64,000 nt of DNA. It comes from Cytauxzoon felis. Lineage: Eukaryota > Apicomplexa > Aconoidasida > Piroplasmida > Theileriidae. The stretch lies in assembly GCA_020283715.1 (NCBI GenBank), contig JAIQCW010000234.1, positions 1-64,000 of the forward strand. Direction: 5' to 3'. The notes under the pieces were generated by a model. The model had not been told where the DNA came from. It searched no databases and was given only the letters and a program-made list of their open reading frames with translations. Position numbers and translations under genes: made by a program. This document shows, piece by piece, positions 1 to 64,000 of the stretch. Position 1 is the first letter of the stretch. Each line of letters opens with the position of its first letter.

Positions 1-50
1 AAAACTAAATAGAAGAGGCGCCACGCCTAGTGGAAAGACCTCATTTGGAA
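1..50 (+). repeat. Palindromic repeat, 3' fragment, in exon
   Basis: R-core tail (AACTAAATAGAAGAGG), reversed pin A CCACGCCTAGTGG and a bracket variant. Cut by the window edge; translated in frame as part of the ATR-like protein. Confidence 0.8.
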
Positions 51-3000
51 TAGATGTTTCTAATAATAGATTGAGTTTGTTTAATTTCGTTCATTCGGAT
101 GATTTGTATAATTTTGTGGATGTATTGGAGTATCAATGTGAGTATATATATAATATATTTAGTATATATTTGGAAAAGTGTAATGATAATAGAATGATAA
201 ATGATGTATATAGTTTTATAGAGGATAATTTTATAAGGATATTAGATTTATTTATAACTGTATGGTTTAAAGATAAAGGTATGAATAGTATAATTAAAAA
301 AGGATATTTTATCCTGATATATTTTTATATAATGATAAATTAAGAGTTTATAATTGTATAGCTATATTAATGAAAATGTATAATGGATATTTAGATGTAT
401 ATTGTGATCGTATCATTGAAGTATTATTAATCTCTGAATCCATATCCGATACACTCTCATTATTACAATGCTGGCATATACTCTCCAATAAATTAAGCAA
501 TAATACTCTCTCCAAATACTACCCCGGAATCATCTATCATGTCATGAAACTTGAAACCAGCCGAAAATATAAAATGAAATCTAATCAACATGATGATATC
601 ACAACCGATAATTATACAACCTCTCCACCTGAGGTTACAACCACCTCATCTTCCACTAGGCGTGGAGCCTCTTCCAATTACCTATCCGTAAACGGTAGAG
701 CCACTCCCAGAGATCGTGGCGAAGAATCCGAGACGATCCATGGGAGTCGAGGGGAAGTAAATGAGAAGGCCACCACGGCGAGTGGAATGAAGAGTAGTAC
801 TGGACCTCGAGTGGAACCCGCAGCTGATCTCAGGGAAGCGGAGGGGGAAGTAAATAGAAGAGCTGACGGCAGGATGGACCTCAGGTGGAAAGACAAGGAA
901 AGGACCTCAGGTGGAATGGACAGTACTTCGTGTATTGATAATGATGTTTATAGATTGGTTGAGAGTATAATGATGGTGGATAGTAATGATGATATGGTGA
1001 TAAATAATAATTTGGAGTGTTATTCGATAATGTTGAGTGAGAATTATCCATATATAACAAAGGAATCATCAGCATTATCTGCATGTTATTTATTGAATAA
1101 GAATCCATTTATTATAAATAATAATATATTTAAATTGAATTCTATTAGATTAGCAAATTCAGCATTATTAATTATTAATGAATATTCTAATGATTTAAAT
1201 AAAAATCCCAACAATTTAACTATTTCATGTTGTAAAATATTGGGTTATATTAATTTTAATATTAAATTAATTAAAAGAAATATTAATTTAGATCTTATAT
1301 TAAATATTGATAATATATCAAGTGAATTATCTATTAAATTATTAATTAATTATCTTATACCCAATCTACATATACAAATTACACCATATTGTATACAAGA
1401 AATACTTAAATTCCTCAAATTACATTATACTACATCCGACCCCATAACATCTACAAATTGTTGGGATTTATTACCCCATGATATACAAATTAAATTAGAA
1501 CCATATAAGAAAACGAATTTTTTAAGAAATAAACAAATAGAATCTATAATAGAATCAAAATTAGAAGAAAATACAGTATTAGATATAAAATATCTTGTAT
1601 GGTGGTTATTAAAAATTATACCAAATACATGCCCAAATCTACAATTATATAAAGCTTGTGATCTAGCAATCATACAAATACCCTCAATCTTATCCTTCCT
1701 ACTACCACATATCATACACTCGTGTGTTATACACCTAACCACACAAGATTGTAATAAAATCGGTAAAAAAAATCGCAACACTATTATACAATACACTACA
1801 AAGAGATAGCAATACCTTTGGAATCAATTGGAAAACCACAAACACCACCAATCACAAATATACACATAATACACACAATCTACACACCACATGCCAAGTA
1901 TGTTGATACAAAAAATGAAGTTATCTCCACTCGAGGTTACAACCTTGTCATCCACTAGGCGTTCCACCTGAGGTCAGTCCTGCCGTCAGCTCTTCCAATT
2001 ACCTATCTCTAAAGAGAGAGCCACTCCCAGAGATCGTGGTGAAGGTAGTGATGGATCATCCATCATGGGAATGATGGAAGATGGTGCTAAGGATGTGTTG
2101 GATGTAACCTCAGGTGGAATACCCGTAGCTGATCTCAGGGAAGCGGAGGGGGAAGTAAATAGAGGAGGCATCCATGGCGAGTGGAAGACCTCGGGTATAA
2201 GTTGGAGAAGATAATGATTGGACCTCAAGTGGGGTGATCATTAATTGTTCATTTAATTTATTTATATATTATATTTTTTAGGCTATATTTAATTTGGTGG
2301 ATGAGTTGAAGTATTTTGTGGATCGTAATTCCCGTTTATTGGAGAAGTGTAAGGATGACGATGTGGAGATGATACATGACAATATAATGAAATTTAAATC
2401 GATATTGAATTGTATACCGGATTTATTGATAGCACATGCAGCTATATCATGTGGTTCATATGCTCGTGGTGTAATGATGATAGAATATCAATTAACATAT
2501 AATATATTATCATATGATTTTTCGAATCCATGTAATTCATTATGTAATATATCTAATTATAATACTGATGAATTTGAAATTATAAATTCATATGATATAA
2601 TATCATTATTATGTAGGGGTTATTATGGTTTATCAGAATTGGATATATTAATATGTATATGTAATTTAACAATAGATAAATATAATAATAATTTGTTGGG
2701 TAATAATATGATTTGTAGGGCATTTTCATTAGAATGTAAAGGACAATATAAAGAAGCTAATGAAATTTATAATAATTTATTAAAATCATCATATGATTAT
2801 AAATTATGGATCTCATGGTATCGTATTGTACAATTAGTTGGTCCTGATACATTTATAAAATTCCCTAAAATTAAAAATATATACGATAATGATGATCCAT
2901 TATATGCTGAAGCTATTACAGCATGTTGGAAATTATCATTATGGGATGAATTAGATTATATGTTAAATAAAAATGTTTTATTAGATATTAATACACCAAC

Positions 3001-6000
3001 CAATAAAAATATACATCATACACCATCACACATATCATCACTCAATTCATATCATTCATTACCTGGATTTATAATACCTCCTGTACGAAAACAAAATAAT
3101 AATGTCAATGATATGTTAACCATCCCACATATTACTAATTCACGTTCTATAAAAGGTCATACATCCTCTATCCAGACAGACAATAATGTAGGTGTTACAA
3201 TTGAGGTTACCTCCACAGAGATCCAATCCACATCTGTTCCACTCGCCACCACCGTTGGTCTTGCAGACAGCTCTTCTAATTTGCTATCCCCAAGGGCCAG
3301 AACCACTCCCAGAGATCGTGGTGAAGGTGTAGAGGATTGGACCTCAAGTGGAAAAAGATATAGATCCGCTTTAGATTATGACGGTAGAACGCCTAATAGT
3401 AAAGATATTGATAGGAATATCATCGATATTGAAATACCTGGGGATAATTATCCCCATGATATCAGAATCCCCCATATTTCGCCCCATAGTATTAAAATAC
3501 CCTCAGCTGATCTCAAGGAAACTAATGGGAAAGTAGTTAGAAGAAATATATTTAGAACGAATGAAATACCCTCAGTGGATATGGATTTATTTAATATAAA
3601 CTCACCGGAGATGACCATGTTATCTTGTAGGTCGTTATTATCTGATGCGACAACAAGTACCTTAGTGAAGGATGGACTATCAGATTTATTTTGGCCCACA
3701 TTATTGATGAAAGACTCAGTTGATGTTTGGTTTATGAATAGTATAGCACGATCACTTCTACTGATTGAAAAGAACGAGTATGATGAAAGTTTATTGATAA
3801 TTGATGATGGCTTAAAGAATCTTGTTCGACCATTAGGCCTAGCAATTAGAGAATCTATTGAAGTAGGATATAAATACTTGGAAAAAGTAACAATATTTAA
3901 CACCATAAGTATTATATTGGAATATTATAAAAATGGGGATTTTTCAGAAAGTGGGGAAATTAGTTTTGCACGTTCATTAATATCAAAGATAAGATTATTT
4001 ACTAATAATCATATAAATATATTAATAAATATATTGGGTATAGCAAAAGTAGTTTTAGAAATAGGTAATAAAATTATAGCCGCCACATATATTCTATTAT
4101 ATCTGAATAAAATATGTAGAGTAAATGATATAAATATTTATATACCCGGTTATATAACATTAAATCATATAATACAACCATTAAAATCTGATATTATATT
4201 AGAATATTCATTAACACTATATAAATCCGGTAATATCGAACAAGCTATCAATGAATTATCCAAAATTTCCGATACTAACCTCAATTGCCTCTATAATCTC
4301 ATAAAAATTTACTCCGAAACTAATCTCATCATACCCAAAGTTGCCGTCTCATATATGCATCAAATACTAGATATCTCACCCAAAAATTTCAAAGCCAATC
4401 TACTATATGCCAATTATCTCGATAAATTAATCGAATTCAGAATCAAAAATGCACAAAATATCAAAGTCGTCAATGAACATAATAAAAAAATACCAAACAA
4501 TAAAAATACCACACCCACACTCAGCGGAATCGATGGTATACCCGGTATTTTCACATTCATCCAACTCGTCACAATCACAATCTGCTCTTATCTACAAACA
4601 CTCAAATTCATCAATAATACACAAACAGATGATATGAAAAATACCACGTCCACCACTGTTCCACTCGCCTCCACCGAGGTCCAATCCGCATCTCTTCGTC
4701 CTGCTGTCAGCTCTTCTAATTTGTTATCTCTAAAGAGTAAATCCACTCCCGGAGATCGTGGCGGAGGTGGAGGTGTGGATGGAAAGGAGAGTAGGATTGG
4801 ACCTCAAGTGGAAGTGGAACCCGTAGCTGATCTCAGGGAAGCGAAGGGACAACTAAATAGAAGAGGCTGTCTGCAAGACAATATAAGGAAAATCCCCACA
4901 ACTAATACCGATAACAAAATTAAAGAAGATAAAATGGGGATATCTGGGGTTAAAAAACACTACAATCCGACTCAAACACATGATGGAAATAATAAACCAC
5001 AGAATTCTGTACCCTGTAGAACTAACAATGTCTACCCGGAGGAACGTGGTATATCTAATGGACCACAAGTGGAACCCGTAGCTGATCTCAGGGAAGCGAA
5101 GGGACAACTAAATAGAAAAGCCACCACGGCGAGTGGAATGACCTCAAGTGGAGGACAACACTTTGCTACTTCAGGTATTGAGTATGATGATAATATAATG
5201 GATGGTGATTATAATGATATGGACGATATGGATGACAGTATGGATATAATGGATATATTAACAAGGGTGATAACGATAATATGCTTTTATTGTACATCAA
5301 ATACTAAACAATTCTCATCGATTATACTAAATGATGACGTTTGTGAACTATTTTATAAAGTTTTAAATAAAAAATCAATAAATTCTCCAATATTTTCCCA
5401 TACTATTATTGGTACTCTGTACTCTCACAAGTCATCAGTAGATGCCAACATAAACTTCTAGGTACCACAATTTTCCAACCAATCATCGCCAAACTTACCA
5501 CACTCTACCCAAAACATACACTATGGTCAACAATGTACTTTGCACACTCATTATCAAGTATGTTTATACACATAAATTAAGCAACTCTTTCCAATGTCCA
5601 CTCGAGGTCCATCCTGCCGTCAGCTCTTCCACTCGCCGTGGAGGCCTCTTCTAATTGCCTATCTCTAAAGAGTATTGCCACTCCCGGAGATCGTGGCGAA
5701 TGTGTAGTAGATGTAACCTCAGGTGGAGAACGCGAAAGTGATCTCTGGGAACTTGAGGGGGAAGTAAATAGAGAAGCTGACGGCAGGACTGACTTCAGGC
5801 GGACAAGTACAGACCTCAATTGTAGCAGCTATTGCATTCTATATATATTTCTTTAGGTAAATGTCGTCAGACTCATAAGAATATAATGGAGTTGATTGGT
5901 GGTATGGGTAGTGATGTAATGTGTGTGATTGATAGTTATGATTGTATATTTCGTGAGATGCATAAGGTAGCTATGAATAGTGATATTTCATTATCTGAGA

Positions 6001-7214
6001 AATCGGCTAGGCGATTGGGTGATGTATATAGATTATTGAATAGTGATGGTATGAGAGGTATGATATTGATGCCTACAAAGGATCAATTAAGTTTTGATAA
6101 TATAAAGAATGGTAAAGAAATAGAGGTTATTAATGGTATGAGTGAGAATATAATTGTATTGAGATCTAAACAGAAACCAAAGAAGGTAACACTTATTGGT
6201 AATAATGGTATAGGTATAAATTTCCTTATAAAAAATGAGATGCGTGGTGATTTAAGAAAAGATATGAGAATGATGGAAGCTACAACTTATATTATAAGAT
6301 TAATAAAAATGTATAGATTTAATGTAACTTTACAAAGTTATTCTGTTATACCATTATCAGAAGTTTCTGGTATAATTGAATTTGTATCAAATATGTGTAC
6401 ATTAAGAATACTTGTAAATGATGAGCTTAAAAAAATTAATCCTAAAATAGAAATTGAGACAAGAATTGATATATCAAAATATTCTCAAGCTGTATCAGAA
6501 CGTAATTATAATGAATCATTAAATATTTTTAATAATTTATTAATTAAACGTCCACCAATTTTACATCGTGTACATTTTGATTTATTTAAAAAAGATCCAC
6601 AATTATGGTATAATACTAAAAAAAAATATATTTATACATGTGCTATGTGGAATATATTTGGTTATATTGTTGGATTAGGTGATAGACATGCTGAAAATAT
6701 CCTATTTAATATTAAAACTGGTGAAGTTATGCATGTAGATTTCGATTGCTTATTTGGTAAAGGTACATCATTATTAATACCTGAACTTGTACCTTTTAGA
6801 TTAACACAAAATTTGATATGTAATTTAGGTATCTGTGGTATATCAATTGATGGACCATATTATTCTGTATCACTTAAATTCCTTAAATTATTACATAAAA
6901 AACATCTCAAATTAACCGCCATTTTAATGAGTTTTGTATTCGATCCACTTATTGAATGGGATAATAATAATAATAACTGCCAAAAAGTACTCCAAATCGT
7001 ACAAGATAAACTACAAGGAATATTAAACGTTATCATACCCAATCTCGAAATCAATAATAAATACACCAATAATAATCATCAACATGATTTTAAAACATCT
7101 GAAATGATTGCAGAACCACTTGAACCCAAACAACAACTACAACAATTACTCAATGCCGCAACTACACCCATACACCTCTCCAAAATGTTCGTAGGATGGG
7201 CACCTTGGCTTTAA
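2..7214 (+). CDS. ATR-like phosphatidylinositol-3-kinase-related protein kinase (PIKK), 5' partial
   Basis: C-terminal part of a large DNA-damage checkpoint protein kinase. The last exon (5857-7214) carries the kinase domain: catalytic loop GLGDRHAENIL, metal-binding HVDFDCLFGKG, the ATR-type stretch VPFRLTQN, and a C-terminal FATC tail ending MFVGWAPWL. The ATR assignment rests on the resemblance of these blocks; upstream parts are helical HEAT/FAT-like. Suggested exons: 2-1897, 2282-5411, 5462-5557, 5857-7214; phases agree across the last three junctions. The introns at 1898-2281 and 5558-5856 (GTATGT...TTTAG) each hold a palindromic repeat; the one at 5412-5461 is 50 bases. The first exon is interrupted twice, at A-runs near 296-301 and 1765-1772, where one base restores the frame. 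Four repeat copies (1-50, 625-914, 3202-3560, 4650-5152) are read in frame. The gene starts before the window. Confidence 0.85.
625..914 (+). repeat. Palindromic repeat, full unit, in exon of ATR-like gene
   Basis: Complete unit bounded by brackets. It carries the cargo module GAGACGATCCATGGGAGTCG (read as ESETIHGSRGE) between the cores. Open in the host frame with no stop. Confidence 0.9.
1927..2232 (+). repeat. Palindromic repeat, full unit, in intron of ATR-like gene
   Basis: Sense-orientation unit that fills most of the intron 1898-2281. It carries the cargo module with CATCATGGGAATGATGG that recurs near 40850 and 43220. Confidence 0.9.
3202..3560 (+). repeat. Palindromic repeat, partly decayed, in exon of ATR-like gene
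   Basis: The left half is clear (3202-3356). The right half is diverged but recognisable by CAGCTGATCTCAAGGAAACT and AAGTAGTTAGAAGA. The reading frame is kept. Confidence 0.75.
4650..5152 (+). repeat. Palindromic repeat, extended unit, in exon of ATR-like gene
   Basis: One left half and two successive right halves, separated by about 190 bases of cargo that includes CTACCCGGAGGAACGTGG. Read in frame throughout. Confidence 0.85.
5598..5803 (+). repeat. Palindromic repeat, full unit, in intron of ATR-like gene
   Basis: Compact sense-orientation unit inside intron 5558-5856; its R-core is the variant GTGATCTCTGGGAACTTGAG. Confidence 0.85.
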
Positions 7215-7249
7215 TCTAATGTAATTTTAATATTCATTTGAATTTATAT

Positions 7250-8104
7250 TTATAGTAGTAGAATACATGATGAATTACCTTTAACAGCATTAAGTTCAGT
7301 TTTAAGTCTACCAAGATCACCTTGAGCTGGACTTTCTGGATTTATATTCTGAAGACCAGTATCTTCCTTCCATTCATTCCCTCTCGTATAATATTTCCAA
7401 CTACTACTAAACTTAACACAAACGATTAATGGGAATTCATGCTTAGTTACGTCACTAGTATGGTAATATACATAAACTGCTTTAACATCTGAAGTTTGAC
7501 CACCAGATTCTACTACACCCTTTAATTCCTGATCATTATGTTTAACTGAATTTAATGTGAATGTAGTAGTAGTAGCAGTATGCTTATATCTCACATAATC
7601 ATTTGGTACAGGATTACTAGTAGCCGCGCCAACCTTCTTTTCAACAATAATTCGTTTCTTACATCCATAAGGTTTAGTCTTATCAACTTTAATCTCAACC
7701 TCATTTTCAATTTTTGTAACAATAGCATTAAGTTCTTTATCAGTAGCACCTGTGATAGGTGTAGTTTCTTGATTTTTCCATTGGCTAGTTGACTGACTAG
7801 TGTCGGTGTTATAAAATATTTTATCACCATCCATAGCCTTAACCTTTAAAGCTCCTTTATTAGCGGTGTTCTTATAATAATACACTTCATAGACATCCGA
7901 AATATTACCTCCATCCAATGTACCGGTTTTACCAGTATCGTGAGTAATTGTTGCGTTCAATGTGAATTTCCCTCCAGCTGCTAATGAGTGGATGTAGAAG
8001 TTGAAATTAGAAACATCTCTCATTCTGGTAACTTTCATCTTATCACTTTCATAATATGCAGTTTGACCTACAGGAAGGTCAGCTCCTACCAAGGGTATTG
8101 TCAT
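7250..8104 (-). CDS. FAINT (DUF529)-like family protein, Theileria equi-type
   Basis: 284 residues with two related halves, each showing a FAINT-like pattern: a YKH or IHS start, FTLN, then VYVYYH or VYEVYYYK, a hydrophobic strand and a WKYY or tryptophan/lysine end. The wording (RYKHTATTTTFTLN, then ELKG, VYYH, WKYYTRGNEWKED) resembles the expanded Theileria equi-type family as I recall it. Such proteins are normally exported, but no signal peptide is visible after the start at 8104 (MTIPLVGADLPVG), so a first exon may be missing, or the protein is cytosolic. The C-terminus NSSCILLL is hydrophobic. The next gene upstream (8380-9240) is another family member on the same strand. Function unknown. 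Confidence 0.6.
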   Translation of the reverse strand: MTIPLVGADLPVGQTAYYESDKMKVTRMRDVSNFNFYIHSLAAGGKFTLNATITHDTGKTGTLDGGNISDVYEVYYYKNTANKGALKVKAMDGDKIFYNTDTSQSTSQWKNQETTPITGATDKELNAIVTKIENEVEIKVDKTKPYGCKKRIIVEKKVGAATSNPVPNDYVRYKHTATTTTFTLNSVKHNDQELKGVVESGGQTSDVKAVYVYYHTSDVTKHEFPLIVCVKFSSSWKYYTRGNEWKEDTGLQNINPESPAQGDLGRLKTELNAVKGNSSCILLL

Positions 8105-8379
8105 TAGGTAATATATAAATGATAAAAAACACTACAACTATCCGTTTGTCTCATATCTAATAATAATACTAACTATATATACTTCTATAAAATTATTAAA
8201 ATATTACACTTCAGTTATAAGTGTCAAATTACAGTCAATTATGTTACAGCTGTCTTCATATGACATTTAAAGTGTAATATTGTACAGATGTTTAAATCAT
8301 GGGAAATATCCCATTACGTTTTAGAGTTGTCATCTACTTTTATGTTAAACATTGAAGTATGTTGTTTGTCTTCATATTA

Positions 8380-9240
8380 TTAACTTCCAGAAGATTCTGA
8401 TTTAGCTTTTGTATCTTCAGCTAATTTTTTCAATCTGGCATCAAAATTTTCCTTTGAAATCATCTCAAAACAGTTACTGCTGTTCAATCCATAGTAAAAT
8501 ATCTTCATTTCTTTTGGATATTTTACATGTAATATTACTAAAGATGATACAGTTGGAGAAGAATAATAAACCTTGATATAATAGCATCCGCATACATAAT
8601 CTAGTAGTCTCCAAACCTGATTACCATTACCCTTAACCCTGATAATTCTAGTATTATCATCAACCGTAAATATATTTGAAAGTAACCAAGGTTCCTTTTC
8701 TTCAGTTCTTGTAACACCTTCAGGAACAGTTTTTTTTAAATCTATTTCAATTTCATGCGACTTTTTCTTCCCTTCCTTAACATATGCAACATATGCCTCA
8801 AATTCTACTTCCCTTACAATTTTTTCACCCTCCTTCAAGAGTTTGATCAGATATCCAACAATACCTTCATTAACTCTTTTCCATTCATTGTCAACGAGAA
8901 AGTAAGTTACCTCACCATTACTACAAAACCCATCTGAATATACCAAAGATACTATTATAGGTTCGTAGTCAGTAGATTTATTGGATTTAACCTCTATATA
9001 TTTGAACTTTTCATCTTCTTTAGGTTCATAAATCACTTTATTACCATCTACGAATTTACCAACTTTATACTTATTATTTGGTTTAATTTTATATATCACC
9101 ATAAAATTTTCCTCTCTATTAGTTACTTTAACTTGGTCTGTTTCCTCCCTTGTACGTATGTCCAAATCTACCGGTGTCTTGTTGGCTGCGATTGATTTAT
9201 ATTGACATAATATGATGACGATAAACGGAAGAATATACAT
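8380..9240 (-). CDS. Secreted FAINT (DUF529)-like protein
   Basis: 286 residues. The N-terminus MYILPFIVIILCQYKSIAA is a good signal peptide with a cleavage site near residue 19. Two FAINT-like segments follow, around residues 20-130 and 150-270, recognisable by alternating charged strands and the motifs VIYEPKEDEKFKYIEV and MKIFYYG. The charged tail DTKAKSESSGS has no membrane anchor or ER-retention signal, so export is likely. In Theileria, FAINT proteins are secreted into the host cell; the precise role of this one is unknown. ATG at 9238-9240 is the only start that keeps the signal peptide. Confidence 0.7.
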   Translation of the reverse strand: MYILPFIVIILCQYKSIAANKTPVDLDIRTREETDQVKVTNREENFMVIYKIKPNNKYKVGKFVDGNKVIYEPKEDEKFKYIEVKSNKSTDYEPIIVSLVYSDGFCSNGEVTYFLVDNEWKRVNEGIVGYLIKLLKEGEKIVREVEFEAYVAYVKEGKKKSHEIEIDLKKTVPEGVTRTEEKEPWLLSNIFTVDDNTRIIRVKGNGNQVWRLLDYVCGCYYIKVYYSSPTVSSLVILHVKYPKEMKIFYYGLNSSNCFEMISKENFDARLKKLAEDTKAKSESSGS

Positions 9241-10074
9241 GTTGTAAATGCGATGACAAATGATTGGGCTGCTGATATATTTATAAATGTATCGTCATAC
9301 TAGTGATGGAATGCGATGTTTTGTGGTTTGTATAAGACACCTACAACAACAGGCAAATAATTTAAGAATATATAGAATGAGAGTATAAGGTATATGTATG
9401 CAGTGGTATTAAAACGACAATGTTAAATTACACAAAACAACATCACAACATATTATATGGCATCGATTTATCGGAGATATTAATTCCTGGAAACTTAACA
9501 CCAATAATGGGGCATTTGCATAAATAATTACCGAGGTGACTCATGGTAGCCGAGGTGTATGAAAAAGGAATAGCTCTCTTCAAGAGTATATATAACATGT
9601 AATTCTGTACTGAAACTACGGGCTATATAGACCATGTGTTGATATATTAAGATATATCGTAATAATGCTATATTTTTCAATAATTGCGTAGCATTGCATT
9701 TGAAGTTAGTATTATGATATCTTGACTGCCATTACCCATATTAACTCTGCCTGTGTCACGTATATCCCTCATTCCGGCAAATACTTGTGATAAAATGAAA
9801 CTCAAAGATATAAACATAACAGTAACTGATGCCAATTATGAGTATTACAATTTTACACAAATATATGAAAGAAGTAACAGTGCTAATACAGTTACTGGTG
9901 CTCAAACTAATACTGATCCTTCCAGTACTGTTCCCGGTGGTACTAAAAAAATTACCAACAATAGTGTTACTGCTGGTAATCATTCCCAGAAAAATATACA
10001 ATACATAAGCTAAATATACAAGAGACACTAAAACAGAGAAAATTGGAGATGATTTAAAAATTAGATTAATTTAT
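9241..10074. other. Intergenic region, 834 bases
   Basis: AT-rich spacer between the FAINT-like gene and the SNIP1-like gene, both on the minus strand. Around 9753-10028 both strands are open but neither frame looks like a known protein. No palindromic repeat occurs here, unlike most spacers in the window. Confidence 0.5.
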
Positions 10075-11304
10075 TTATTCGTCTAGATTATATCCATGCT
10101 CTACGGATTTATCGTGGAGTAAAATGTATTCCCTCGATGATCTTCCGAATTTTAAAACATCCTTCTCCCTATTATTAATATTAAATCATTATCATTATAA
10201 CTTACCTTAATTCATAGTATCTGCATGGTTCAATCCTTTCATCATTTAAAAATGTACCATTTGTACTTTCTAAATCAATTAAATATGGCCTAATTTATCA
10301 TATAAATGATATACTAACATAAAAACATACGATATATCTTTAGTTTGATTGTTTATTTTATGCTGTATAACAGCATGTTGTTTAGATATTGTTGGATGAT
10401 AGAGATCTATATCGGCTACACGTTGATCTTTACCAATCAAATAGTGATCTTGTTTATCAATAGGTATAGTTTCTAAAATTTAATCATCATAAAAACACAA
10501 TCAAACAAACTTATTATCATAACTTCCTCTGTATTATCATCTTTTGGTTTAAATACAAATAATTTCCAACATTGTGTAGGCATCCTAGATTCAGGAGGCT
10601 TTGTATACTAAAATATATAATTATAATAATCAATCAAGTTATACATACTTTTAATGCGATTCCATTCTTCTGATTCGTTGCTGCCGCTAATAAACCAGAC
10701 GGCTCAAAATTAGGTTTTTCCTTTTCTATTATATAAATATTAACATAATCAATCTAAACTGAACTAGTATAGAACCACTATTCATCCTGCAGAGAGCTAT
10801 CCACACAAGGTCCTTTCCTTGTCTTGCAGACAGCTTCTCTATTTACCTCCCCCTTCGCTTCCCTGAGATCAGCTGCGGGTTCCACTTGAGGTCCAATCCA
10901 TACCTTCTATCGCCACGATCTCCGGGAGTGGCTATACTCTTTAGAGATAGGTAATTAGAAGAGCTGTCTGCAGGACCTCGGGTGGAGGCGAGTGGAACAG
11001 AGTCTGCAAGACAAGGAAAGTACCTCAGGTGGAATAGAGACTGCGTAAACTTCGATGTACAACATCTCATTAAGGTTGTTACAAACGCATTTATGTCGAT
11101 CCGTTTCAATATACCTAAAATTACATCATCTGTTTCATTAAATGTTACATTTCTTCCAGTATTGTATTGATCATCCTCGTCTTTGATTTTTACTTCGTAG
11201 TAGTCGTCGTATTCGGATTTAACTTCGTGTTTGATATCGAATTCTTCATCTTGATATTTATGTTTGACACGATAATTATCCTCCAATTTAATTCTTTTAG
11301 ACAT
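10075..11304 (-). CDS. SNIP1/Dawdle/Pml1-type FHA-domain protein
   Basis: Six exons give a 227-residue protein: 11304-11115, 10725-10649, 10607-10511, 10472-10331, 10289-10206, 10168-10075; all phases agree. The C-terminal FHA domain is unmistakable: YLIGKDQRVADI, HPTISKQHAVIQ, LIDLESTNGTFLND, RIEPCRYYELREKDVLKFG and SSREYILLH, which match the SNIP1 family almost block for block. PPESRMPTQCWKLF before it is also typical. SNIP1 relatives take part in pre-mRNA retention and splicing or small-RNA processing, binding phosphothreonine. The N-terminus is charged (KIKDEDDQY). The first intron (10726-11114) contains a repeat copy; the others are 37-42 bases. An open frame to 11394 would add an unlikely leader, so I prefer ATG at 11304. 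Confidence 0.85.
10775..11033 (-). repeat. Palindromic repeat, full unit, in intron of SNIP1-like gene
   Basis: Minus orientation, hence sense to its host gene. Bracket variants at both ends; pin B is the CTTGCAGACAG form on one side and CTGTCTGCAGGAC on the other. Confidence 0.85.
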
Positions 11305-11449
11305 TTTTTGTGATTTAAATGGAGGTGATGGTATCAATGATAACCTGTGGTGATTATGTGTATTAAGAAACGACTGAGGGGGATTCCCATACACATAGAT
11401 TGAATAAATGATGAATTGTTATACAAATTAAATGTGTATAAAATATATT

Positions 11450-12226
11450 TTACATTGGTGTGGTTTCAATTTCGTGTATGTGCCTTATATTATGCTCCAG
11501 TGTGTTGAGTGTGTTTGATACTTGTAGGAATGTTTGATTGATATTATCTATATCTTGCTTGAGTTGTGCAGGTATGGCTTTGATAATATTTTCTGAGTTC
11601 CTTGGTGTGTTGCCAAGTAGATGTTCCCTTAATGATTTGTAATTTTCGCTGTAAAAGTTAAGTAGTTCTGTTGATGATAACTTCCTTTGTTCTCTTAACA
11701 TAGTAGCGTTCTTCAAATAACTTTTAAGTATCAAATCAACATCGTTCCTCATTTCATTATAATTCTTGGTGATCGATTCGTGATTCTCATTGATCCAATT
11801 TATGAGTTTTTCTTCTAGATTTTTCAAGACATTATCAACTTCATTTGTTGTCTTTGTTAGATTTAATAGCAACTCTTGTAGTTTTATTATCCACTCCTCC
11901 CTCTTATCCTTCAACAATTGCGTAAATGTTACCTCTAGATTTTCTGATCGTGTAGTCAGTTGTGATATCCACTTGTTGATGAAATTATTTGATACAACTG
12001 AAAATGCTTCATTTAATGTTCTAACATCGCAGTTCAAGTGTCTAGTTAATGCACATTCGCTACAAAAACAACCTTCACCAGTCATACAGTCCAAGCAAAA
12101 ATACTGTATGGGTAGATTGTAATGATGTGGACATCTAGCATTTTCTATAGTAACAAAGCTACCATTAGAATTGGTCCATTCAATATTATTAGGCTGTCTA
12201 TTAATAACTCTCTCATCATTAGACAT
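11450..12226 (-). CDS. B-box zinc-finger coiled-coil protein (TRIM-like, no RING)
   Basis: 258 residues. A cysteine/histidine cluster at about residues 32-70 (CPHHYN, YFCLDCMTGEG, CFCSECALTRHLNC) fits a B-box zinc finger. The rest, about residues 75-255, is predicted by eye to be a long coiled coil (LEVTFTQLLKDKREEW, VDNVLKNLEEKLINW, LKQDIDNINQTFLQV). No RING domain precedes it and no SPRY domain follows. B-box/coiled-coil proteins usually self-assemble and act as scaffolds; the partner here is unknown. Single exon, ATG at 12226, no repeat insertion. Confidence 0.65.
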   Translation of the reverse strand: MSNDERVINRQPNNIEWTNSNGSFVTIENARCPHHYNLPIQYFCLDCMTGEGCFCSECALTRHLNCDVRTLNEAFSVVSNNFINKWISQLTTRSENLEVTFTQLLKDKREEWIIKLQELLLNLTKTTNEVDNVLKNLEEKLINWINENHESITKNYNEMRNDVDLILKSYLKNATMLREQRKLSSTELLNFYSENYKSLREHLLGNTPRNSENIIKAIPAQLKQDIDNINQTFLQVSNTLNTLEHNIRHIHEIETTPM

Positions 12227-12453
12227 TTTTATACCGAATATTACATGTTAAATTAAATTATAATCATTACTGCAATAAATGTGCGCTTAGGTACTACATG
12301 CCTAGTAGTAATCACTTTCTCAATGTGTATATGTGACCCACACATTTTCATCGACGAGGTCGAAAATGTCTAAACTAAACTCATGATTTATAGTTAATAT
12401 TTAATAAAGACTAGAGGAAATATGATTTTTTCAAAAAGAATTTGGATATTAAA

Positions 12454-14613
12454 ATGGTTGGTCTATTTTGGCGCAAAAATAAATCAAGTGATAAAAACAT
12501 CACGGCCAATAGTAGTATCGATACAATCGACATAATTGAAGATAAATATGAATATCCATACGAAAATACTACAAATAAACATACACATCTTAAGAATACA
12601 GACACCACAATCGCCAACAAATATCCTTCACCTGAGGTCCAATTCTACTCTCCTTCCACTAAGCGTGGAGCCTCCTCCAATTACCTATCTCTAAAGAGTA
12701 GAGCCACTCCCGGAGATCGTGGCGGAGGTGATGGTGGTGAGGATGTAACCTCAAGTGGAAGTGGACTACCCGTAGCTGATCTCAGGGAAGCGGAGGGACA
12801 ACTAAATAAAGAAGGCACCACGCCTAGTGGGAAGACCTCAAGTGGAGAGGCTGACGTCAGGATTGTAACCTCAGGTGGAGGTGGGAATATTTTGAATGGA
12901 TTATTTACGGGTGTGCAACAATATTCTAGATTGGGTATAGATTATGATGGAATGAATGATAATTATACATTATTGGATGATGGTGATGATGAGTTATTAT
13001 TGAAATCATTGGTTGATATGTATGAGTATAGTGAGGATAATAGATCTGCTCGTTCTACTGTATATCGTCATGTATTTGGTATGTTTGATAGTGATAATAT
13101 AACAACTGGACGTAAACAATCGAAATTAATTCTTTATATTATGATTATTATATTAATATCTAATCCTATTATCGGTATTTATAATATGTATAACTTCACT
13201 AATTGGAAACCTTGGTCCAATCCCAATAATATTTCTAATTTTAATTTTAGTCTTGTAGACTCTACACCTGTAGTTACAACATCACACTCTCTTGTAACTC
13301 CATCTGAGGTCCAATCCAACTCTTCTTCCACTCGCCGTAGAGGCTCTCCACTTGAAGTTAGTCCTGCCGTCAGCTCTTCCAATTTGTTATCTCTAAAGAG
13401 TAAAGCCACTCCCGGAGATCGTGGCAGTGGTGATGGTAGTGATTGGACCTCAAGTGGAATGAAGACTAGCACTGGACCTCAAGTGGAACCCGTAGCTGAT
13501 CTCAGGGAAGCGGAGGGACAACTAAATATAAGAGCTCCATGCAATGGAAAGAAAGGACCTCAGGTGGAAGCTGACGGCATGATGAAAAGAGGTGGATTGG
13601 AGCTCGGGTGGAAGAGGAGTAAAGAAGACAAAGAAAGTTCTTCAAGTATAGCTACATCTAGATGGATTAACATAATGGATTTATTGAATTGGGTTTCATC
13701 TATATTACCCGTAGCTGATCTCAGGGAAGCGAAGGGACAACTAAATAGAGAAGGCCACCACGGCGAGTGGGAAGTCAAGGATAGGACCTCAAGTGGAGAA
13801 GCTGACGTTAGGAATTTAACCTCAGGTGGAAGACAAGATATATTAGAAGGATTAGATATTGATGGTATAAGATTATATGAATTAGAATTATATAGTAGGA
13901 TAATATCAAGTGATGTATATAGGTATGCATTTTATGAGATATTTGGTGAATTAATATTTGTAATGGCTAGTATAATAATAATAACAATATTTCGTTTACG
14001 TTGTGGTAATTATAAAGTACAATTAATATTTCCATGTTTAGCATTAATATATATAGTAATATATAAATTATTAGCATTTTATATATTAATAAATAGTATA
14101 AAATATATATTAATAATAATATTAATAAATAATAATTTAATATATAATATGATACCAAATTTTATAATAAATATAATAAATATAAATGATATTAATATAA
14201 ATAATAAATTACATTATAATATATTAAAATTATTATATAATTTAGATAATTATACATTAAATTGGTTAATTATTTATTGTATTGAAAATATTTATATTAC
14301 AATTTCTGATATTATTGAATTATTTTTTATTTTATATAATTTTATTATTAGATTTTATAAAAAAATTATTAATAAACATGATTTATCTTATTATACTTTA
14401 AATTCTATTAATGATATCAATTATAATACTAATTTCTGTAATTCTTGCCCATATATATTATTAGATACATTACCTACTAGTAATACTGAAAATTATATCT
14501 ATAATATGTATAATAATCATGGTAATATCGGTACTTATCTTAATAATGTTAATATATATGATTATCAAAAACATCTCAATAAATTCTCACCATACTATCT
14601 TAATAAAAACTAA
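12454..14613 (+). CDS. Large multi-pass membrane protein with three in-frame repeat insertions
   Basis: About 719 residues; I recognise no family. ATG at 12454 (MVGLFWRKNK) is preferred; the open frame upstream starts only with TTG. Hydrophobic segments lie near residues 226-250 (LYIMIIILISNPIIGIY), 505-525 (LIFVMASIIIITIF), 535-560 and 565-590, with a very AT-rich, Asn/Ile-rich C-terminal third. Three repeat copies are read in frame between soluble stretches (12629-12878, 13300-13611, 13708-13829). They add roughly 230 residues, so the ancestral protein was nearer 490. The divergent neighbour at 11450-12226 leaves a short shared promoter region at 12227-12453. Confidence 0.6.
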   Translation: MVGLFWRKNKSSDKNITANSSIDTIDIIEDKYEYPYENTTNKHTHLKNTDTTIANKYPSPEVQFYSPSTKRGASSNYLSLKSRATPGDRGGGDGGEDVTSSGSGLPVADLREAEGQLNKEGTTPSGKTSSGEADVRIVTSGGGGNILNGLFTGVQQYSRLGIDYDGMNDNYTLLDDGDDELLLKSLVDMYEYSEDNRSARSTVYRHVFGMFDSDNITTGRKQSKLILYIMIIILISNPIIGIYNMYNFTNWKPWSNPNNISNFNFSLVDSTPVVTTSHSLVTPSEVQSNSSSTRRRGSPLEVSPAVSSSNLLSLKSKATPGDRGSGDGSDWTSSGMKTSTGPQVEPVADLREAEGQLNIRAPCNGKKGPQVEADGMMKRGGLELGWKRSKEDKESSSSIATSRWINIMDLLNWVSSILPVADLREAKGQLNREGHHGEWEVKDRTSSGEADVRNLTSGGRQDILEGLDIDGIRLYELELYSRIISSDVYRYAFYEIFGELIFVMASIIIITIFRLRCGNYKVQLIFPCLALIYIVIYKLLAFYILINSIKYILIIILINNNLIYNMIPNFIINIININDININNKLHYNILKLLYNLDNYTLNWLIIYCIENIYITISDIIELFFILYNFIIRFYKKIINKHDLSYYTLNSINDINYNTNFCNSCPYILLDTLPTSNTENYIYNMYNNHGNIGTYLNNVNIYDYQKHLNKFSPYYLNKN
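12629..12878 (+). repeat. Palindromic repeat, full unit, in exon
   Basis: In the N-terminal soluble part of the membrane protein; pin A is in its CCACTAAGCGTGG and CCACGCCTAGTGG forms. Read in frame. Confidence 0.9.
13300..13611 (+). repeat. Palindromic repeat, full unit, in exon
   Basis: Follows the first membrane segment. It carries the side module CTCCATGCAATGGAAAG, which recurs near 14750, 52785 and 60575. Read in frame. Confidence 0.9.
13708..13829 (+). repeat. Palindromic repeat, right half only, in exon
   Basis: R-core, reversed pin A, bracket, pin B and final bracket, with no L-core. Shows that half units exist on their own inside coding sequence. Confidence 0.8.
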
Positions 14614-14679
14614 TCGCACTCTTAATCAATCCCTAATCTCATACTCTTTATCATTCATATTTATCACTCTCTTCGTCCT

Positions 14680-14817
14680 CCACTTGAGGTCCAATCCACC
14701 TCTTTTCATCCTACCGTCAGCTTCCACCTGAGGTCCTTTCTTTCCATTGCATGGAGCTCTTCTATTTACTTCCCCTTCCAGCTCCCGTAGATCGCTTCCA
14801 GGTTCCACCTGAGGTTA
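14680..14817 (-). repeat. Palindromic repeat, right half only, intergenic
   Basis: Reverse-orientation half unit with the R-core form AGCTCCCGTAGATCGC and the side module CATTGCATGGAGC; bracketed at both ends. Confidence 0.8.
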
Positions 14818-15066
14818 ATTTCTAATCTCGTCGAGATAAGACTAAAGTGATGATATTCATGTTGAAGGGATAACTCAATGAATATAAATTGGAATGAAGG
14901 AAGGATGATAATATTAAATACAATCATCAAAGTCCTCTTCAATGAAGTATTGACATCAGAAATACATCCAATATCCATTGAGATATTTTCATTAGTTTCC
15001 TCAGAAATTCAGGATTTCCTTGAGATTTTCGAGGTAAAAATGAAGTTAGTGAAATTAGTAGTGATG

Positions 15067-15169
15067 TAACCTCAAGTGGAAAACCCGCAGCTGATCTCAG
15101 GGAAGCGAAGGGGGAAGTAAATAAAGGAGCTGACGGCAGGACGAAGGAAAGGTTTTAACCTCAGGTGGA
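15067..15169 (+). repeat. Palindromic repeat, right half only, intergenic
   Basis: R-core GCTGATCTCAGGGAAGC plus reversed pin B GCTGACGGCAGG between two brackets. Opposite in orientation to the half unit at 14680-14817. Confidence 0.8.
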
Positions 15170-15294
15170 ACTGTAAGATGAGGAGTAGAGTGTATTTAGA
15201 ATGTTAATGAATTATAAGTGTATGAAATTGAATTATTTATAATGAGATTTGATCATACTGCATTAAAATGATTGTTTGTAAAGTTGATAAAATT

Positions 15295-16106
15295 TTATAG
15301 GAAAATAAGACCGAATGTAAAACCAGTAATAACACCTGATGTAGCAGATGATAATTGTGATTCAGTTAATGAATTACATAAAAATGTATTGAAAAATCTC
15401 ATTTTATTAACCTCATAAAAATCATTCAATGATTTCATAAAACCATTAGATGATTCAAAATGATCTTTCATATAATTACATATCTTATCCCAATCAACCT
15501 TTATATAACCATACTTATTCGTCAACTATAATAATTATATCAAACATAATCATAAATGAACCGATATCCACTCGAGGCCCAATCCACTCCACCTGAGGTT
15601 ACAACCACCGTTGGTCTTGCAGACAGCTCTTCCAATTACCTATCCCTGAAGGGTAGAGCCACTCCCAGAGATCGTGGCGAAGATAAGGAGGATAAGGATA
15701 TGACTTCAAGTGGAAGTGGACTACCTGGAAGCGATCTACGGGAGCTGGAAGGGGAACTAAATAGAAGAGCTGACGGCAGGACTGACCTCGGGTGGAAGTA
15801 TAGTTGGATTGGACATCGGATGGATTAGTTTCAGTATTTAAAATCATTATTATTTTGTTTATAACTTACCATGAGTAGGCAAATACCACCGGATGCGGAT
15901 AGGAAAATGGCTCGTATAGTTTTGGTAACGACTAGACTTAATCCGGCTCCGAATGCTAAACCACCGATAAATGACGATAGACAGAATTCATGTGATGATT
16001 TAGAGAATCCAAATAATTTACCAACGAAACATTCTACAGTTTTTGAATTTTTCTCTTCAGAATTCATTTCTTCTGGTCCTTCAGCTGTTTTATTTGAATT
16101 TTTCAT
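15295..16106 (-). CDS. FUN14-domain protein (FUNDC family), mitochondrial outer membrane
   Basis: Two exons, 16106-15870 and 15525-15295, in phase, give 155 residues. Exon 1 encodes hydrophobic Gly/Ala-rich segments (FIGGLAFGAGLSLVVTK, AIFLSASGGICLLMV). Exon 2 starts with GYIKVDWDKI, the diagnostic block of FUN14 proteins, and ends with the third hydrophobic segment GVITGFTFGLIFL. Animal members are mitophagy receptors; the role in piroplasms is not known. The charged N-terminus (SNKTAEGPEEMNSEEKNSK) shows no obvious LC3-interacting motif. The intron 15526-15869 (GTAAGT...TATAG) holds a repeat antisense to the gene. Confidence 0.85.
15568..15823 (+). repeat. Palindromic repeat, full unit, in intron of FUN14 gene
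   Basis: Antisense to its host. R-core is the GCGATCTACGGGAGCTGG form. It is almost a copy of the reversed unit at 19961-20192, down to the linker GATAAGGAGGATAAGGATA. Confidence 0.9.
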
Positions 16107-16291
16107 GATGATTACAGAAAATTTATATATTAATTAACTGAAAATATAAAAAAATCTTGGAACAAATGGTGAATAATAAGAATAAAAGTTTACTAAAAGA
16201 CAAAAAAGGCATGATGCATTAGAGAACTGGGGTCTAGCAATGTACATAAATTGTTCAAATTAATAGGAAAAAAAATTAGTAAAAATACAAA

Positions 16292-18734
16292 TTAGAAACC
16301 CCTAGTAGACATGTGACCGAAATCGAAATTGTTAAACTCATCTATCAACTCATTTAAATCCTCCCTAGCACGTACACCAGCATCCTTTTCTTCATCCTTT
16401 TCAACATTAGTATCATATCTTCCACTTGATGCCCTTTCTTTCCACTCTCTATCCAACCTTGGTTCGTCTTGTGTACTGCTTCCTCTATTTACCTCCCCTT
16501 TCACTTCCCTGAGATCAGCTACGGGTTCAACTCGAGGTCCAGTACCACTATTCATTCCACTCGCCGTGGTGGCTTCTCTATTTACCTCACCTCGACTCCC
16601 ATAGATCGTCTCGGGTACTTTGCCACGATCTCCGGGAGTGGCTTTACTCTTTAGAGATAGGTAATTAGAAGAGCTGACGGCAGGACTGACCTCGGCTGGA
16701 GAGCTCTCTGCAAGAGAATGCGAGGTTGAATGACCTACAGTGGAGGCGAGTGGAACAGATGTTGTATTGAAAGCGATGGTATTGAGATCATCGAAGTAGT
16801 CAATTTTGGAATCTGAGGTACAGTGTGTTTTATTATTATTATTATTATTCCAATGATTGGCAAAGTCATCAATATCATTTTTGATTGATGAATTATTATT
16901 TCTAGTATTGAAATCAAAATCAAATAGATCAATTTCATCATCTTGTTCATATTTCTCTATATTTTTACTAAAAAATTCATCTTCATCAGCTTCACCACCA
17001 TCAGATGATTCTAAATTCAATAGATTTATATCATTATCTTGTTGTTTATCTGTATATGATTGTAAAATTTTACCAGCTGATAATGATAATTCTAAATGTG
17101 TACTTATAGCATCATTTAAATTTAACATTTTCTCTAATAATCTTGAATTATTATCATTTGTATCATTACCCAATATATTTATACATGAAATTATCTTATC
17201 TTTAGTACATCTTAAATAATTAATACATCTATCATATTCTTCACCTCTATCTAATGTAGATAATCTTTGTACAATCGATAATAAATTATCCAACTCATCA
17301 GGTGATAATGGTAATCTTATACCTGATGATGATAAAAAATTTGATCTCATAGATGGTGATCTACTAGATAATATTGCAACCGGCATATCCTTATTTATCT
17401 TCAATTTATCTGCTGAATCCGTTAAAGGAAATTTTATACCACGAGATCTCATATCCTTATAACCTTCAAAAAATACAGGAAAATTAGGCAAATCCAACAA
17501 AAATACATCTATAATTATCAAATATTAAATTTATATATTCAAATGCCATCGAAAATTATATCCACATTTTCCAACCGATGTCCAATCCAACTCCCCTCCT
17601 ACTGCCGTAGAGGCTCTCCACTTGAGGTCCAATCAACCCCTCTTCGTCCTGCCGTCAGCTCTCTATTTACCTATCCCTAAAGGGTGGAGCCACTCCCGGA
17701 GATCGTGGCGGAGGTGTATGTGATGATGTAACCTCAAGTGGAACCTGGAAGCGATCTACGGGAGCTGGAAGGGGAAGTAATTAGAAGAGCTGTCTGCAAG
17801 ACAAAGGTAAGTTGGATTGGACCTCAAGTGTAATGATTAGTGGAAAATAGATGGTATAATCTTCGATGTAGGTAGAATGTGATATTAACTTCAACATACC
17901 ATACCAGAGTTGTATCATATAGAGTGTTTTCGATTTAAAGACGTGAATTCTTGGATCGGTTGAGATTCCTGGGTGTACATAGGCGGTTTTGCCTAATAAT
18001 TTTGTGATTTGTTTGCGCATATCGGCGGCGATGGAATGTTTCATGGTGGTCATGAAGATTAATCTTCTTAATGTTCTCATGCATGCTTTAGTCATTAGGG
18101 ATAGAAAATATGGTCCCATTCTTTCTACACAACTGCTTAATAATTCAAGCGAGAGGATTATTTCTTCGGGATGTTTAGTAGTGCGCATACGCCATGTAAC
18201 AAATTTAATGATAAAAATGCAACAATCTCTACGTCCAATGACGTAAGATAATACCTTTTCTAAAAGAAATGTATTTATTATAGATAATTTATCTATTGAT
18301 TCTTTTGTAGGAGCACCAAATTTATCACGTTCCAATTGTATATCCATGGGCTGAGTATTCGACCAAGTAAGCATTCTTTCTATAACGGCTACTAATTCAC
18401 GGTGTGATGATATATTTTCTGTTGATATAGAAAGGCGATCAGCTATATTTTTCAATGAGTTGGGATTGTTGGCAATCTCAGCTTGACGTTGAGCAACACC
18501 CTCTCTATATGAATGTATAGCAGATGACGCAGCAGTTACACCATTATGGGACAAATTTATGATTTTATTTGTTATGTTCTTAGCACAGTTTAATGATGCT
18601 TCTTTTAATGATCGTAAATTGATGCCCTGACTAGAGTACCTATTATGGGTACTGCTACGCTTTGGTGAAGTGTTATATAATGGTTGAGTATTTCTACTAA
18701 TATTACGACGATAAGCACCTTCATCAGTTACCAT
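16292..18734 (-). CDS. VHS and GAT domain protein (TOM1-like ubiquitin sorting adaptor)
   Basis: Two exons, 18734-17900 and 17508-16292, join in phase to give about 683 residues. A VHS domain spans the junction: IDKLSIINTFLLEKV, LELLSSCVERMG, IRKQ-like MRKQITKLLG and IQLWY in exon 1, then DLPNFPVFFEGYKDMRSRG in exon 2, the usual VHS end. A GAT-like three-helix region follows (LSPDELDNLLSIVQRLS, LLEKMLNLNDAISTHLEL). The N-terminus has an additional helix-rich stretch of about 100 residues. TOM1/GGA proteins bind ubiquitinated cargo on endosomes. A repeat copy is read in frame near the C-terminus (16422-16753). The intron 17509-17899 contains another, antisense, copy. Confidence 0.8.
16422..16753 (-). 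repeat. Palindromic repeat, full unit, in exon of VHS gene
   Basis: The only exonic copy in a minus-strand gene; it too is inverted so that it is sense to its host and read in the usual frame. Carries the ETIYGSRGE cargo. Confidence 0.9.
17573..17831 (+). repeat. Palindromic repeat, full unit, in intron of VHS gene
   Basis: Antisense to its host. R-core is the GCGATCTACGGGAGCTGG form. The host thus carries one exonic sense copy and one intronic antisense copy. Confidence 0.9.
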
Positions 18735-19184
18735 TATAGTAATTTAGGATATGTACATGAATGATTAATATATTCCCCCAATTATTATTGTGTATTTATG
18801 TATGCGCGTCGTGAACACCATTTTTAACCAAATATACTCAAAATCTCAAAAAATCGACAACACATGTAAATTATATTAATAAATTATTGATTTGATTTAA
18901 TGATTGATATCGTTTCGTGATTTTAAGTAAATTTTAATCTTTAACCAGACTGAGTAAAAACGCGTCAGTCTTAGTTGATTTGTGCACTAATTTACAATTT
19001 TAATACTTAATTTACAGAGTAATTAATATAATTTATGTATTTAGTACTAATAACCCAGTTTATAAAATTTTTATGTCAAAATCTAAATGGACAGTATGCA
19101 GTAGATTCCATACACTCGGAGTGTATAGTGTATTGATGATGGGTGTAAAATGTTATAATTGACAAAATCGCAATTTTCCAGGCG
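18735..19184. other. Divergent promoter region, 450 bases
   Basis: Separates the VHS gene (minus) from the next gene (plus). AT-rich, no repeat copy, no gene seen. Probably holds both promoters. Confidence 0.5.
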
Positions 19185-20771
19185 ATGGAGGAATCTATTA
19201 AAGAATTGTTGCAGGAATTGATAGCTAAGGTGGAAAGTGACCAATTATCTACGTCTAGTGAAGAGAATGTGAGTATTGAAGATGATGTTTTAATATCTAT
19301 TATTCAGGCCAATCCATCAGTCTCAAGTATAAATCAGGAGGAAATCGCAGTTAAAGATGTGGAATTCTATGAGTTACCGAGTGCAAATAATAATTTCTCT
19401 GATGGCTATGATGAAGAAGATATTAATATGAGTCTGGACAAAACAGATTTTGATATTAAAGATACTATGATTCAGGATGATTTTTATAATTCCAATGATC
19501 TTATCCATCGTAATATAAATCCTGTGGGCACATCAGCTGGTATAAATGATAATGTCAATGGATCCATTGATAATGAACAACCATTGTCTGAGGACGTACG
19601 GAATTTGTTATTTAGCCATTTCCCTAAATATCTGGGTACTAAGTTCCGTTTCAAAGTTGGCGAACTTGTATATCTACAATGGCATGATGAATTATGTCTC
19701 GTGGTGATCAATTTCGCATCACAGAAACTCGTAGCGTGCAATGGTATTTTTAATTCCTGGATCATTAACAATAAAATTATACAGACAATACATTCTACGA
19801 AAAAGATGATAGTGATGATTATGAAGGTGTTAGAAGTACTATCGAGACTAGCAAGACACAAATTCTAGACTGTTCCAAAATTCCCGTATGTTTTATACAT
19901 TATAAACTATATCGAATATCCGATATACTATATCTTTATTTTCCATTGCATGAGCATTCTCCACCTGAGGTCGTCTTGCAGACAGCTCTTCTAATTACTT
20001 CCCCTTCCAGCTCCCGTAGATCGCTTCCAGGTAGTCCACTTCCACTTGAGGTCATATCCTTATCCTCCTTATCTTCGCCACGATCTCTGGGAGTGGCTCT
20101 ACCCTTCAGGGATAGGTAATTGGAAGAGCTGTCTGCAAGACCAACGGTAGAGGTGAGTGGAACCGTAGATGATAGTGACAGGACCTCGAGTGTATTGAGC
20201 ATTGTATTCATTTTGGTTGTGATATTTATATATTGTATGATTATAATGATTATAGGGTGTGAGGCGTACGGTATGGTTGCATGATAATAATGAAAATTTA
20301 TTTACGGATGTTGATTCACATAATTTGTATTCTCGTTTGAATGCATTGAAGCCGATGAGGTTATCATTTTCTAATGATGAGGATTATGATTATAAATTTC
20401 CAAAGGATGATTATGAGTCATTATTAGAGCCAGAAGCTCGTAGAATGGTTATGAGATATTATTTTATACCAATTTATTATGTTACATTTCCTGGTTATAA
20501 AAGGAAATGTGCTAAAACATTTAGATTTTGGGTTAAAGAAAAGGATTTGATTAAATTTAATAGTGTTAAATGGCATAATAGACTTAGTATGAAACCAGAA
20601 ATTAATTTAAATATAGATTCTGGTAAAACTAAACATGATCGTACATGGTGTAAAAGAGATGTTGAACCTGTCAATGAATACGTCTATAGTGTCAAGCATA
20701 ATAGATACTTCTATGAAGTCGTATCAGGATTCTACTCATCTGGTATGTTTATACAATATAAACACGACTAA
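19185..20771 (+). CDS. Unrecognised protein, exons 1-3
   Basis: ATG at 19185. Exons 19185-19743, 19785-19885 and 20256-20742 (or to the stop at 20771) join in phase. The 41-base intron 19744-19784 (GTATTT...TACAG) removes a stop. The N-terminal 130 residues are acidic and Ser/Asn-rich. The middle has a compact block (LFSHFPKYLGTKFRF, then KVGELVYLQWHDELCLVVI) that could be a small beta-barrel, Tudor-like at a guess. Exon 3 is Tyr/Trp/Lys-rich (MRYYFIPIYYVTFPGYKRK). No family recognised. Intron 2 (19886-20255) holds an antisense repeat. A consensus donor GTATGTTTATAC at 20743 lies in phase with the acceptor at 22949, so exon 4 may be at 22950. Confidence 0.6.
19943..20192 (-). repeat. Palindromic repeat, full unit, in intron
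   Basis: Antisense to its host. Starts with the side module TTCCATTGCATG and shares its linker and R-core form with the unit at 15568-15823, suggesting a recent common source. Confidence 0.9.
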
Positions 20772-20781
20772 TTAACCATTG

Positions 20782-20995
20782 TCCATTTAACTTGAGATCC
20801 TCAACTTGTCCTACAGAGTACTCTCCACCTGAGGTCCAATCCAACTCTCTTCGTCTTTCAGACAGCTCTTCTCCACTCTAGATCCAATCCAACTCCTCAC
20901 CACTCGCCGTGGAGGCTTCTTCCAATTACCTATCTCTAAAGAGTAGAGCCACACCCAGAGATCGTGGCCGAAGTTTATATATAACCTAAGGTGTA
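20782..20995 (+). repeat. Palindromic repeat, left half plus decayed end
   Basis: Has brackets, pin A and L-core, with no clear R-core. Lies just upstream of the broken membrane-protein copies and inside the proposed large intron 20743-22949. Confidence 0.75.
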
Positions 20996-21025
20996 ATGGA
21001 TAGATGAATTGCAATATCAAGTGCG

Positions 21026-21588
21026 ATAGCAGTGTTTGTTCTGTTCAATGAACTAGCCAAAGATTCTTCCAGTGGTCAACCAAGACCTAATGAAACTCTT
21101 AATAATGCGTTAATTAGTAGTGGCGTACTCCTTGCATCATTATTGATTATTTTTGATGTTGTTTTTGTACCTTCTGCAGAATATTCAAATATACTGCCAA
21201 TAGTACTCGGATTCTTGACTTTCGGATTTCTTGCGGCAATAGTTTCCGCAGTCACCGCAGACTCTGGTATAAAGAAATTATTTGCAGGTGATACAAATGC
21301 CGGTGCGGATTGGTCTCCTATTTTAATGTTGGCGTATTCAATGGGTCTTGTTTATTTTTTACCCTCTAAAAATTTCCAATATTGGATATTGATTTTGATC
21401 CCGGAACGAAGGATGCATATGTATTTGGACCAAATAGGAGGTGGTATCATAATCCTTCCGATAGAAATCATGGACCTGCCGCTAATGAGGCTAATAAAAG
21501 TAATACTAGCCCTAGTGATTTTACTGATCATAATCATGCATGGTGGCATCTTACGTGGATACTCACCATTCCTTCCTATGGACCATAG
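21026..21588 (+). pseudogene. Broken membrane-protein gene, copy 1
   Basis: A frame open from 21026 encodes two or three membrane segments (ALISSGVLLASLLIIFDVV, ILPIVLGFLTFGFLAAIV) and a soluble link. The matching C-terminal domain (LDIDFDPG, VFGPNRRWYHNP, HAWWHLTWIL) lies in another frame from about 21379, with no GT..AG intron between. No ATG starts the first frame. The same domain pair recurs directly downstream, so this is one of two tandem paralogues. The family is not one I can name; Theileria Tpr/Tar-like membrane proteins are a possibility. Frame break and missing start suggest a decayed copy. Confidence 0.5.
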
Positions 21589-21599
21589 ATCAATGTTGG

Positions 21600-22650
21600 A
21601 ATATATTGAAGCCGGATTACAAGGCGTGGGAAATTGGCGGTTTGCTTGCCGCAGCTAACAATCAGAATATCGATTATACAGGAAAGAAATATACGTGGGG
21701 GACAAGTGATTCTCCTAGTGGTACTTATAAAACTGTTGAAGCTAACACAGATGCAGATAGGAAAAATAATCTATTAGTTGGAAAACTTAATGATCAAAAT
21801 GATGGTGTTGCTAAGAAAGTTGGAAAAGTTTGGGGTGATTTGAAGAGTGATTGGAGGAAATTATGGAAGGATCTACCATTTGATGTACCTGTTAGGATAT
21901 TATCTGTTGTTGGAGGAGTATTGGGTTTATTATTCATCATGGGGTTAATTATCACTATATTTGTTAATAAAAATGGGGCATTCATTGTTATTGGCATATC
22001 ATTCTCCGTATTGGCTGCAATATCTATCATATCTCCTCTTCTTTCAGCAAATGGTAAAGATAAGGATAGCCTAAGGAATGCCACCGTAGCATATAAATAT
22101 ACCGGAATAACAGGATATAATATTAAAACTGGTACTACTTGGAATGCCACTGCCACAAATGCTAGTAGTGGTGAAGTACCTAATGATACTCTAGGAACTG
22201 ATAAAGAAATACATTTAAGGACAAGTGGTACTACAGCTCCTACGGTAGCGGTTAAAAATGATACTGCACCTGTTCTTAAAGAGGAAGAGTTAGCTGAGAT
22301 TAATATTCATTGCATTATTGGATATTGATTATCAACCTACAAATAATTTGGCGTATGTATATGGACCAAATAGACGCTGGTATAAATATCCCAATAAAAA
22401 ACATGTTGAAAGTGTTACAGATCATGCTACTCAGGCTAACAAAGAAACGGCAGGTGCTAATGATTTTACGTCGGATAATCATAAATTGTGGCATCTTACG
22501 TGGGTATTTATTATTCCATACCAATATTGCATATTTTATAATATTATAATTATGGGGATAATTTATACTATAATTTCCCTATTAGCCGCATATATTTCCT
22601 TATATCCCCACTTTGATCCTATAACTTCACTTATAATTAAATTCCAATGA
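21600..22650 (+). pseudogene. Broken membrane-protein gene, copy 2
   Basis: Frame to 22328 encodes a soluble segment, then two membrane segments (ILSVVGGVLGLLFIMGLII, GAFIVIGISFSVLAAISII), then a Thr/Ala-rich stretch. The C-terminal domain (LDIDYQP, VYGPNRRWYKYP, LWHLTWVFII) follows in another frame to 22650, with a further hydrophobic tail. The frame changes immediately before the LDID motif, as in copy 1, but in the opposite direction and without a homopolymer. The segment has higher GC than neighbouring introns. It is either a decayed tandem duplicate or an unusual multi-exon gene. Confidence 0.5.
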
Positions 22651-22657
22651 TATTACT

Positions 22658-22875
22658 TCCTACAGAGAGCTCTCCATTTGAGGTTACAAACAGTGTTCCA
22701 CTAGGCGTGGATGCTTCTTCCACTTACCTATCTCTAAAGAGTATGGCCACTCCCAGAGATCGTGACTGAAGTGTAGTGGATTGGACCTCAAGTGGAACCC
22801 GCAGCTGATCTAAGGGAAGCGGAGGGGGAAGTAATTAGAAGAGCTGTCTGCAAGACCTCAAGTTGAACGCCTTGT
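22658..22875 (+). repeat. Palindromic repeat, full unit
   Basis: Directly downstream of the broken membrane-protein copies, same orientation as the unit at 20782-20995. The two units bracket the gene fragments. Confidence 0.85.
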
Positions 22876-22949
22876 GGATGAGATGTTATAGGACATGTTT
22901 ATGGATGATGTTTAATAATTATTGTATTTGTTAAATAATGATATTATAG

Positions 22950-23681
22950 GTGATGAGATAACGGGTGATATATATTTACCATGGGTGGTTCCGAAATCAT
23001 TGCGTAAGATGGTTTATGATCATTATAAATTGGTATCGGAGGCATCAGGGAAGTTGATGGATAATATACCTTTGAATTTGGAGAGATTATTTAGTGTATC
23101 ACCATTGACTAGTCGTTTAAGTTCTCAATCTATTGTACAAAATTTCAAATTTATAATATTATTGATTGGAAATTTAATAAAAAAATCTCATGATATAATA
23201 ATAAAAGGTGATAATAATAGATTTTATAATGAAAATATTAATTATAATATGAATGAATTTTATTGTAATGAATTATCAATCCCATCATTAAGATTATTAG
23301 AATTTTTAGAAACATCTAGTGATGAATATTTAAATTATCAAAAATTTTTAGATTTATATGTAAATAATTTATATTGGATTGATTTTTATTTACATTGGAT
23401 GGATTATAATTTTATTAATAAATGTTGTTATAATATTAATGAATATACCTTTATTACACAAATTATTCATGAAAAAAAATTCTTCAATCACTAATACATT
23501 AGGTATAGAATATATCTCTAGATTATTCTGTTTTGATGTATTCTATAAAAATTGCCTAGAAAGAATCGAAAAAAATGGTAAACCATATCTAGCATACCTA
23601 CCAATCACACAATTATTCATTCAATACCTAGTTTTCATTAAACATGATTACTATCAAACACAAGAATATGGACTTGTATAA
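22950..23681 (+). CDS. Unrecognised protein, probable last exon(s) of the gene starting at 19185
   Basis: Exon begins after acceptor ATTATAG at 22949 and has no in-frame start upstream. It encodes LPWVVPKSLRKMVYDHYKL and a helical, Asn/Ile-rich region. The frame breaks at a run of eight A near 23470, and the next frame continues to a stop at 23681 (LERIEKNGKPYLAYLPITQ). A one-base change in the A-run, or an intron of about 80 bases starting GTTATA and ending ATTAG, would both join them. Phase 1 at the start matches the donor at 20743. No family recognised. Confidence 0.5.
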
Positions 23682-24010
23682 CCTAAACAAACGTAATGAA
23701 TTGAAGTCTACTCCACTCGAGGTCCAATCCCACTCTGTTCCACTCGCCGTGGAGGCCTCTTCTAATTACCTATCTCTAAAGAGTAAAGCCACTCCCGGAG
23801 ATCGTGGCTGAATAATAGTACTGGACCTCAAGTGGAAAACCCGTAGCTGATCTCAGGGAAGCGGAGGGAGAAGTAAAAGGAGAAGGCCACCACGGCGAGT
23901 GGCAACAGCAGGACGACCTCAGGTGTTCGTTAGGTTAATTGCATTATATATTATGTGGATATAAATCGTGATATTAATTTCATTTTTGGTATGCCCATGA
24001 TATGGCATTA
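23682..24010. other. Intergenic region between convergent genes
   Basis: About 330 bases, mostly occupied by one full repeat (23711-23925). Nothing else seen. Confidence 0.6.
23711..23925 (+). repeat. Palindromic repeat, full unit, intergenic
   Basis: Complete but compact unit with pin A in the CCACTCGCCGTGG form and reversed pin A CCACGGCGAGTGG. Confidence 0.9.
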
Positions 24011-25666
24011 TTATGTGTGATTAAGTTTGTTGCGATAATAAATGTGATTGATTTGATACCATTTCCAGTGTATTCTTTCAAGATGGATATCATTATTGTT
24101 GTTAATGTACAAGTGTATTAATAATATGTTTAATATTTTAAAAATCGTAAGGTTGATTTTATAACATGATGAATTATTTTCAAAATCCCATATTAATAAA
24201 TTATCATCGAATATTTTAATGAATTCATAACCATTTCTTGGATAATAATCTATTTTCATTACTTCTCCATCATCAATTGTTCTTACCCAGTATAATTTAT
24301 TATCATTTGTTAATGTTATATCTATATATATACCCATATAATTCTTTGAAGTCTTATGAGATGGTATATAATGTGCAATTTGTGGATTTACCATCGAGTT
24401 ATTTTCTTGTACAGATGAAATGTCCGTATCCGTAGATTCTCCACCCTCCATCTCTTCATATAATGAAATGAACTTCAAATAGTCAACTTTGACATATCTG
24501 TCATTACGTTTAATGAGATAAATGTAGTTATAGCCATATATTTCAGTAGCGTATAGAATAATAAAGCTTATCTCTTCATCTTTTAATATAATCGTTACTC
24601 TACTACACTCGATAGAATTAATACTTTTCCACAATACAGTGCTGAAATCTATTACAGCATCAAGTTTGTAACCGTCTTCGATTATAAAGTCACATGAATA
24701 TGAATTGATACCATTCAATACATACATTTTCATGCCATCAACTTCCTCCCTAACGTCCACATTGAGAGTAATGGTATCTGATATCGTAGTTGTTCTTCCT
24801 TTATTCACGTTTCTAAAACCAAATGTATGGTACCATGAGTAACTTTCAATAGTGATTAAATTTTTATTAAATTCATCTTCACCTACAATCGTCCATCTCC
24901 CTTCAATCTTCTTGTAATAAATTTGTACGAAATTCGAGCCTTTATTTATGGAAATTTCACCCAGTATTAGATTGTTGGACCTTTTATCATAATAAACTAT
25001 ACATCTGACATTACAATTCATGCCTCCGTAAGACCAAATTACATTCTGTCCATCAAGTATCTCAGCTATAATATAATATTCATTGGGTACATATTCGTAT
25101 TTAGTGATATTTCTTTTATCAATGAAAAACATGTTATATCCATCACCACGACTTTTAGAATTTACGTCCACTGACACGTAGTAATCATTGGACAATAAGA
25201 TTTCATATTCGTTATATTTACCAATCAAACATTGGTATTTAATGTAATTGAACTTTTCACCTAATACAGACGACCATCTATATCTATAATTAATAAAATA
25301 TAATTCTTCTACATTTACGCCATCATTTAATGTTAAATGCAACGATACAACTTTATTTACACCATTATATTTATATATTCGAAGGCAACTACATCTCTTG
25401 TTATAATTTTCAGATTTCCATATCCTATACGAATTATCATATACACGGTTTATCCTAGGACGTTTCAACGATGATATTTTTAATATTTTCAAACGTCCAA
25501 CTACATATTCCGTCAACCTTAACTTGTCACTGTAGGATATATTATTAATGTTTATCCTTATGCTGGCACTATTGCCGAATAATTTACCTTTGTTTCCATA
25601 ACCATTCCCAGCTATACATTCATAACGTATTGTAACCAAACATAAATATATTGCGATAAACTGCAT
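24011..25666 (-). CDS. Secreted FAINT (DUF529)-like protein
   Basis: 551 residues. The N-terminus MQFIAIYLCLVTIRYECIAG is a signal peptide. Three or four FAINT-like repeats of about 100-120 residues follow (for example VNKVVSLHLTLNDGVNVEELYFI, VIWSYGGMNCNVRCIVYY, DAVIDFSTVLWKSINSIEC, LYWVRTIDDGEVMKIDYY). Each has the core 'hydrophobic strand, W, C, ... hydrophobic strand, Y/W'. There is no membrane anchor, and the tail is basic/aromatic. Probably exported to the host cell; function unknown. It is isolated from the other FAINT-like genes of the window and carries no repeat insertion. Confidence 0.7.
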   Translation of the reverse strand: MQFIAIYLCLVTIRYECIAGNGYGNKGKLFGNSASIRININNISYSDKLRLTEYVVGRLKILKISSLKRPRINRVYDNSYRIWKSENYNKRCSCLRIYKYNGVNKVVSLHLTLNDGVNVEELYFINYRYRWSSVLGEKFNYIKYQCLIGKYNEYEILLSNDYYVSVDVNSKSRGDGYNMFFIDKRNITKYEYVPNEYYIIAEILDGQNVIWSYGGMNCNVRCIVYYDKRSNNLILGEISINKGSNFVQIYYKKIEGRWTIVGEDEFNKNLITIESYSWYHTFGFRNVNKGRTTTISDTITLNVDVREEVDGMKMYVLNGINSYSCDFIIEDGYKLDAVIDFSTVLWKSINSIECSRVTIILKDEEISFIILYATEIYGYNYIYLIKRNDRYVKVDYLKFISLYEEMEGGESTDTDISSVQENNSMVNPQIAHYIPSHKTSKNYMGIYIDITLTNDNKLYWVRTIDDGEVMKIDYYPRNGYEFIKIFDDNLLIWDFENNSSCYKINLTIFKILNILLIHLYINNNNDIHLERIHWKWYQINHIYYRNKLNHT

Positions 25667-27006
25667 AGCATAATCATAACCATGATAGATTTATTAATAT
25701 TACTCATTATTTATAAATATAAACGAGATTATACAAGCATACATGGACTTATATCAATAATCACATGAATGGGGAATGTTATTTTATATTATAAATACTT
25801 TAAAATCATAAACATTTATTACATTTATCACTAGCCATTTCATATATAATTGGTATTAACTACATCAGACTATAATGTCAATCAAAGTATGAATTTATTT
25901 TAGACATCCAATTGGGATGCGCTCAAAAGGTCTGTAATTTAAATCCCGAATATGATCAAATCATAAATCGGATAATTCTTCAATAAATACCATAAATTGA
26001 CCATGATTTATAAATACATTGAAATTACTTCAAACTATACATTATTTAACGTTAAATATATAATCCAGAAATCCAGATAAATTAATAACACTGCCACGAA
26101 TTATATAAATTCCATAAGTGTGGTTAAAATATCCTGTTGTATTTCATAACAATTAATAATCCTTTATAACGTGGATAAGAATATTTATTTTAGTGTGTGA
26201 AGTAAATGTTTAATAAGCATTAGTTTAAAAATTAGATACTATGAAGTTCTTAAATACCTGGTGACAAATTCCATTTAGATAATTAAAGATTAAATAACCA
26301 CAGAATATAATTTAAACTTTATAAATCATTTAAATAAACATATTATTACTGAACTAAGATGATTTTAAATTTTTAAATTTAAATTGGTACTATTTATTTA
26401 CATTTGTACAGCTATATTACATGTATACAAATGTTATCATGATTGATGTTTATGATAATCTAGAGATTCAATATAATTAAATTTAGTTGTTTAAATACTA
26501 TATTATATTTTTTATAGCGTATTTATGACTAATTCAATAGTTTTTATGCATACGGTGGTATTAAAATGCTTGAAATTTTATGAATGCGATATAAATTAGG
26601 AAATGGTGGATTACATGTATAAAAGTGTTGGAAACATATTGAATATATCCAATATTATACACCACCACAATATAACTAGAACTATGGTACATTATAATAA
26701 TCCACATTTACCTTATTTCAACCCGCTATTCAACCTGAAGTTACCACACCATATATAGTTCAGTACACCTTATGTTCCACTAGGCGTGGAGCCTCCTCTA
26801 ATTACCTATCTCTAAAGAGTAAAGCCACTCCCGGAGATCGTGGTGAAGGTAGAGGTAGTGATTGGACCTCAAGTGGAACCCGTAGCTGATCTCAGGGAAG
26901 CGAAGGGGGAGGTAAATAGAGAGGCTGACGGCATGACGAAAAAAGGTGGATTGGACATCAGGTGGAACGGCAAGTGAAATATATTTATTATATAAATGAA
27001 AGTATA
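25667..27006. other. Intergenic region, 1.3 kb
   Basis: Very AT-rich spacer upstream of the FAINT-like gene (minus) and downstream of the RNA polymerase alpha gene (minus). No convincing gene. One repeat at 26774-26965. A tRNA-like look near 25910 does not fold into a cloverleaf. Confidence 0.5.
26774..26965 (+). repeat. Palindromic repeat, full unit, intergenic
   Basis: Pin A, L-core, R-core, reversed pin B and end bracket. An eroded outer bracket may lie at about 26729. Confidence 0.85.
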
Positions 27007-28588
27007 TTAGTGAAATTCGTCATTAGTTGGCCCGATTGGTATTTGGTCATCATTATCGAAATCTGTTACATATTTCTGACTATAATATCCGGGTCCTGTA
27101 GGATCTTTGAAAACCCATGACGGTGGATTTATTTCTTTAAGTCTTTGTTCTTTTTCTTTTGGATCATCTGGATCATCAAACATAGGTTTTCTAGGTGTGC
27201 CATCATCGTGACATATTTGCGATGCACGTTTTTCAAATAAGATCTGTTGATCTAATGTGTCCTGCCATTCAGCTAATTGTTCTTGTTTAGCCAGAGGTGA
27301 ATCTGGATCTATACTATACTGCCTACGAACATCCTTTCTATAGTACCAAAGTTGACGTTGAGATACACGATCCTTAGGCGTCAAATAAGGATTCCATGGT
27401 ACATTCTTATGTCTAAAGAAATTTATATATAATCTTATTAACAAACAAATGAAATGTTCAGTCCACCTGATATTACAGTCCTACTCTCTTCATCCTGCCG
27501 TCAGCTTTCCACCTGAGGTCGTCCTGCAGACAGCTTCTCTATTTACTTCCCCCTTCGCTTCCCTGAGATCAGCTACGGGTATTCCACTTGAGGTCACATC
27601 ACTTTACTTTCGCCACGATCTCCGGGAGTGGCATCACCCTTCAGGGATAGGTAAATGGAGAAGCTGTCTGCAAGACAAAGAGATGTAGGTTGGACCTCGT
27701 GTGGATGTGATATTATTCGACTTACAGTTCTGGGTGTACGAGTTCTGCTTTGGTGATGGCTCTTTTTGCGGATTCAATTGCAAAGTAATCATAAGAATAA
27801 TTGGATTTTAATGCTTTTAATGTTCTTTCGAACCAATGTAATAATATTGATGATGATTTAAGTAATGCTAATCTAGGTGTCATTGATCCATCTGTATGTA
27901 ATTCTAATGTTACAATTTCGCTTGTATTATTTTCATTTATACCTCTACGTTCCCCATTAAATGCAAATATTTGTACAGGATAACAATATGATGGGAAATG
28001 TATAAATCCATCATCTGTTATATCACGATTTAATGAATCTGGACCATGTTCTGTTATAACATAATTAGAAATATATTCAATTTTAACATCCATTGTTAAA
28101 TATGATTCTGGTGATAATGTACATATATAATGATTTTTATTTATTATATCTATTTTATTATCATCTTTAGTACCACTACTTGAACCAATAATATCTTTAT
28201 TATTTATATTATTATTTAATTGTATATGACCAGCTACTGATATTATAGGACCTTTTATTCTTAATCTACCTATAATTGGATTATCAAATGTAGCTGTTTC
28301 AGGTACATTACGAAATATAATACCAGTTAAATTACGCGCTAAATCAAAAAAATCTTCACGCATACCAACTACAGAACAAAATTCATTCTCCATACCAGGT
28401 ATACGTAATGCTGTTATTCTACCCGAACCCAAATTCCTTTTTGATACTCTACGTAAACTATTCAATAATACAGGTATAATATCAGTATGTAATGAATGAA
28501 TATAATAAAATGTATACGCCTTCCCATTATGATATCTTATTGGCTGTATCTGCTTAAACTTAAAACCATAACTCTTAAATTTTACCGT
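27007..28588 (-). CDS. Bacterial-type RNA polymerase alpha subunit (probably apicoplast), 5' end uncertain
   Basis: Exon 28588-27726 encodes the N-terminal/dimerisation domains of bacterial RpoA: LLNSLRRV, GSGRITALRIPGMENEF, ARNLTGIIFRNV, YPVQIFAFN, TLELHTDGSMTPRLALL and SSILLHWF. A donor GTAAGT and acceptor TTTCTTTAG join it in phase 2 to exon 27412-27007, which adds 135 residues (HKNVPWNPYL, QRQLWYYRKDVRRQY) instead of an alpha C-terminal DNA-binding domain. The intron 27413-27725 carries a sense repeat. Known biology: apicomplexans keep rpoB/rpoC in the apicoplast and import alpha. No targeting leader is visible; the frame is open back to an acceptor at 28589, so further 5' exons are likely, perhaps near 28990. 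Confidence 0.75.
27463..27704 (-). repeat. Palindromic repeat, full unit, in intron of RNA polymerase alpha gene
   Basis: Minus orientation, sense to its host. Pin B occurs in both forms on one side (CTGCCGTCAG, then CTGCAGACAG), a sign of module stacking. Confidence 0.9.
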
Positions 28589-29053
28589 CTATATTTCATT
28601 ATAATATCTTTAATTTATAAAGCATTCCACCCGAGGTCCAATCCTACTCTCTTCGTCCTCCCTCTTCTTCCACTCCACCTGAGGTCGTCTTGCAGACAGC
28701 TCTTCTAATTACCTATCTCCAAAGAGTAGAGCCACTCCCAGAGATCGTGGCGGAATTGTAGTGATTGGACCTCAAGTGGAAGTGGAATATCCGCAGCTGA
28801 TCTACGGGAAGCAGAGGGAGAGATAAATAGAAGAGGCTCCACGCCTAGTGGGAAGACCTCATGTGGAGATGAAGAGTAGGATGAAGAAAGTTGGATTGTA
28901 TCTCAGGTGGAAGTAGCTTAAGTGTAAGAGTCCGATAGACAATACTTTAGTTATGATGTTCTTTGGTCTGGTTGATGTATAAACTAACCTTTGATTCATC
29001 GACATGTTTGGTTTCTGACTGTTTGCGTGTTTGTTCCTAAGATGTGTAAGGGT
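28589..29053. other. Spacer or 5' intron of the RNA polymerase alpha gene
   Basis: Holds one full repeat (28627-28910). On the minus strand a short ATG frame near 28987-29003 followed by a GTTAGT donor could be a first exon, but its phase does not fit exon 28588 by a good acceptor. Confidence 0.4.
28627..28910 (+). repeat. Palindromic repeat, full unit
   Basis: Both brackets, both cores, reversed pin A CCACGCCTAGTGG. If the spacer is an intron of the alpha gene, the copy is antisense to it. Confidence 0.9.
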
Positions 29054-29531
29054 TTATAAAGTGTATAAATTTACATTAAATTTCCCAATTTCTTTTAGAA
29101 TTTCCTTTTGTGTATAGTGCCTTGGTACATATTCTTCTTTTGGTTTATTATCGCCTATGAATTCTACAGCCCCTATGTATTATATATGGAATTTCTAGTC
29201 AATTTATAAACACACATGGTGGTAAAGGATAATTTGATAGTGGCGCTCCATGCTCAAATGGGAATCTTCTTTTATCTTGGTGTTTGGGCTCATCTGTACT
29301 GGATGAGATGGGTCTGACATTAAAATCTTTGAAATTCTTATTAAATGGTTCAATAAAATTTATGTTATTGTATTTGTTGCGATTTGTATTAATTAATGCG
29401 ATATTATGATCAAATTTGAAGTCATTATGCTCCTGGATAGGATGGAATCTACCTTGAGCGAGTGATTGACAATATCCATACTTCAAAGTGTAAAATATAT
29501 AGAATTTTATAAATTTTAACCATTTAGACAT
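29054..29531 (-). CDS. Small unrecognised protein
   Basis: Two exons, 29531-29216 and 29172-29054, join in phase through a 43-base intron (GTGTGT...TACATAG), giving 144 residues. The N-terminus is basic and aromatic (MSKWLKFIKFYIFYTLKY), compatible with a mitochondrial leader or a membrane anchor. The body is Asn- and Pro-rich (FHPIQEHNDFKFDHN, DKRRFPFEHGAPLSNYPLPP). The end (KPKEEYVPRHYTQKEILKEIG) is charged. No family recognised. Confidence 0.55.
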
Positions 29532-30540
29532 AACGATAACATTATTAAGAGCTTATATAAGATATAATATAAACTCTATATATAATTTTATTAAAGCCAT
29601 GATATGCATTCTGTGCTATGCGCCATGACACCATTACAGTGAATTTGAGGTTATTTTTGCAATTATGTCATTATAATTACCTTATGTTATTAATTAAAAT
29701 TTGCTAAAGTATTAAATGCGTGATTTGGGATTATTTGAAAAAAATCGATTGCTGATCTATTATAACTATGCATATATTTGTATACAGGCTTGAGGTCTAG
29801 AGTAATAATTTTACTGAAATGAACATAAATATTTAATATAATGTTAATAACTGAAACTGAATGCTATGTTTCACTTTAGTTGATGTTAAAATTTTCTACA
29901 CATTATACGGACGATAGGCGTGCTTTTGAATGGCACCGTAGATACTCTGTTTGTTTAATTATGATGGTTGGTGAGTAGAGTTGGATAAAAGGTTAGTGTA
30001 ATGAAATGGATTTCAAAGTACACATTGGATTGGGGTTTGTTAATTTTAATAAATTATATTTGGTGTGTTATGATTCTATTGATGTGTAATAAAATATAAA
30101 TTTTATGAGAGGTTGATGATGATTCTATATTTTATAATCGTTTAGAATTTTATTGAGTCATTGGATGTTGTGAGTTTATGTATGGATTGGTTGTCTTGAC
30201 CGTGTGGAATTTGATGTAAATTTTTCTGACGGAAATTGACTAATTGTTCAATATTAGCATGGATAAACTGATAGACATTTTTGAAGTGATAAGATTAAAT
30301 GGTTTATTTGTTGAAGAATAGGTTTGTCAGTACTGGATGTTGCATGTTGTAGTACACCCTAATGTACGCAAATCTATAGATTATAATGCAGTATTAAAGT
30401 ACAATTTATATATAATCGGAATCATATTGCATCGCAGATTTATTTTTATATGTGAATCATCGATTTTTAATGAAAACAATTGATTAATTGATAAAAAATA
30501 TAAAGTGATTGAATTTAATCGACCCAATAAAAATTTTAGG
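29532..30540. other. Divergent promoter region, 1.0 kb
   Basis: AT-rich spacer between a minus-strand and a plus-strand gene. No repeat and no gene seen. Long for this window, so it may carry extended regulation of the CCCH gene, including a 5' leader ending ATTTTAG before the ATG. Confidence 0.45.
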
Positions 30541-31806
30541 ATGGAGACCATAAATAACGATCATATATGCCTAAATGATAAGGAACTTGAAGAATTTAGA
30601 ACTAAACAATGCCCATTATACATTAAAGGGCTATGTGCTAACAGTACAAGATGTAATATGTCACACAGTGAGACATGGCCACGTAGAAATCCATCCGTGT
30701 ATAAATATGAATACAAGCTATGCCCAAATATACAATTTTTCCGTATGGATAATAAAATGCAGTTACATGGTAAATGCCATTATGGTAGGAAATGTAGATT
30801 CTCACATTCTAAAGAAGAACAATTATATCATCCAGACTTATATAAGACCAGATTCTGTCTAAACTATCCAAACTGTAAAGGATATTATTGCCCATTTGTA
30901 CATGAACATGATGAATTACGAAATTTAAATAAAAAAATCAACATTAAACGCAAGGGTAGAAAAAATTTTGATAATATTTCATTGAATTCCACCATTTGTT
31001 CACCCTATTCATCACCACTTTCCAACGAGTACATCTCTAGTATTAAGCCTGAGGATGATGACGAGGATGATGAATATGTAGTGGATGGAAATCTCATTGA
31101 TTCTTACAATGAAACAGCCTTTTTCGACACGAGAGATGATGTAACCGATCAAGGAATCAACTGGGAGAGTATATTTGCCACGACACTCAAAATTAGCGAC
31201 CCTAATACACATTCATGGTCCAATTTATTCAATGATGCAAGGGTGTCTAATGAGTTTACAAGTGACCAGATGCCCTTACCACGCATCACTGTAAGCTCTC
31301 CTGTGTCAAAGGTTACATCTAATGTTCCACCTGAGGTCGGCATTGAAGACAACTCTTCTGATTACATATCTCTAAAGAGTAGAGACACTCCCGGCGATTG
31401 TGGATGTACACCCGGAGATTATCTCAGGGAAGTGGTGGAGGAAATAAATAAGGAAGATCCATGCGATGAAATGGAAGTCAAGGAGATGACCTCAAGTGGA
31501 GGACCATCGGATAAACAACATCTAACTCACTTCGCTCCTTCTGGTGGTTGTTATCCGACGTTATATTGTATGGAAAATTATAAGTCCAACTCCATTTGCA
31601 TATCATCAACTTCAATATCATCAGTAGATTACAATGAAATGTCAATGGTAGAAGAAGATGATAACGACTGGTTCGAGACAGTGATAGAGGCTGGTTTAAA
31701 GTTGTTGTGTGAAGAAGAGGAAAAAGAGTCTAGATGCGATGATGGAAAGAAGACGAAATATAATTTAAAATCTAGTTATAGAAATAGATCACTTTTAAAT
31801 TTTTAA
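30541..31806 (+). CDS. CCCH zinc-finger RNA-binding protein
   Basis: 421 residues from ATG at 30541 (METINNDHIC). Three zinc-finger-like blocks lie in residues 20-120: CPLYIKGLCANSTRCNMSH, then CPNIQFFRMD...CHYGRKCRFSH, then TRFCLNYPNCKGYYCPFVH. This is the C-x7/8-C-x5-C-x3-H spacing of RNA-binding CCCH fingers; the second has an insertion. A Lys/Arg patch (KKINIKRKGRKN) follows, and then an acidic, low-complexity C-terminal 280 residues. Likely controls mRNA fate or translation; the target is unknown. Residues from about 263 derive from an old, diverged repeat (31327-31501). An open frame upstream to 30505 lacks ATG. Confidence 0.8.
   Translation: METINNDHICLNDKELEEFRTKQCPLYIKGLCANSTRCNMSHSETWPRRNPSVYKYEYKLCPNIQFFRMDNKMQLHGKCHYGRKCRFSHSKEEQLYHPDLYKTRFCLNYPNCKGYYCPFVHEHDELRNLNKKINIKRKGRKNFDNISLNSTICSPYSSPLSNEYISSIKPEDDDEDDEYVVDGNLIDSYNETAFFDTRDDVTDQGINWESIFATTLKISDPNTHSWSNLFNDARVSNEFTSDQMPLPRITVSSPVSKVTSNVPPEVGIEDNSSDYISLKSRDTPGDCGCTPGDYLREVVEEINKEDPCDEMEVKEMTSSGGPSDKQHLTHFAPSGGCYPTLYCMENYKSNSICISSTSISSVDYNEMSMVEEDDNDWFETVIEAGLKLLCEEEEKESRCDDGKKTKYNLKSSYRNRSLLNF
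31327..31501 (+). repeat. Palindromic repeat, old and diverged, in exon of CCCH gene
   Basis: Still recognisable by ATCTCTAAAGAGTAGAGA, CACTCCCGGCGATTGTG and the end bracket, but the R-core is heavily changed. Read in frame. The most decayed clear coding copy. Confidence 0.75.
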
Positions 31807-32066
31807 TTTGAAGAATGCTATATATATATATGATTATAAATATATAAAATTTTTTCCTAAATCATAGCTCCTCAATGTAGATCACCCATCATTCATGTGC
31901 TGTGATGTATATAGGTGGTGATGTGAGTAATAGTATGAAACGATTTCTAGTGTATAAGATGGTAATAACTTTAAAAATTTTCCTGTCTTGACTTGTATAA
32001 TAACTAAAAATGTTAAATGTGTAGTTGATAATGTGACGATTCAGTGACCAGAGTTACGAATGTAAG

Positions 32067-35000
32067 ATGTTACAGTATATTGTACATCAATTAATCAAGG
32101 CATTTGGTAAAGATGTATTGGAGCAATGGATACCTTTGGATAGGATATGTATAACATCGATAACAGATCCTGAAATACATTTGTCTAATATACCTGTACC
32201 TGATATACTATTCCAGACTTATTCACTGCCATTCGCAATTGTAAAGTCTAACATCTCAAGAGTAGTGATTAAATGTCCATGGACTTCATTTTTTAAAAAG
32301 TTTGAGAAGGACACATTAAAAATTGACATAGATGTTGTTGAACTGGTATTACGCATTAAGCAGTTGGATGAGTTGAGCGAGTCTTCATGCAGAGAACTAT
32401 ATATTAGTAGCAAGGCCAAGAAGCTGTCAAAGTGGTTAAAGGCTAAATCGTCGATAAAGTTATTGAATAGAGCAAATAATAGCCGCAATAATGTACAAAA
32501 AATACTAAATGCTCTAAACATTGAAATCAAGAGAATAGAAATTACATTAATTGACGATTTACTATATAAAACACCATTTTCAGTGATCATCAAAGGCAAT
32601 AATATCAAAGGGAATGGAATCGATCCAAATGATAGGAAATCGAATGAAAATTGGATTAATGATAACGACGTACGCGGACTCTCAAAGTCACTCTTAACCG
32701 CATTATCGTTTCACTCCGATGACGTTAGTATATACTTTATAGAGTATAGAACCCAAACTAGAAATGTTACTAAGTCATCGTCTACCGAATGTTCATACAC
32801 CTCCACTAGTCATGCAGATCCACCTGAAGCTGTAACCTTGTCTTCCACTAGGCGTGGAGCCTCCTCCAATTACCTCCCCATAAACGGTAGATCCACTCCC
32901 GGAGATCGTGGCAAAGGAGAGGGTAGTGAGGTAACCTCAAGTGGAATACCTGGAAGCGATCCACGGGAGCTGGAAGGGAAAGTAAATAGAAGAGCTGACG
33001 GCAGGACTGACCTCAGGTGGAAAGACGAGGAAAGGATCCAAAGTGAAAGAGAAGATAGGGTTGATATCTCATTGGATGGACGTATAAGTCGTGACACTTC
33101 ATCGGATGATGTATTTTATTCTCCATTATCGTCGGAAGATGAAATTTATCTTGGTAGTGAAGATGTGAATGTACTGTTAGATGTGAAGAGTAGTGTATTT
33201 TGTTCATATTGTACTGTTGGATGTTGTGATTATGGTAGTGACAAAATCGATTATGAGAAGTTGAACATAAAGAGTGATGCTTATAGATATTTATCTTTGC
33301 TTAAATTACCATGTAATGTATATAAATTGACCCCAGATTTGGGTATAAAATTGGATATTGTGTTTAAATTTTGGTCTATTAATAGTTTATTTGTTAATGA
33401 TATAAGGCATGATTCATATCGTGATTTGTATATTGTATTATCATCTAATAGTGAAAAAACCCCATTGAAATTAACTTTTACGAGTACTAGTGTGATATGT
33501 TTGTACAATTTGATACGTTTTATGCAGATATTATCCTCATTTAAGGGGATGTCTTTATTTGATTTAAATAAAACACCCAATATTGAAGATTCCATTAAAT
33601 ATATAAAATTAATTAACACTCGTAGTATATTAAAATCCCCATCTAATGATGACTTGGAATTCATTAAAAAATTTTGAAGAATCTACCCCATTAAGTATAA
33701 TCATTAAATTAAGAGAATTGTCTACAACTCATAAGTGGAATAGTAATGTACATGAATTTTTATTCGGTTCATGCTGCGATTTTGATAAATGTGGGGGTAG
33801 TGGTAATGTGGGGAAAGATGAAATTAATCTCTTGGATCATAGCCACTGGTTTACAAGCGAATTTAACATGCATATAATCATACCTGATGTCGAATTTCAT
33901 ATTATTGCATTGGAAAATATGAAGTCTCATAGAGGACCTGAATGTGATGAACAGAGTGCACGATCTAATCGTAGATGGAAGCGAAGACGTGAAAGTAGAA
34001 TTGATGAACCCTCAGGATCTCATAACACTACTACAGCTTCCATACACCCTTCCTTTGTCATCAAGTCAAGCGTATTCCTTTTGAAGTCATCAACATTTCT
34101 ACCAAAGAGGTACACTATGGGGATTAATTTCATCAGGCCTATAATCACATTAGGTACAGTCAACCTCGATTCTAAAATTAATGAAAATAAAACATTCATC
34201 AACTTTTACATCAATAATTATAATAATACCCTATTTATTTACCCCGACATTATGTTCAATAATGCATCACAATTTTTTAATGAATATGGGGTTTTTTATC
34301 ATGATAAACTGGATGAAGATGTGGGGTTAAGGATTGTGATTAATGAGTATAGAAATTTTGTAAAGTATATATTGATAGATGTACCTAATATAAATATAAT
34401 ATTATCATCATTGATAAATTACCTTGAGGATTTTAATAAAGGGTTATTAATAAGTATAATGAATGATCTGTTGACTCTAAATATGTTAAATTGTAGGGTT
34501 AAATTACACCACATAAATAATGATACTGTTATTATGAAGATGATAGATTGGGCTAAGTATAGTAATAGAAGTATAACTAAGTTACCATTAGTGGATATCA
34601 ACATCAAGTTGTTTATATCGACAGATAGTTCAATCGGTACAGATGATGAATTCAATTTCGATAATGCAAACGATATCTACGGTATCAATGATGAAATTCT
34701 CAATAAATGGGAATACTGCCATGATATCATAGACCCATTTGAATCCAAAAATACATCCAAAACACATTCTATTGATGATCCAACATTGTCTTCCACCAAG
34801 AATACCACCGTTCCACCTGAGGTCCAATCCAACTCTGTTCCACTCGCCTCCACCGTTGGTCTTGCAGACAGCTCTCCACCTGAGATTACAACCTCTGATC
34901 CCACTAGGCGTGGAGCCTCTCCCAATCACCTATCTCTAAAGAGTAGAGCCACTCCCGGAGATCGTGGCGGAAGTGAGGATGTATCCTCAAGTGGAATACC

Positions 35001-38000
35001 CGCAGCTGATCTCAGGGAAGCGGAGGGGGAACTAAGTAGAGAGAGCCTCCACGGCGAGTGGAAAGACATCGGTGGTGAAGCTGACGGTAGGACGACCTCA
35101 GGTAGTACATCAAGTGGAATGGATGTGGATAGGGCCTTACGTGGAGGAAATAATACATCTGTGATGGACTCTACATATAATATGGATATGATTAGGGTAT
35201 GGTATAGGAACACATGTAGATTGAGACGTAAATATGATTATGATCCCATGGTTTTGGTATTTGATTCTATTGAATATTTTTATGATGGCTTTGGTGATAT
35301 TGATATTAAATTTAACGATTTTAGGCTTAAGTTCAATAATTCTATTGATATATTCATTGTTAATAATTTCCAATTTTTAAAATCTAATAATATGAGGCGA
35401 TGTAGGGTAAATTATCTCTTGTTTACGGTGTATGATAAATTTATTAATATATTATTAAAATATAATAATCTAATGTCATCAATATTATATGATATTATGG
35501 GGTTATTTAACCGCATACGGTATGTGATTGATCAATTAATAAGGATAAAACGTATACCTATTAAATTAGATGATGATGGTACGGAATTATTCAAATGTCT
35601 AACATTTCATGATTTAGATATTAACAGTATAAAAAACCCCATAATTGTTAAAAATGCGGGTGATGGGGATATATTATTGGTGAAGTTGAAGAAGATGATA
35701 ATATATTATTTGAATGAGTATGTATATATAACGCGTTTTTATAATATTAAATTTGAAATTATAAAAAATGATGAAATTAAGACATTATTACTAAATATTA
35801 ATGACGCGCGCGTCATTAAATTTATAAATTCAGCTGATAATAATAAGCGCGTCATTCTTACAAATAATCTCAATACACTCAAAAATAATAAGATCATACC
35901 CAACAATACAAATCAAAACCAAATTAATATCGAATACCAACTCTCAAACACCAATAAAAATATCAAAATTGATATCAGAAAATTACATATACTCCTAGAT
36001 CTACAATACACAATACTCACCATCAAATTCATACAAAATCTCATTAATACAATAAAACCATTTGAACATATCAAAACAAGCAATATAATAAACAATTCAT
36101 CCTCCACTACATCCGAATTTACCTCTACCGTTCCACTCGCCTCCACCGAGGTCCAATCTACCTCTCCTTGTCTTGCAGACAGCTCTTCCAATTACCTATC
36201 TCTAAAGAGTAGAGCCACTCCCGGAGATCGTGGCGAAGGTAGTGAGGATGTAACCTCAAGTGGAGTACCCGCAGCTTATCTCAGGGAAGCGAAGGGGGAA
36301 CTAAATAGAAGAGCTGACGGCAGGACGACCTCAGGTAGATCGGCGAGTGGAAGAGATGAAGGTAATGATCGTGATGTTCCTTCTGTTAAGATGAGTATGA
36401 TATTATATGATATATCTGTAAATTATGATGGTATGGGTTTGAGATTTGAGATGTATAGTATATTTGAATTGGTATATGATCCAATGAACATAATATTGGA
36501 TATGCCTAGGGTTCATGTTACATTAATCAATGATTATGTTTATAATTTATTGACATTTTGTATATTAAATATGAAATTAAATTCAGATATATTTTTCGAT
36601 TTCAATTTATATGATAATACTAATTTAATTATCGATCTTAAATGTAGCCATTGTGCATTATGGGGTTATGATTATATAAATAATGGGGTTGATGGAAATG
36701 AAATTGATAATGGGGGTAAGAATATTTATATGAATAAGGATCCTTATAATTTATTATTGGGTTTATTAAATGAGGATTGGTATAGTCAATTAACTCATGC
36801 ATTATTACCATCATGTATAGATAAAAATACAATATTGATACCAATAATATTAACACATATACCAAAATGTGTAAGATTGATACCATTATTAAATAAACAA
36901 TGGATCACTAATTGGTTATCACGTAATTATCCCCATATTAATTTAAATTATGGGGAAATTGCAAATAAAATTATAAATAATATTAAATTTAATAAAAATA
37001 TTAATAAACGAGATTCAATTACAATTAAAATACAATCAAAAATCATTAATAATATTAAATATATTACAGGTAATATCAATATCAACGACTATATAATCTC
37101 ATTACACCCTAGCATTATTGTCAAATATATCAACACCATTTCTAAAACTACATTACATAAATTAGAACATGATCTCAAACTTATCAAAAAATATATCAAA
37201 TATATAAAAAAATCATATAAATACAACCAAGTAAATTTTAATGAATCTACCATTCAAAGGTATAAAACCACAGATACATTATCCACCATCAGATCCCTGT
37301 CCAGCGCCATCTCTATTCCACCTGAGGTCCAATCCGCCTCGCGTTCTCTTGCAGAGAGTTCTCCACCTGAGGTCAGTCCTGCCGTCAGCTCTTCTCCACT
37401 TGAGGTCCAATCCAACTCTCCTTCTCTTGCAGAGAGCTCTTTTAATTCACTCCCCGTAAACGGTAAAGCCACTCCCAGAGATCGTGGCAAAGAATCCGAG
37501 ACGATCAATGGGAGTCGAGGGGAAGTAAATAGAGAAGCTGTCTGCAAGACGACCTCAGGTGGAACGGCGAGTGGAATGAAGAGTAGTACTGGACCTCGAG
37601 TGGAACCCGTAGCTGATCTCAGGGAAGCGAAGGGACAACTAAATAGAGAAGACACCACGCCTAGTGGGAAGACCTCAAGTGGAGAAGCTGTCTGCAAGAC
37701 GACCTCAGGTGGAACATTGGGTGTAGAGGGTTTGGTGGTGGATATATTATTGAATATAGAGGAGGTGGATATGATGATACCTTATAGATGTGATATAATG
37801 TTGGAGAATAGTGTACCAATTAGTATGTTACCTGAGGATATATATATTATGAATAGATATTATAAGAGACCTAATGATGATATGAATGATTATAAGATAT
37901 TATGTATATTACAATTGGATAGATTATATTCGAAATTTTCATTTAAATCAAATATAATAGGTCAATATTGTATAAATAATATTAATGAATTATATAATAT

Positions 38001-41000
38001 TAATAATATAATTATAAATATATTTAAATATCAAAAATAGTATAAAATTTTTTAATGATAATATAAATGGTGTATATAATTATTGGATATTTACAAATTT
38101 ATGTAAAAATTAAATATAGATTTATATATAATAAGATTAGATGAAGATAATTTATTAATTGGTTTAATAAATATAAATGATTTAAATATTGATTTATGTT
38201 ATAAAAGTAATAATAAATGTAAAATTAATTTAACTATAAATCGTTTAGAAATATTTAATAATAATAATCAATTTATTATAAAAAATATATATAAAATACG
38301 AAAATTATTTAAAAATTCATTAAATTATAATAAAAATCAAATTATAATAAATATTTTAATTAATAATAATATTATTAATATTAATTCTATTATAAATCAT
38401 ACAAGATGTCTAATTTATCCTAATCTTATACAATCATTATTACAATTCAATTATTCTCATAATAATACACATATCAAATATCATAATAATAAAATTATCA
38501 ATTTTACCTCATCATTCAATATGCTCGAAATCTGGATACATCCATCCAATATTATACATAACCATTATAATAAATCCGAAATTATATACAACTATACTCC
38601 ATATGAGGTCCAATCCAACTCTTCTCACACTTCCACCCGAGGTCCAATCACTACCTTCACCTCTTCCACTCGGCGTGGAGCCTCTTCTAATTTGTTATCC
38701 CTAAAGGGTAGTGCCACTCCCGGAGATCGTGGCGGAGGCGATGATGGGGTAATGGGGGATAGTGGGGGTAAAAAACACTATAATTATGATCTACCCCATG
38801 AATTAGATAATAAACCCCATTGTGTTCCCCATACTTTTTCAAATGGAACAGAGGATGTAACCTCGAGTGGACAACCCGTAGCTGATCTCAGGGAAGCGGA
38901 GGGGGAGATAAACAAAGGAGCTGACGGCAGGATGACCTCAAGTGGAATGTCTAGTGGCAACAGTAGGACTGTAACTTCAGGTGGAAGTGGACAATATTTT
39001 ATTTCATCTCGTAGGATGAATATATTGAATAAATTACGTTTATTGGAGTTTAGTATGAAGAGGGATGGTATGGGTGTATTGCCTAAGATAATAAATGATG
39101 CTGATATGATTGATAATGGACTAACGGATTATGATGATAGAAGAGATTATAATGATGATGTTAATGTTATTGGTATAATGATGGATATAACTTGTAATTA
39201 TTCCAATAATAAAACATCAAATATAATATTGAAATATTTTGGTATCGCATTAGGAATAATTAAATATATCAATAATATCGATATACTTGTCGATTATAAA
39301 GATAATTTTCTATTTATAAATTATGGTGATGGGGATAAAGATAATAGTGATTGTGGGGTTAACAATCATTTATTGATGGAATTATATGATGCATGTTTGA
39401 AGATGAAGAGAGTAGATAATGGACATTTATTAATATCGATAGAATTAAATAATATAAAAGTATCATTAAGATTAGATAATATTGTACAATTAATACAATA
39501 TAAAGAATTTTTTAATGAAATTATAAATAAATTTTATAAAAAAAATATACCAAACAACAATATGAAGGTGATATCAATGATTTCATTAATCATATCCAAT
39601 CAATCTATAACAAATATGGTATCAATGTCAATATCCTTTCCGATGATGATATCAAATTAAAACACTTTAATATCAACACCATGAATCATAACAGTAAAAG
39701 AAAATCAAATCTTAATAATCATCCACAATTTAACTCTACTCCACCCGAGGTCCAATCCAACTCCTCTCCACTCGCCGTGGAGGCCTCTTCCAATTACCTA
39801 TCTCTAAAGAGTAATGCCACTCCCGGAGATCGTGGCGAAGGTGATGGAAGTAGGGTTAAGAATGTAACCTCAAGTGGAGAAAATGGGGGTTATGGGGATA
39901 AAAAACCTCATAATGACAATAAACCCCATGATTCATATGTGGCACGATGTGGAGGTGATGAGTACATGACCTCAAGTGGAAGTGGAGAACCCGCAGCTGA
40001 TCTCAGGGAAGCGGAGGGGGAGGTAATTAAAAAAGCTGACGGCAGGACCTCGAGTAGAGGTGACTGTAAGACTTCAGATATTGGATACTTTGATGATGAT
40101 AAATCTTTGATTAATAATTCTGGTACGAGTATATTTTATGAATTGATATCATTATTTGATATATTGTATGATTTATATTATAATAGTAAGGATGAATTGA
40201 CGATATCTGTATATATAAAGGATATTAGATTATTATTATATTCATTTGTAAATGAATTATCATTATGTATTAATATTCAATATTGTAAATCAGATTTAAC
40301 ATTATGTAGAATAATTAATGATAATTTAAGATATAAATTAGTACCTAAATTAATATTTGATTATTCATTAATATTTAATATACAATTATTAAATTCTAAT
40401 TTAAATACTCAAGATTATATTTTAAAAAATACTGTTATTACTATAAAAATTTTATATGAAAATAATATAAATTCTTTATCAATTAATATTGGTATAAGTA
40501 GTATTACTCTTGAATTAAGTACATCATTATTAAAATTTATACAATATATTACATCAATACTACCCATCATCAATCTCAATTATAATCGATACACCACCAA
40601 AAATATCTATACCATCTATAATGAACTCGAATATGATGTCAATCTATTCGTCAATCGCAAAAATAAAATAATATTCAAACTTAAAAATCATCCACAATAT
40701 AACCCTACTCCACTTGAGGTTACAACCTCTCCACCTGAGGTCCAATCCAACTCTTCTCCCACTCGCCGTGGTGGCTCTTCTAATTTGTTATCTCTAAAGA
40801 GTAATGCCACTCCCAGAGATCGTGGAGAAGGTGAAGGTATTGATGGATCATCCATCATGGGAATGATGGAAGATGGTGCTAAGGATCTGTTGGATGTAAC
40901 CTCAAGTGGAAAACCCGAAAGCGATCTACGGGAGCTTGAGGGGGAAGTAAATAGAGAAGCTGACGGCAGGACTGACTTCAAGTGGAAAGGCCGTCTGCAA

Positions 41001-44000
41001 GACAAAGAAAAGGTGGATAAAACTTTAGGTGGTGATGAATTGGTGATGATACCGAGTGGTATGTGTACTAGAGTGTATAGTGGTGAATTTTTGTTATTTT
41101 TGCGTAGTAATGGTATGATTGGTGAGGGTGTAATGAATGAGATGATGGGTGATGATTATATGAATGATGAGTATAAGAATTTATTATTTGGTAATAGTAA
41201 TAATGTAAAGATGTTGATGGGGATATTAAGGGATGATAGATGTATGGATGAGATAACAGATATGGGATTGAGGGAAATGATGTATAATGATCCATCATTG
41301 ATGTATATTGGTAATTATGTTGATATAATAAGATTATATAATATACCTAATAAAGGTAATATATTATTAGTTGAACCATATGTAAATGATGAAGATGATA
41401 ATATAAATATAATAATTAGTACAAATATACGTATTATTAATAATACTAATATTACATTTTTATTAACACAAGATTTTAAATTAAATTATTTTAATAAATT
41501 AGCATATAAATTATTACAAAAAGATCAACCAAATGATACATATAATAAATATCTATATATTAATCCACTCACTTCTATATCTATACCAATTTCTTGGTAT
41601 AATAATGGATATATGCCCGTCATTACCCCCATATTTGATGGGGTTGGTGGAAATTATGGTGGTGATGATGAAGAAGATAATTCATTAGATTTTCAAGAAT
41701 TATATAAATTATTAAATAAACAAAATATAATAAATAATGAAGAAAATCAACAACAAGATTTAAATAAAATTGAATTTAATTTAAATTTTAAAAATTGTTT
41801 ATCATTTAAATGTAATATTATACAACAAGAAATTAATAAAATAGATAATCAACATGATATCATATCATATAAATATCTTATTTATATCAACCCCATTATT
41901 AATATTATTAATAATCTACCATTTAATCTTACCATAAATATCTCTAAAAATAAAACAAATATTATCAATCATAAAATACTTAAACCTAATGAAACATGGG
42001 GATTACCATTCGGTGAACAAAAATTCTATATGAAAATTAAAATCAATGGATGCCAACTCGAATGTACACAAATAAATAAACAATACTATACAAAAAATTA
42101 TCATTATAAAGGAAATTATCCACACTACTTGAAACAATCTCAATCAAATACTTACTCACATGAAATACAATCAAACGAAAAATATACAAAATCTCCACAC
42201 GAGGTCCAATCCAACTCTTCTTACACTCTACCGTTCATTCGTCCTGCAGACAGATCTCCACCAGAGGTTGGTCCTGCCGTCAGCTCTCCTAATTACCTAT
42301 CTCTAAAGAGCAGAACCACTCCCGGAGATCGTGGCGAAGAATCCGAGACGATCCATGGGAGTCGAGGGGAGGTAAATAGAGAGGCCACCACGGCGAGTGG
42401 AATGAAGAGTAGGATTGGACCTCTAGTGGAACCCGTAGCTGATCTCAGGGAAGCTGAGGGACAACTAAATAGAAGAGCTGACGGCAGGACGACCTCAGGT
42501 GGATTGGACCTCAAGTGGTATGGTCGTAATATTCCTTCGAGTAGTATGTTAGAGTATGTATCACCGATGATGTATATATATATACCAAATGTTGGTGTGA
42601 CATCGATGGTGAAATTGTTGCGTTATATGGATGGTCCATTAGATGAGATTATTGGGTTATTTTATGAGATGATATTACAGAGTGTGAATGATTATTATAA
42701 AAACTATGAAATATTATATGAATATATGAAGAGGATGTATATAACTATAGATATAACTAGGAATACTATAAAAATAAGTTGGCCTTATATATTTGAAAAT
42801 ATAACAACAAATTTTATATTATTAAATAATTATTTAATACCACCTGGTTATAGATTCTATGGTAATCTACATGATGCATATAATACAAAATTAAGAGCAT
42901 TTATAAATCTAGGAAATAAAATATATCTTCATACAAATCAATCATCTAAATTAGATCTTACACAAACTACACAATTAAGACCACCCATCAATCTTAATGT
43001 ACCATTCACTCAAATCAAAAAATATATCATACAAGATAATATCGATAATAACCATCACAAACAATTTCATGAACCTAATACAAATACCAATGATACATCA
43101 TCCACCGAAAGTTATACAAAATCTCCACTTGAGGTCCAATCCAACTCTCTTCGTCCTGCGGACAGCTCTTCCAATTACCTATCTCTAAAGAGTATAGCCA
43201 CTCCCGGAGATCGTGGTGAAGTTAGTGATGGATCATCCATCATGGGAATGATGGAAGATGGTGCTAAGGTGGAGATAAGGATTGGACCTCAGGTGGAACC
43301 CGTAGCTGATCTCAGGGAAGCGAAGGGAGAAGTAAATAGAAGAGCTGTCCGCAGGACGACGAAAGTTGGAGGTAATGTTGCTAAGGATGTGTTGGATGTA
43401 ACCTCAGGTGGAGAAGATGGGGTAAAAATGGGTTATGGGGATAATAAACCCCATATTTCTAATCATCCTCATAATGCAATAAATAACATGACCCCTGGTG
43501 GAAAGGAAGTGGATGGTACTTTGGGTGATGTATCATTGGTTGATGATGGTGTATTATTGATGGGGTATGATAAATTGCGTAGATTGAAGAGGCGTGTGAT
43601 GCGTATAATAGATGATAATGATGAGAAGAATAAATTATTATCGATGATGAATATGGGATCTATATCAGAAGATGATAGATTGAGACAGGATGATAGGGGT
43701 GTGAGTATATGTATAGGTTGTAGTGTTCGTTATATAGATAATGGTATAAGGGTTATATCAATTGGTAATTTATATACATTTGTAAATAATTTACCATTTA
43801 CTATATGTATAGTTGGTGTACCAGGTGATATAAATAATATAATAGAATTTAATTGTAATAATAATTTAATAAAAGATTTAATATTAAAACCAGGTGAAAT
43901 GAATAATTTTAATACCCCATATAGTCATGCATATATAATAAAATTAGAAAATACAATGTATAGTGGTAGTTTTCCATTAATAACATCACATATACCTAAT

Positions 44001-46265
44001 GTTATACAATTAGAATTAAATTCATTATCAATTGTATATACAACAATGGTAACACGTGGTATATTAATACAAATTGATATAATAACAGGTAATTTTAATA
44101 ATAATAAATTACCATATATATATAATGGTTATTATTATATTTTATCTATACCAAATAAACCACAATATCAAATATTAAATTTAACATCATATAATATATC
44201 ATTTACTATACCAGATAATATTAAAACTATTGAAGCACAAATGGTTGATAATTATGATACATATGATAATTTTGAAACAAATTTAATTAATAAAATAAAT
44301 ATATTATCACCATTTTGTATTACACATTATGTACCCAATAATATTATTTATAAAAATCTTAATCAACATCAAGTTGCATTAAAAATACTTAATGTAAATA
44401 ATTGTGATTGGTTTATACAAAAATTCTCATTTATTAATAATAATATAAATACCATTAAATTAAATCATAATAATACCATATATACCAATGTCATCATTAG
44501 ACACTCTGGTACTATTATCATCATACTCTCCGATAATCTCAATGTCATACAAGATATTAATACACAACATCTCAAATTCAATTGGAACTCTATACTATTC
44601 AATCTCAAACTACCCAAAATCTCAATCACCATCGCTAATAAAAGAAAAATCTTCCTCGCACTTCATCTCACCAATATACAATCATACCTCAAAATAATAC
44701 CCAAATTCAATACAAACTCACGAAATATCGAAACTAATTATAATAATATACCCGAAGATTATACAACCACTGATTCCACTAGGCGTCCACCTAAAGTTAC
44801 AACCTTGTCTTCCACTAGCCGTTCCACCGTTGGTCTTGCAGACAGCTCTCCTAATTACCTATCCCTAAATGGTGGAGCCACTCCCGGAGATCGTGGCAGT
44901 GAGGAGACATGGATTGGACCTCAAGTGGAAGTGGAACCCGTAGCTGATCTCAGGGAAGCGAAGGGGGAAGTAATTAAAAGAGCTGACGGCAGGACCAAGG
45001 GTGGAGGTGACTGGAAAACCTGTGGTGGTGTATGGAATGGTGAGTGTGATGGTTGGGTGATAGAGACATCGACGATAATAAAGATGGTTCATGTGGATCA
45101 TTTTGTTCAAGGTTATATACCGGTAATACTGAAGAGTTTGGCTAAGCGTCATTCAAGGCAGGAGTCATTTTTACAGGTTAGGATTGTATGTATATTGAGT
45201 CCGAAATCATTACCGATATATGATTCGATATATATAAAGACATCACCTTTATCAATAAATGTAGAGATGCGTGTTTTAGAGCAGTTGTTTGATTATATTG
45301 AGATGATTAAGTTACAATCTGATGGTAATGATAAACAAGATTATGATTATTCTTTACAATCTAGGGGTATTGCATTACCTGAGCCTAGATGGATAGATAC
45401 TAAAAGTAGATTACCAGTATATATAATGAAGTTTAATATTGAGCCGATCAATCTAGTATTGGCTATACGTACTAGTGAAGTTAAATTATCCAGACAAACT
45501 TTACAATTATTGGATTCATTACCATTAGATACTCCATCAGTATGTGTACATTTTGCATCTGAGAAGAGGAATCATACAATATTATGTTGGAATGAATTAG
45601 TACAATCACTAAAGCATTCATATTTACGTCAATTGATAAGACAATCATTACCTAGTGCATGGTTATCAAGTTCATTTGCATTATTACATGGTGTTATAAA
45701 GGGTACATGTTTATTATTTTCACAACCATTTGTATCATGTAACAAATTTAAAAATTCATTTGAAGGTTTTATATTGGGTATAGGTAATGGGATTATATTA
45801 TTTATTTTATATATATTCGGTGGACTTGCACAAAGTCTTGGTCATGTATTAAATATATTTCATAAACTTATGGGTAGAGGTAGACCTAGACCACAAAGTA
45901 TATTAGATGCATTATGGTTGGGTATTAATGGTTTATTATTAGATTTATTCTTTAGACCATGGAAAAGATTAATATCAGATTTTAGGAAATCACATGGCAA
46001 AGGTGATTCAAAAACTAAAATTGGATGGAAATTAATTTCAAATTTAACAAAATGTATTCTGTGCCCTATAATTGGTATTGTAAATATGTTAATTACTATT
46101 GTTGAAGGTCTATCTAATGTATTATTAGGAGACTTCGAACAATTCACACACGTTTATGAAAGTGATCAATTGGGAAATCTTTTACAAACTGTGGATGATA
46201 AAGATAAACAACCAACAACTTTCATCAAGAGAATGAAGACAGCCACATTACGTAAATTCACCTAA
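32067..46265 (+). CDS. VPS13: VPS13 family bridge-like lipid-transfer protein, with ten in-frame repeat insertions
   Basis: Giant gene, about 4,700 residues in four frame blocks (32067-33677, 33646-38040, about 38120-39660, 39681-46265). Residues 1-120 are a Chorein_N domain (VHQLIKAFGKDVLEQW, LSNIPVPDILFQTYSLPF). The last 300 residues carry the conserved VPS13 end: SFALLHGVIKGTCLLF, GFILGIGNGIILFILY, GGLAQSLGHV, DALWLGINGLLLDLFFRPW. The middle is the long beta-groove region plus the adaptor-binding domain. The protein family moves phospholipids between membranes at contact sites. Blocks join by one-base changes at A-runs near 33665, 38032, 38107 and 39540. Ten repeat copies (roughly 1,000 residues) interrupt it at about 1-1.5 kb spacing, all sense and in frame. 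Family members are usually 3,000-4,000 residues. Confidence 0.88.
32820..33020 (+). repeat. Palindromic repeat in VPS13 exon, copy 1
   Basis: Full unit; R-core of the GCGATCCACGGGAGCTGG form. L-core has AAACGGTAGATCC instead of AAGAGTAGAGCC. Confidence 0.9.
34812..35117 (+). repeat. Palindromic repeat in VPS13 exon, copy 2
   Basis: Full unit with a doubled left side: bracket, pin A, pin B, bracket, pin A, L-core. Confidence 0.9.
36131..36350 (+). repeat. Palindromic repeat in VPS13 exon, copy 3
   Basis: Compact full unit; pin B in the CTTGCAGACAG form on the left and CTGACGGCAG on the right. Confidence 0.9.
37318..37712 (+). repeat. Palindromic repeat in VPS13 exon, copy 4
   Basis: Longest VPS13 copy: triple left side, ETINGSRGE cargo, and a right half with two pin B modules. 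Confidence 0.9.
38599..38983 (+). repeat. Palindromic repeat in VPS13 exon, copy 5
   Basis: Full unit with about 100 bases of cargo between the cores, rich in CCCCAT and ATGGGG boxes that are themselves inverted. Confidence 0.9.
39740..40060 (+). repeat. Palindromic repeat in VPS13 exon, copy 6
   Basis: Full unit carrying the TATGGGGATAA ... AAACCCCATG cargo also seen in copies 5 and 9. Confidence 0.9.
40711..40985 (+). repeat. Palindromic repeat in VPS13 exon, copy 7
   Basis: Full unit with the CATCATGGGAATGATGG cargo and an R-core of the GCGATCTACGGGAGCTTG form. Confidence 0.9.
42194..42518 (+). repeat. Palindromic repeat in VPS13 exon, copy 8
   Basis: Full unit with the ETIHGSRGE cargo; pin B appears in both forms on the left side. 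Confidence 0.9.
43124..43503 (+). repeat. Palindromic repeat in VPS13 exon, copy 9
   Basis: Full unit with two cargo types: CATCATGGGAATGATGG between the cores, and the ATGGGGATAATAAACCCCAT type after the right half. Confidence 0.9.
44776..45006 (+). repeat. Palindromic repeat in VPS13 exon, copy 10
   Basis: Full unit just upstream of the conserved C-terminal region; no copy lies inside that region itself. Confidence 0.9.
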
Positions 46266-46830
46266 CTTTAAACTAGCTTTTGTAATTTATTTAAAAATTA
46301 ATTGATGATGTGATGAAATTAGAAGTCAGTTATATAGTTGATTTTAATAATAAAGTTTAGTCTTGATGTTATTAATCTTTGACATGCATCATTACTTGTG
46401 TATCAGACATGTCTATAATTTGTTGAAATTTAGCTAGCTAAAATATAATTTTTAATATTAGATCTTGTGGTGTTTATTAAATGCAATTTAAGTTCAATGC
46501 ATGGTTTTGTTTTTAATTAATTTGTTACATGATCGTGAATAAATTAATTTATAATTTATTGTCTAAATGTGTTTGAATGGTAGTTGGTGAATAACCACTG
46601 TTGCAAAAATTATTTCATGTGAAGATCTTAATTACAAAATAGTTATAATGTATTATTTTTAATGTGAGATGTTCAATTTAATTAAAAAGACTTATTATAA
46701 ATCATGTCTATGATCTAATTTAGTTCCCCCATTATATGATGTTGGAAATTAGGATTGTAGTTTGAACGCATTCAATGCGAATTAAATGGTAGTCTTGTAT
46801 GTATTGTAGTATATTTTTAATAATAATTGT
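46266..46830. other. Intergenic region, 565 bases
   Basis: AT-rich spacer between tandem plus-strand genes. No repeat and no gene seen. Probably holds the promoter of the FAINT-like gene. Confidence 0.5.
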
Positions 46831-49242
46831 ATGTGTACAATGAAGTTCTTAATATTTGTCATATTTATATTATGTGAATATATGTCTATTGGTGGTAAAG
46901 ATGTACTATCTGGTAGGAATTATGTAGATGTTAATATTTTGGATGGAGATGAAGATTATATAGTAGTAAAGGAATATGATGATAGTATAGATGTTTCTAC
47001 TTACATTTTTGTATCGAGATTAGAATCGGAGATAACGATGGTTAAGGATGGCTCACAGATGATACATTATGGTCCTAAAGAGTGTAAATCTATTTGTATG
47101 AAAGTACATGATAATGTTAATTTAATAGTTATATGTATAGAAATTGGTACTGGTATATTTGCAAGGAAAAAGTGCTATTATTATCGTAAACTTACTGAAT
47201 CATGGAGTATTATTGAGAAGGATCAGTATGATGAATATTTGAAATTATGGAACCAAAATATCGATTTGACACCTGTAGAATTGCCGAGCACATCGGATGG
47301 TAAAGTGATATTGAATGTATTGAAGACTAAACTAAATGATATGTATGATATAAGTATTGATAAATTTGGTAGTATAACGACTACTACATTTACTCCAAAG
47401 GAGGGTGTACATTTTACATCTATAAAATTACCGGGTATGAGTGGTAGATGGGATATATCAGATGATGTGAATTGTAATAGGGTTATATATACAAAGGCTG
47501 GAGAAAATATGTTAATATCTGCGGAATCGTCTGATAAAAATACAGGTAATGAAGTTATTGAATGTATGGAGAAGAAAGGTAGGAGATTATGGAATAGAAT
47601 AGAGAGAAGAGAGTATATGTATGGTGTATATAAATTGATGAATGGTAGAAGGAATATTACATTGGATCTGTCATTGAGGCAGCATCAACATTTTTCTATT
47701 ACACTTGTCAAATATAGTATGTTTAATGAGAATAAAGTAATATTTGTACCTAAAAATAATGTGGAAATAGTATCTATTGTTGATAAAAATTATGATATTG
47801 AAAATTTGTTCGATGATTTATGTACTTGTGCTGTATATATTTATAATGATTCGAGTAAGATATTAAAATTGAAAATTGTAAGTGGTCATATGGAAACACT
47901 TTTTAAATATTACAAGAAATTTTATGGATTATGGGTTCAGATTGATGGTGAAGAGTTTGAATCTATAAGATTCAGTATCAAAAATAGTTTACACGACGCT
48001 GTATTATGCCTTGAACAATTTGAGGATGAAAAGTTTATAACTACTGTGGAAGTCGATAGATATGATATAGTTAGCAAAGTAATTAAACCTAGAGAAAAGG
48101 TGAAGGTTACAGCGATTGAGGGTATATCTACAGAACCTATTGAAATAAAAGACGTAGTTTTATGTCGAAAAGTAACTTATACATGTGATGATGAGTTAAA
48201 ATTATTGAAAATTGATGCGGAATGTACCGCAACTAAAGAGAGTTTATGTAATTATTATATGTTAATTGATTCTTCATGGGCTAAGATTACACATGATGGT
48301 TATAATTCAGCCATGTATAGACTGAAAAATAATATTAAATCTGTTGATATGAATATTAAAAGTATTGGTGATATTGATGGAGTCAGTAAAAAGGTTATAT
48401 TTATTAAAAGTACTGGTGCTAAATGTACTGTATTTGAGCCCAATTCTGGATACATCATTAGTTCTGTATTTGATGATAATGGTAATATTCTTAAACCCGA
48501 AGTTACGCATGGATATTGTAAAGTTGTATATAATCAGAGGGATGATCAAGGCTATATCAAACTTAAAAGTAAGAAACTATCAGTTATAGGCGGTTATAAA
48601 TTCAACTGTTATTATGATGATGGTGGTGATTTAACAGAAATTGATTTGGGTAAATATGAATTTGGAGCCCCCCATCTACTATACAGTGTAGATACTTCAA
48701 CCAAAATGAAGTATCAACCGATACCAGAAGAATCTAGTAGTGCTAGTGAAACTATCGCTAGTGCATCTTCCACTCACCGTGGCGGTTCTACTTTAAGTGG
48801 AGTTGGTCCAACAGATGGTGATGGTGGAAGAGATTTGGGTGCAAGACCAAAAGTACCAAGTATGAGACATAAATCTAAAGGTGGTAAAGGAGGAATGATA
48901 AAACCAAACGTAATTAGAGTCAATATAAAGTCGACGAAAACAACAAATTATTATGATATCACAGAAAGTAGAACAAGCACAATGGCTACAGTTATATATA
49001 CACCTAAAGATAATAACGTCTTCACACTCGTATACCACGGAAACGATTTGGTATGGGAATCTAGTGATATATCAACCTACTGCCATAAAATAATAGTCAC
49101 AGTTGATGAAAGTACTGAATCAATACTCGCTAGGCTAGTGTTAACAGACGGAGAAGTACTCTTGCACAAAAAAGATGGTGATTGGAACACAATCACCAGA
49201 GGAGAATACTACGAACTCGTCATGAAAAACTACGCTTTCTAA
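46831..49242 (+). CDS. Large secreted FAINT (DUF529)-like protein
   Basis: 803 residues. The N-terminus (MKFLIFVIFILCEYMSIGG from the second ATG at 46840) is a signal peptide. About six FAINT-like repeats of 100-120 residues follow, each with a hydrophobic strand, a W or Y, and a Cys/Lys block (MIHYGPKECKSICMKV, GRWDISDDVNCNRVIY, NLFDDLCTCAVYIY, EIKDVVLCRKVTYT, SDISTYCHKIIVTV). Residues 640-695 form a Ser/Gly/Lys-rich linker. It includes ASSTHRGGSTLSG, whose DNA (48766-48790) resembles a pin A and bracket remnant. There is no membrane anchor, so export is likely. The role is unknown. Confidence 0.7.
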   Translation: MCTMKFLIFVIFILCEYMSIGGKDVLSGRNYVDVNILDGDEDYIVVKEYDDSIDVSTYIFVSRLESEITMVKDGSQMIHYGPKECKSICMKVHDNVNLIVICIEIGTGIFARKKCYYYRKLTESWSIIEKDQYDEYLKLWNQNIDLTPVELPSTSDGKVILNVLKTKLNDMYDISIDKFGSITTTTFTPKEGVHFTSIKLPGMSGRWDISDDVNCNRVIYTKAGENMLISAESSDKNTGNEVIECMEKKGRRLWNRIERREYMYGVYKLMNGRRNITLDLSLRQHQHFSITLVKYSMFNENKVIFVPKNNVEIVSIVDKNYDIENLFDDLCTCAVYIYNDSSKILKLKIVSGHMETLFKYYKKFYGLWVQIDGEEFESIRFSIKNSLHDAVLCLEQFEDEKFITTVEVDRYDIVSKVIKPREKVKVTAIEGISTEPIEIKDVVLCRKVTYTCDDELKLLKIDAECTATKESLCNYYMLIDSSWAKITHDGYNSAMYRLKNNIKSVDMNIKSIGDIDGVSKKVIFIKSTGAKCTVFEPNSGYIISSVFDDNGNILKPEVTHGYCKVVYNQRDDQGYIKLKSKKLSVIGGYKFNCYYDDGGDLTEIDLGKYEFGAPHLLYSVDTSTKMKYQPIPEESSSASETIASASSTHRGGSTLSGVGPTDGDGGRDLGARPKVPSMRHKSKGGKGGMIKPNVIRVNIKSTKTTNYYDITESRTSTMATVIYTPKDNNVFTLVYHGNDLVWESSDISTYCHKIIVTVDESTESILARLVLTDGEVLLHKKDGDWNTITRGEYYELVMKNYAF

Positions 49243-50020
49243 TTTGTTAAACTACAATAATTAATCTAGTTAATTAAATATCTCTATATACGAATTATAA
49301 ACACTCTAATTCACGTCTAGCTTACTTTGTCTTGCAGAGAACTCTCCACTTGAGGTCGTCCTGCCGTCAGCTTCTTTATTTAGTTCCCCCTCCGCTTCCC
49401 TGAGATCAGCTTCGGGTATTCCACTCGAGGTCCAATCTACCGCATCTAATATAGACTATATTTATCGGGATAATAAACACCATTTCCACTACAATGTTAA
49501 TGTCTATTGATGCTTTTTCTATGAATATAATATATACTTATGTATCAATACAATTGAAGGATGATGTATAGTTATAGGAAGATATATATGTATTAATATA
49601 AATAATAATTATAATATATATACTGTATTACTACTAACATGATGTGAAGTATTATGGTAACTATATTATACTTATAATAATACTAACTATATATACTTTT
49701 ATAAAATTATTAAAATATTATAAGAAGGTTGTAAATGATTAGATTCATCATTCAAATTTATTTAATATAGTATTTCGTAATGTCTACTGAGATTGATATC
49801 AGGGAAATAATAGAGGGGTAAGAAGGAGAATTATAGCAGAGAATTACACTGTGCGAAAAAAAATGTTATATATACTTCTTCCCAATTGATAAAAGACTAT
49901 CTCAGTAGCCGAAGGTCCAATTTTGCCATGATAACCTTTTAAATTGTACCAACTTTAAAGTCCATAAATTTTAGTTACAATGTATCAAAATGAGTAATTT
50001 TTTAAAAAAATCGCGATAAT
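49243..50020. other. Intergenic region, 780 bases
   Basis: Spacer between convergent genes. Contains one half-repeat (49330-49433); the remainder is AT-rich with no supported gene. Confidence 0.5.
49330..49433 (-). repeat. Palindromic repeat, right half only, intergenic
   Basis: Reversed R-core CTTCCCTGAGATCAGCTTC between brackets, with pin B in both forms. No L-core. Confidence 0.8.
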
Positions 50021-50329
50021 TTATTTCCTTGCAGCGTGTAATACAGTGAGTACAACAAATATCATGTATGTGACAGCATGGTTATGATAGTTAATTAATG
50101 CTTCAGCATATGGTGTAGCAGGATCGAAACCACCCACACTAGTTCTCCATCTTTCAGGTGCATCAGCGCTATAAAAAATTGTATTTATCACATTTAATAT
50201 GAATTGCTAAACATACTATGCTGGCATAGCTCTAAAAGTCGGTATGTTGAGCTTGGATTTTAAAACTTTAAATAACGAGCCTGAGCCTTTAGACTCCGAA
50301 TCTAATTCGGCACTTGTAATATTATACAT
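50021..50329 (-). CDS. Small single-pass membrane protein, 86 residues
   Basis: Two exons, 50329-50217 and 50168-50021, join in phase 2 via donor GTATGT and acceptor TTTTTTATAG (48-base intron). The product has a charged N-terminus (MYNITSAELDSESKGSGS), a basic stretch (FKVLKSKLNIPTFRAMP), a conserved-looking block (APERWRTSVGGFDPATPYAE) and one C-terminal membrane helix (TYMIFVVLTVLHAARK). Size and shape suggest a small subunit of a mitochondrial inner-membrane complex, but this is inference only. Each exon alone is too short to stand out. Confidence 0.6.
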
Positions 50330-51094
50330 TTTAATAATTTCAGTGCAGAAATCATTAGATTTTAGTACTGCAAACTAATGATGAGATACAATGATCTCAG
50401 TGGGGACACTGGGAACTATGTGTAGAAGACTGGATAAATCTCAGAACTAAAAGGTTGGAAATGAAGCATTTTAATTAATGCAGTTGATACTTAACAATAT
50501 TATTGTCCAGATTTTGGTGTTTTTATAAAATTTTTATCGCATTATCGGTTAATTTTTGGCATACGTAATTAGGATGATCAAGATGAGCTAGAAAGGTACA
50601 GTAAGTACGCCTTAGACAAGAGAAACATAATTTTGTTAATAAATTAATTGTCATATCGCATTTTTTAAATTAAATCTTTGCCATCTTATCGAAGCTACTG
50701 CTATAGGGTCGTGGATGCATACTTGAGGAACTGAATTCTACCATATACCCTTATATTCAATAGGCAACCCATTTAAACTCGATCCATCTTTCCCACTCGC
50801 CGTGGTGGCTTTCTCTATTTACTTCCCCCTCCGCCTCCCTGAGATCAGCTACGGGTTCCACTTGAGGTCCAATCACTATCTTCGTCACGATCTCTGGGAG
50901 TGGCATTACTCTTTAGAGATAGGTAATTAGAAGAGCTGACGGCAGGACTAACCTAAGGTGGAGAGCTGTCTGCAAGACGAAAAGAGGTGAATTGGACCCC
51001 AGGTGGAAGGCAAGGTTGTAACCTCGGATGTACGAGTTTTTCAAGATAACTGGTGTTAAAGTAGTTATTTACAAGTGTATATCATTTATATAAG
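50330..51094. other. Divergent promoter region with repeat
   Basis: Lies between the small membrane-protein gene (minus) and CTU1 (plus). One full repeat at 50792-51031 comes to within 65 bases of the CTU1 start codon. Nothing else seen. Confidence 0.5.
50792..51031 (-). repeat. Palindromic repeat, full unit, upstream of CTU1
   Basis: Reverse orientation; extended on its right by a second pin B and two brackets (to 51031). Likely part of the CTU1 promoter or leader. Confidence 0.9.
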
Positions 51095-52012
51095 ATGGAA
51101 TGTCATAATTGTGGTAATATGGCTGTATTGAGACGGTCGTTATCTCGTTTACCTTCATGTAGGGAGTGTTTTATTTCATCATTTGAAGAGGATGTATATA
51201 ATTTGATTATGAATGAGGAAATGATAATTAAAGGTGATCGTGTATGTGTTGGTGTATCTGGTGGTAAGGATTCGTCTGTATTGGCACATGTATTGAGTAT
51301 AATTAATGAGAGATATGATTGTGGTTGGAATTTATTTTTGTTAGCTATTGATGAGGGTATAAGAGGTTATCGTGATGATTCACTAAAAGTTGTATATAAT
51401 ATATATAAGAAGTATAATTTGGAATTAGTAGTATTAGATTTTAAGGAGAGATTTGGTTATTCTATGGATGAAGTAGTAGAATTGATTGGTAATAGAGGTA
51501 ATTGTACAATATGTGGTACATTTAGGCGTAAAATATTAGAAATTGGTTGTAGATTAATAGGTGCAAATAAATTATGTACTGGACATAATGCTGATGATAT
51601 GGCAGAGACTGTATTATTGAATTTATTCAGAGGTGATATATTAAAATTAACAAAATCGGATAAAGATATAAAATTAAGACGTATAAAACCATTAAAATTA
51701 ACATTACAGAAAGAAATTGTATTATATGCACGTTATTTAAATTTAGAATATTTTACTACAGAATGTATATATTCATCAGAAGCATATCGTGGTTATATGC
51801 GTAATTTTATAAAAAATTTAGAAATATTAAATCCACAAATATTAATTAATATTTTAATATCAGGTAATAAATTTATTACAAATAATAATAATTATAATAA
51901 TAAAAAATTAATTAATTGTTTATCTTGTAATGAATTAAATTATAATATTAAATGTAAATGTTGTACAATTATTGATAATTTAAATAATCGTCTATATTTA
52001 AAAGATAATTAG
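51095..52012 (+). CDS. CTU1: Cytoplasmic tRNA 2-thiolation protein 1 (CTU1/NCS6)
   Basis: 305 residues, single exon. The N-terminal zinc motif CHNCG...CREC, the PP-loop VGVSGGKDSSVLAHVL (ATP pyrophosphatase), IDEGIRGYRDDSL, CTICGTFRR and TGHNADDMAETVLLNLFRGD are the family's signature blocks in order. With CTU2 the enzyme puts sulfur on the wobble uridine of tRNA-Lys, -Glu and -Gln in the cytosol. The C-terminal Cys cluster (CLSCNELNYNIKCKCC) is a weaker version of the usual zinc motif, after an Asn-rich stretch. ATG at 51095 gives the full N-terminal zinc motif. Confidence 0.92.
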   Translation: MECHNCGNMAVLRRSLSRLPSCRECFISSFEEDVYNLIMNEEMIIKGDRVCVGVSGGKDSSVLAHVLSIINERYDCGWNLFLLAIDEGIRGYRDDSLKVVYNIYKKYNLELVVLDFKERFGYSMDEVVELIGNRGNCTICGTFRRKILEIGCRLIGANKLCTGHNADDMAETVLLNLFRGDILKLTKSDKDIKLRRIKPLKLTLQKEIVLYARYLNLEYFTTECIYSSEAYRGYMRNFIKNLEILNPQILINILISGNKFITNNNNYNNKKLINCLSCNELNYNIKCKCCTIIDNLNNRLYLKDN

Positions 52013-52260
52013 TCTTTTTTTTTCTTCATAAATAATTATATTTAATACAGTGGGGGATTTAGCACATTATAGCATATAATATGAATATATATCACGCTTA
52101 TAATAATTACTTAATTTGTATTACATCTTATATATTTATATATTATTTAAATTTAATGGAATAGTATTTCTATTATTATATGTATAAATTCAAATGTAGA
52201 TTGTTACTTGTTGTATATCTCATCCATTACATTTAATATATCCAAACTTTATAATAAACA

Positions 52261-54346
52261 ATGGCACAAACCGATGGAAGTAAGTTTTTACATGTCAAAT
52301 AAAGTTTTATTAACCGTTATATACTATATTCCTTATTATTTTCATAAAGATCCATTATATCCACACTCATTTAATATTTAACCCGAAGTACTAAATATCT
52401 TCCATTACATCCATATGATGTCATACATACAAATTTCCATACAAAATCCATTCTAACGTCAAGTCTTCCACTTGAGGTCCAATCCAACTCTTCTTTCCAC
52501 TTACATCAACCATAGGTCTTGCAGACAGCTCTCCACCGTAGGTTACCTCTACCGTTCCACCTGAGGTCCAATCCAACTCTTCTTCCACTCGGCGTGGAGC
52601 CTCTTCCAATTACCTATCTCTAAAGAGTATAGCCACTCCCAGAGATCGTGGCGAAGGTAGAGGTGTAGATAGAAGTGGAATGAGGAATAGTACTGGACCT
52701 CGAGTGGAATACCAGAAGCTGATCTCAGGGAAGCGGAGGGGGAGATAAATAAAGAAGCTGACGGCAGGACGACCTAGGGTGGAGAGCTCCATGCAATGGA
52801 AAAGATAGACCTCGTGTGGACTATTATTGATGTTTAAGATGTATAAATTATAATTTACAGATCCGAGTGTAACTACTCGTAGGAATAAGATAGTATTATT
52901 AGGTGAACAGAGTTCTGGTAAAACATCTATAGTGACACGTTTTGTATATGAGCATTTTGTACCGTCATATGCTGCTACTATCGGTATTGATTTTTTGAGT
53001 AAACTTGTAACAGTAAATCAAAAGAATGTTAGATTACAATTATGGGATACAGCTGGTCAAGAAAGATTCCGTAGTCTTATGCCATCATATATTAGAGATT
53101 CTTCTGCGGCCATCATTGTATATGATATCACAAATAGAGAATCATTCATTAAAACCGAACAATGGGTCAAAGACGTCAAAGAAAGTAAGTACAAATTCCA
53201 CTCCACTCAAGGTCCACTCCTACTCTCTTCGTCCTGCAGACAGCTCTTCCAATTACCTATCCCTAAAGGGTGGAGCCACTCCCGGAGATCGTGGTGAAGG
53301 TAGTGATTCGAGTGTAGTTAATACTGGACCTCAAGTGGAATACCCGAAAGTGATCTACGGGAGCTTGAGGGAGAGGTAAATAGAGAAGCTGACGGCAGGA
53401 CGACCTCAGGTGGAACTGTGGTTGATTTATACCTTTCACGTTTGACACAATTAATTTTAATATTTTAGTGAGGGGTGATAAAGCCCTTATAATTATTGTT
53501 GGTAATAAAACTGATATCGTAGATAAACGGTATGTATATGGATTATTTAACGTCTAATATAATTTTATTTTAGTAAAGTATCATATGAAGAAGGAGAAAA
53601 ACATTCTCAAGATGTATGTTTACTTGTCATTTAAATTAATTATTAGCTATTGTCCACTTCAATTCTACATTCCACCCCTAATGGATGGCAATGAAATTTA
53701 GTGGATATTCATCTTCATTGTTAATGATTTTATATTCTATAATAATATAGTTGGGCTGTTATTTCCGTGAAACTAGTGCTAAAAATGGTGATAATGTACA
53801 TGAACTATTCAATTTTATTGCTGCCGAACTACTTAAAAGAACCGAACCTACACCACTCAATGATAAATGTACGTTTAACCCATAAATAAATAACTCTCCA
53901 CCCGAGGTTCAATCCTACTTTCCTTTCACTCGAGGTCCTGCCGTCAGCTCCTCTATTTACTTCCCCCTCCGCTTCCCGTAGATCAGCTTCGGGTAATCCA
54001 GTTCCACTTGAGGTCCAATCATCACATCTGCCACGATCTCTGGGAGTGGCTATACTCTTTAGAGATAGGTAATTGGAAGAGCTGTCTGCAGGACTGACCT
54101 CAGGTGGAGTGGAAAGAAGAGGTGGTGGAGAAGGTAGTTGGATTGGACCTAAGGTGGAGGTATAATGGTTAGACCTCAAGTGGTTGTTGGGATGTAGAAT
54201 TGATATAATATAATATTTTTATATTTTTAGTGGTTGATATTGATTTAAAGCCATCTGTTCCGGATGAAAAGTTGACGTGTATGAGTCGTACGAGGGCGGG
54301 TATAAGTGGTGTATTTGGTAATAGTTGTTCAAAAGGTGAATTATAA
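52261..54346 (+). CDS. RAB6: Rab6-type small GTPase
   Basis: Six exons (52261-52279, 52861-53184, 53469-53529, 53574-53613, 53751-53868, 54231-54346) join in phase to 225 residues. G1 is GEQSSGKTS, the effector region is [11 protein letters not shown] (Rab6-like [10 protein letters not shown]), then [17 protein letters not shown] and ETSAK. Rab6 controls retrograde traffic at the Golgi. Introns 1, 2 and 5 each contain a repeat (sense, sense, antisense); introns 3 and 4 do not. The C-terminus reads NSCSKGEL, so the usual terminal CXC/CC prenylation motif is absent; either this form is not geranylgeranylated, or the last exon is wrongly drawn or mutated. ATG at 52261 gives a short leader (MAQTDG). 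Confidence 0.85.
52468..52820 (+). repeat. Palindromic repeat, full unit, in Rab6 intron 1
   Basis: Sense orientation, with a doubled left side and the CTCCATGCAATGGAAAAG side module near the right end. Confidence 0.9.
53198..53414 (+). repeat. Palindromic repeat, full unit, in Rab6 intron 2
   Basis: Sense orientation; starts only 13 bases after the donor site and ends about 55 bases before the acceptor. Confidence 0.9.
53898..54183 (-). repeat. Palindromic repeat, full unit, in Rab6 intron 5
   Basis: Antisense to its host, unlike the copies in introns 1 and 2. Right side extended by two additional brackets. Confidence 0.9.
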
Positions 54347-54368
54347 TATTTAATGAGCATTTATATAT

Positions 54369-55259
54369 ATGGATTATTTAATTATATTATTTTTGAAGGT
54401 TTTATTGGTGATTGGTGTAAGAATACCTTATGATAATGATAGAATCATATATGCACATGTGGTAAATGTACCTAGAGTTGACACATTTATAGTACCGAGT
54501 ATAAAAACTACAAAGAAATTGAATGTTAATAAACTATATAATTCAAATTTAAAGGATTCTACAGTGAATCGTATCGATAATGTATCTAATAGATGGTCTG
54601 TTAAGAATATTATTGGATCTACATATGAATTTCTAAATAAAGTTATAAAATCGCATACTAATGCATCAAATATAATATGTATTATAGCATCTTTAGCATA
54701 TATTATACCATATATTGATATTACACAGGTAATACTAATATTACATTTACACATTATATAAATCTATATGTAGTTATTTGGTTTGACATTATTAAAAGTA
54801 TCATTACCAGATTTTATTAAAAATATAATTATAAAATCATTAAATATAGCGAGTATATATTCATCTATACCATTTTTGTCTTATGTTATATTCTCTATAA
54901 TTTATATAATTTTTGTTAAAAAAAATCAACTAAATTTACATTATTTTATAAGATTTAATTATCTACAGGTGATATTTATAAAAAATTTCTATTATAATAT
55001 GATTACATTATAGAGTTTAATTATATGCTCATTTGAACAAGTATTATCAATGTTATTTCTAAAATTATATCCATATTCCATACTTGATGAAGGATTTATT
55101 GCAAATGTATTATTCTATACCACCATATTATCTTCATATGGAGCCATTCTATATTCTGTCATACTAACTTTATTAGGAAAATACCCATTATTACCAATCA
55201 TATCAGACGCCGTCAAATTACACATTGGAGATCCACCCAATACAAGCATTACAATCTAA
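54369..55259 (+). CDS. Unrecognised multi-pass membrane protein
   Basis: Three exons (54369-54728, 54774-54968, 55014-55259), all in phase 0, with 45-base introns ending TAG; 266 residues. It starts with a signal-like helix (MDYLIILFLKVLLVIGV). A soluble loop of about 70 residues follows, then around six membrane helices (NIICIIASLAYIIPYI, SIPFLSYVIFSIIYIIFV, ANVLFYTTILSSYGAILY, VILTLLGKY) and a C-terminus PPNTSITI. The topology is broadly like Yip1/Yif1-type Golgi proteins, but I see no diagnostic motif. It begins 22 bases after the Rab6 stop, so the spacer is very short. Confidence 0.6.
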
Positions 55260-55319
55260 TTTCATTACATATATCATAATATATACCAAACTAAAATCGT
55301 TTTCCCTCAATACAAACTC

Positions 55320-55527
55320 TCTTCGTCCTGCCGTCAGCTCTTACAATTACCTATCCCTGAAGGGTAGAGCCACTCCCGGAGATCGTGGCGTTGTTAATGA
55401 GGAAGAACAAAGAGTGTCAACCCGGAGGAACGTGATATAGTTAACAGACCTCAAGTGGAAAACCTGGAAGCGATCTACGGGAGCTTGAGGGGGAGGTAAA
55501 TAAGGAAGCCTCCACGGCAAGTGGAAA
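55320..55527 (+). repeat. Palindromic repeat, intergenic
   Basis: Pin B, L-core, cargo with AACCCGGAGGAACGTG, bracket, R-core and reversed pin A; the left bracket is missing. Confidence 0.85.
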
Positions 55528-55561
55528 GAACAGCTGGTACGAGATAAGGATGTATATATTA

Positions 55562-55615
55562 CTTCCTCTTACAGACAGCTCTTCTATTCAGTTCCCCTTC
55601 CAGATCCTGTAGATG
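55562..55615 (-). repeat. Palindromic repeat, small fragment
   Basis: Reversed pin B followed by a degraded R-core (CCTTCCAGATCCTGTAGAT). Back to back with the preceding unit. Confidence 0.6.
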
Positions 55616-55688
55616 CTTACAGATATATTTAATGTGTATAATATAATAGTTGAATGATATTAGATAATGGTAATCGTATAATTTTAGT

Positions 55689-56804
55689 TTATACCTTAAA
55701 GCCTCTACTATGTCTTCTACCTCTTGCTTTTTCGAATTTTCTACCCTTAGATCTAACATATGGTTTAACATTTTCGCATTTTGTTGCATTTTTAAAGTGT
55801 TTAACAGCTTCTCTCGATTTAGTAGCACCACGCAATAATGTGCACTTTGAACCAGTAGGCGATCTTGATGTCAATTCATCAAATGTCAATATCTCACCAC
55901 CCGCCTCCAAAATACGCTTCCTAGCCGTCTCTGTTACATGTAATGCACAAACGGACAACTTTGGCACATTAATCAATCTCTTGTCATCTAAATATATATG
56001 TGTGAAGTGAAATAAGAATTAATTTTCATATCAACTCCCACCGGCAATGTCACCGATGTCCAATCCACCTCTCCTTGTCTTGCAGACAGCTCTTATAATT
56101 ACCTATCTCTAAAGAGTATAACCACTCCCGGAGATCGTGGCGATGATGAAGTTAGTGATTGGACCTCGAGTGGAACCCGCAGCTGATCTACGGGAAGCGA
56201 AGGGGGAGGTAAATAGAGAAAGCTGTCTGCAAGACGAAGATAGGGATGGACTTCAGGTGGAAGGAAAGGTAGTAGTCATTGGACCTCATTCATTAATTTG
56301 TCCGGATATAAATGGAAAAATAAGGTAGTTGGTACTATCCCATAAATTAGAAATCAGCTTTATGTATTTCTACCGTCTCCATGATAGAGTCAGAAGACCG
56401 TCGTGAAAAGTAGAAATGAAATCATCATATTATAGGGATTCTTTTTAATATTTTTGAAAAATAAATACTTACCAGTAATGGTACCAACAACTACAGCAGT
56501 TGTATCAAGACGATTTCTCATATGTTTAGATAATTTAGATAATGATAGTGGTGCTTTAAATCTTTTTGGCATTATTAAACGTTTTAATACTACTCTATTA
56601 AATGACGAATCAGTACGTCTTGCTAAAAATTTATACATTTTAACCAATAAACGTAGGTATGGATTCTGGCTAACCAATGCCTTACGGCCTGGTTTCTTTA
56701 CACGTCCAGCCTTCTTCAAATCTATACCCTATATAAAATTATATGTAAATCAATTATATAAATTATATATATATCTTATATGAAAAACTAAATAAACTTA
56801 CCAT
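55689..56804 (-). CDS. RPL18: 60S ribosomal protein L18 (eL18)
   Basis: Three exons: 56804-56802 (only the ATG), 56728-56473 and 55987-55689, in phase, giving 185 residues, the normal length. Landmarks: [87 protein letters not shown] and [22 protein letters not shown] structural protein of the large cytosolic ribosomal subunit. A one-codon first exon is common for ribosomal protein genes. The intron 55988-56472 holds a repeat antisense to the gene. Confidence 0.95.
56050..56289 (+). repeat. Palindromic repeat, full unit, in RPL18 intron
   Basis: Antisense to RPL18. The left side is reduced; the right side runs through a reversed pin B (CTGTCTGCAAGAC) and two brackets. Confidence 0.9.
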
Positions 56805-57235
56805 CTTATCCAAATAATTAAGATTAAATTCTAATAATAATCTTTATACCACTCCAACCAACACCCCCACCATGGGGAAATGATGATCCAATTAAGTAAT
56901 AAAAGTATGTGATCAACCTATTTACTTAAATTAGTAAATCCCAAAAATAAACTTTTATATGATTTATTGTTGGATATTTGATTATTTTAATATATTATCT
57001 CTAATCATTTATAAAACACATCATGTAATCATATTCTACCTTCATTACATCACCTAAGCTTCATGTTCCACCCGATATTACAACTTCTGTTCCACTAGCC
57101 ATGGAGGCCTCCTCTAGTTAGTTCCTCCTCAAGTTCCCGTAGATCAGCTACGGATAATATACCATCATATATCTAGCGATGTATCAAACAGACTCTATGT
57201 ATATTATAACTGACATTAATGTAATAAAAAATTAA
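56805..57235. other. Intergenic region between RPL18 and RPL18A
   Basis: AT-rich spacer between two minus-strand ribosomal protein genes, probably the RPL18 promoter. A repeat fragment lies at 57067-57153. Confidence 0.5.
57067..57153 (-). repeat. Palindromic repeat, degraded fragment
   Basis: Bracket relic, pin A relic (CCACTAGCCATGG) and reversed R-core (CAAGTTCCCGTAGATCAGC); no L-core. One of the most eroded fragments. Confidence 0.65.
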
Positions 57236-57802
57236 TTAAAGAGAGATACTTGGACGTTTAGTAATAAAAAGTTTGCGGTTACGCCTAGCTGTATGTGACG
57301 ATGGCCTAATAATTGGAAATTTAAGTTTACCACCATGGAAGTGTAATGCTTTTGGCTTTCTACAATCTTCATCTTTAATTTGTGATACCCTTATAATTTG
57401 TATACAACTAGATCTTGCTCTATGTGTACCTGCCATATCACCATACATTTGTGAAACAGCACCAGTCTTTGTTAAGTCCCTATACTCTTTGTACATATTA
57501 TGAGTACCAGTCCTCGAATCATATCTTAATAATATACCAAAATTTTTTACAACACCTGGTTTAGGCTCATTTAATTTATTACATGCCAATATTTCACCGC
57601 CAGTACGCTTAGCTTTATTTAATCTTTTCATAAAATACCAAAATCTACTCTTAGCTAATACAGAATTTTTTGCAAATATACTCATTCTATATATATGTGG
57701 GTTCGGATTCTTTTTTGTAGGTGCCGCTCTACCAATTATATGATAATGAGTTAAATTCTGTGCCAATGATGGCTTTATTGATGAAGTAGTCCTCTTCGTC
57801 AT
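57236..57802 (-). CDS. RPL18A: 60S ribosomal protein L18a (eL20)
   Basis: 188 residues, single exon, near the family's usual 175-180. Landmarks: [82 protein letters not shown] and the basic end ([15 protein letters not shown]). Structural protein of the large cytosolic ribosomal subunit. Same strand as RPL18, with a spacer of about 430 bases. ATG at 57802. Confidence 0.95.
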
Positions 57803-58463
57803 GTTAACAAACTATATTTTTAATATTATTTTATTTTAAATCAAAATTATAATCCTATACAACAGGTATTATAGAAAATAAAGTCTATGAGATCATTCAA
57901 CCTTCCAACACTACAACATTCCCCATCCTATATACATAAACCATATAACTCGAGATACCTTAATTATCCTTATCATTTCTTTATCTAATCATTTTGATAA
58001 AGTTGACTTTATTTATTTAAACTTTGTAAACTCTTCTTCATTAACTTTTAAAAATTCCAAATTTCCAAATTTCCAAATTTTGAAGGCATACAGCCGTCCT
58101 CTATATATATAATCAAATTTTCAAGTAATTAGTTTATATTATATGTTTATTTGACTATTTCACATAAATTTATATTTGGCTCCATAAAATTATAAAGAAT
58201 TTTACAATTTTATATACTTTTATACGATCCAACAAATTTACACGAGCTTATAACCTCCTGTCGTTGTTATTAATCCATGAATATCATATAAATTACTTTA
58301 TTAATTGTATTTTAGATTTTACGCAACCTTTATTGTCATCCATATGTCGATGATATTATAGACACTACACCCCCATGGTATTAGTAGGTGGTCTACGTTT
58401 AATAATTACAATTTATCTTCGGGTATTGTATTAAGTGGTTGATTTTATTATTTAAATGTGAAG
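57803..58463. other. Divergent promoter region, 660 bases
   Basis: Separates RPL18A (minus) from the ATP synthase c gene (plus), two strongly expressed housekeeping genes. AT-rich with short direct repeats of TTCCAAATT near 58058-58080. No palindromic repeat and no gene seen. Confidence 0.5.
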
Positions 58464-58952
58464 ATGGCACCTGTACAACGTTTTTTTAGGACAGGAGTAT
58501 CAAAATTTATGGAGAATAGTAGATTAATGAATAATATTTCATTGATTCCATCCATATCAAATGAGAGAACTTATATGACAAGTGCGGGAAATAATGGTAG
58601 AAATAATAATAAATTATTAATTTCATCAAATTTTCATGGCGTAAGTTATTATTTTTTATAATGTCTAATATTAATTATTTAGGGTTCTATGAATACATTA
58701 TCACCATACGCTAACAAATTTGGTGTAAGATATGATGGTGGTATTGCTACATTAGGTGCAGCTGTTGCATTAATGTCTGTAGGTGGTGTCGCTCAAGGTA
58801 TTGGTAACCTTTTTGCAGCTCTAGTATCTGGTACAGCCAGGAATCCATCTATTAAAGAAGATCTATTCACATATACCCTTATTGGTATGGGTTTCCTCGA
58901 ATTTCTAGGAATTATCTGTGTACTTATGAGTGCAATTATGCTCTACTCATAA
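58464..58952 (+). CDS. Mitochondrial ATP synthase F0 subunit c
   Basis: Exons 58464-58640 and 58683-58952 (42-base intron GTAAGT...TTTAG) give 148 residues. The N-terminal 75 residues are a basic, Ser/Asn-rich mitochondrial leader (MAPVQRFFRTGVSKFM). The mature part has the two hydrophobic helices of subunit c with the Gly-rich helix 1 (GAAVALMSVGGVAQGIGNLF), the polar loop ARNPSIKEDL, and helix 2 with its proton-binding acidic residue (GMGFLEFLGIICVLMSAIM). It forms the rotating proton ring of the inner mitochondrial membrane. An open frame 6 bases upstream starts with GTG, so ATG at 58464 is preferred. Confidence 0.93.
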
Positions 58953-59496
58953 ATATAAATATAATTTATATAATTGATATACATATACTGTAGATAATCA
59001 TTATATATGATAGAGCTCGTAACTGGGGTGTTCCACTTCCACAATGAGGTTACAACCTTAACTCTACTTCCATCTTCGCCACGATCTCTGGGAGTGGCTC
59101 TACTCTTTAGAGATAGGTAATTGTAAGAGCTGTCTGCAAGACCAACAGTGGAGGCGAGTGGAACAGTATTTGTAACCTCAGGTAGAGATCTGTCTGCAAT
59201 GAGAATGGAAGGTGTAATGGTAGTAGAAAAAGATATTGGGTGATATATACGAGTTCAATATCAATTGGTGATTGATAGGAATTAAATTTTATTATATGGA
59301 TCAATTTGAAAAGAATGAATTAGTTCCTACTATAAATTAATTTTTACTAGTAAATAATACTTGATTAATGATTAGTAAGAATAAATAGATTATATTCCTT
59401 GTAGATTTCTTTACACATTAATTGATCGATGGGGACATGAGTGTGTATGAACTATGGTCATTTATTCATATTATTATTGATGATTAATTTCATATA
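58953..59496. other. Intergenic region, 540 bases
   Basis: Between tandem plus-strand genes. One reversed repeat at 59032-59203; the remainder AT-rich, probable promoter of the GINS-like gene. Confidence 0.5.
59032..59203 (-). repeat. Palindromic repeat, left half, intergenic
   Basis: Reversed L-core, pin B and pin A with brackets; the R-core half is lacking. Confidence 0.85.
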
Positions 59497-60123
59497 ATGG
59501 ATCATCAGCATGTTACAAATGGTACTTACTATAGTATAGATGTATTAACTGATATATTTAAGAATGAAGATGTATCTCTTAATATTCAATCATATCCAGA
59601 AGAGGTATCTAGACGTGTAATGGAAGAAATCGAATCATTATTGGATAATTTTATAATAAATTCTAAAAAATATGCAAATGCTAAAATATTTGATGAAAAT
59701 GATCGCAATAAATTATTTAAATTTAAATTATTAATGGATTATTATGCTATAACATATATACAAGCTTCTAAAAATTTCCATATTTATAGAGCATCTAGAT
59801 GGAATCTTGTAGAAGAATTAGCTACCGTTTATAATGGATATTATGATTTTATACCTTTAAATGTTATTAATAATTTATCCGATATGGAAGCTACACATCT
59901 TAGAGATCGTTGTCAAGAGATACGTTCATCACTAACTGTCATTAATACAGGAAAATTCAGTCTAATCGCAATATTAGAAGATATTGTAACTGATGATATC
60001 ACTGAACCTAATAGTCGTGTCTCAAGATTTTATCAAAGAGGAAGTAAATTAACTGTACCTTCACATATGATTGAACTACTTCGACCTTCAAATTGGATCA
60101 AAATCATACAGATTGATTTATAA
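59497..60123 (+). CDS. GINS complex subunit, probably Psf1-like
   Basis: 208 residues, single exon. Helical N-terminal region (VSRRVMEEIESLLDNFI), then KFKLLMDYYAITYIQASKNFHIY and SRWNLVEEL, NNLSDMEATHLRDRCQEI, which matches the spacing of the Psf1 A-domain (Arg-Trp after the second helix, then LS-x-x-E). The end (YQRGSKLTVPSHMIELLRPSNWIKII) fits the short Psf1 B-domain. GINS joins Cdc45 and Mcm2-7 in the replicative helicase. The assignment is by pattern only; another GINS subunit is possible. Confidence 0.5.
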   Translation: MDHQHVTNGTYYSIDVLTDIFKNEDVSLNIQSYPEEVSRRVMEEIESLLDNFIINSKKYANAKIFDENDRNKLFKFKLLMDYYAITYIQASKNFHIYRASRWNLVEELATVYNGYYDFIPLNVINNLSDMEATHLRDRCQEIRSSLTVINTGKFSLIAILEDIVTDDITEPNSRVSRFYQRGSKLTVPSHMIELLRPSNWIKIIQIDL

Positions 60124-60764
60124 AATGTAAAATTTTCTATAATTGTACATTATAACCTACAAACCAATACTCATAAATACAGTCATTTTCTACCCGAAAT
60201 AATCTTTAATAATGTAAAATATTATACTAATTTATACTACATATACCTCTTCTCCACCCAAGATCAATCCTACTCTTCATTACACTCGCCTCCTCCTGAG
60301 GTCCTGGCGTCAGCTCTACACTCGAGGTCCAATGCTACACTTCTCGACCATCTACCTGAGGTTATAACCTCTGTTCCCACTCGCCGTGGTGGCCTTCCTT
60401 ATTTACCTCCCCTCGGATTCCCGTAGATCATCCTCGGTATAATGTCTACCCGGAAGAATGTGATGAAGTATTGACTAAACCTCAAGTGGAAGTGGAGCCC
60501 GTAGCTGATCTACGGGAAGCGGAGGGACAACTAAATAGAAAAGCTGACGGCAGGACTGACCTCAAGAGGAGAGCTCCATGCAATGGGAAAGATGGATCTC
60601 AGGTGGTTGACATTAGTTAGACGAGGTATGATTAAAAAAGGTATACTTTAATCGAAGTTGGATATAATGGATTTAATATATTGGGAATGAACAATAATAA
60701 TATAAGAATTTAATATATTTCCTTCAAATAAAAGACATTAAAATACAATTACAAGATGAATAAT
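60124..60764. other. Intergenic region between convergent genes
   Basis: About 640 bases, more than half of it a mosaic repeat (60253-60606). No gene seen. Confidence 0.55.
60253..60606 (+). repeat. Palindromic repeat, rearranged mosaic, intergenic
   Basis: Several brackets, pin A, a reversed degraded R-core (GATTCCCGTAGATCATC), CTACCCGGAAGAATGTG cargo, then a normal right half with the CTCCATGCAATGGGAAAG side module. No L-core. Confidence 0.75.
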
Positions 60765-61295
60765 TTATGATATAACCACACTTTCTGTTTTCTCTTTCTC
60801 TTTCTCTTTTTCCTTTTCCTTTTCAATGACCTTCTTTCTATTAGCAAGCAAATTGCTTGTAATTAATGTAGCGCATCCAGAAAGTGATAATGTAGTATGA
60901 ACCCATTTGATAGTAACGAAGTGTGATATAATAATAATTGTAACAGCAACAGTTCCCATTATTGTTAATTTAATATCACCAACTTCTCTATGATTCATGA
61001 TAACACATAATGAACCAAGAGGTATAACAAGTGCTAATTCCAACTATATTAATAATAATGAATAAATTATATATATTATTATAAACATACGATATGCACT
61101 ACATATTCAACCCTTTCAAAATCATTAAAAACGTTCAAAAATCCTGTTATAGCAATAATAGCTGGTAAAAAAACACAGTCTATTAAGCATAAGAAACTAG
61201 CGTAATTAGCTATGAAAGGGCCAACAGATTTAATCCATCTAATAATAATATATTATTCATTTATATAATTAAATAAAAACTAACTTATAACCCAT
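60765..61295 (-). CDS. Four-pass membrane protein with Lys/Glu tail
   Basis: Three exons (61295-61285, 61238-61091, 61043-60765) join in phase to 145 residues. Four hydrophobic helices (YASFLCLIDCVFLPAIIAI, LELALVIPLGSLCVIM, LTIMGTVAVTIIIISHFV, TLSLSGCATLITSNLL) are followed by a tail of repeated KE dipeptides (KKVIEKEKEKEKEKEKTES) encoded by a CTTTCT-type microsatellite. The first exon is only 11 bases. Charged links are short. Probably an endomembrane or mitochondrial protein; no family recognised. Confidence 0.6.
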
Positions 61296-62103
61296 TTTAG
61301 TACAAATTCAATATCAAATGTATTATACCATCAAGTGTCAAATATAACAAAGAATGGTTCTTTACAAATGAATAATTCGTAACGAGTAAAGGTAAATTTT
61401 AGAAAAAAAAATTCTTTTAATTTTTATCAAATTAATTTCGATAAAAATTATATTAACCAAATTAAAATAATAATTTATATCATGTTACCATCGTAATGGA
61501 AAAATCGTCAGCATGATACCAACATGTAAAGAAGATGTGTCACCGAAGATATATACACCTTCAATCCTATTCGTCATTTATATAATAAAAATTGCTTATA
61601 TTCTCTACATTTTATCGCGCAGACACCTCTCATATAGTACATATCAGCAATTTTATAGATCAATTTGTGGGAACTGCATGAAAACAAAAAGGAAGAGCAT
61701 TCATCAATAGGATGATAAATATGAATTTCTATAGTATTTATAACGTCTTTATTGGTATTTTAATCCGTAATTTACATGATAAATCTAGTTATGGAGTATA
61801 AGTGTGTTCGATAATTAATTTATATTATGTATTCATATAATCTCATTTGCTGTAATTCTAATGATTAAGTTCATTAAATGTCTCCTGTAAACTCTAATGG
61901 GCCAGAAGCGTCAGATAATCGTGCTTCTTCAATTAATAGATTCCGTGGGGTCTCGATGTATTTCTTAATGTAATTAACGTGATAAATACAAGGTAAAATC
62001 GTGTTGAAATTAATTATAATTTGTTACACGTATTATATTATATCGCTTAATTTAATAAATACGACATTTTCGTGCTTTGTTATTTTAAAACTCTGTAGAT
62101 AAA
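61296..62103. other. Divergent promoter region, 800 bases
   Basis: Between the four-pass membrane-protein gene and the nucleolin-like gene. Contains one doubtful small gene (61513-61710). No palindromic repeat. Confidence 0.45.
61513..61710 (+). CDS. Possible small membrane protein, 65 residues
   Basis: ATG frame with a signal-anchor-like helix (ILFVIYIIKIAYILYIL) and a basic Cys-containing tail (SICGNCMKTKRKSIHQ). No relatives recognised and no flanking splice signals that extend it. Could be chance in AT-rich DNA. Confidence 0.25.
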   Translation: MIPTCKEDVSPKIYTPSILFVIYIIKIAYILYILSRRHLSYSTYQQFYRSICGNCMKTKRKSIHQ

Positions 62104-64000
62104 ATGGCTAAAAAGCAATCTAATGATGCTGAAAATGGTAAGTATATTCTCCAATTTTTTTACAGTTAATGATGATTTTAATATTTGCTACTTCTGATTC
62201 CCATGAAGATTCTCTTTAAATTCACCTGAAACTGTCATTTAAAAAATAATTAATATTTTTTTTACATATAGAAGCATCCGCCATATACACTGATTCAAGT
62301 GATGAAGAAAGTGATGAAGAATTTGAAAATGTAGTTGAAAAGGCTACCACCACTATACAGGAAAGTATGAAGGGGAAAAAGAAGACCGAACGCAAAACAA
62401 AGGGTAAAAAGGCTTCAGAAGAAGTAGAAGTGGAATCTGAACCTGTAACACAAAAGACTAAAAAGGGTGCTAAGAAGGCAGCAGCTAAAAAAGCACCTGC
62501 TCCTAAAAAAGCAAAGAAAGATGTTGTAGTTGAAGAACCTAAACCTTTACCTGTCGAAACACCCGAACCTAAGGTTTCCTCATCAGACTCGGATTCTGAT
62601 TCAGATTCTGATTCATCCGATTCTAGTGATACCATAATCAACGCCCCTTTAAAGCCACCGACATCATTAGAAGATGATGATGAGGAGGAGGAATTGAAAG
62701 AAGAGGAAGAGGAGGAAGAAAAAGAAGAAGTCAAAGTAGAAGAAGAACTACAAGAAGAAAATTTACAATTACAAAATCAGACATCTTCAGAACAAGGTAT
62801 GTGTTTTATTTTTAATAATAGTGGTCAAAATGCATATGATTTAAAAAAAAATCTCCTATTTAACATGAGGAAACATTAGAGTGAAGCTATGAGCATTATT
62901 GACTGTAAATTAATATTTCATTCATGGGTTGTTTTACCCTTTTTTTCTACACTAGTCTTCACCTGAACTCTAATCCTACTCCACTTCCACTCACCATACC
63001 ACCTTCCTTTCCACTAGGCGTGGAGCCTTCTCTATTTAGTTGTCCCTCCGCTTCCCTGAGATCAGCTACGGGCATTCCACTTGAGGTTACATCCTCACTA
63101 CCTTCACTTCTGCCACGATCTCTGGGAGTGGCTATACTCTTTAGAGATAGGTAATTGAAGGAGCTGTCTGCAGGACGAATAGAGGTGGATTGGACCTCAA
63201 GTGGAGAAGTGTTGGATTGGACTTATGGTTTATAATTTACTGGTTGAAATATCATTTTTTGTATTTCTGGTGATTATTTAAATTTTACAATATTATATAT
63301 TAATTATTTTAGCTTTTGAGCGTGGTCAGGGTAATGAGATATATTGTGGTGGTTTGCCGTTGGATGTGACAGAGGATCAATTGCGTGAATTATTTGAGAG
63401 TGACTGTGGTCCTATAATACGTATAAATTTGTTGCATAGGAAGGGGATAGCATTTATAGCCTTTAAGGATAATGAATGTGCTAATAAGGCAGTAGAATTA
63501 AATGAGACACCATATATGGGTAAAACATTGAGTATAAATATAACAACTGATCGTAAAAAGAATAAAAAGAGTGCAAAATCTTCTAAGAGGAGAAAGAAAT
63601 TTAATTTATCTGAAATACCACCAAGTAACGAAGTTTGTATTAGAAATATAAGTTTTCAATCAACTGAGGATGGTATGCGTGAATTATTTAGTGAATGTGG
63701 TGTTGTTACAAGATGTTATATACCAAAATTTAGAGATTCTGGTAAAAGTATGGGTAGATGTTTTATAGCATTTAATTCTGTTGATGCAGCTACTAGAGCT
63801 GTAGCATATAATAATACAGATATAGATGGACGAACTGTAAGAATAGAATATGCTTTACCTAGAGGTAGTAATCCTAATTCAAGATCTAATTTTAAAGGTC
63901 GTTCTGCATCTGGTCGTAGAGGTGGTGCTATGGTTAGAAGTAAAAATAATTTTAATAATAATGATAATAATAATTTACAAAAAAGAGAACATGATGATCA
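62104..64000 (+). CDS. Nucleolin/Gar2/Nsr1-like RNA-binding protein, 3' partial
   Basis: Exons 62104-62137, 62272-62796 and 63313 to the window edge join in phase. The N-terminus alternates Lys-rich and acidic Ser-rich tracts (KKGAKKAAAKKAPAPKK, SSSDSDSDSDSDSSDSSD, EEEEEKEEVKVEEE), like nucleolin. Two RRM domains follow: RNP2 IYCGGL with RNP1-like GIAFIAF, and VCIRNISF with GRCFIAF. An Arg/Gly/Ser-rich start of a tail (SNFKGRSASGRRGG) comes next, then an Asn run. Such proteins act in pre-rRNA processing in the nucleolus. The second intron (62797-63312) holds an antisense repeat. Confidence 0.85.
62959..63205 (-). repeat. Palindromic repeat, full unit, in intron of nucleolin-like gene
   Basis: Antisense to its host, with pin A CCACTAGGCGTGG next to a reversed R-core. 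Ends in two brackets. Confidence 0.9.

Follow-up and report, generated by a model that had tools for sequence, protein, structure and literature searches.

Palindromic elements sampled from coding exons of the piroplasm Cytauxzoon felis all run in the sense direction of their host genes, and nearly all share one peptide frame. We put a probability of roughly three in four on the reading that they belong to a non-autonomous palindromic family whose exonic survivors are those copies that are open, keep the host frame and are mostly sense, with a second filter acting in addition. Translation, the second filter and the mechanism of insertion are the parts of this reading that we infer from the evidence below.

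We compared a 64-kb window (the whole stretch of DNA initially annotated) with C9:1-120000 and C4:1-80000. The gene model was repeat-blind, in that no repeat letters were scored and the frame was allowed to change freely across repeats, and a copy was called exonic if its masked interval was flanked on both sides by the same coding frame. Raw matches in the window to the two core motifs numbered 37 for A and 49 for B (44 for B once overlaps were removed). The genome shows piroplasm features, including a FAINT domain and relatives in Babesia and Theileria. Twenty-two masked intervals in the window were flanked by one coding frame, and all 22 were sense, open and in the peptide frame of the initial annotation, including the minus-strand interval at 16419-16758. 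Joining three pairs split by the mask (3234+3497, 38604+38851 and 39740+39967) gives 19 elements, and the earlier count of 19 exonic copies, all sense and in one frame even in a minus-strand gene, is thus confirmed.

Elements 1-4 lie on the plus strand in an ATR-like gene: 621..918 (A+B; exon ORF 298-1809), 3234..3544 (A at 3270, decayed B at 3497; exon ORF 2282-5461), 4656..4881 (A+B) and 5031..5153. The plus-strand ORF 12415-14613 contains elements 5-7 at 12629..12881 and 13304..13601 (both A+B) and 13705..13836; elements 4 and 7 are the two of the 19 with motif B only. Element 8 (16419..16758, A+B+B) is on the minus strand, in ORF 16292-17524. The remaining elements are on the plus strand. 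Element 9 (31324..31501, diverged A+B) is in a CCCH zinc-finger ORF (30484-31806), and the surrounding segment is without conservation in piroplasm relatives. Element 10 (32819..33022, A+B) is in ORF 32037-33677. The names given initially to the hosts of elements 5-7 ("membrane protein"), 8 ("VHS") and 10 ("VPS13") are without a Pfam match. ORF 33634-38040 contains elements 11 (34786..35103, A+B), 12 (36130..36354, A+B), which served as the genome-search query, and 13 (37315..37715, A+B with three PPEV/PLEV-type end modules). Element 14 (38604..38991, with a longer linker separating A and B) is in ORF 38107-39660, and ORF 39540-46265 contains elements 15 (39740..40055, A and B split), 16 (40708..41005), 17 (42200..42518), 18 (43122..43349) and 19 (44774..44996), the last four A+B.

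Copies at exon edges in the window were three sense and two antisense. Sense copies, both on the plus strand, include 1925..2232, in a likely intron separating two ATR-like exons and with an A core 2 nt short, and 5597..5793, which precedes the kinase-domain exon; the antisense copies, 15567..15814 and 17580..17830, are on the plus strand, each in a minus-strand gene. Over the whole sample, same-frame-flanked copies were 58 sense and 0 antisense under the repeat-blind model, noncoding copies were 68 plus, 66 minus and 11 mixed, and exon-edge copies were 17 sense, 17 antisense and 2 mixed. The exonic pattern extends beyond the window: in C9:1-120000 and C4:1-80000, all 18 same-frame-flanked copies were sense, with 44 plus, 40 minus and 6 mixed noncoding copies and 9 sense, 11 antisense and 2 mixed copies at exon edges. 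The balance reported earlier for introns (6 sense, 6 antisense) holds in kind, given the counts at exon edges. One of the 58 copies, at C9:113993, carries stops and is best read as intronic.

Among the same-frame-flanked copies, 47 of 48 A motifs and 55 of 56 B motifs are read in the host frame, and stops occur in 1/58. The A-B spacing is divisible by three in 41/42 exonic versus 48/106 noncoding copies (Fisher p=3e-10), and the frame of A is open through B in 42/42 versus 40/106. From A to B exactly one of the six frames is open in 33/42 exonic copies, so most copies are readable in one orientation only. In noncoding A+B copies, 24 sense frames stay open across the entire interval, and every one of them is the peptide frame. 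The difference in spacing strongly implies that exonic copies are translated, and the initial claim of translation is supported to this extent: judged by their sequence, they behave as translated, being stop-free, frame-keeping and in or beside conserved enzyme domains. Elements were found in frame inside conserved protein genes. In a VPS34-type kinase the insert falls between residues aligned to yeast Vps34 696 and 712; in a bacterial-type LeuRS it follows immediately after the conserved RQRYWGEP stretch; and a CAF1/PARN nuclease domain also has an element in or beside it. Disorder-promoting residues make up 63% of the element peptide versus 38% of the host. A search for the peptide in other proteins, covering 0.55-1.75x the query length, gave 144 candidates and none at E 0.01; among 8000 candidates scored as VPS34 relatives, none reached E 1e-20.

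The initial annotation gave 19 sense copies out of 19 a chance of 2^-19. That figure is invalid, since it treats orientation and frame as free when stops close most other readings; we therefore rejected orientation as a fair coin. Stops as the sole explanation were rejected as well: none of the 57 open exonic copies is antisense, against the 10-29% that stops would allow. The upper expectation comes from noncoding A+B copies, in which 24 sense and 10 antisense frames are open over whole intervals (10/34); against it, the absence of antisense copies has p=2e-9 for n=57, 1e-6 for the 39 copies on the three contigs and 0.003 for the 17 outside the window. Against the openness of exonic A+B copies themselves (4 antisense frames versus 38 sense), the values are 0.003, 0.02 and 0.18, respectively. 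Stops are thus insufficient, and the shortfall calls for either biased orientation or an additional filter. Mean hydropathy is 0.01 for 62 antisense frames versus -0.78 for 116 sense frames. Since antisense-readable peptides are more hydrophobic, it is plausible, and we propose, that the second filter tolerates the hydrophilic peptide and removes its antisense counterpart.

Copy density is 0.274/kb in exons versus 1.71/kb in noncoding DNA, a ratio of 0.160, which compares with the 1/6 expected if every copy arrived with one open frame. Open frames in present noncoding copies (34/612 for A+B, 113/1008 for all) fall below one in six, so the match presupposes that copies were fresher on arrival. 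The open frame itself needs no special cause, since 42% of shuffled A-B stretches contain one or more.

On this evidence the elements would form a family of ~200-300 nt, each an imperfect inverted repeat of interchangeable mini-palindromes around a core with motifs A and B, carrying no known protein of its own and a core that by chance has one long open frame. The balance among noncoding and exon-edge copies suggests that elements enter the genome with no preferred orientation. In introns and intergenic DNA, copies of both orientations would then persist while their lengths drift, and exonic copies would persist only if stop-free and with the host frame intact, which would mostly mean sense and that one frame; the few antisense-readable copies, with their more hydrophobic peptide, would probably be removed by the second filter. 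Once translated, survivors would form an insert of roughly 20-130 residues that is hydrophilic and probably disordered. What selection would preserve in exons is a tolerable open frame and not individual residues, and palindromic pairing would be maintained across the family as a whole.

Palindromic positions covary, with pairing well above expectation in both motifs (99% versus 62% expected for A 20-27, 98% versus 60% for B 10-24, in counts that ignore subfamily descent), and the peptide varies where the palindrome varies (SLKS, SLKG, SVNG, PVNG). The sense strand folds as a palindromic stem-loop, with a mean z of -2.7 in 31 exonic and -4.6 in 95 noncoding copies. A function of one RNA strand was rejected: the two strands fold similarly well (paired p=0.37 in noncoding copies), and in exonic copies the antisense strand folds slightly better (p=0.019). 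At Rfam gathering thresholds no element gave a match; a single snoRNA was found in the window, at 56350-56434. Module order in 75 elements is p-s-h-c ... c'-h'-p'-s', with long stems and terminal inverted repeats that are imperfect and whose end module types differ by eye between left and right. Among 130 elements compared with shuffled pairs, no clear target-site duplication was found in 2-8 nt flanks (best z about 2 over all offsets), although one could be missed because element ends are diffuse. In a search for a transposase or related autonomous transposon, PF01797, PF13358 and PF10551 gave no match where positive controls did, PF05699, PF13843 and PF14214 gave none with their controls silent too, and RVT_1 matched in one 1010-aa frame only. 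With neither duplication nor transposase found, mobility is deduced from copy number: 181 masked intervals in the 264 kb sampled, with elements making up 10-17% of the three sampled stretches. Extrapolation gives perhaps 5,000-6,000 copies in the 8.6-Mb genome. If the sample is typical, coding exons contain more than 1,000 of them, a point of consequence for annotation of the parasite's proteins.

Elements also sit at switches in GC skew (contrast 0.47, null SD 0.028, 150-nt bins), and at four-fold sites the skew reaches -0.82 and +0.69. In the coding stretch 38000..46400, where the skew forms a sawtooth both in 150-nt bins and at four-fold sites, all six elements lie at switches from C-rich on the left to G-rich on the right. 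Skew contrast rises with interval length (rho 0.32) and shows no correlation with element score, a proxy for age (rho 0.09, p=0.37). Element-free switches exist, as 14/52 unique peaks of at least 0.8 lie >100 nt from any element, and the two inspected (41635 and 34273) both contain CCCC...GGGG near-palindromes. We tentatively suggest, at somewhat below even odds, that each element is a point from which DNA repeatedly opens outward in both directions (an initiation site, an R-loop pair, or a hairpin-induced break with repair). The outward 5'->3' strand would gain G and T via A->G and C->T over 200-300 nt on each side, in exons as in noncoding DNA. Besides being a coding insert, an element would then act as a local mutagen that reshapes codon and amino-acid usage around it. 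Alternatively, elements may settle at switch points already there. Through the coupling of elements to skew, mutagenesis of single-stranded DNA can be studied as a natural experiment.

It is improbable that the peptide is useful or its residues selected, with sense in-frame copies favoured and not merely tolerated. The shared peptide frame, the shortage of antisense copies beyond what stops predict, and the lower variation of second codon positions of motif A in exons (p=0.012; motif B shows no such effect, p=0.17) would fit such a benefit. Three tests of residue-level selection, however, gave it no support overall. Synonymous to nonsynonymous-type counts, exonic versus noncoding, were 40:84 versus 75:227 in motif A (p=0.12), 65:114 versus 220:260 in motif B (p=0.03, in the direction opposite to constraint) and 7:19 versus 20:46 in pooled rare variants (p=0.80), so none shows a synonymous excess in exonic copies. 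Exonic density does not exceed 1/6 of noncoding density, and the peptide changes along with the palindrome. Of the initial proposal of selection for a tolerated peptide, tolerance of sense over antisense thus has some support, and conservation of residues has none.

Orientation-biased insertion into coding sequence, for example through mRNA or an R-loop, would account for the missing antisense-readable copies, and the strand-asymmetric flanks hint at opened DNA near elements; even balance at exon edges and a flanking skew almost independent of element strand make it about as unlikely as a useful peptide. Slightly less probable still is that exonic copies are spliced out or skipped by the ribosome and so are untranslated. 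Plausible GT and AG sites flank some copies and the element RNA is predicted to fold strongly, but nothing would keep a sequence that is removed or skipped free of stops (57/58) or spaced in threes, as exonic copies are and fewer than half of noncoding copies are; stop-free introns of a multiple of three, spliced part of the time, may occur. Circularity, with copies labelled exonic because they are open and sense, could affect any annotation that relies on reading open frames, the initial one included; it is highly improbable here, since a repeat-blind model with free frame change returns the same orientation and frame.

Eukaryotic MITEs are short elements with inverted repeats, many copies and no coding capacity for transposition. 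The C. felis element is likewise short, inverted-repeat and numerous; unlike them, it shows no target-site duplication or transposase in our searches, and its apparent translation in exons stands out. The likeness drawn initially to Rickettsia palindromic elements (RPE), in a nuclear genome, is apt. RPE are 105-146 bp with long stem-loops and 19 intragenic insertions, and a guanylate kinase carrying one is translated and active, according to the passages available of one review (PMC2229807). Both are palindromes on the scale of 100-200 nt that occur within genes as well as between them, and in conserved proteins they are in frame. Judged by description, the C. felis element differs in its intron-bearing piroplasm nuclear genome, its probable thousands of copies, its modular mini-palindromes and its flanking strand-asymmetry footprint. 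In the same passages, protein-coding palindromic repeats are described from bacteria, with mention of archaeal repeats fused into protein genes (PMC2229807); the same outcome now appears in an intron-bearing nuclear genome, and so many copies allow a measurement of how elements fare in exons relative to noncoding members of one family. Those passages also place the Neisseria 107-bp Correia/NEMIS form, with open frames, in genes and the 155-bp form, with stops in all frames, almost only between genes (PMC2229807). This contrast between the two Neisseria forms reflects the same kind of filter; RU-1, RU-2 and RU-3 are further bacterial MITEs with open frames. Target-site duplications are listed there for Correia/NEMIS, RU-1 and RU-2, with a question mark for RU-3 and RPE (PMC2229807), and on this point the C. 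felis element is unlike the first three. No earlier description of it was found in the literature searched, which excluded most subscription papers but included passages of a paper that reports 962 EST contigs for Cytauxzoon felis (PMC3748084). Yeast mitochondrial GC clusters, in the passages available, are GC-rich palindromic mobile elements with conserved stems, for which merger and shuffling of palindromes have been proposed (PMC4478555); they differ in being mitochondrial, short (about 42 nt for GC42, from its name and those passages) and mostly intergenic.

We used the window, C9:1-120000 and C4:1-80000 (two other contigs of the same genome) and 25 further loci as the sample, from a genome of 8,623,106 bases in 181 contigs. 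The 25 loci were picked for resemblance to an exonic copy, so the three-contig totals are less biased. The sample contained 186 copies of motif A and 240 of motif B, the two motifs of the element core. Across the three contig stretches, the share of repeat-derived sequence is 15.9%, 16.7% and 9.7%. Together they contain 181 element intervals in 264 kb; scaled up, this gives an estimate of ~5,000-6,000 copies genome-wide. GC-richer 11-mers occurring at least 10 times numbered 553, against 0 in one Markov-random sequence (GC of the window, 32%).

Copies labelled exonic for being open must appear open, and we therefore classified 248 element intervals with a gene model blind to the repeat: repeat letters were masked, a three-periodic coding model was trained on the remaining sequence, and the model was free to switch frame across every masked stretch. 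The same coding frame lay on both flanks of 58 intervals, all of them sense. The initial annotation had reported only sense copies in exons of the window; this observation is confirmed and extended, with 18 sense and 0 antisense on C9 and C4 alone, outside the window, and 40 and 0 on the three contigs without the extra loci. Noncoding intervals were balanced (68 plus, 66 minus, 11 mixed), as were those at exon edges (17 in each orientation, 2 mixed). Short-flank intervals numbered four (3 sense, 1 antisense). In the remaining five (3 antisense, 2 sense), among them C4:52611, a 25-nt fragment, the coding stretches on the two flanks shared a strand but differed in frame. The two sense copies read on without a stop into the right flank; the frameshift at their left is perhaps an assembly error. 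Read by eye, the antisense copies C9:24613 and C9:109433 are flanked by plausible GT and AG sites, as is C9:113993, a copy containing stops.

The single reading frame claimed for exonic copies is likewise borne out, with the host frame kept by 47/48 motifs A and 55/56 motifs B. The distance from A to B is divisible by three in 41/42 exonic versus 48/106 noncoding copies (p=3e-10), and no stop interrupts the A frame between the two motifs in 42/42 versus 40/106, as expected of translated sequence and not of sequence that is spliced out or skipped. Of the earlier interpretation, probable translation and a likeness in outcome to the Rickettsia palindromic elements hold.

The chance of 2^-19 previously attached to the orientation is invalid, because most exonic copies have a single open frame from A to B (exactly one in 33/42, two in 8, three in 1; noncoding, n=106: none in 48, one in 45, two in 13). 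Stops account for the frame and for much of the orientation. Over their entire intervals, 102 noncoding copies with both motifs are open in 24 sense frames, without exception the peptide frame, and in 10 antisense frames. If inserted copies resembled these, 29% antisense would be expected, against 0/57 observed (p=2e-9; three contigs, 0/39, p=1e-6; outside the window, 0/17, p=0.003). Exonic copies with both motifs have 4 antisense versus 38 sense open frames, and under that expectation the deficit is smaller (p=0.003, 0.02 and 0.18, respectively). With fragments included, 168 noncoding copies give 62 sense versus 51 antisense open frames, a shift due mainly to B-only fragments, many of which can be read in antisense (20 sense versus 32 antisense); fragments may owe their orientation to insertion as fuller copies that lost A afterwards. 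A further factor beyond stops is therefore likely behind the missing antisense copies. Antisense-readable frames encode more hydrophobic peptides (mean hydropathy 0.01, n=62, versus -0.78 for sense frames, n=116; noncoding copies with both motifs, -0.35 versus -0.73, p=0.003), which makes poorer tolerance of the antisense peptide a natural candidate and gives some support to the suggestion that the sense peptide is tolerated. Insertion bias is another candidate.

The open frame itself requires no special cause, since 42% of dinucleotide shuffles of the A-B stretch have at least one. The exonic/noncoding density ratio of 0.160 (40 in 146.0 kb versus 137 in 80.0 kb; rough range 0.11-0.23, hand-derived) is near 1/6, the value if every copy arrived with one open frame; present-day noncoding copies predict a ratio below 1/6.

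Selection for a tolerated peptide, in the sense of conserved residues, finds no support. Synonymous:non-synonymous counts gave no sign of it in motif A (40:84 exonic versus 75:227 noncoding, p=0.12), motif B (65:114 versus 220:260, p=0.03, in the opposite direction) or rare variants (7:19 versus 20:46, p=0.80). One result is contrary: in exons, second codon positions of motif A are less variable (p=0.012; motif B, p=0.17). With a mean hydropathy of -0.86 versus -0.29, the peptide is hydrophilic; it is also rich in disorder-promoting residues (63% versus 38%). The palindrome arms, set by eye, co-vary in motif A (CTC/GAG, CCC/GGG, CCG/CGG) and motif B (GCT/AGC, AGC/GCT, GAC/GTC), in pair counts that include subfamily descent.

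Several inserts lie within or next to conserved domains. One element splits a VPS34-type kinase domain between residues aligned to yeast Vps34 696 and 712; a bacterial-type leucyl-tRNA synthetase frame carries two, one immediately past the conserved RQRYWGEP stretch; and in each of two successive frames a CAF1/PARN-type nuclease domain extends across an element. In-domain placement is seen for few elements only, because 18/33 ORFs had no Pfam match. The CCCH protein of the window has relatives in Babesia and Theileria, and its element lies within a segment unconserved among 14 aligned relatives, so the empty site cannot be fixed there. A FAINT-domain ORF at C9:21640-23271 contains an exonic element. 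On the minus strand of the window, ORF 8383-9294 has a FAINT domain (PF04385) and ORF 7253-8131 no Pfam match; both look like piroplasm secreted proteins. The FAINT-domain protein and the CCCH relatives identify the source of the window as a piroplasm.

Interchangeable mini-palindromes flank the core on both sides in mirror order (75 elements), and the whole element is computed to fold into long stems, both strands alike. No target-site duplication was found at 130 elements, and no transposase among six families searched, with controls silent for three of the six. The sole RVT_1 (reverse transcriptase) match reported genome-wide, at G000:C56:73693-74436 in a 1010-aa open frame, is perhaps telomerase. 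Several elements carry a second repeated unit (~PLRTGNLPGxTKNVNPEEQ) within their linker (window ~4990-5060; C9:28719-29104, C9:30409-30742 and C9:117459-117825). The Rfam family plasmodium_snoR20 (C/D-box snoRNA) matched the window at 56350-56434 (-).

The most surprising part of the findings is a GC-skew footprint in the flanking host sequence. Skew is -0.30 to the left and +0.32 to the right within 100 nt of elements, -0.18 and +0.20 at 100-200 nt, and ~0 by 300-400 nt (random points, -0.04 to +0.10). The footprint is nearly independent of element strand and persists under a wider mask. The mean contrast over 181 elements is 0.472 (167/181 positive), against a null of mean ~0 and SD 0.028 from 1000 circular shifts. 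Four-fold sites of exons 50-150 nt away have skews of -0.81 and -0.82 on the left and +0.69 and +0.54 on the right. The base composition points to A->G and C->T as the likely changes on the strand that leads 5'->3' outward from the element, on either side. A skew sawtooth with elements at minus-to-plus switches is visible at 38000-46400 and in all three sampled contigs. Peaks of opposite sign coincide with an element in 0/36 (>=0.8) and 3/159 (>=0.5) cases. Some switches have no element (14/52 at >=0.8, 77/183 at >=0.5), so either causation by the element or site preference may underlie the pattern. Switches at 34200-34330 and 41600-41660 of the window, with no recognised element, contain CCCC...GGGG near-palindromes.
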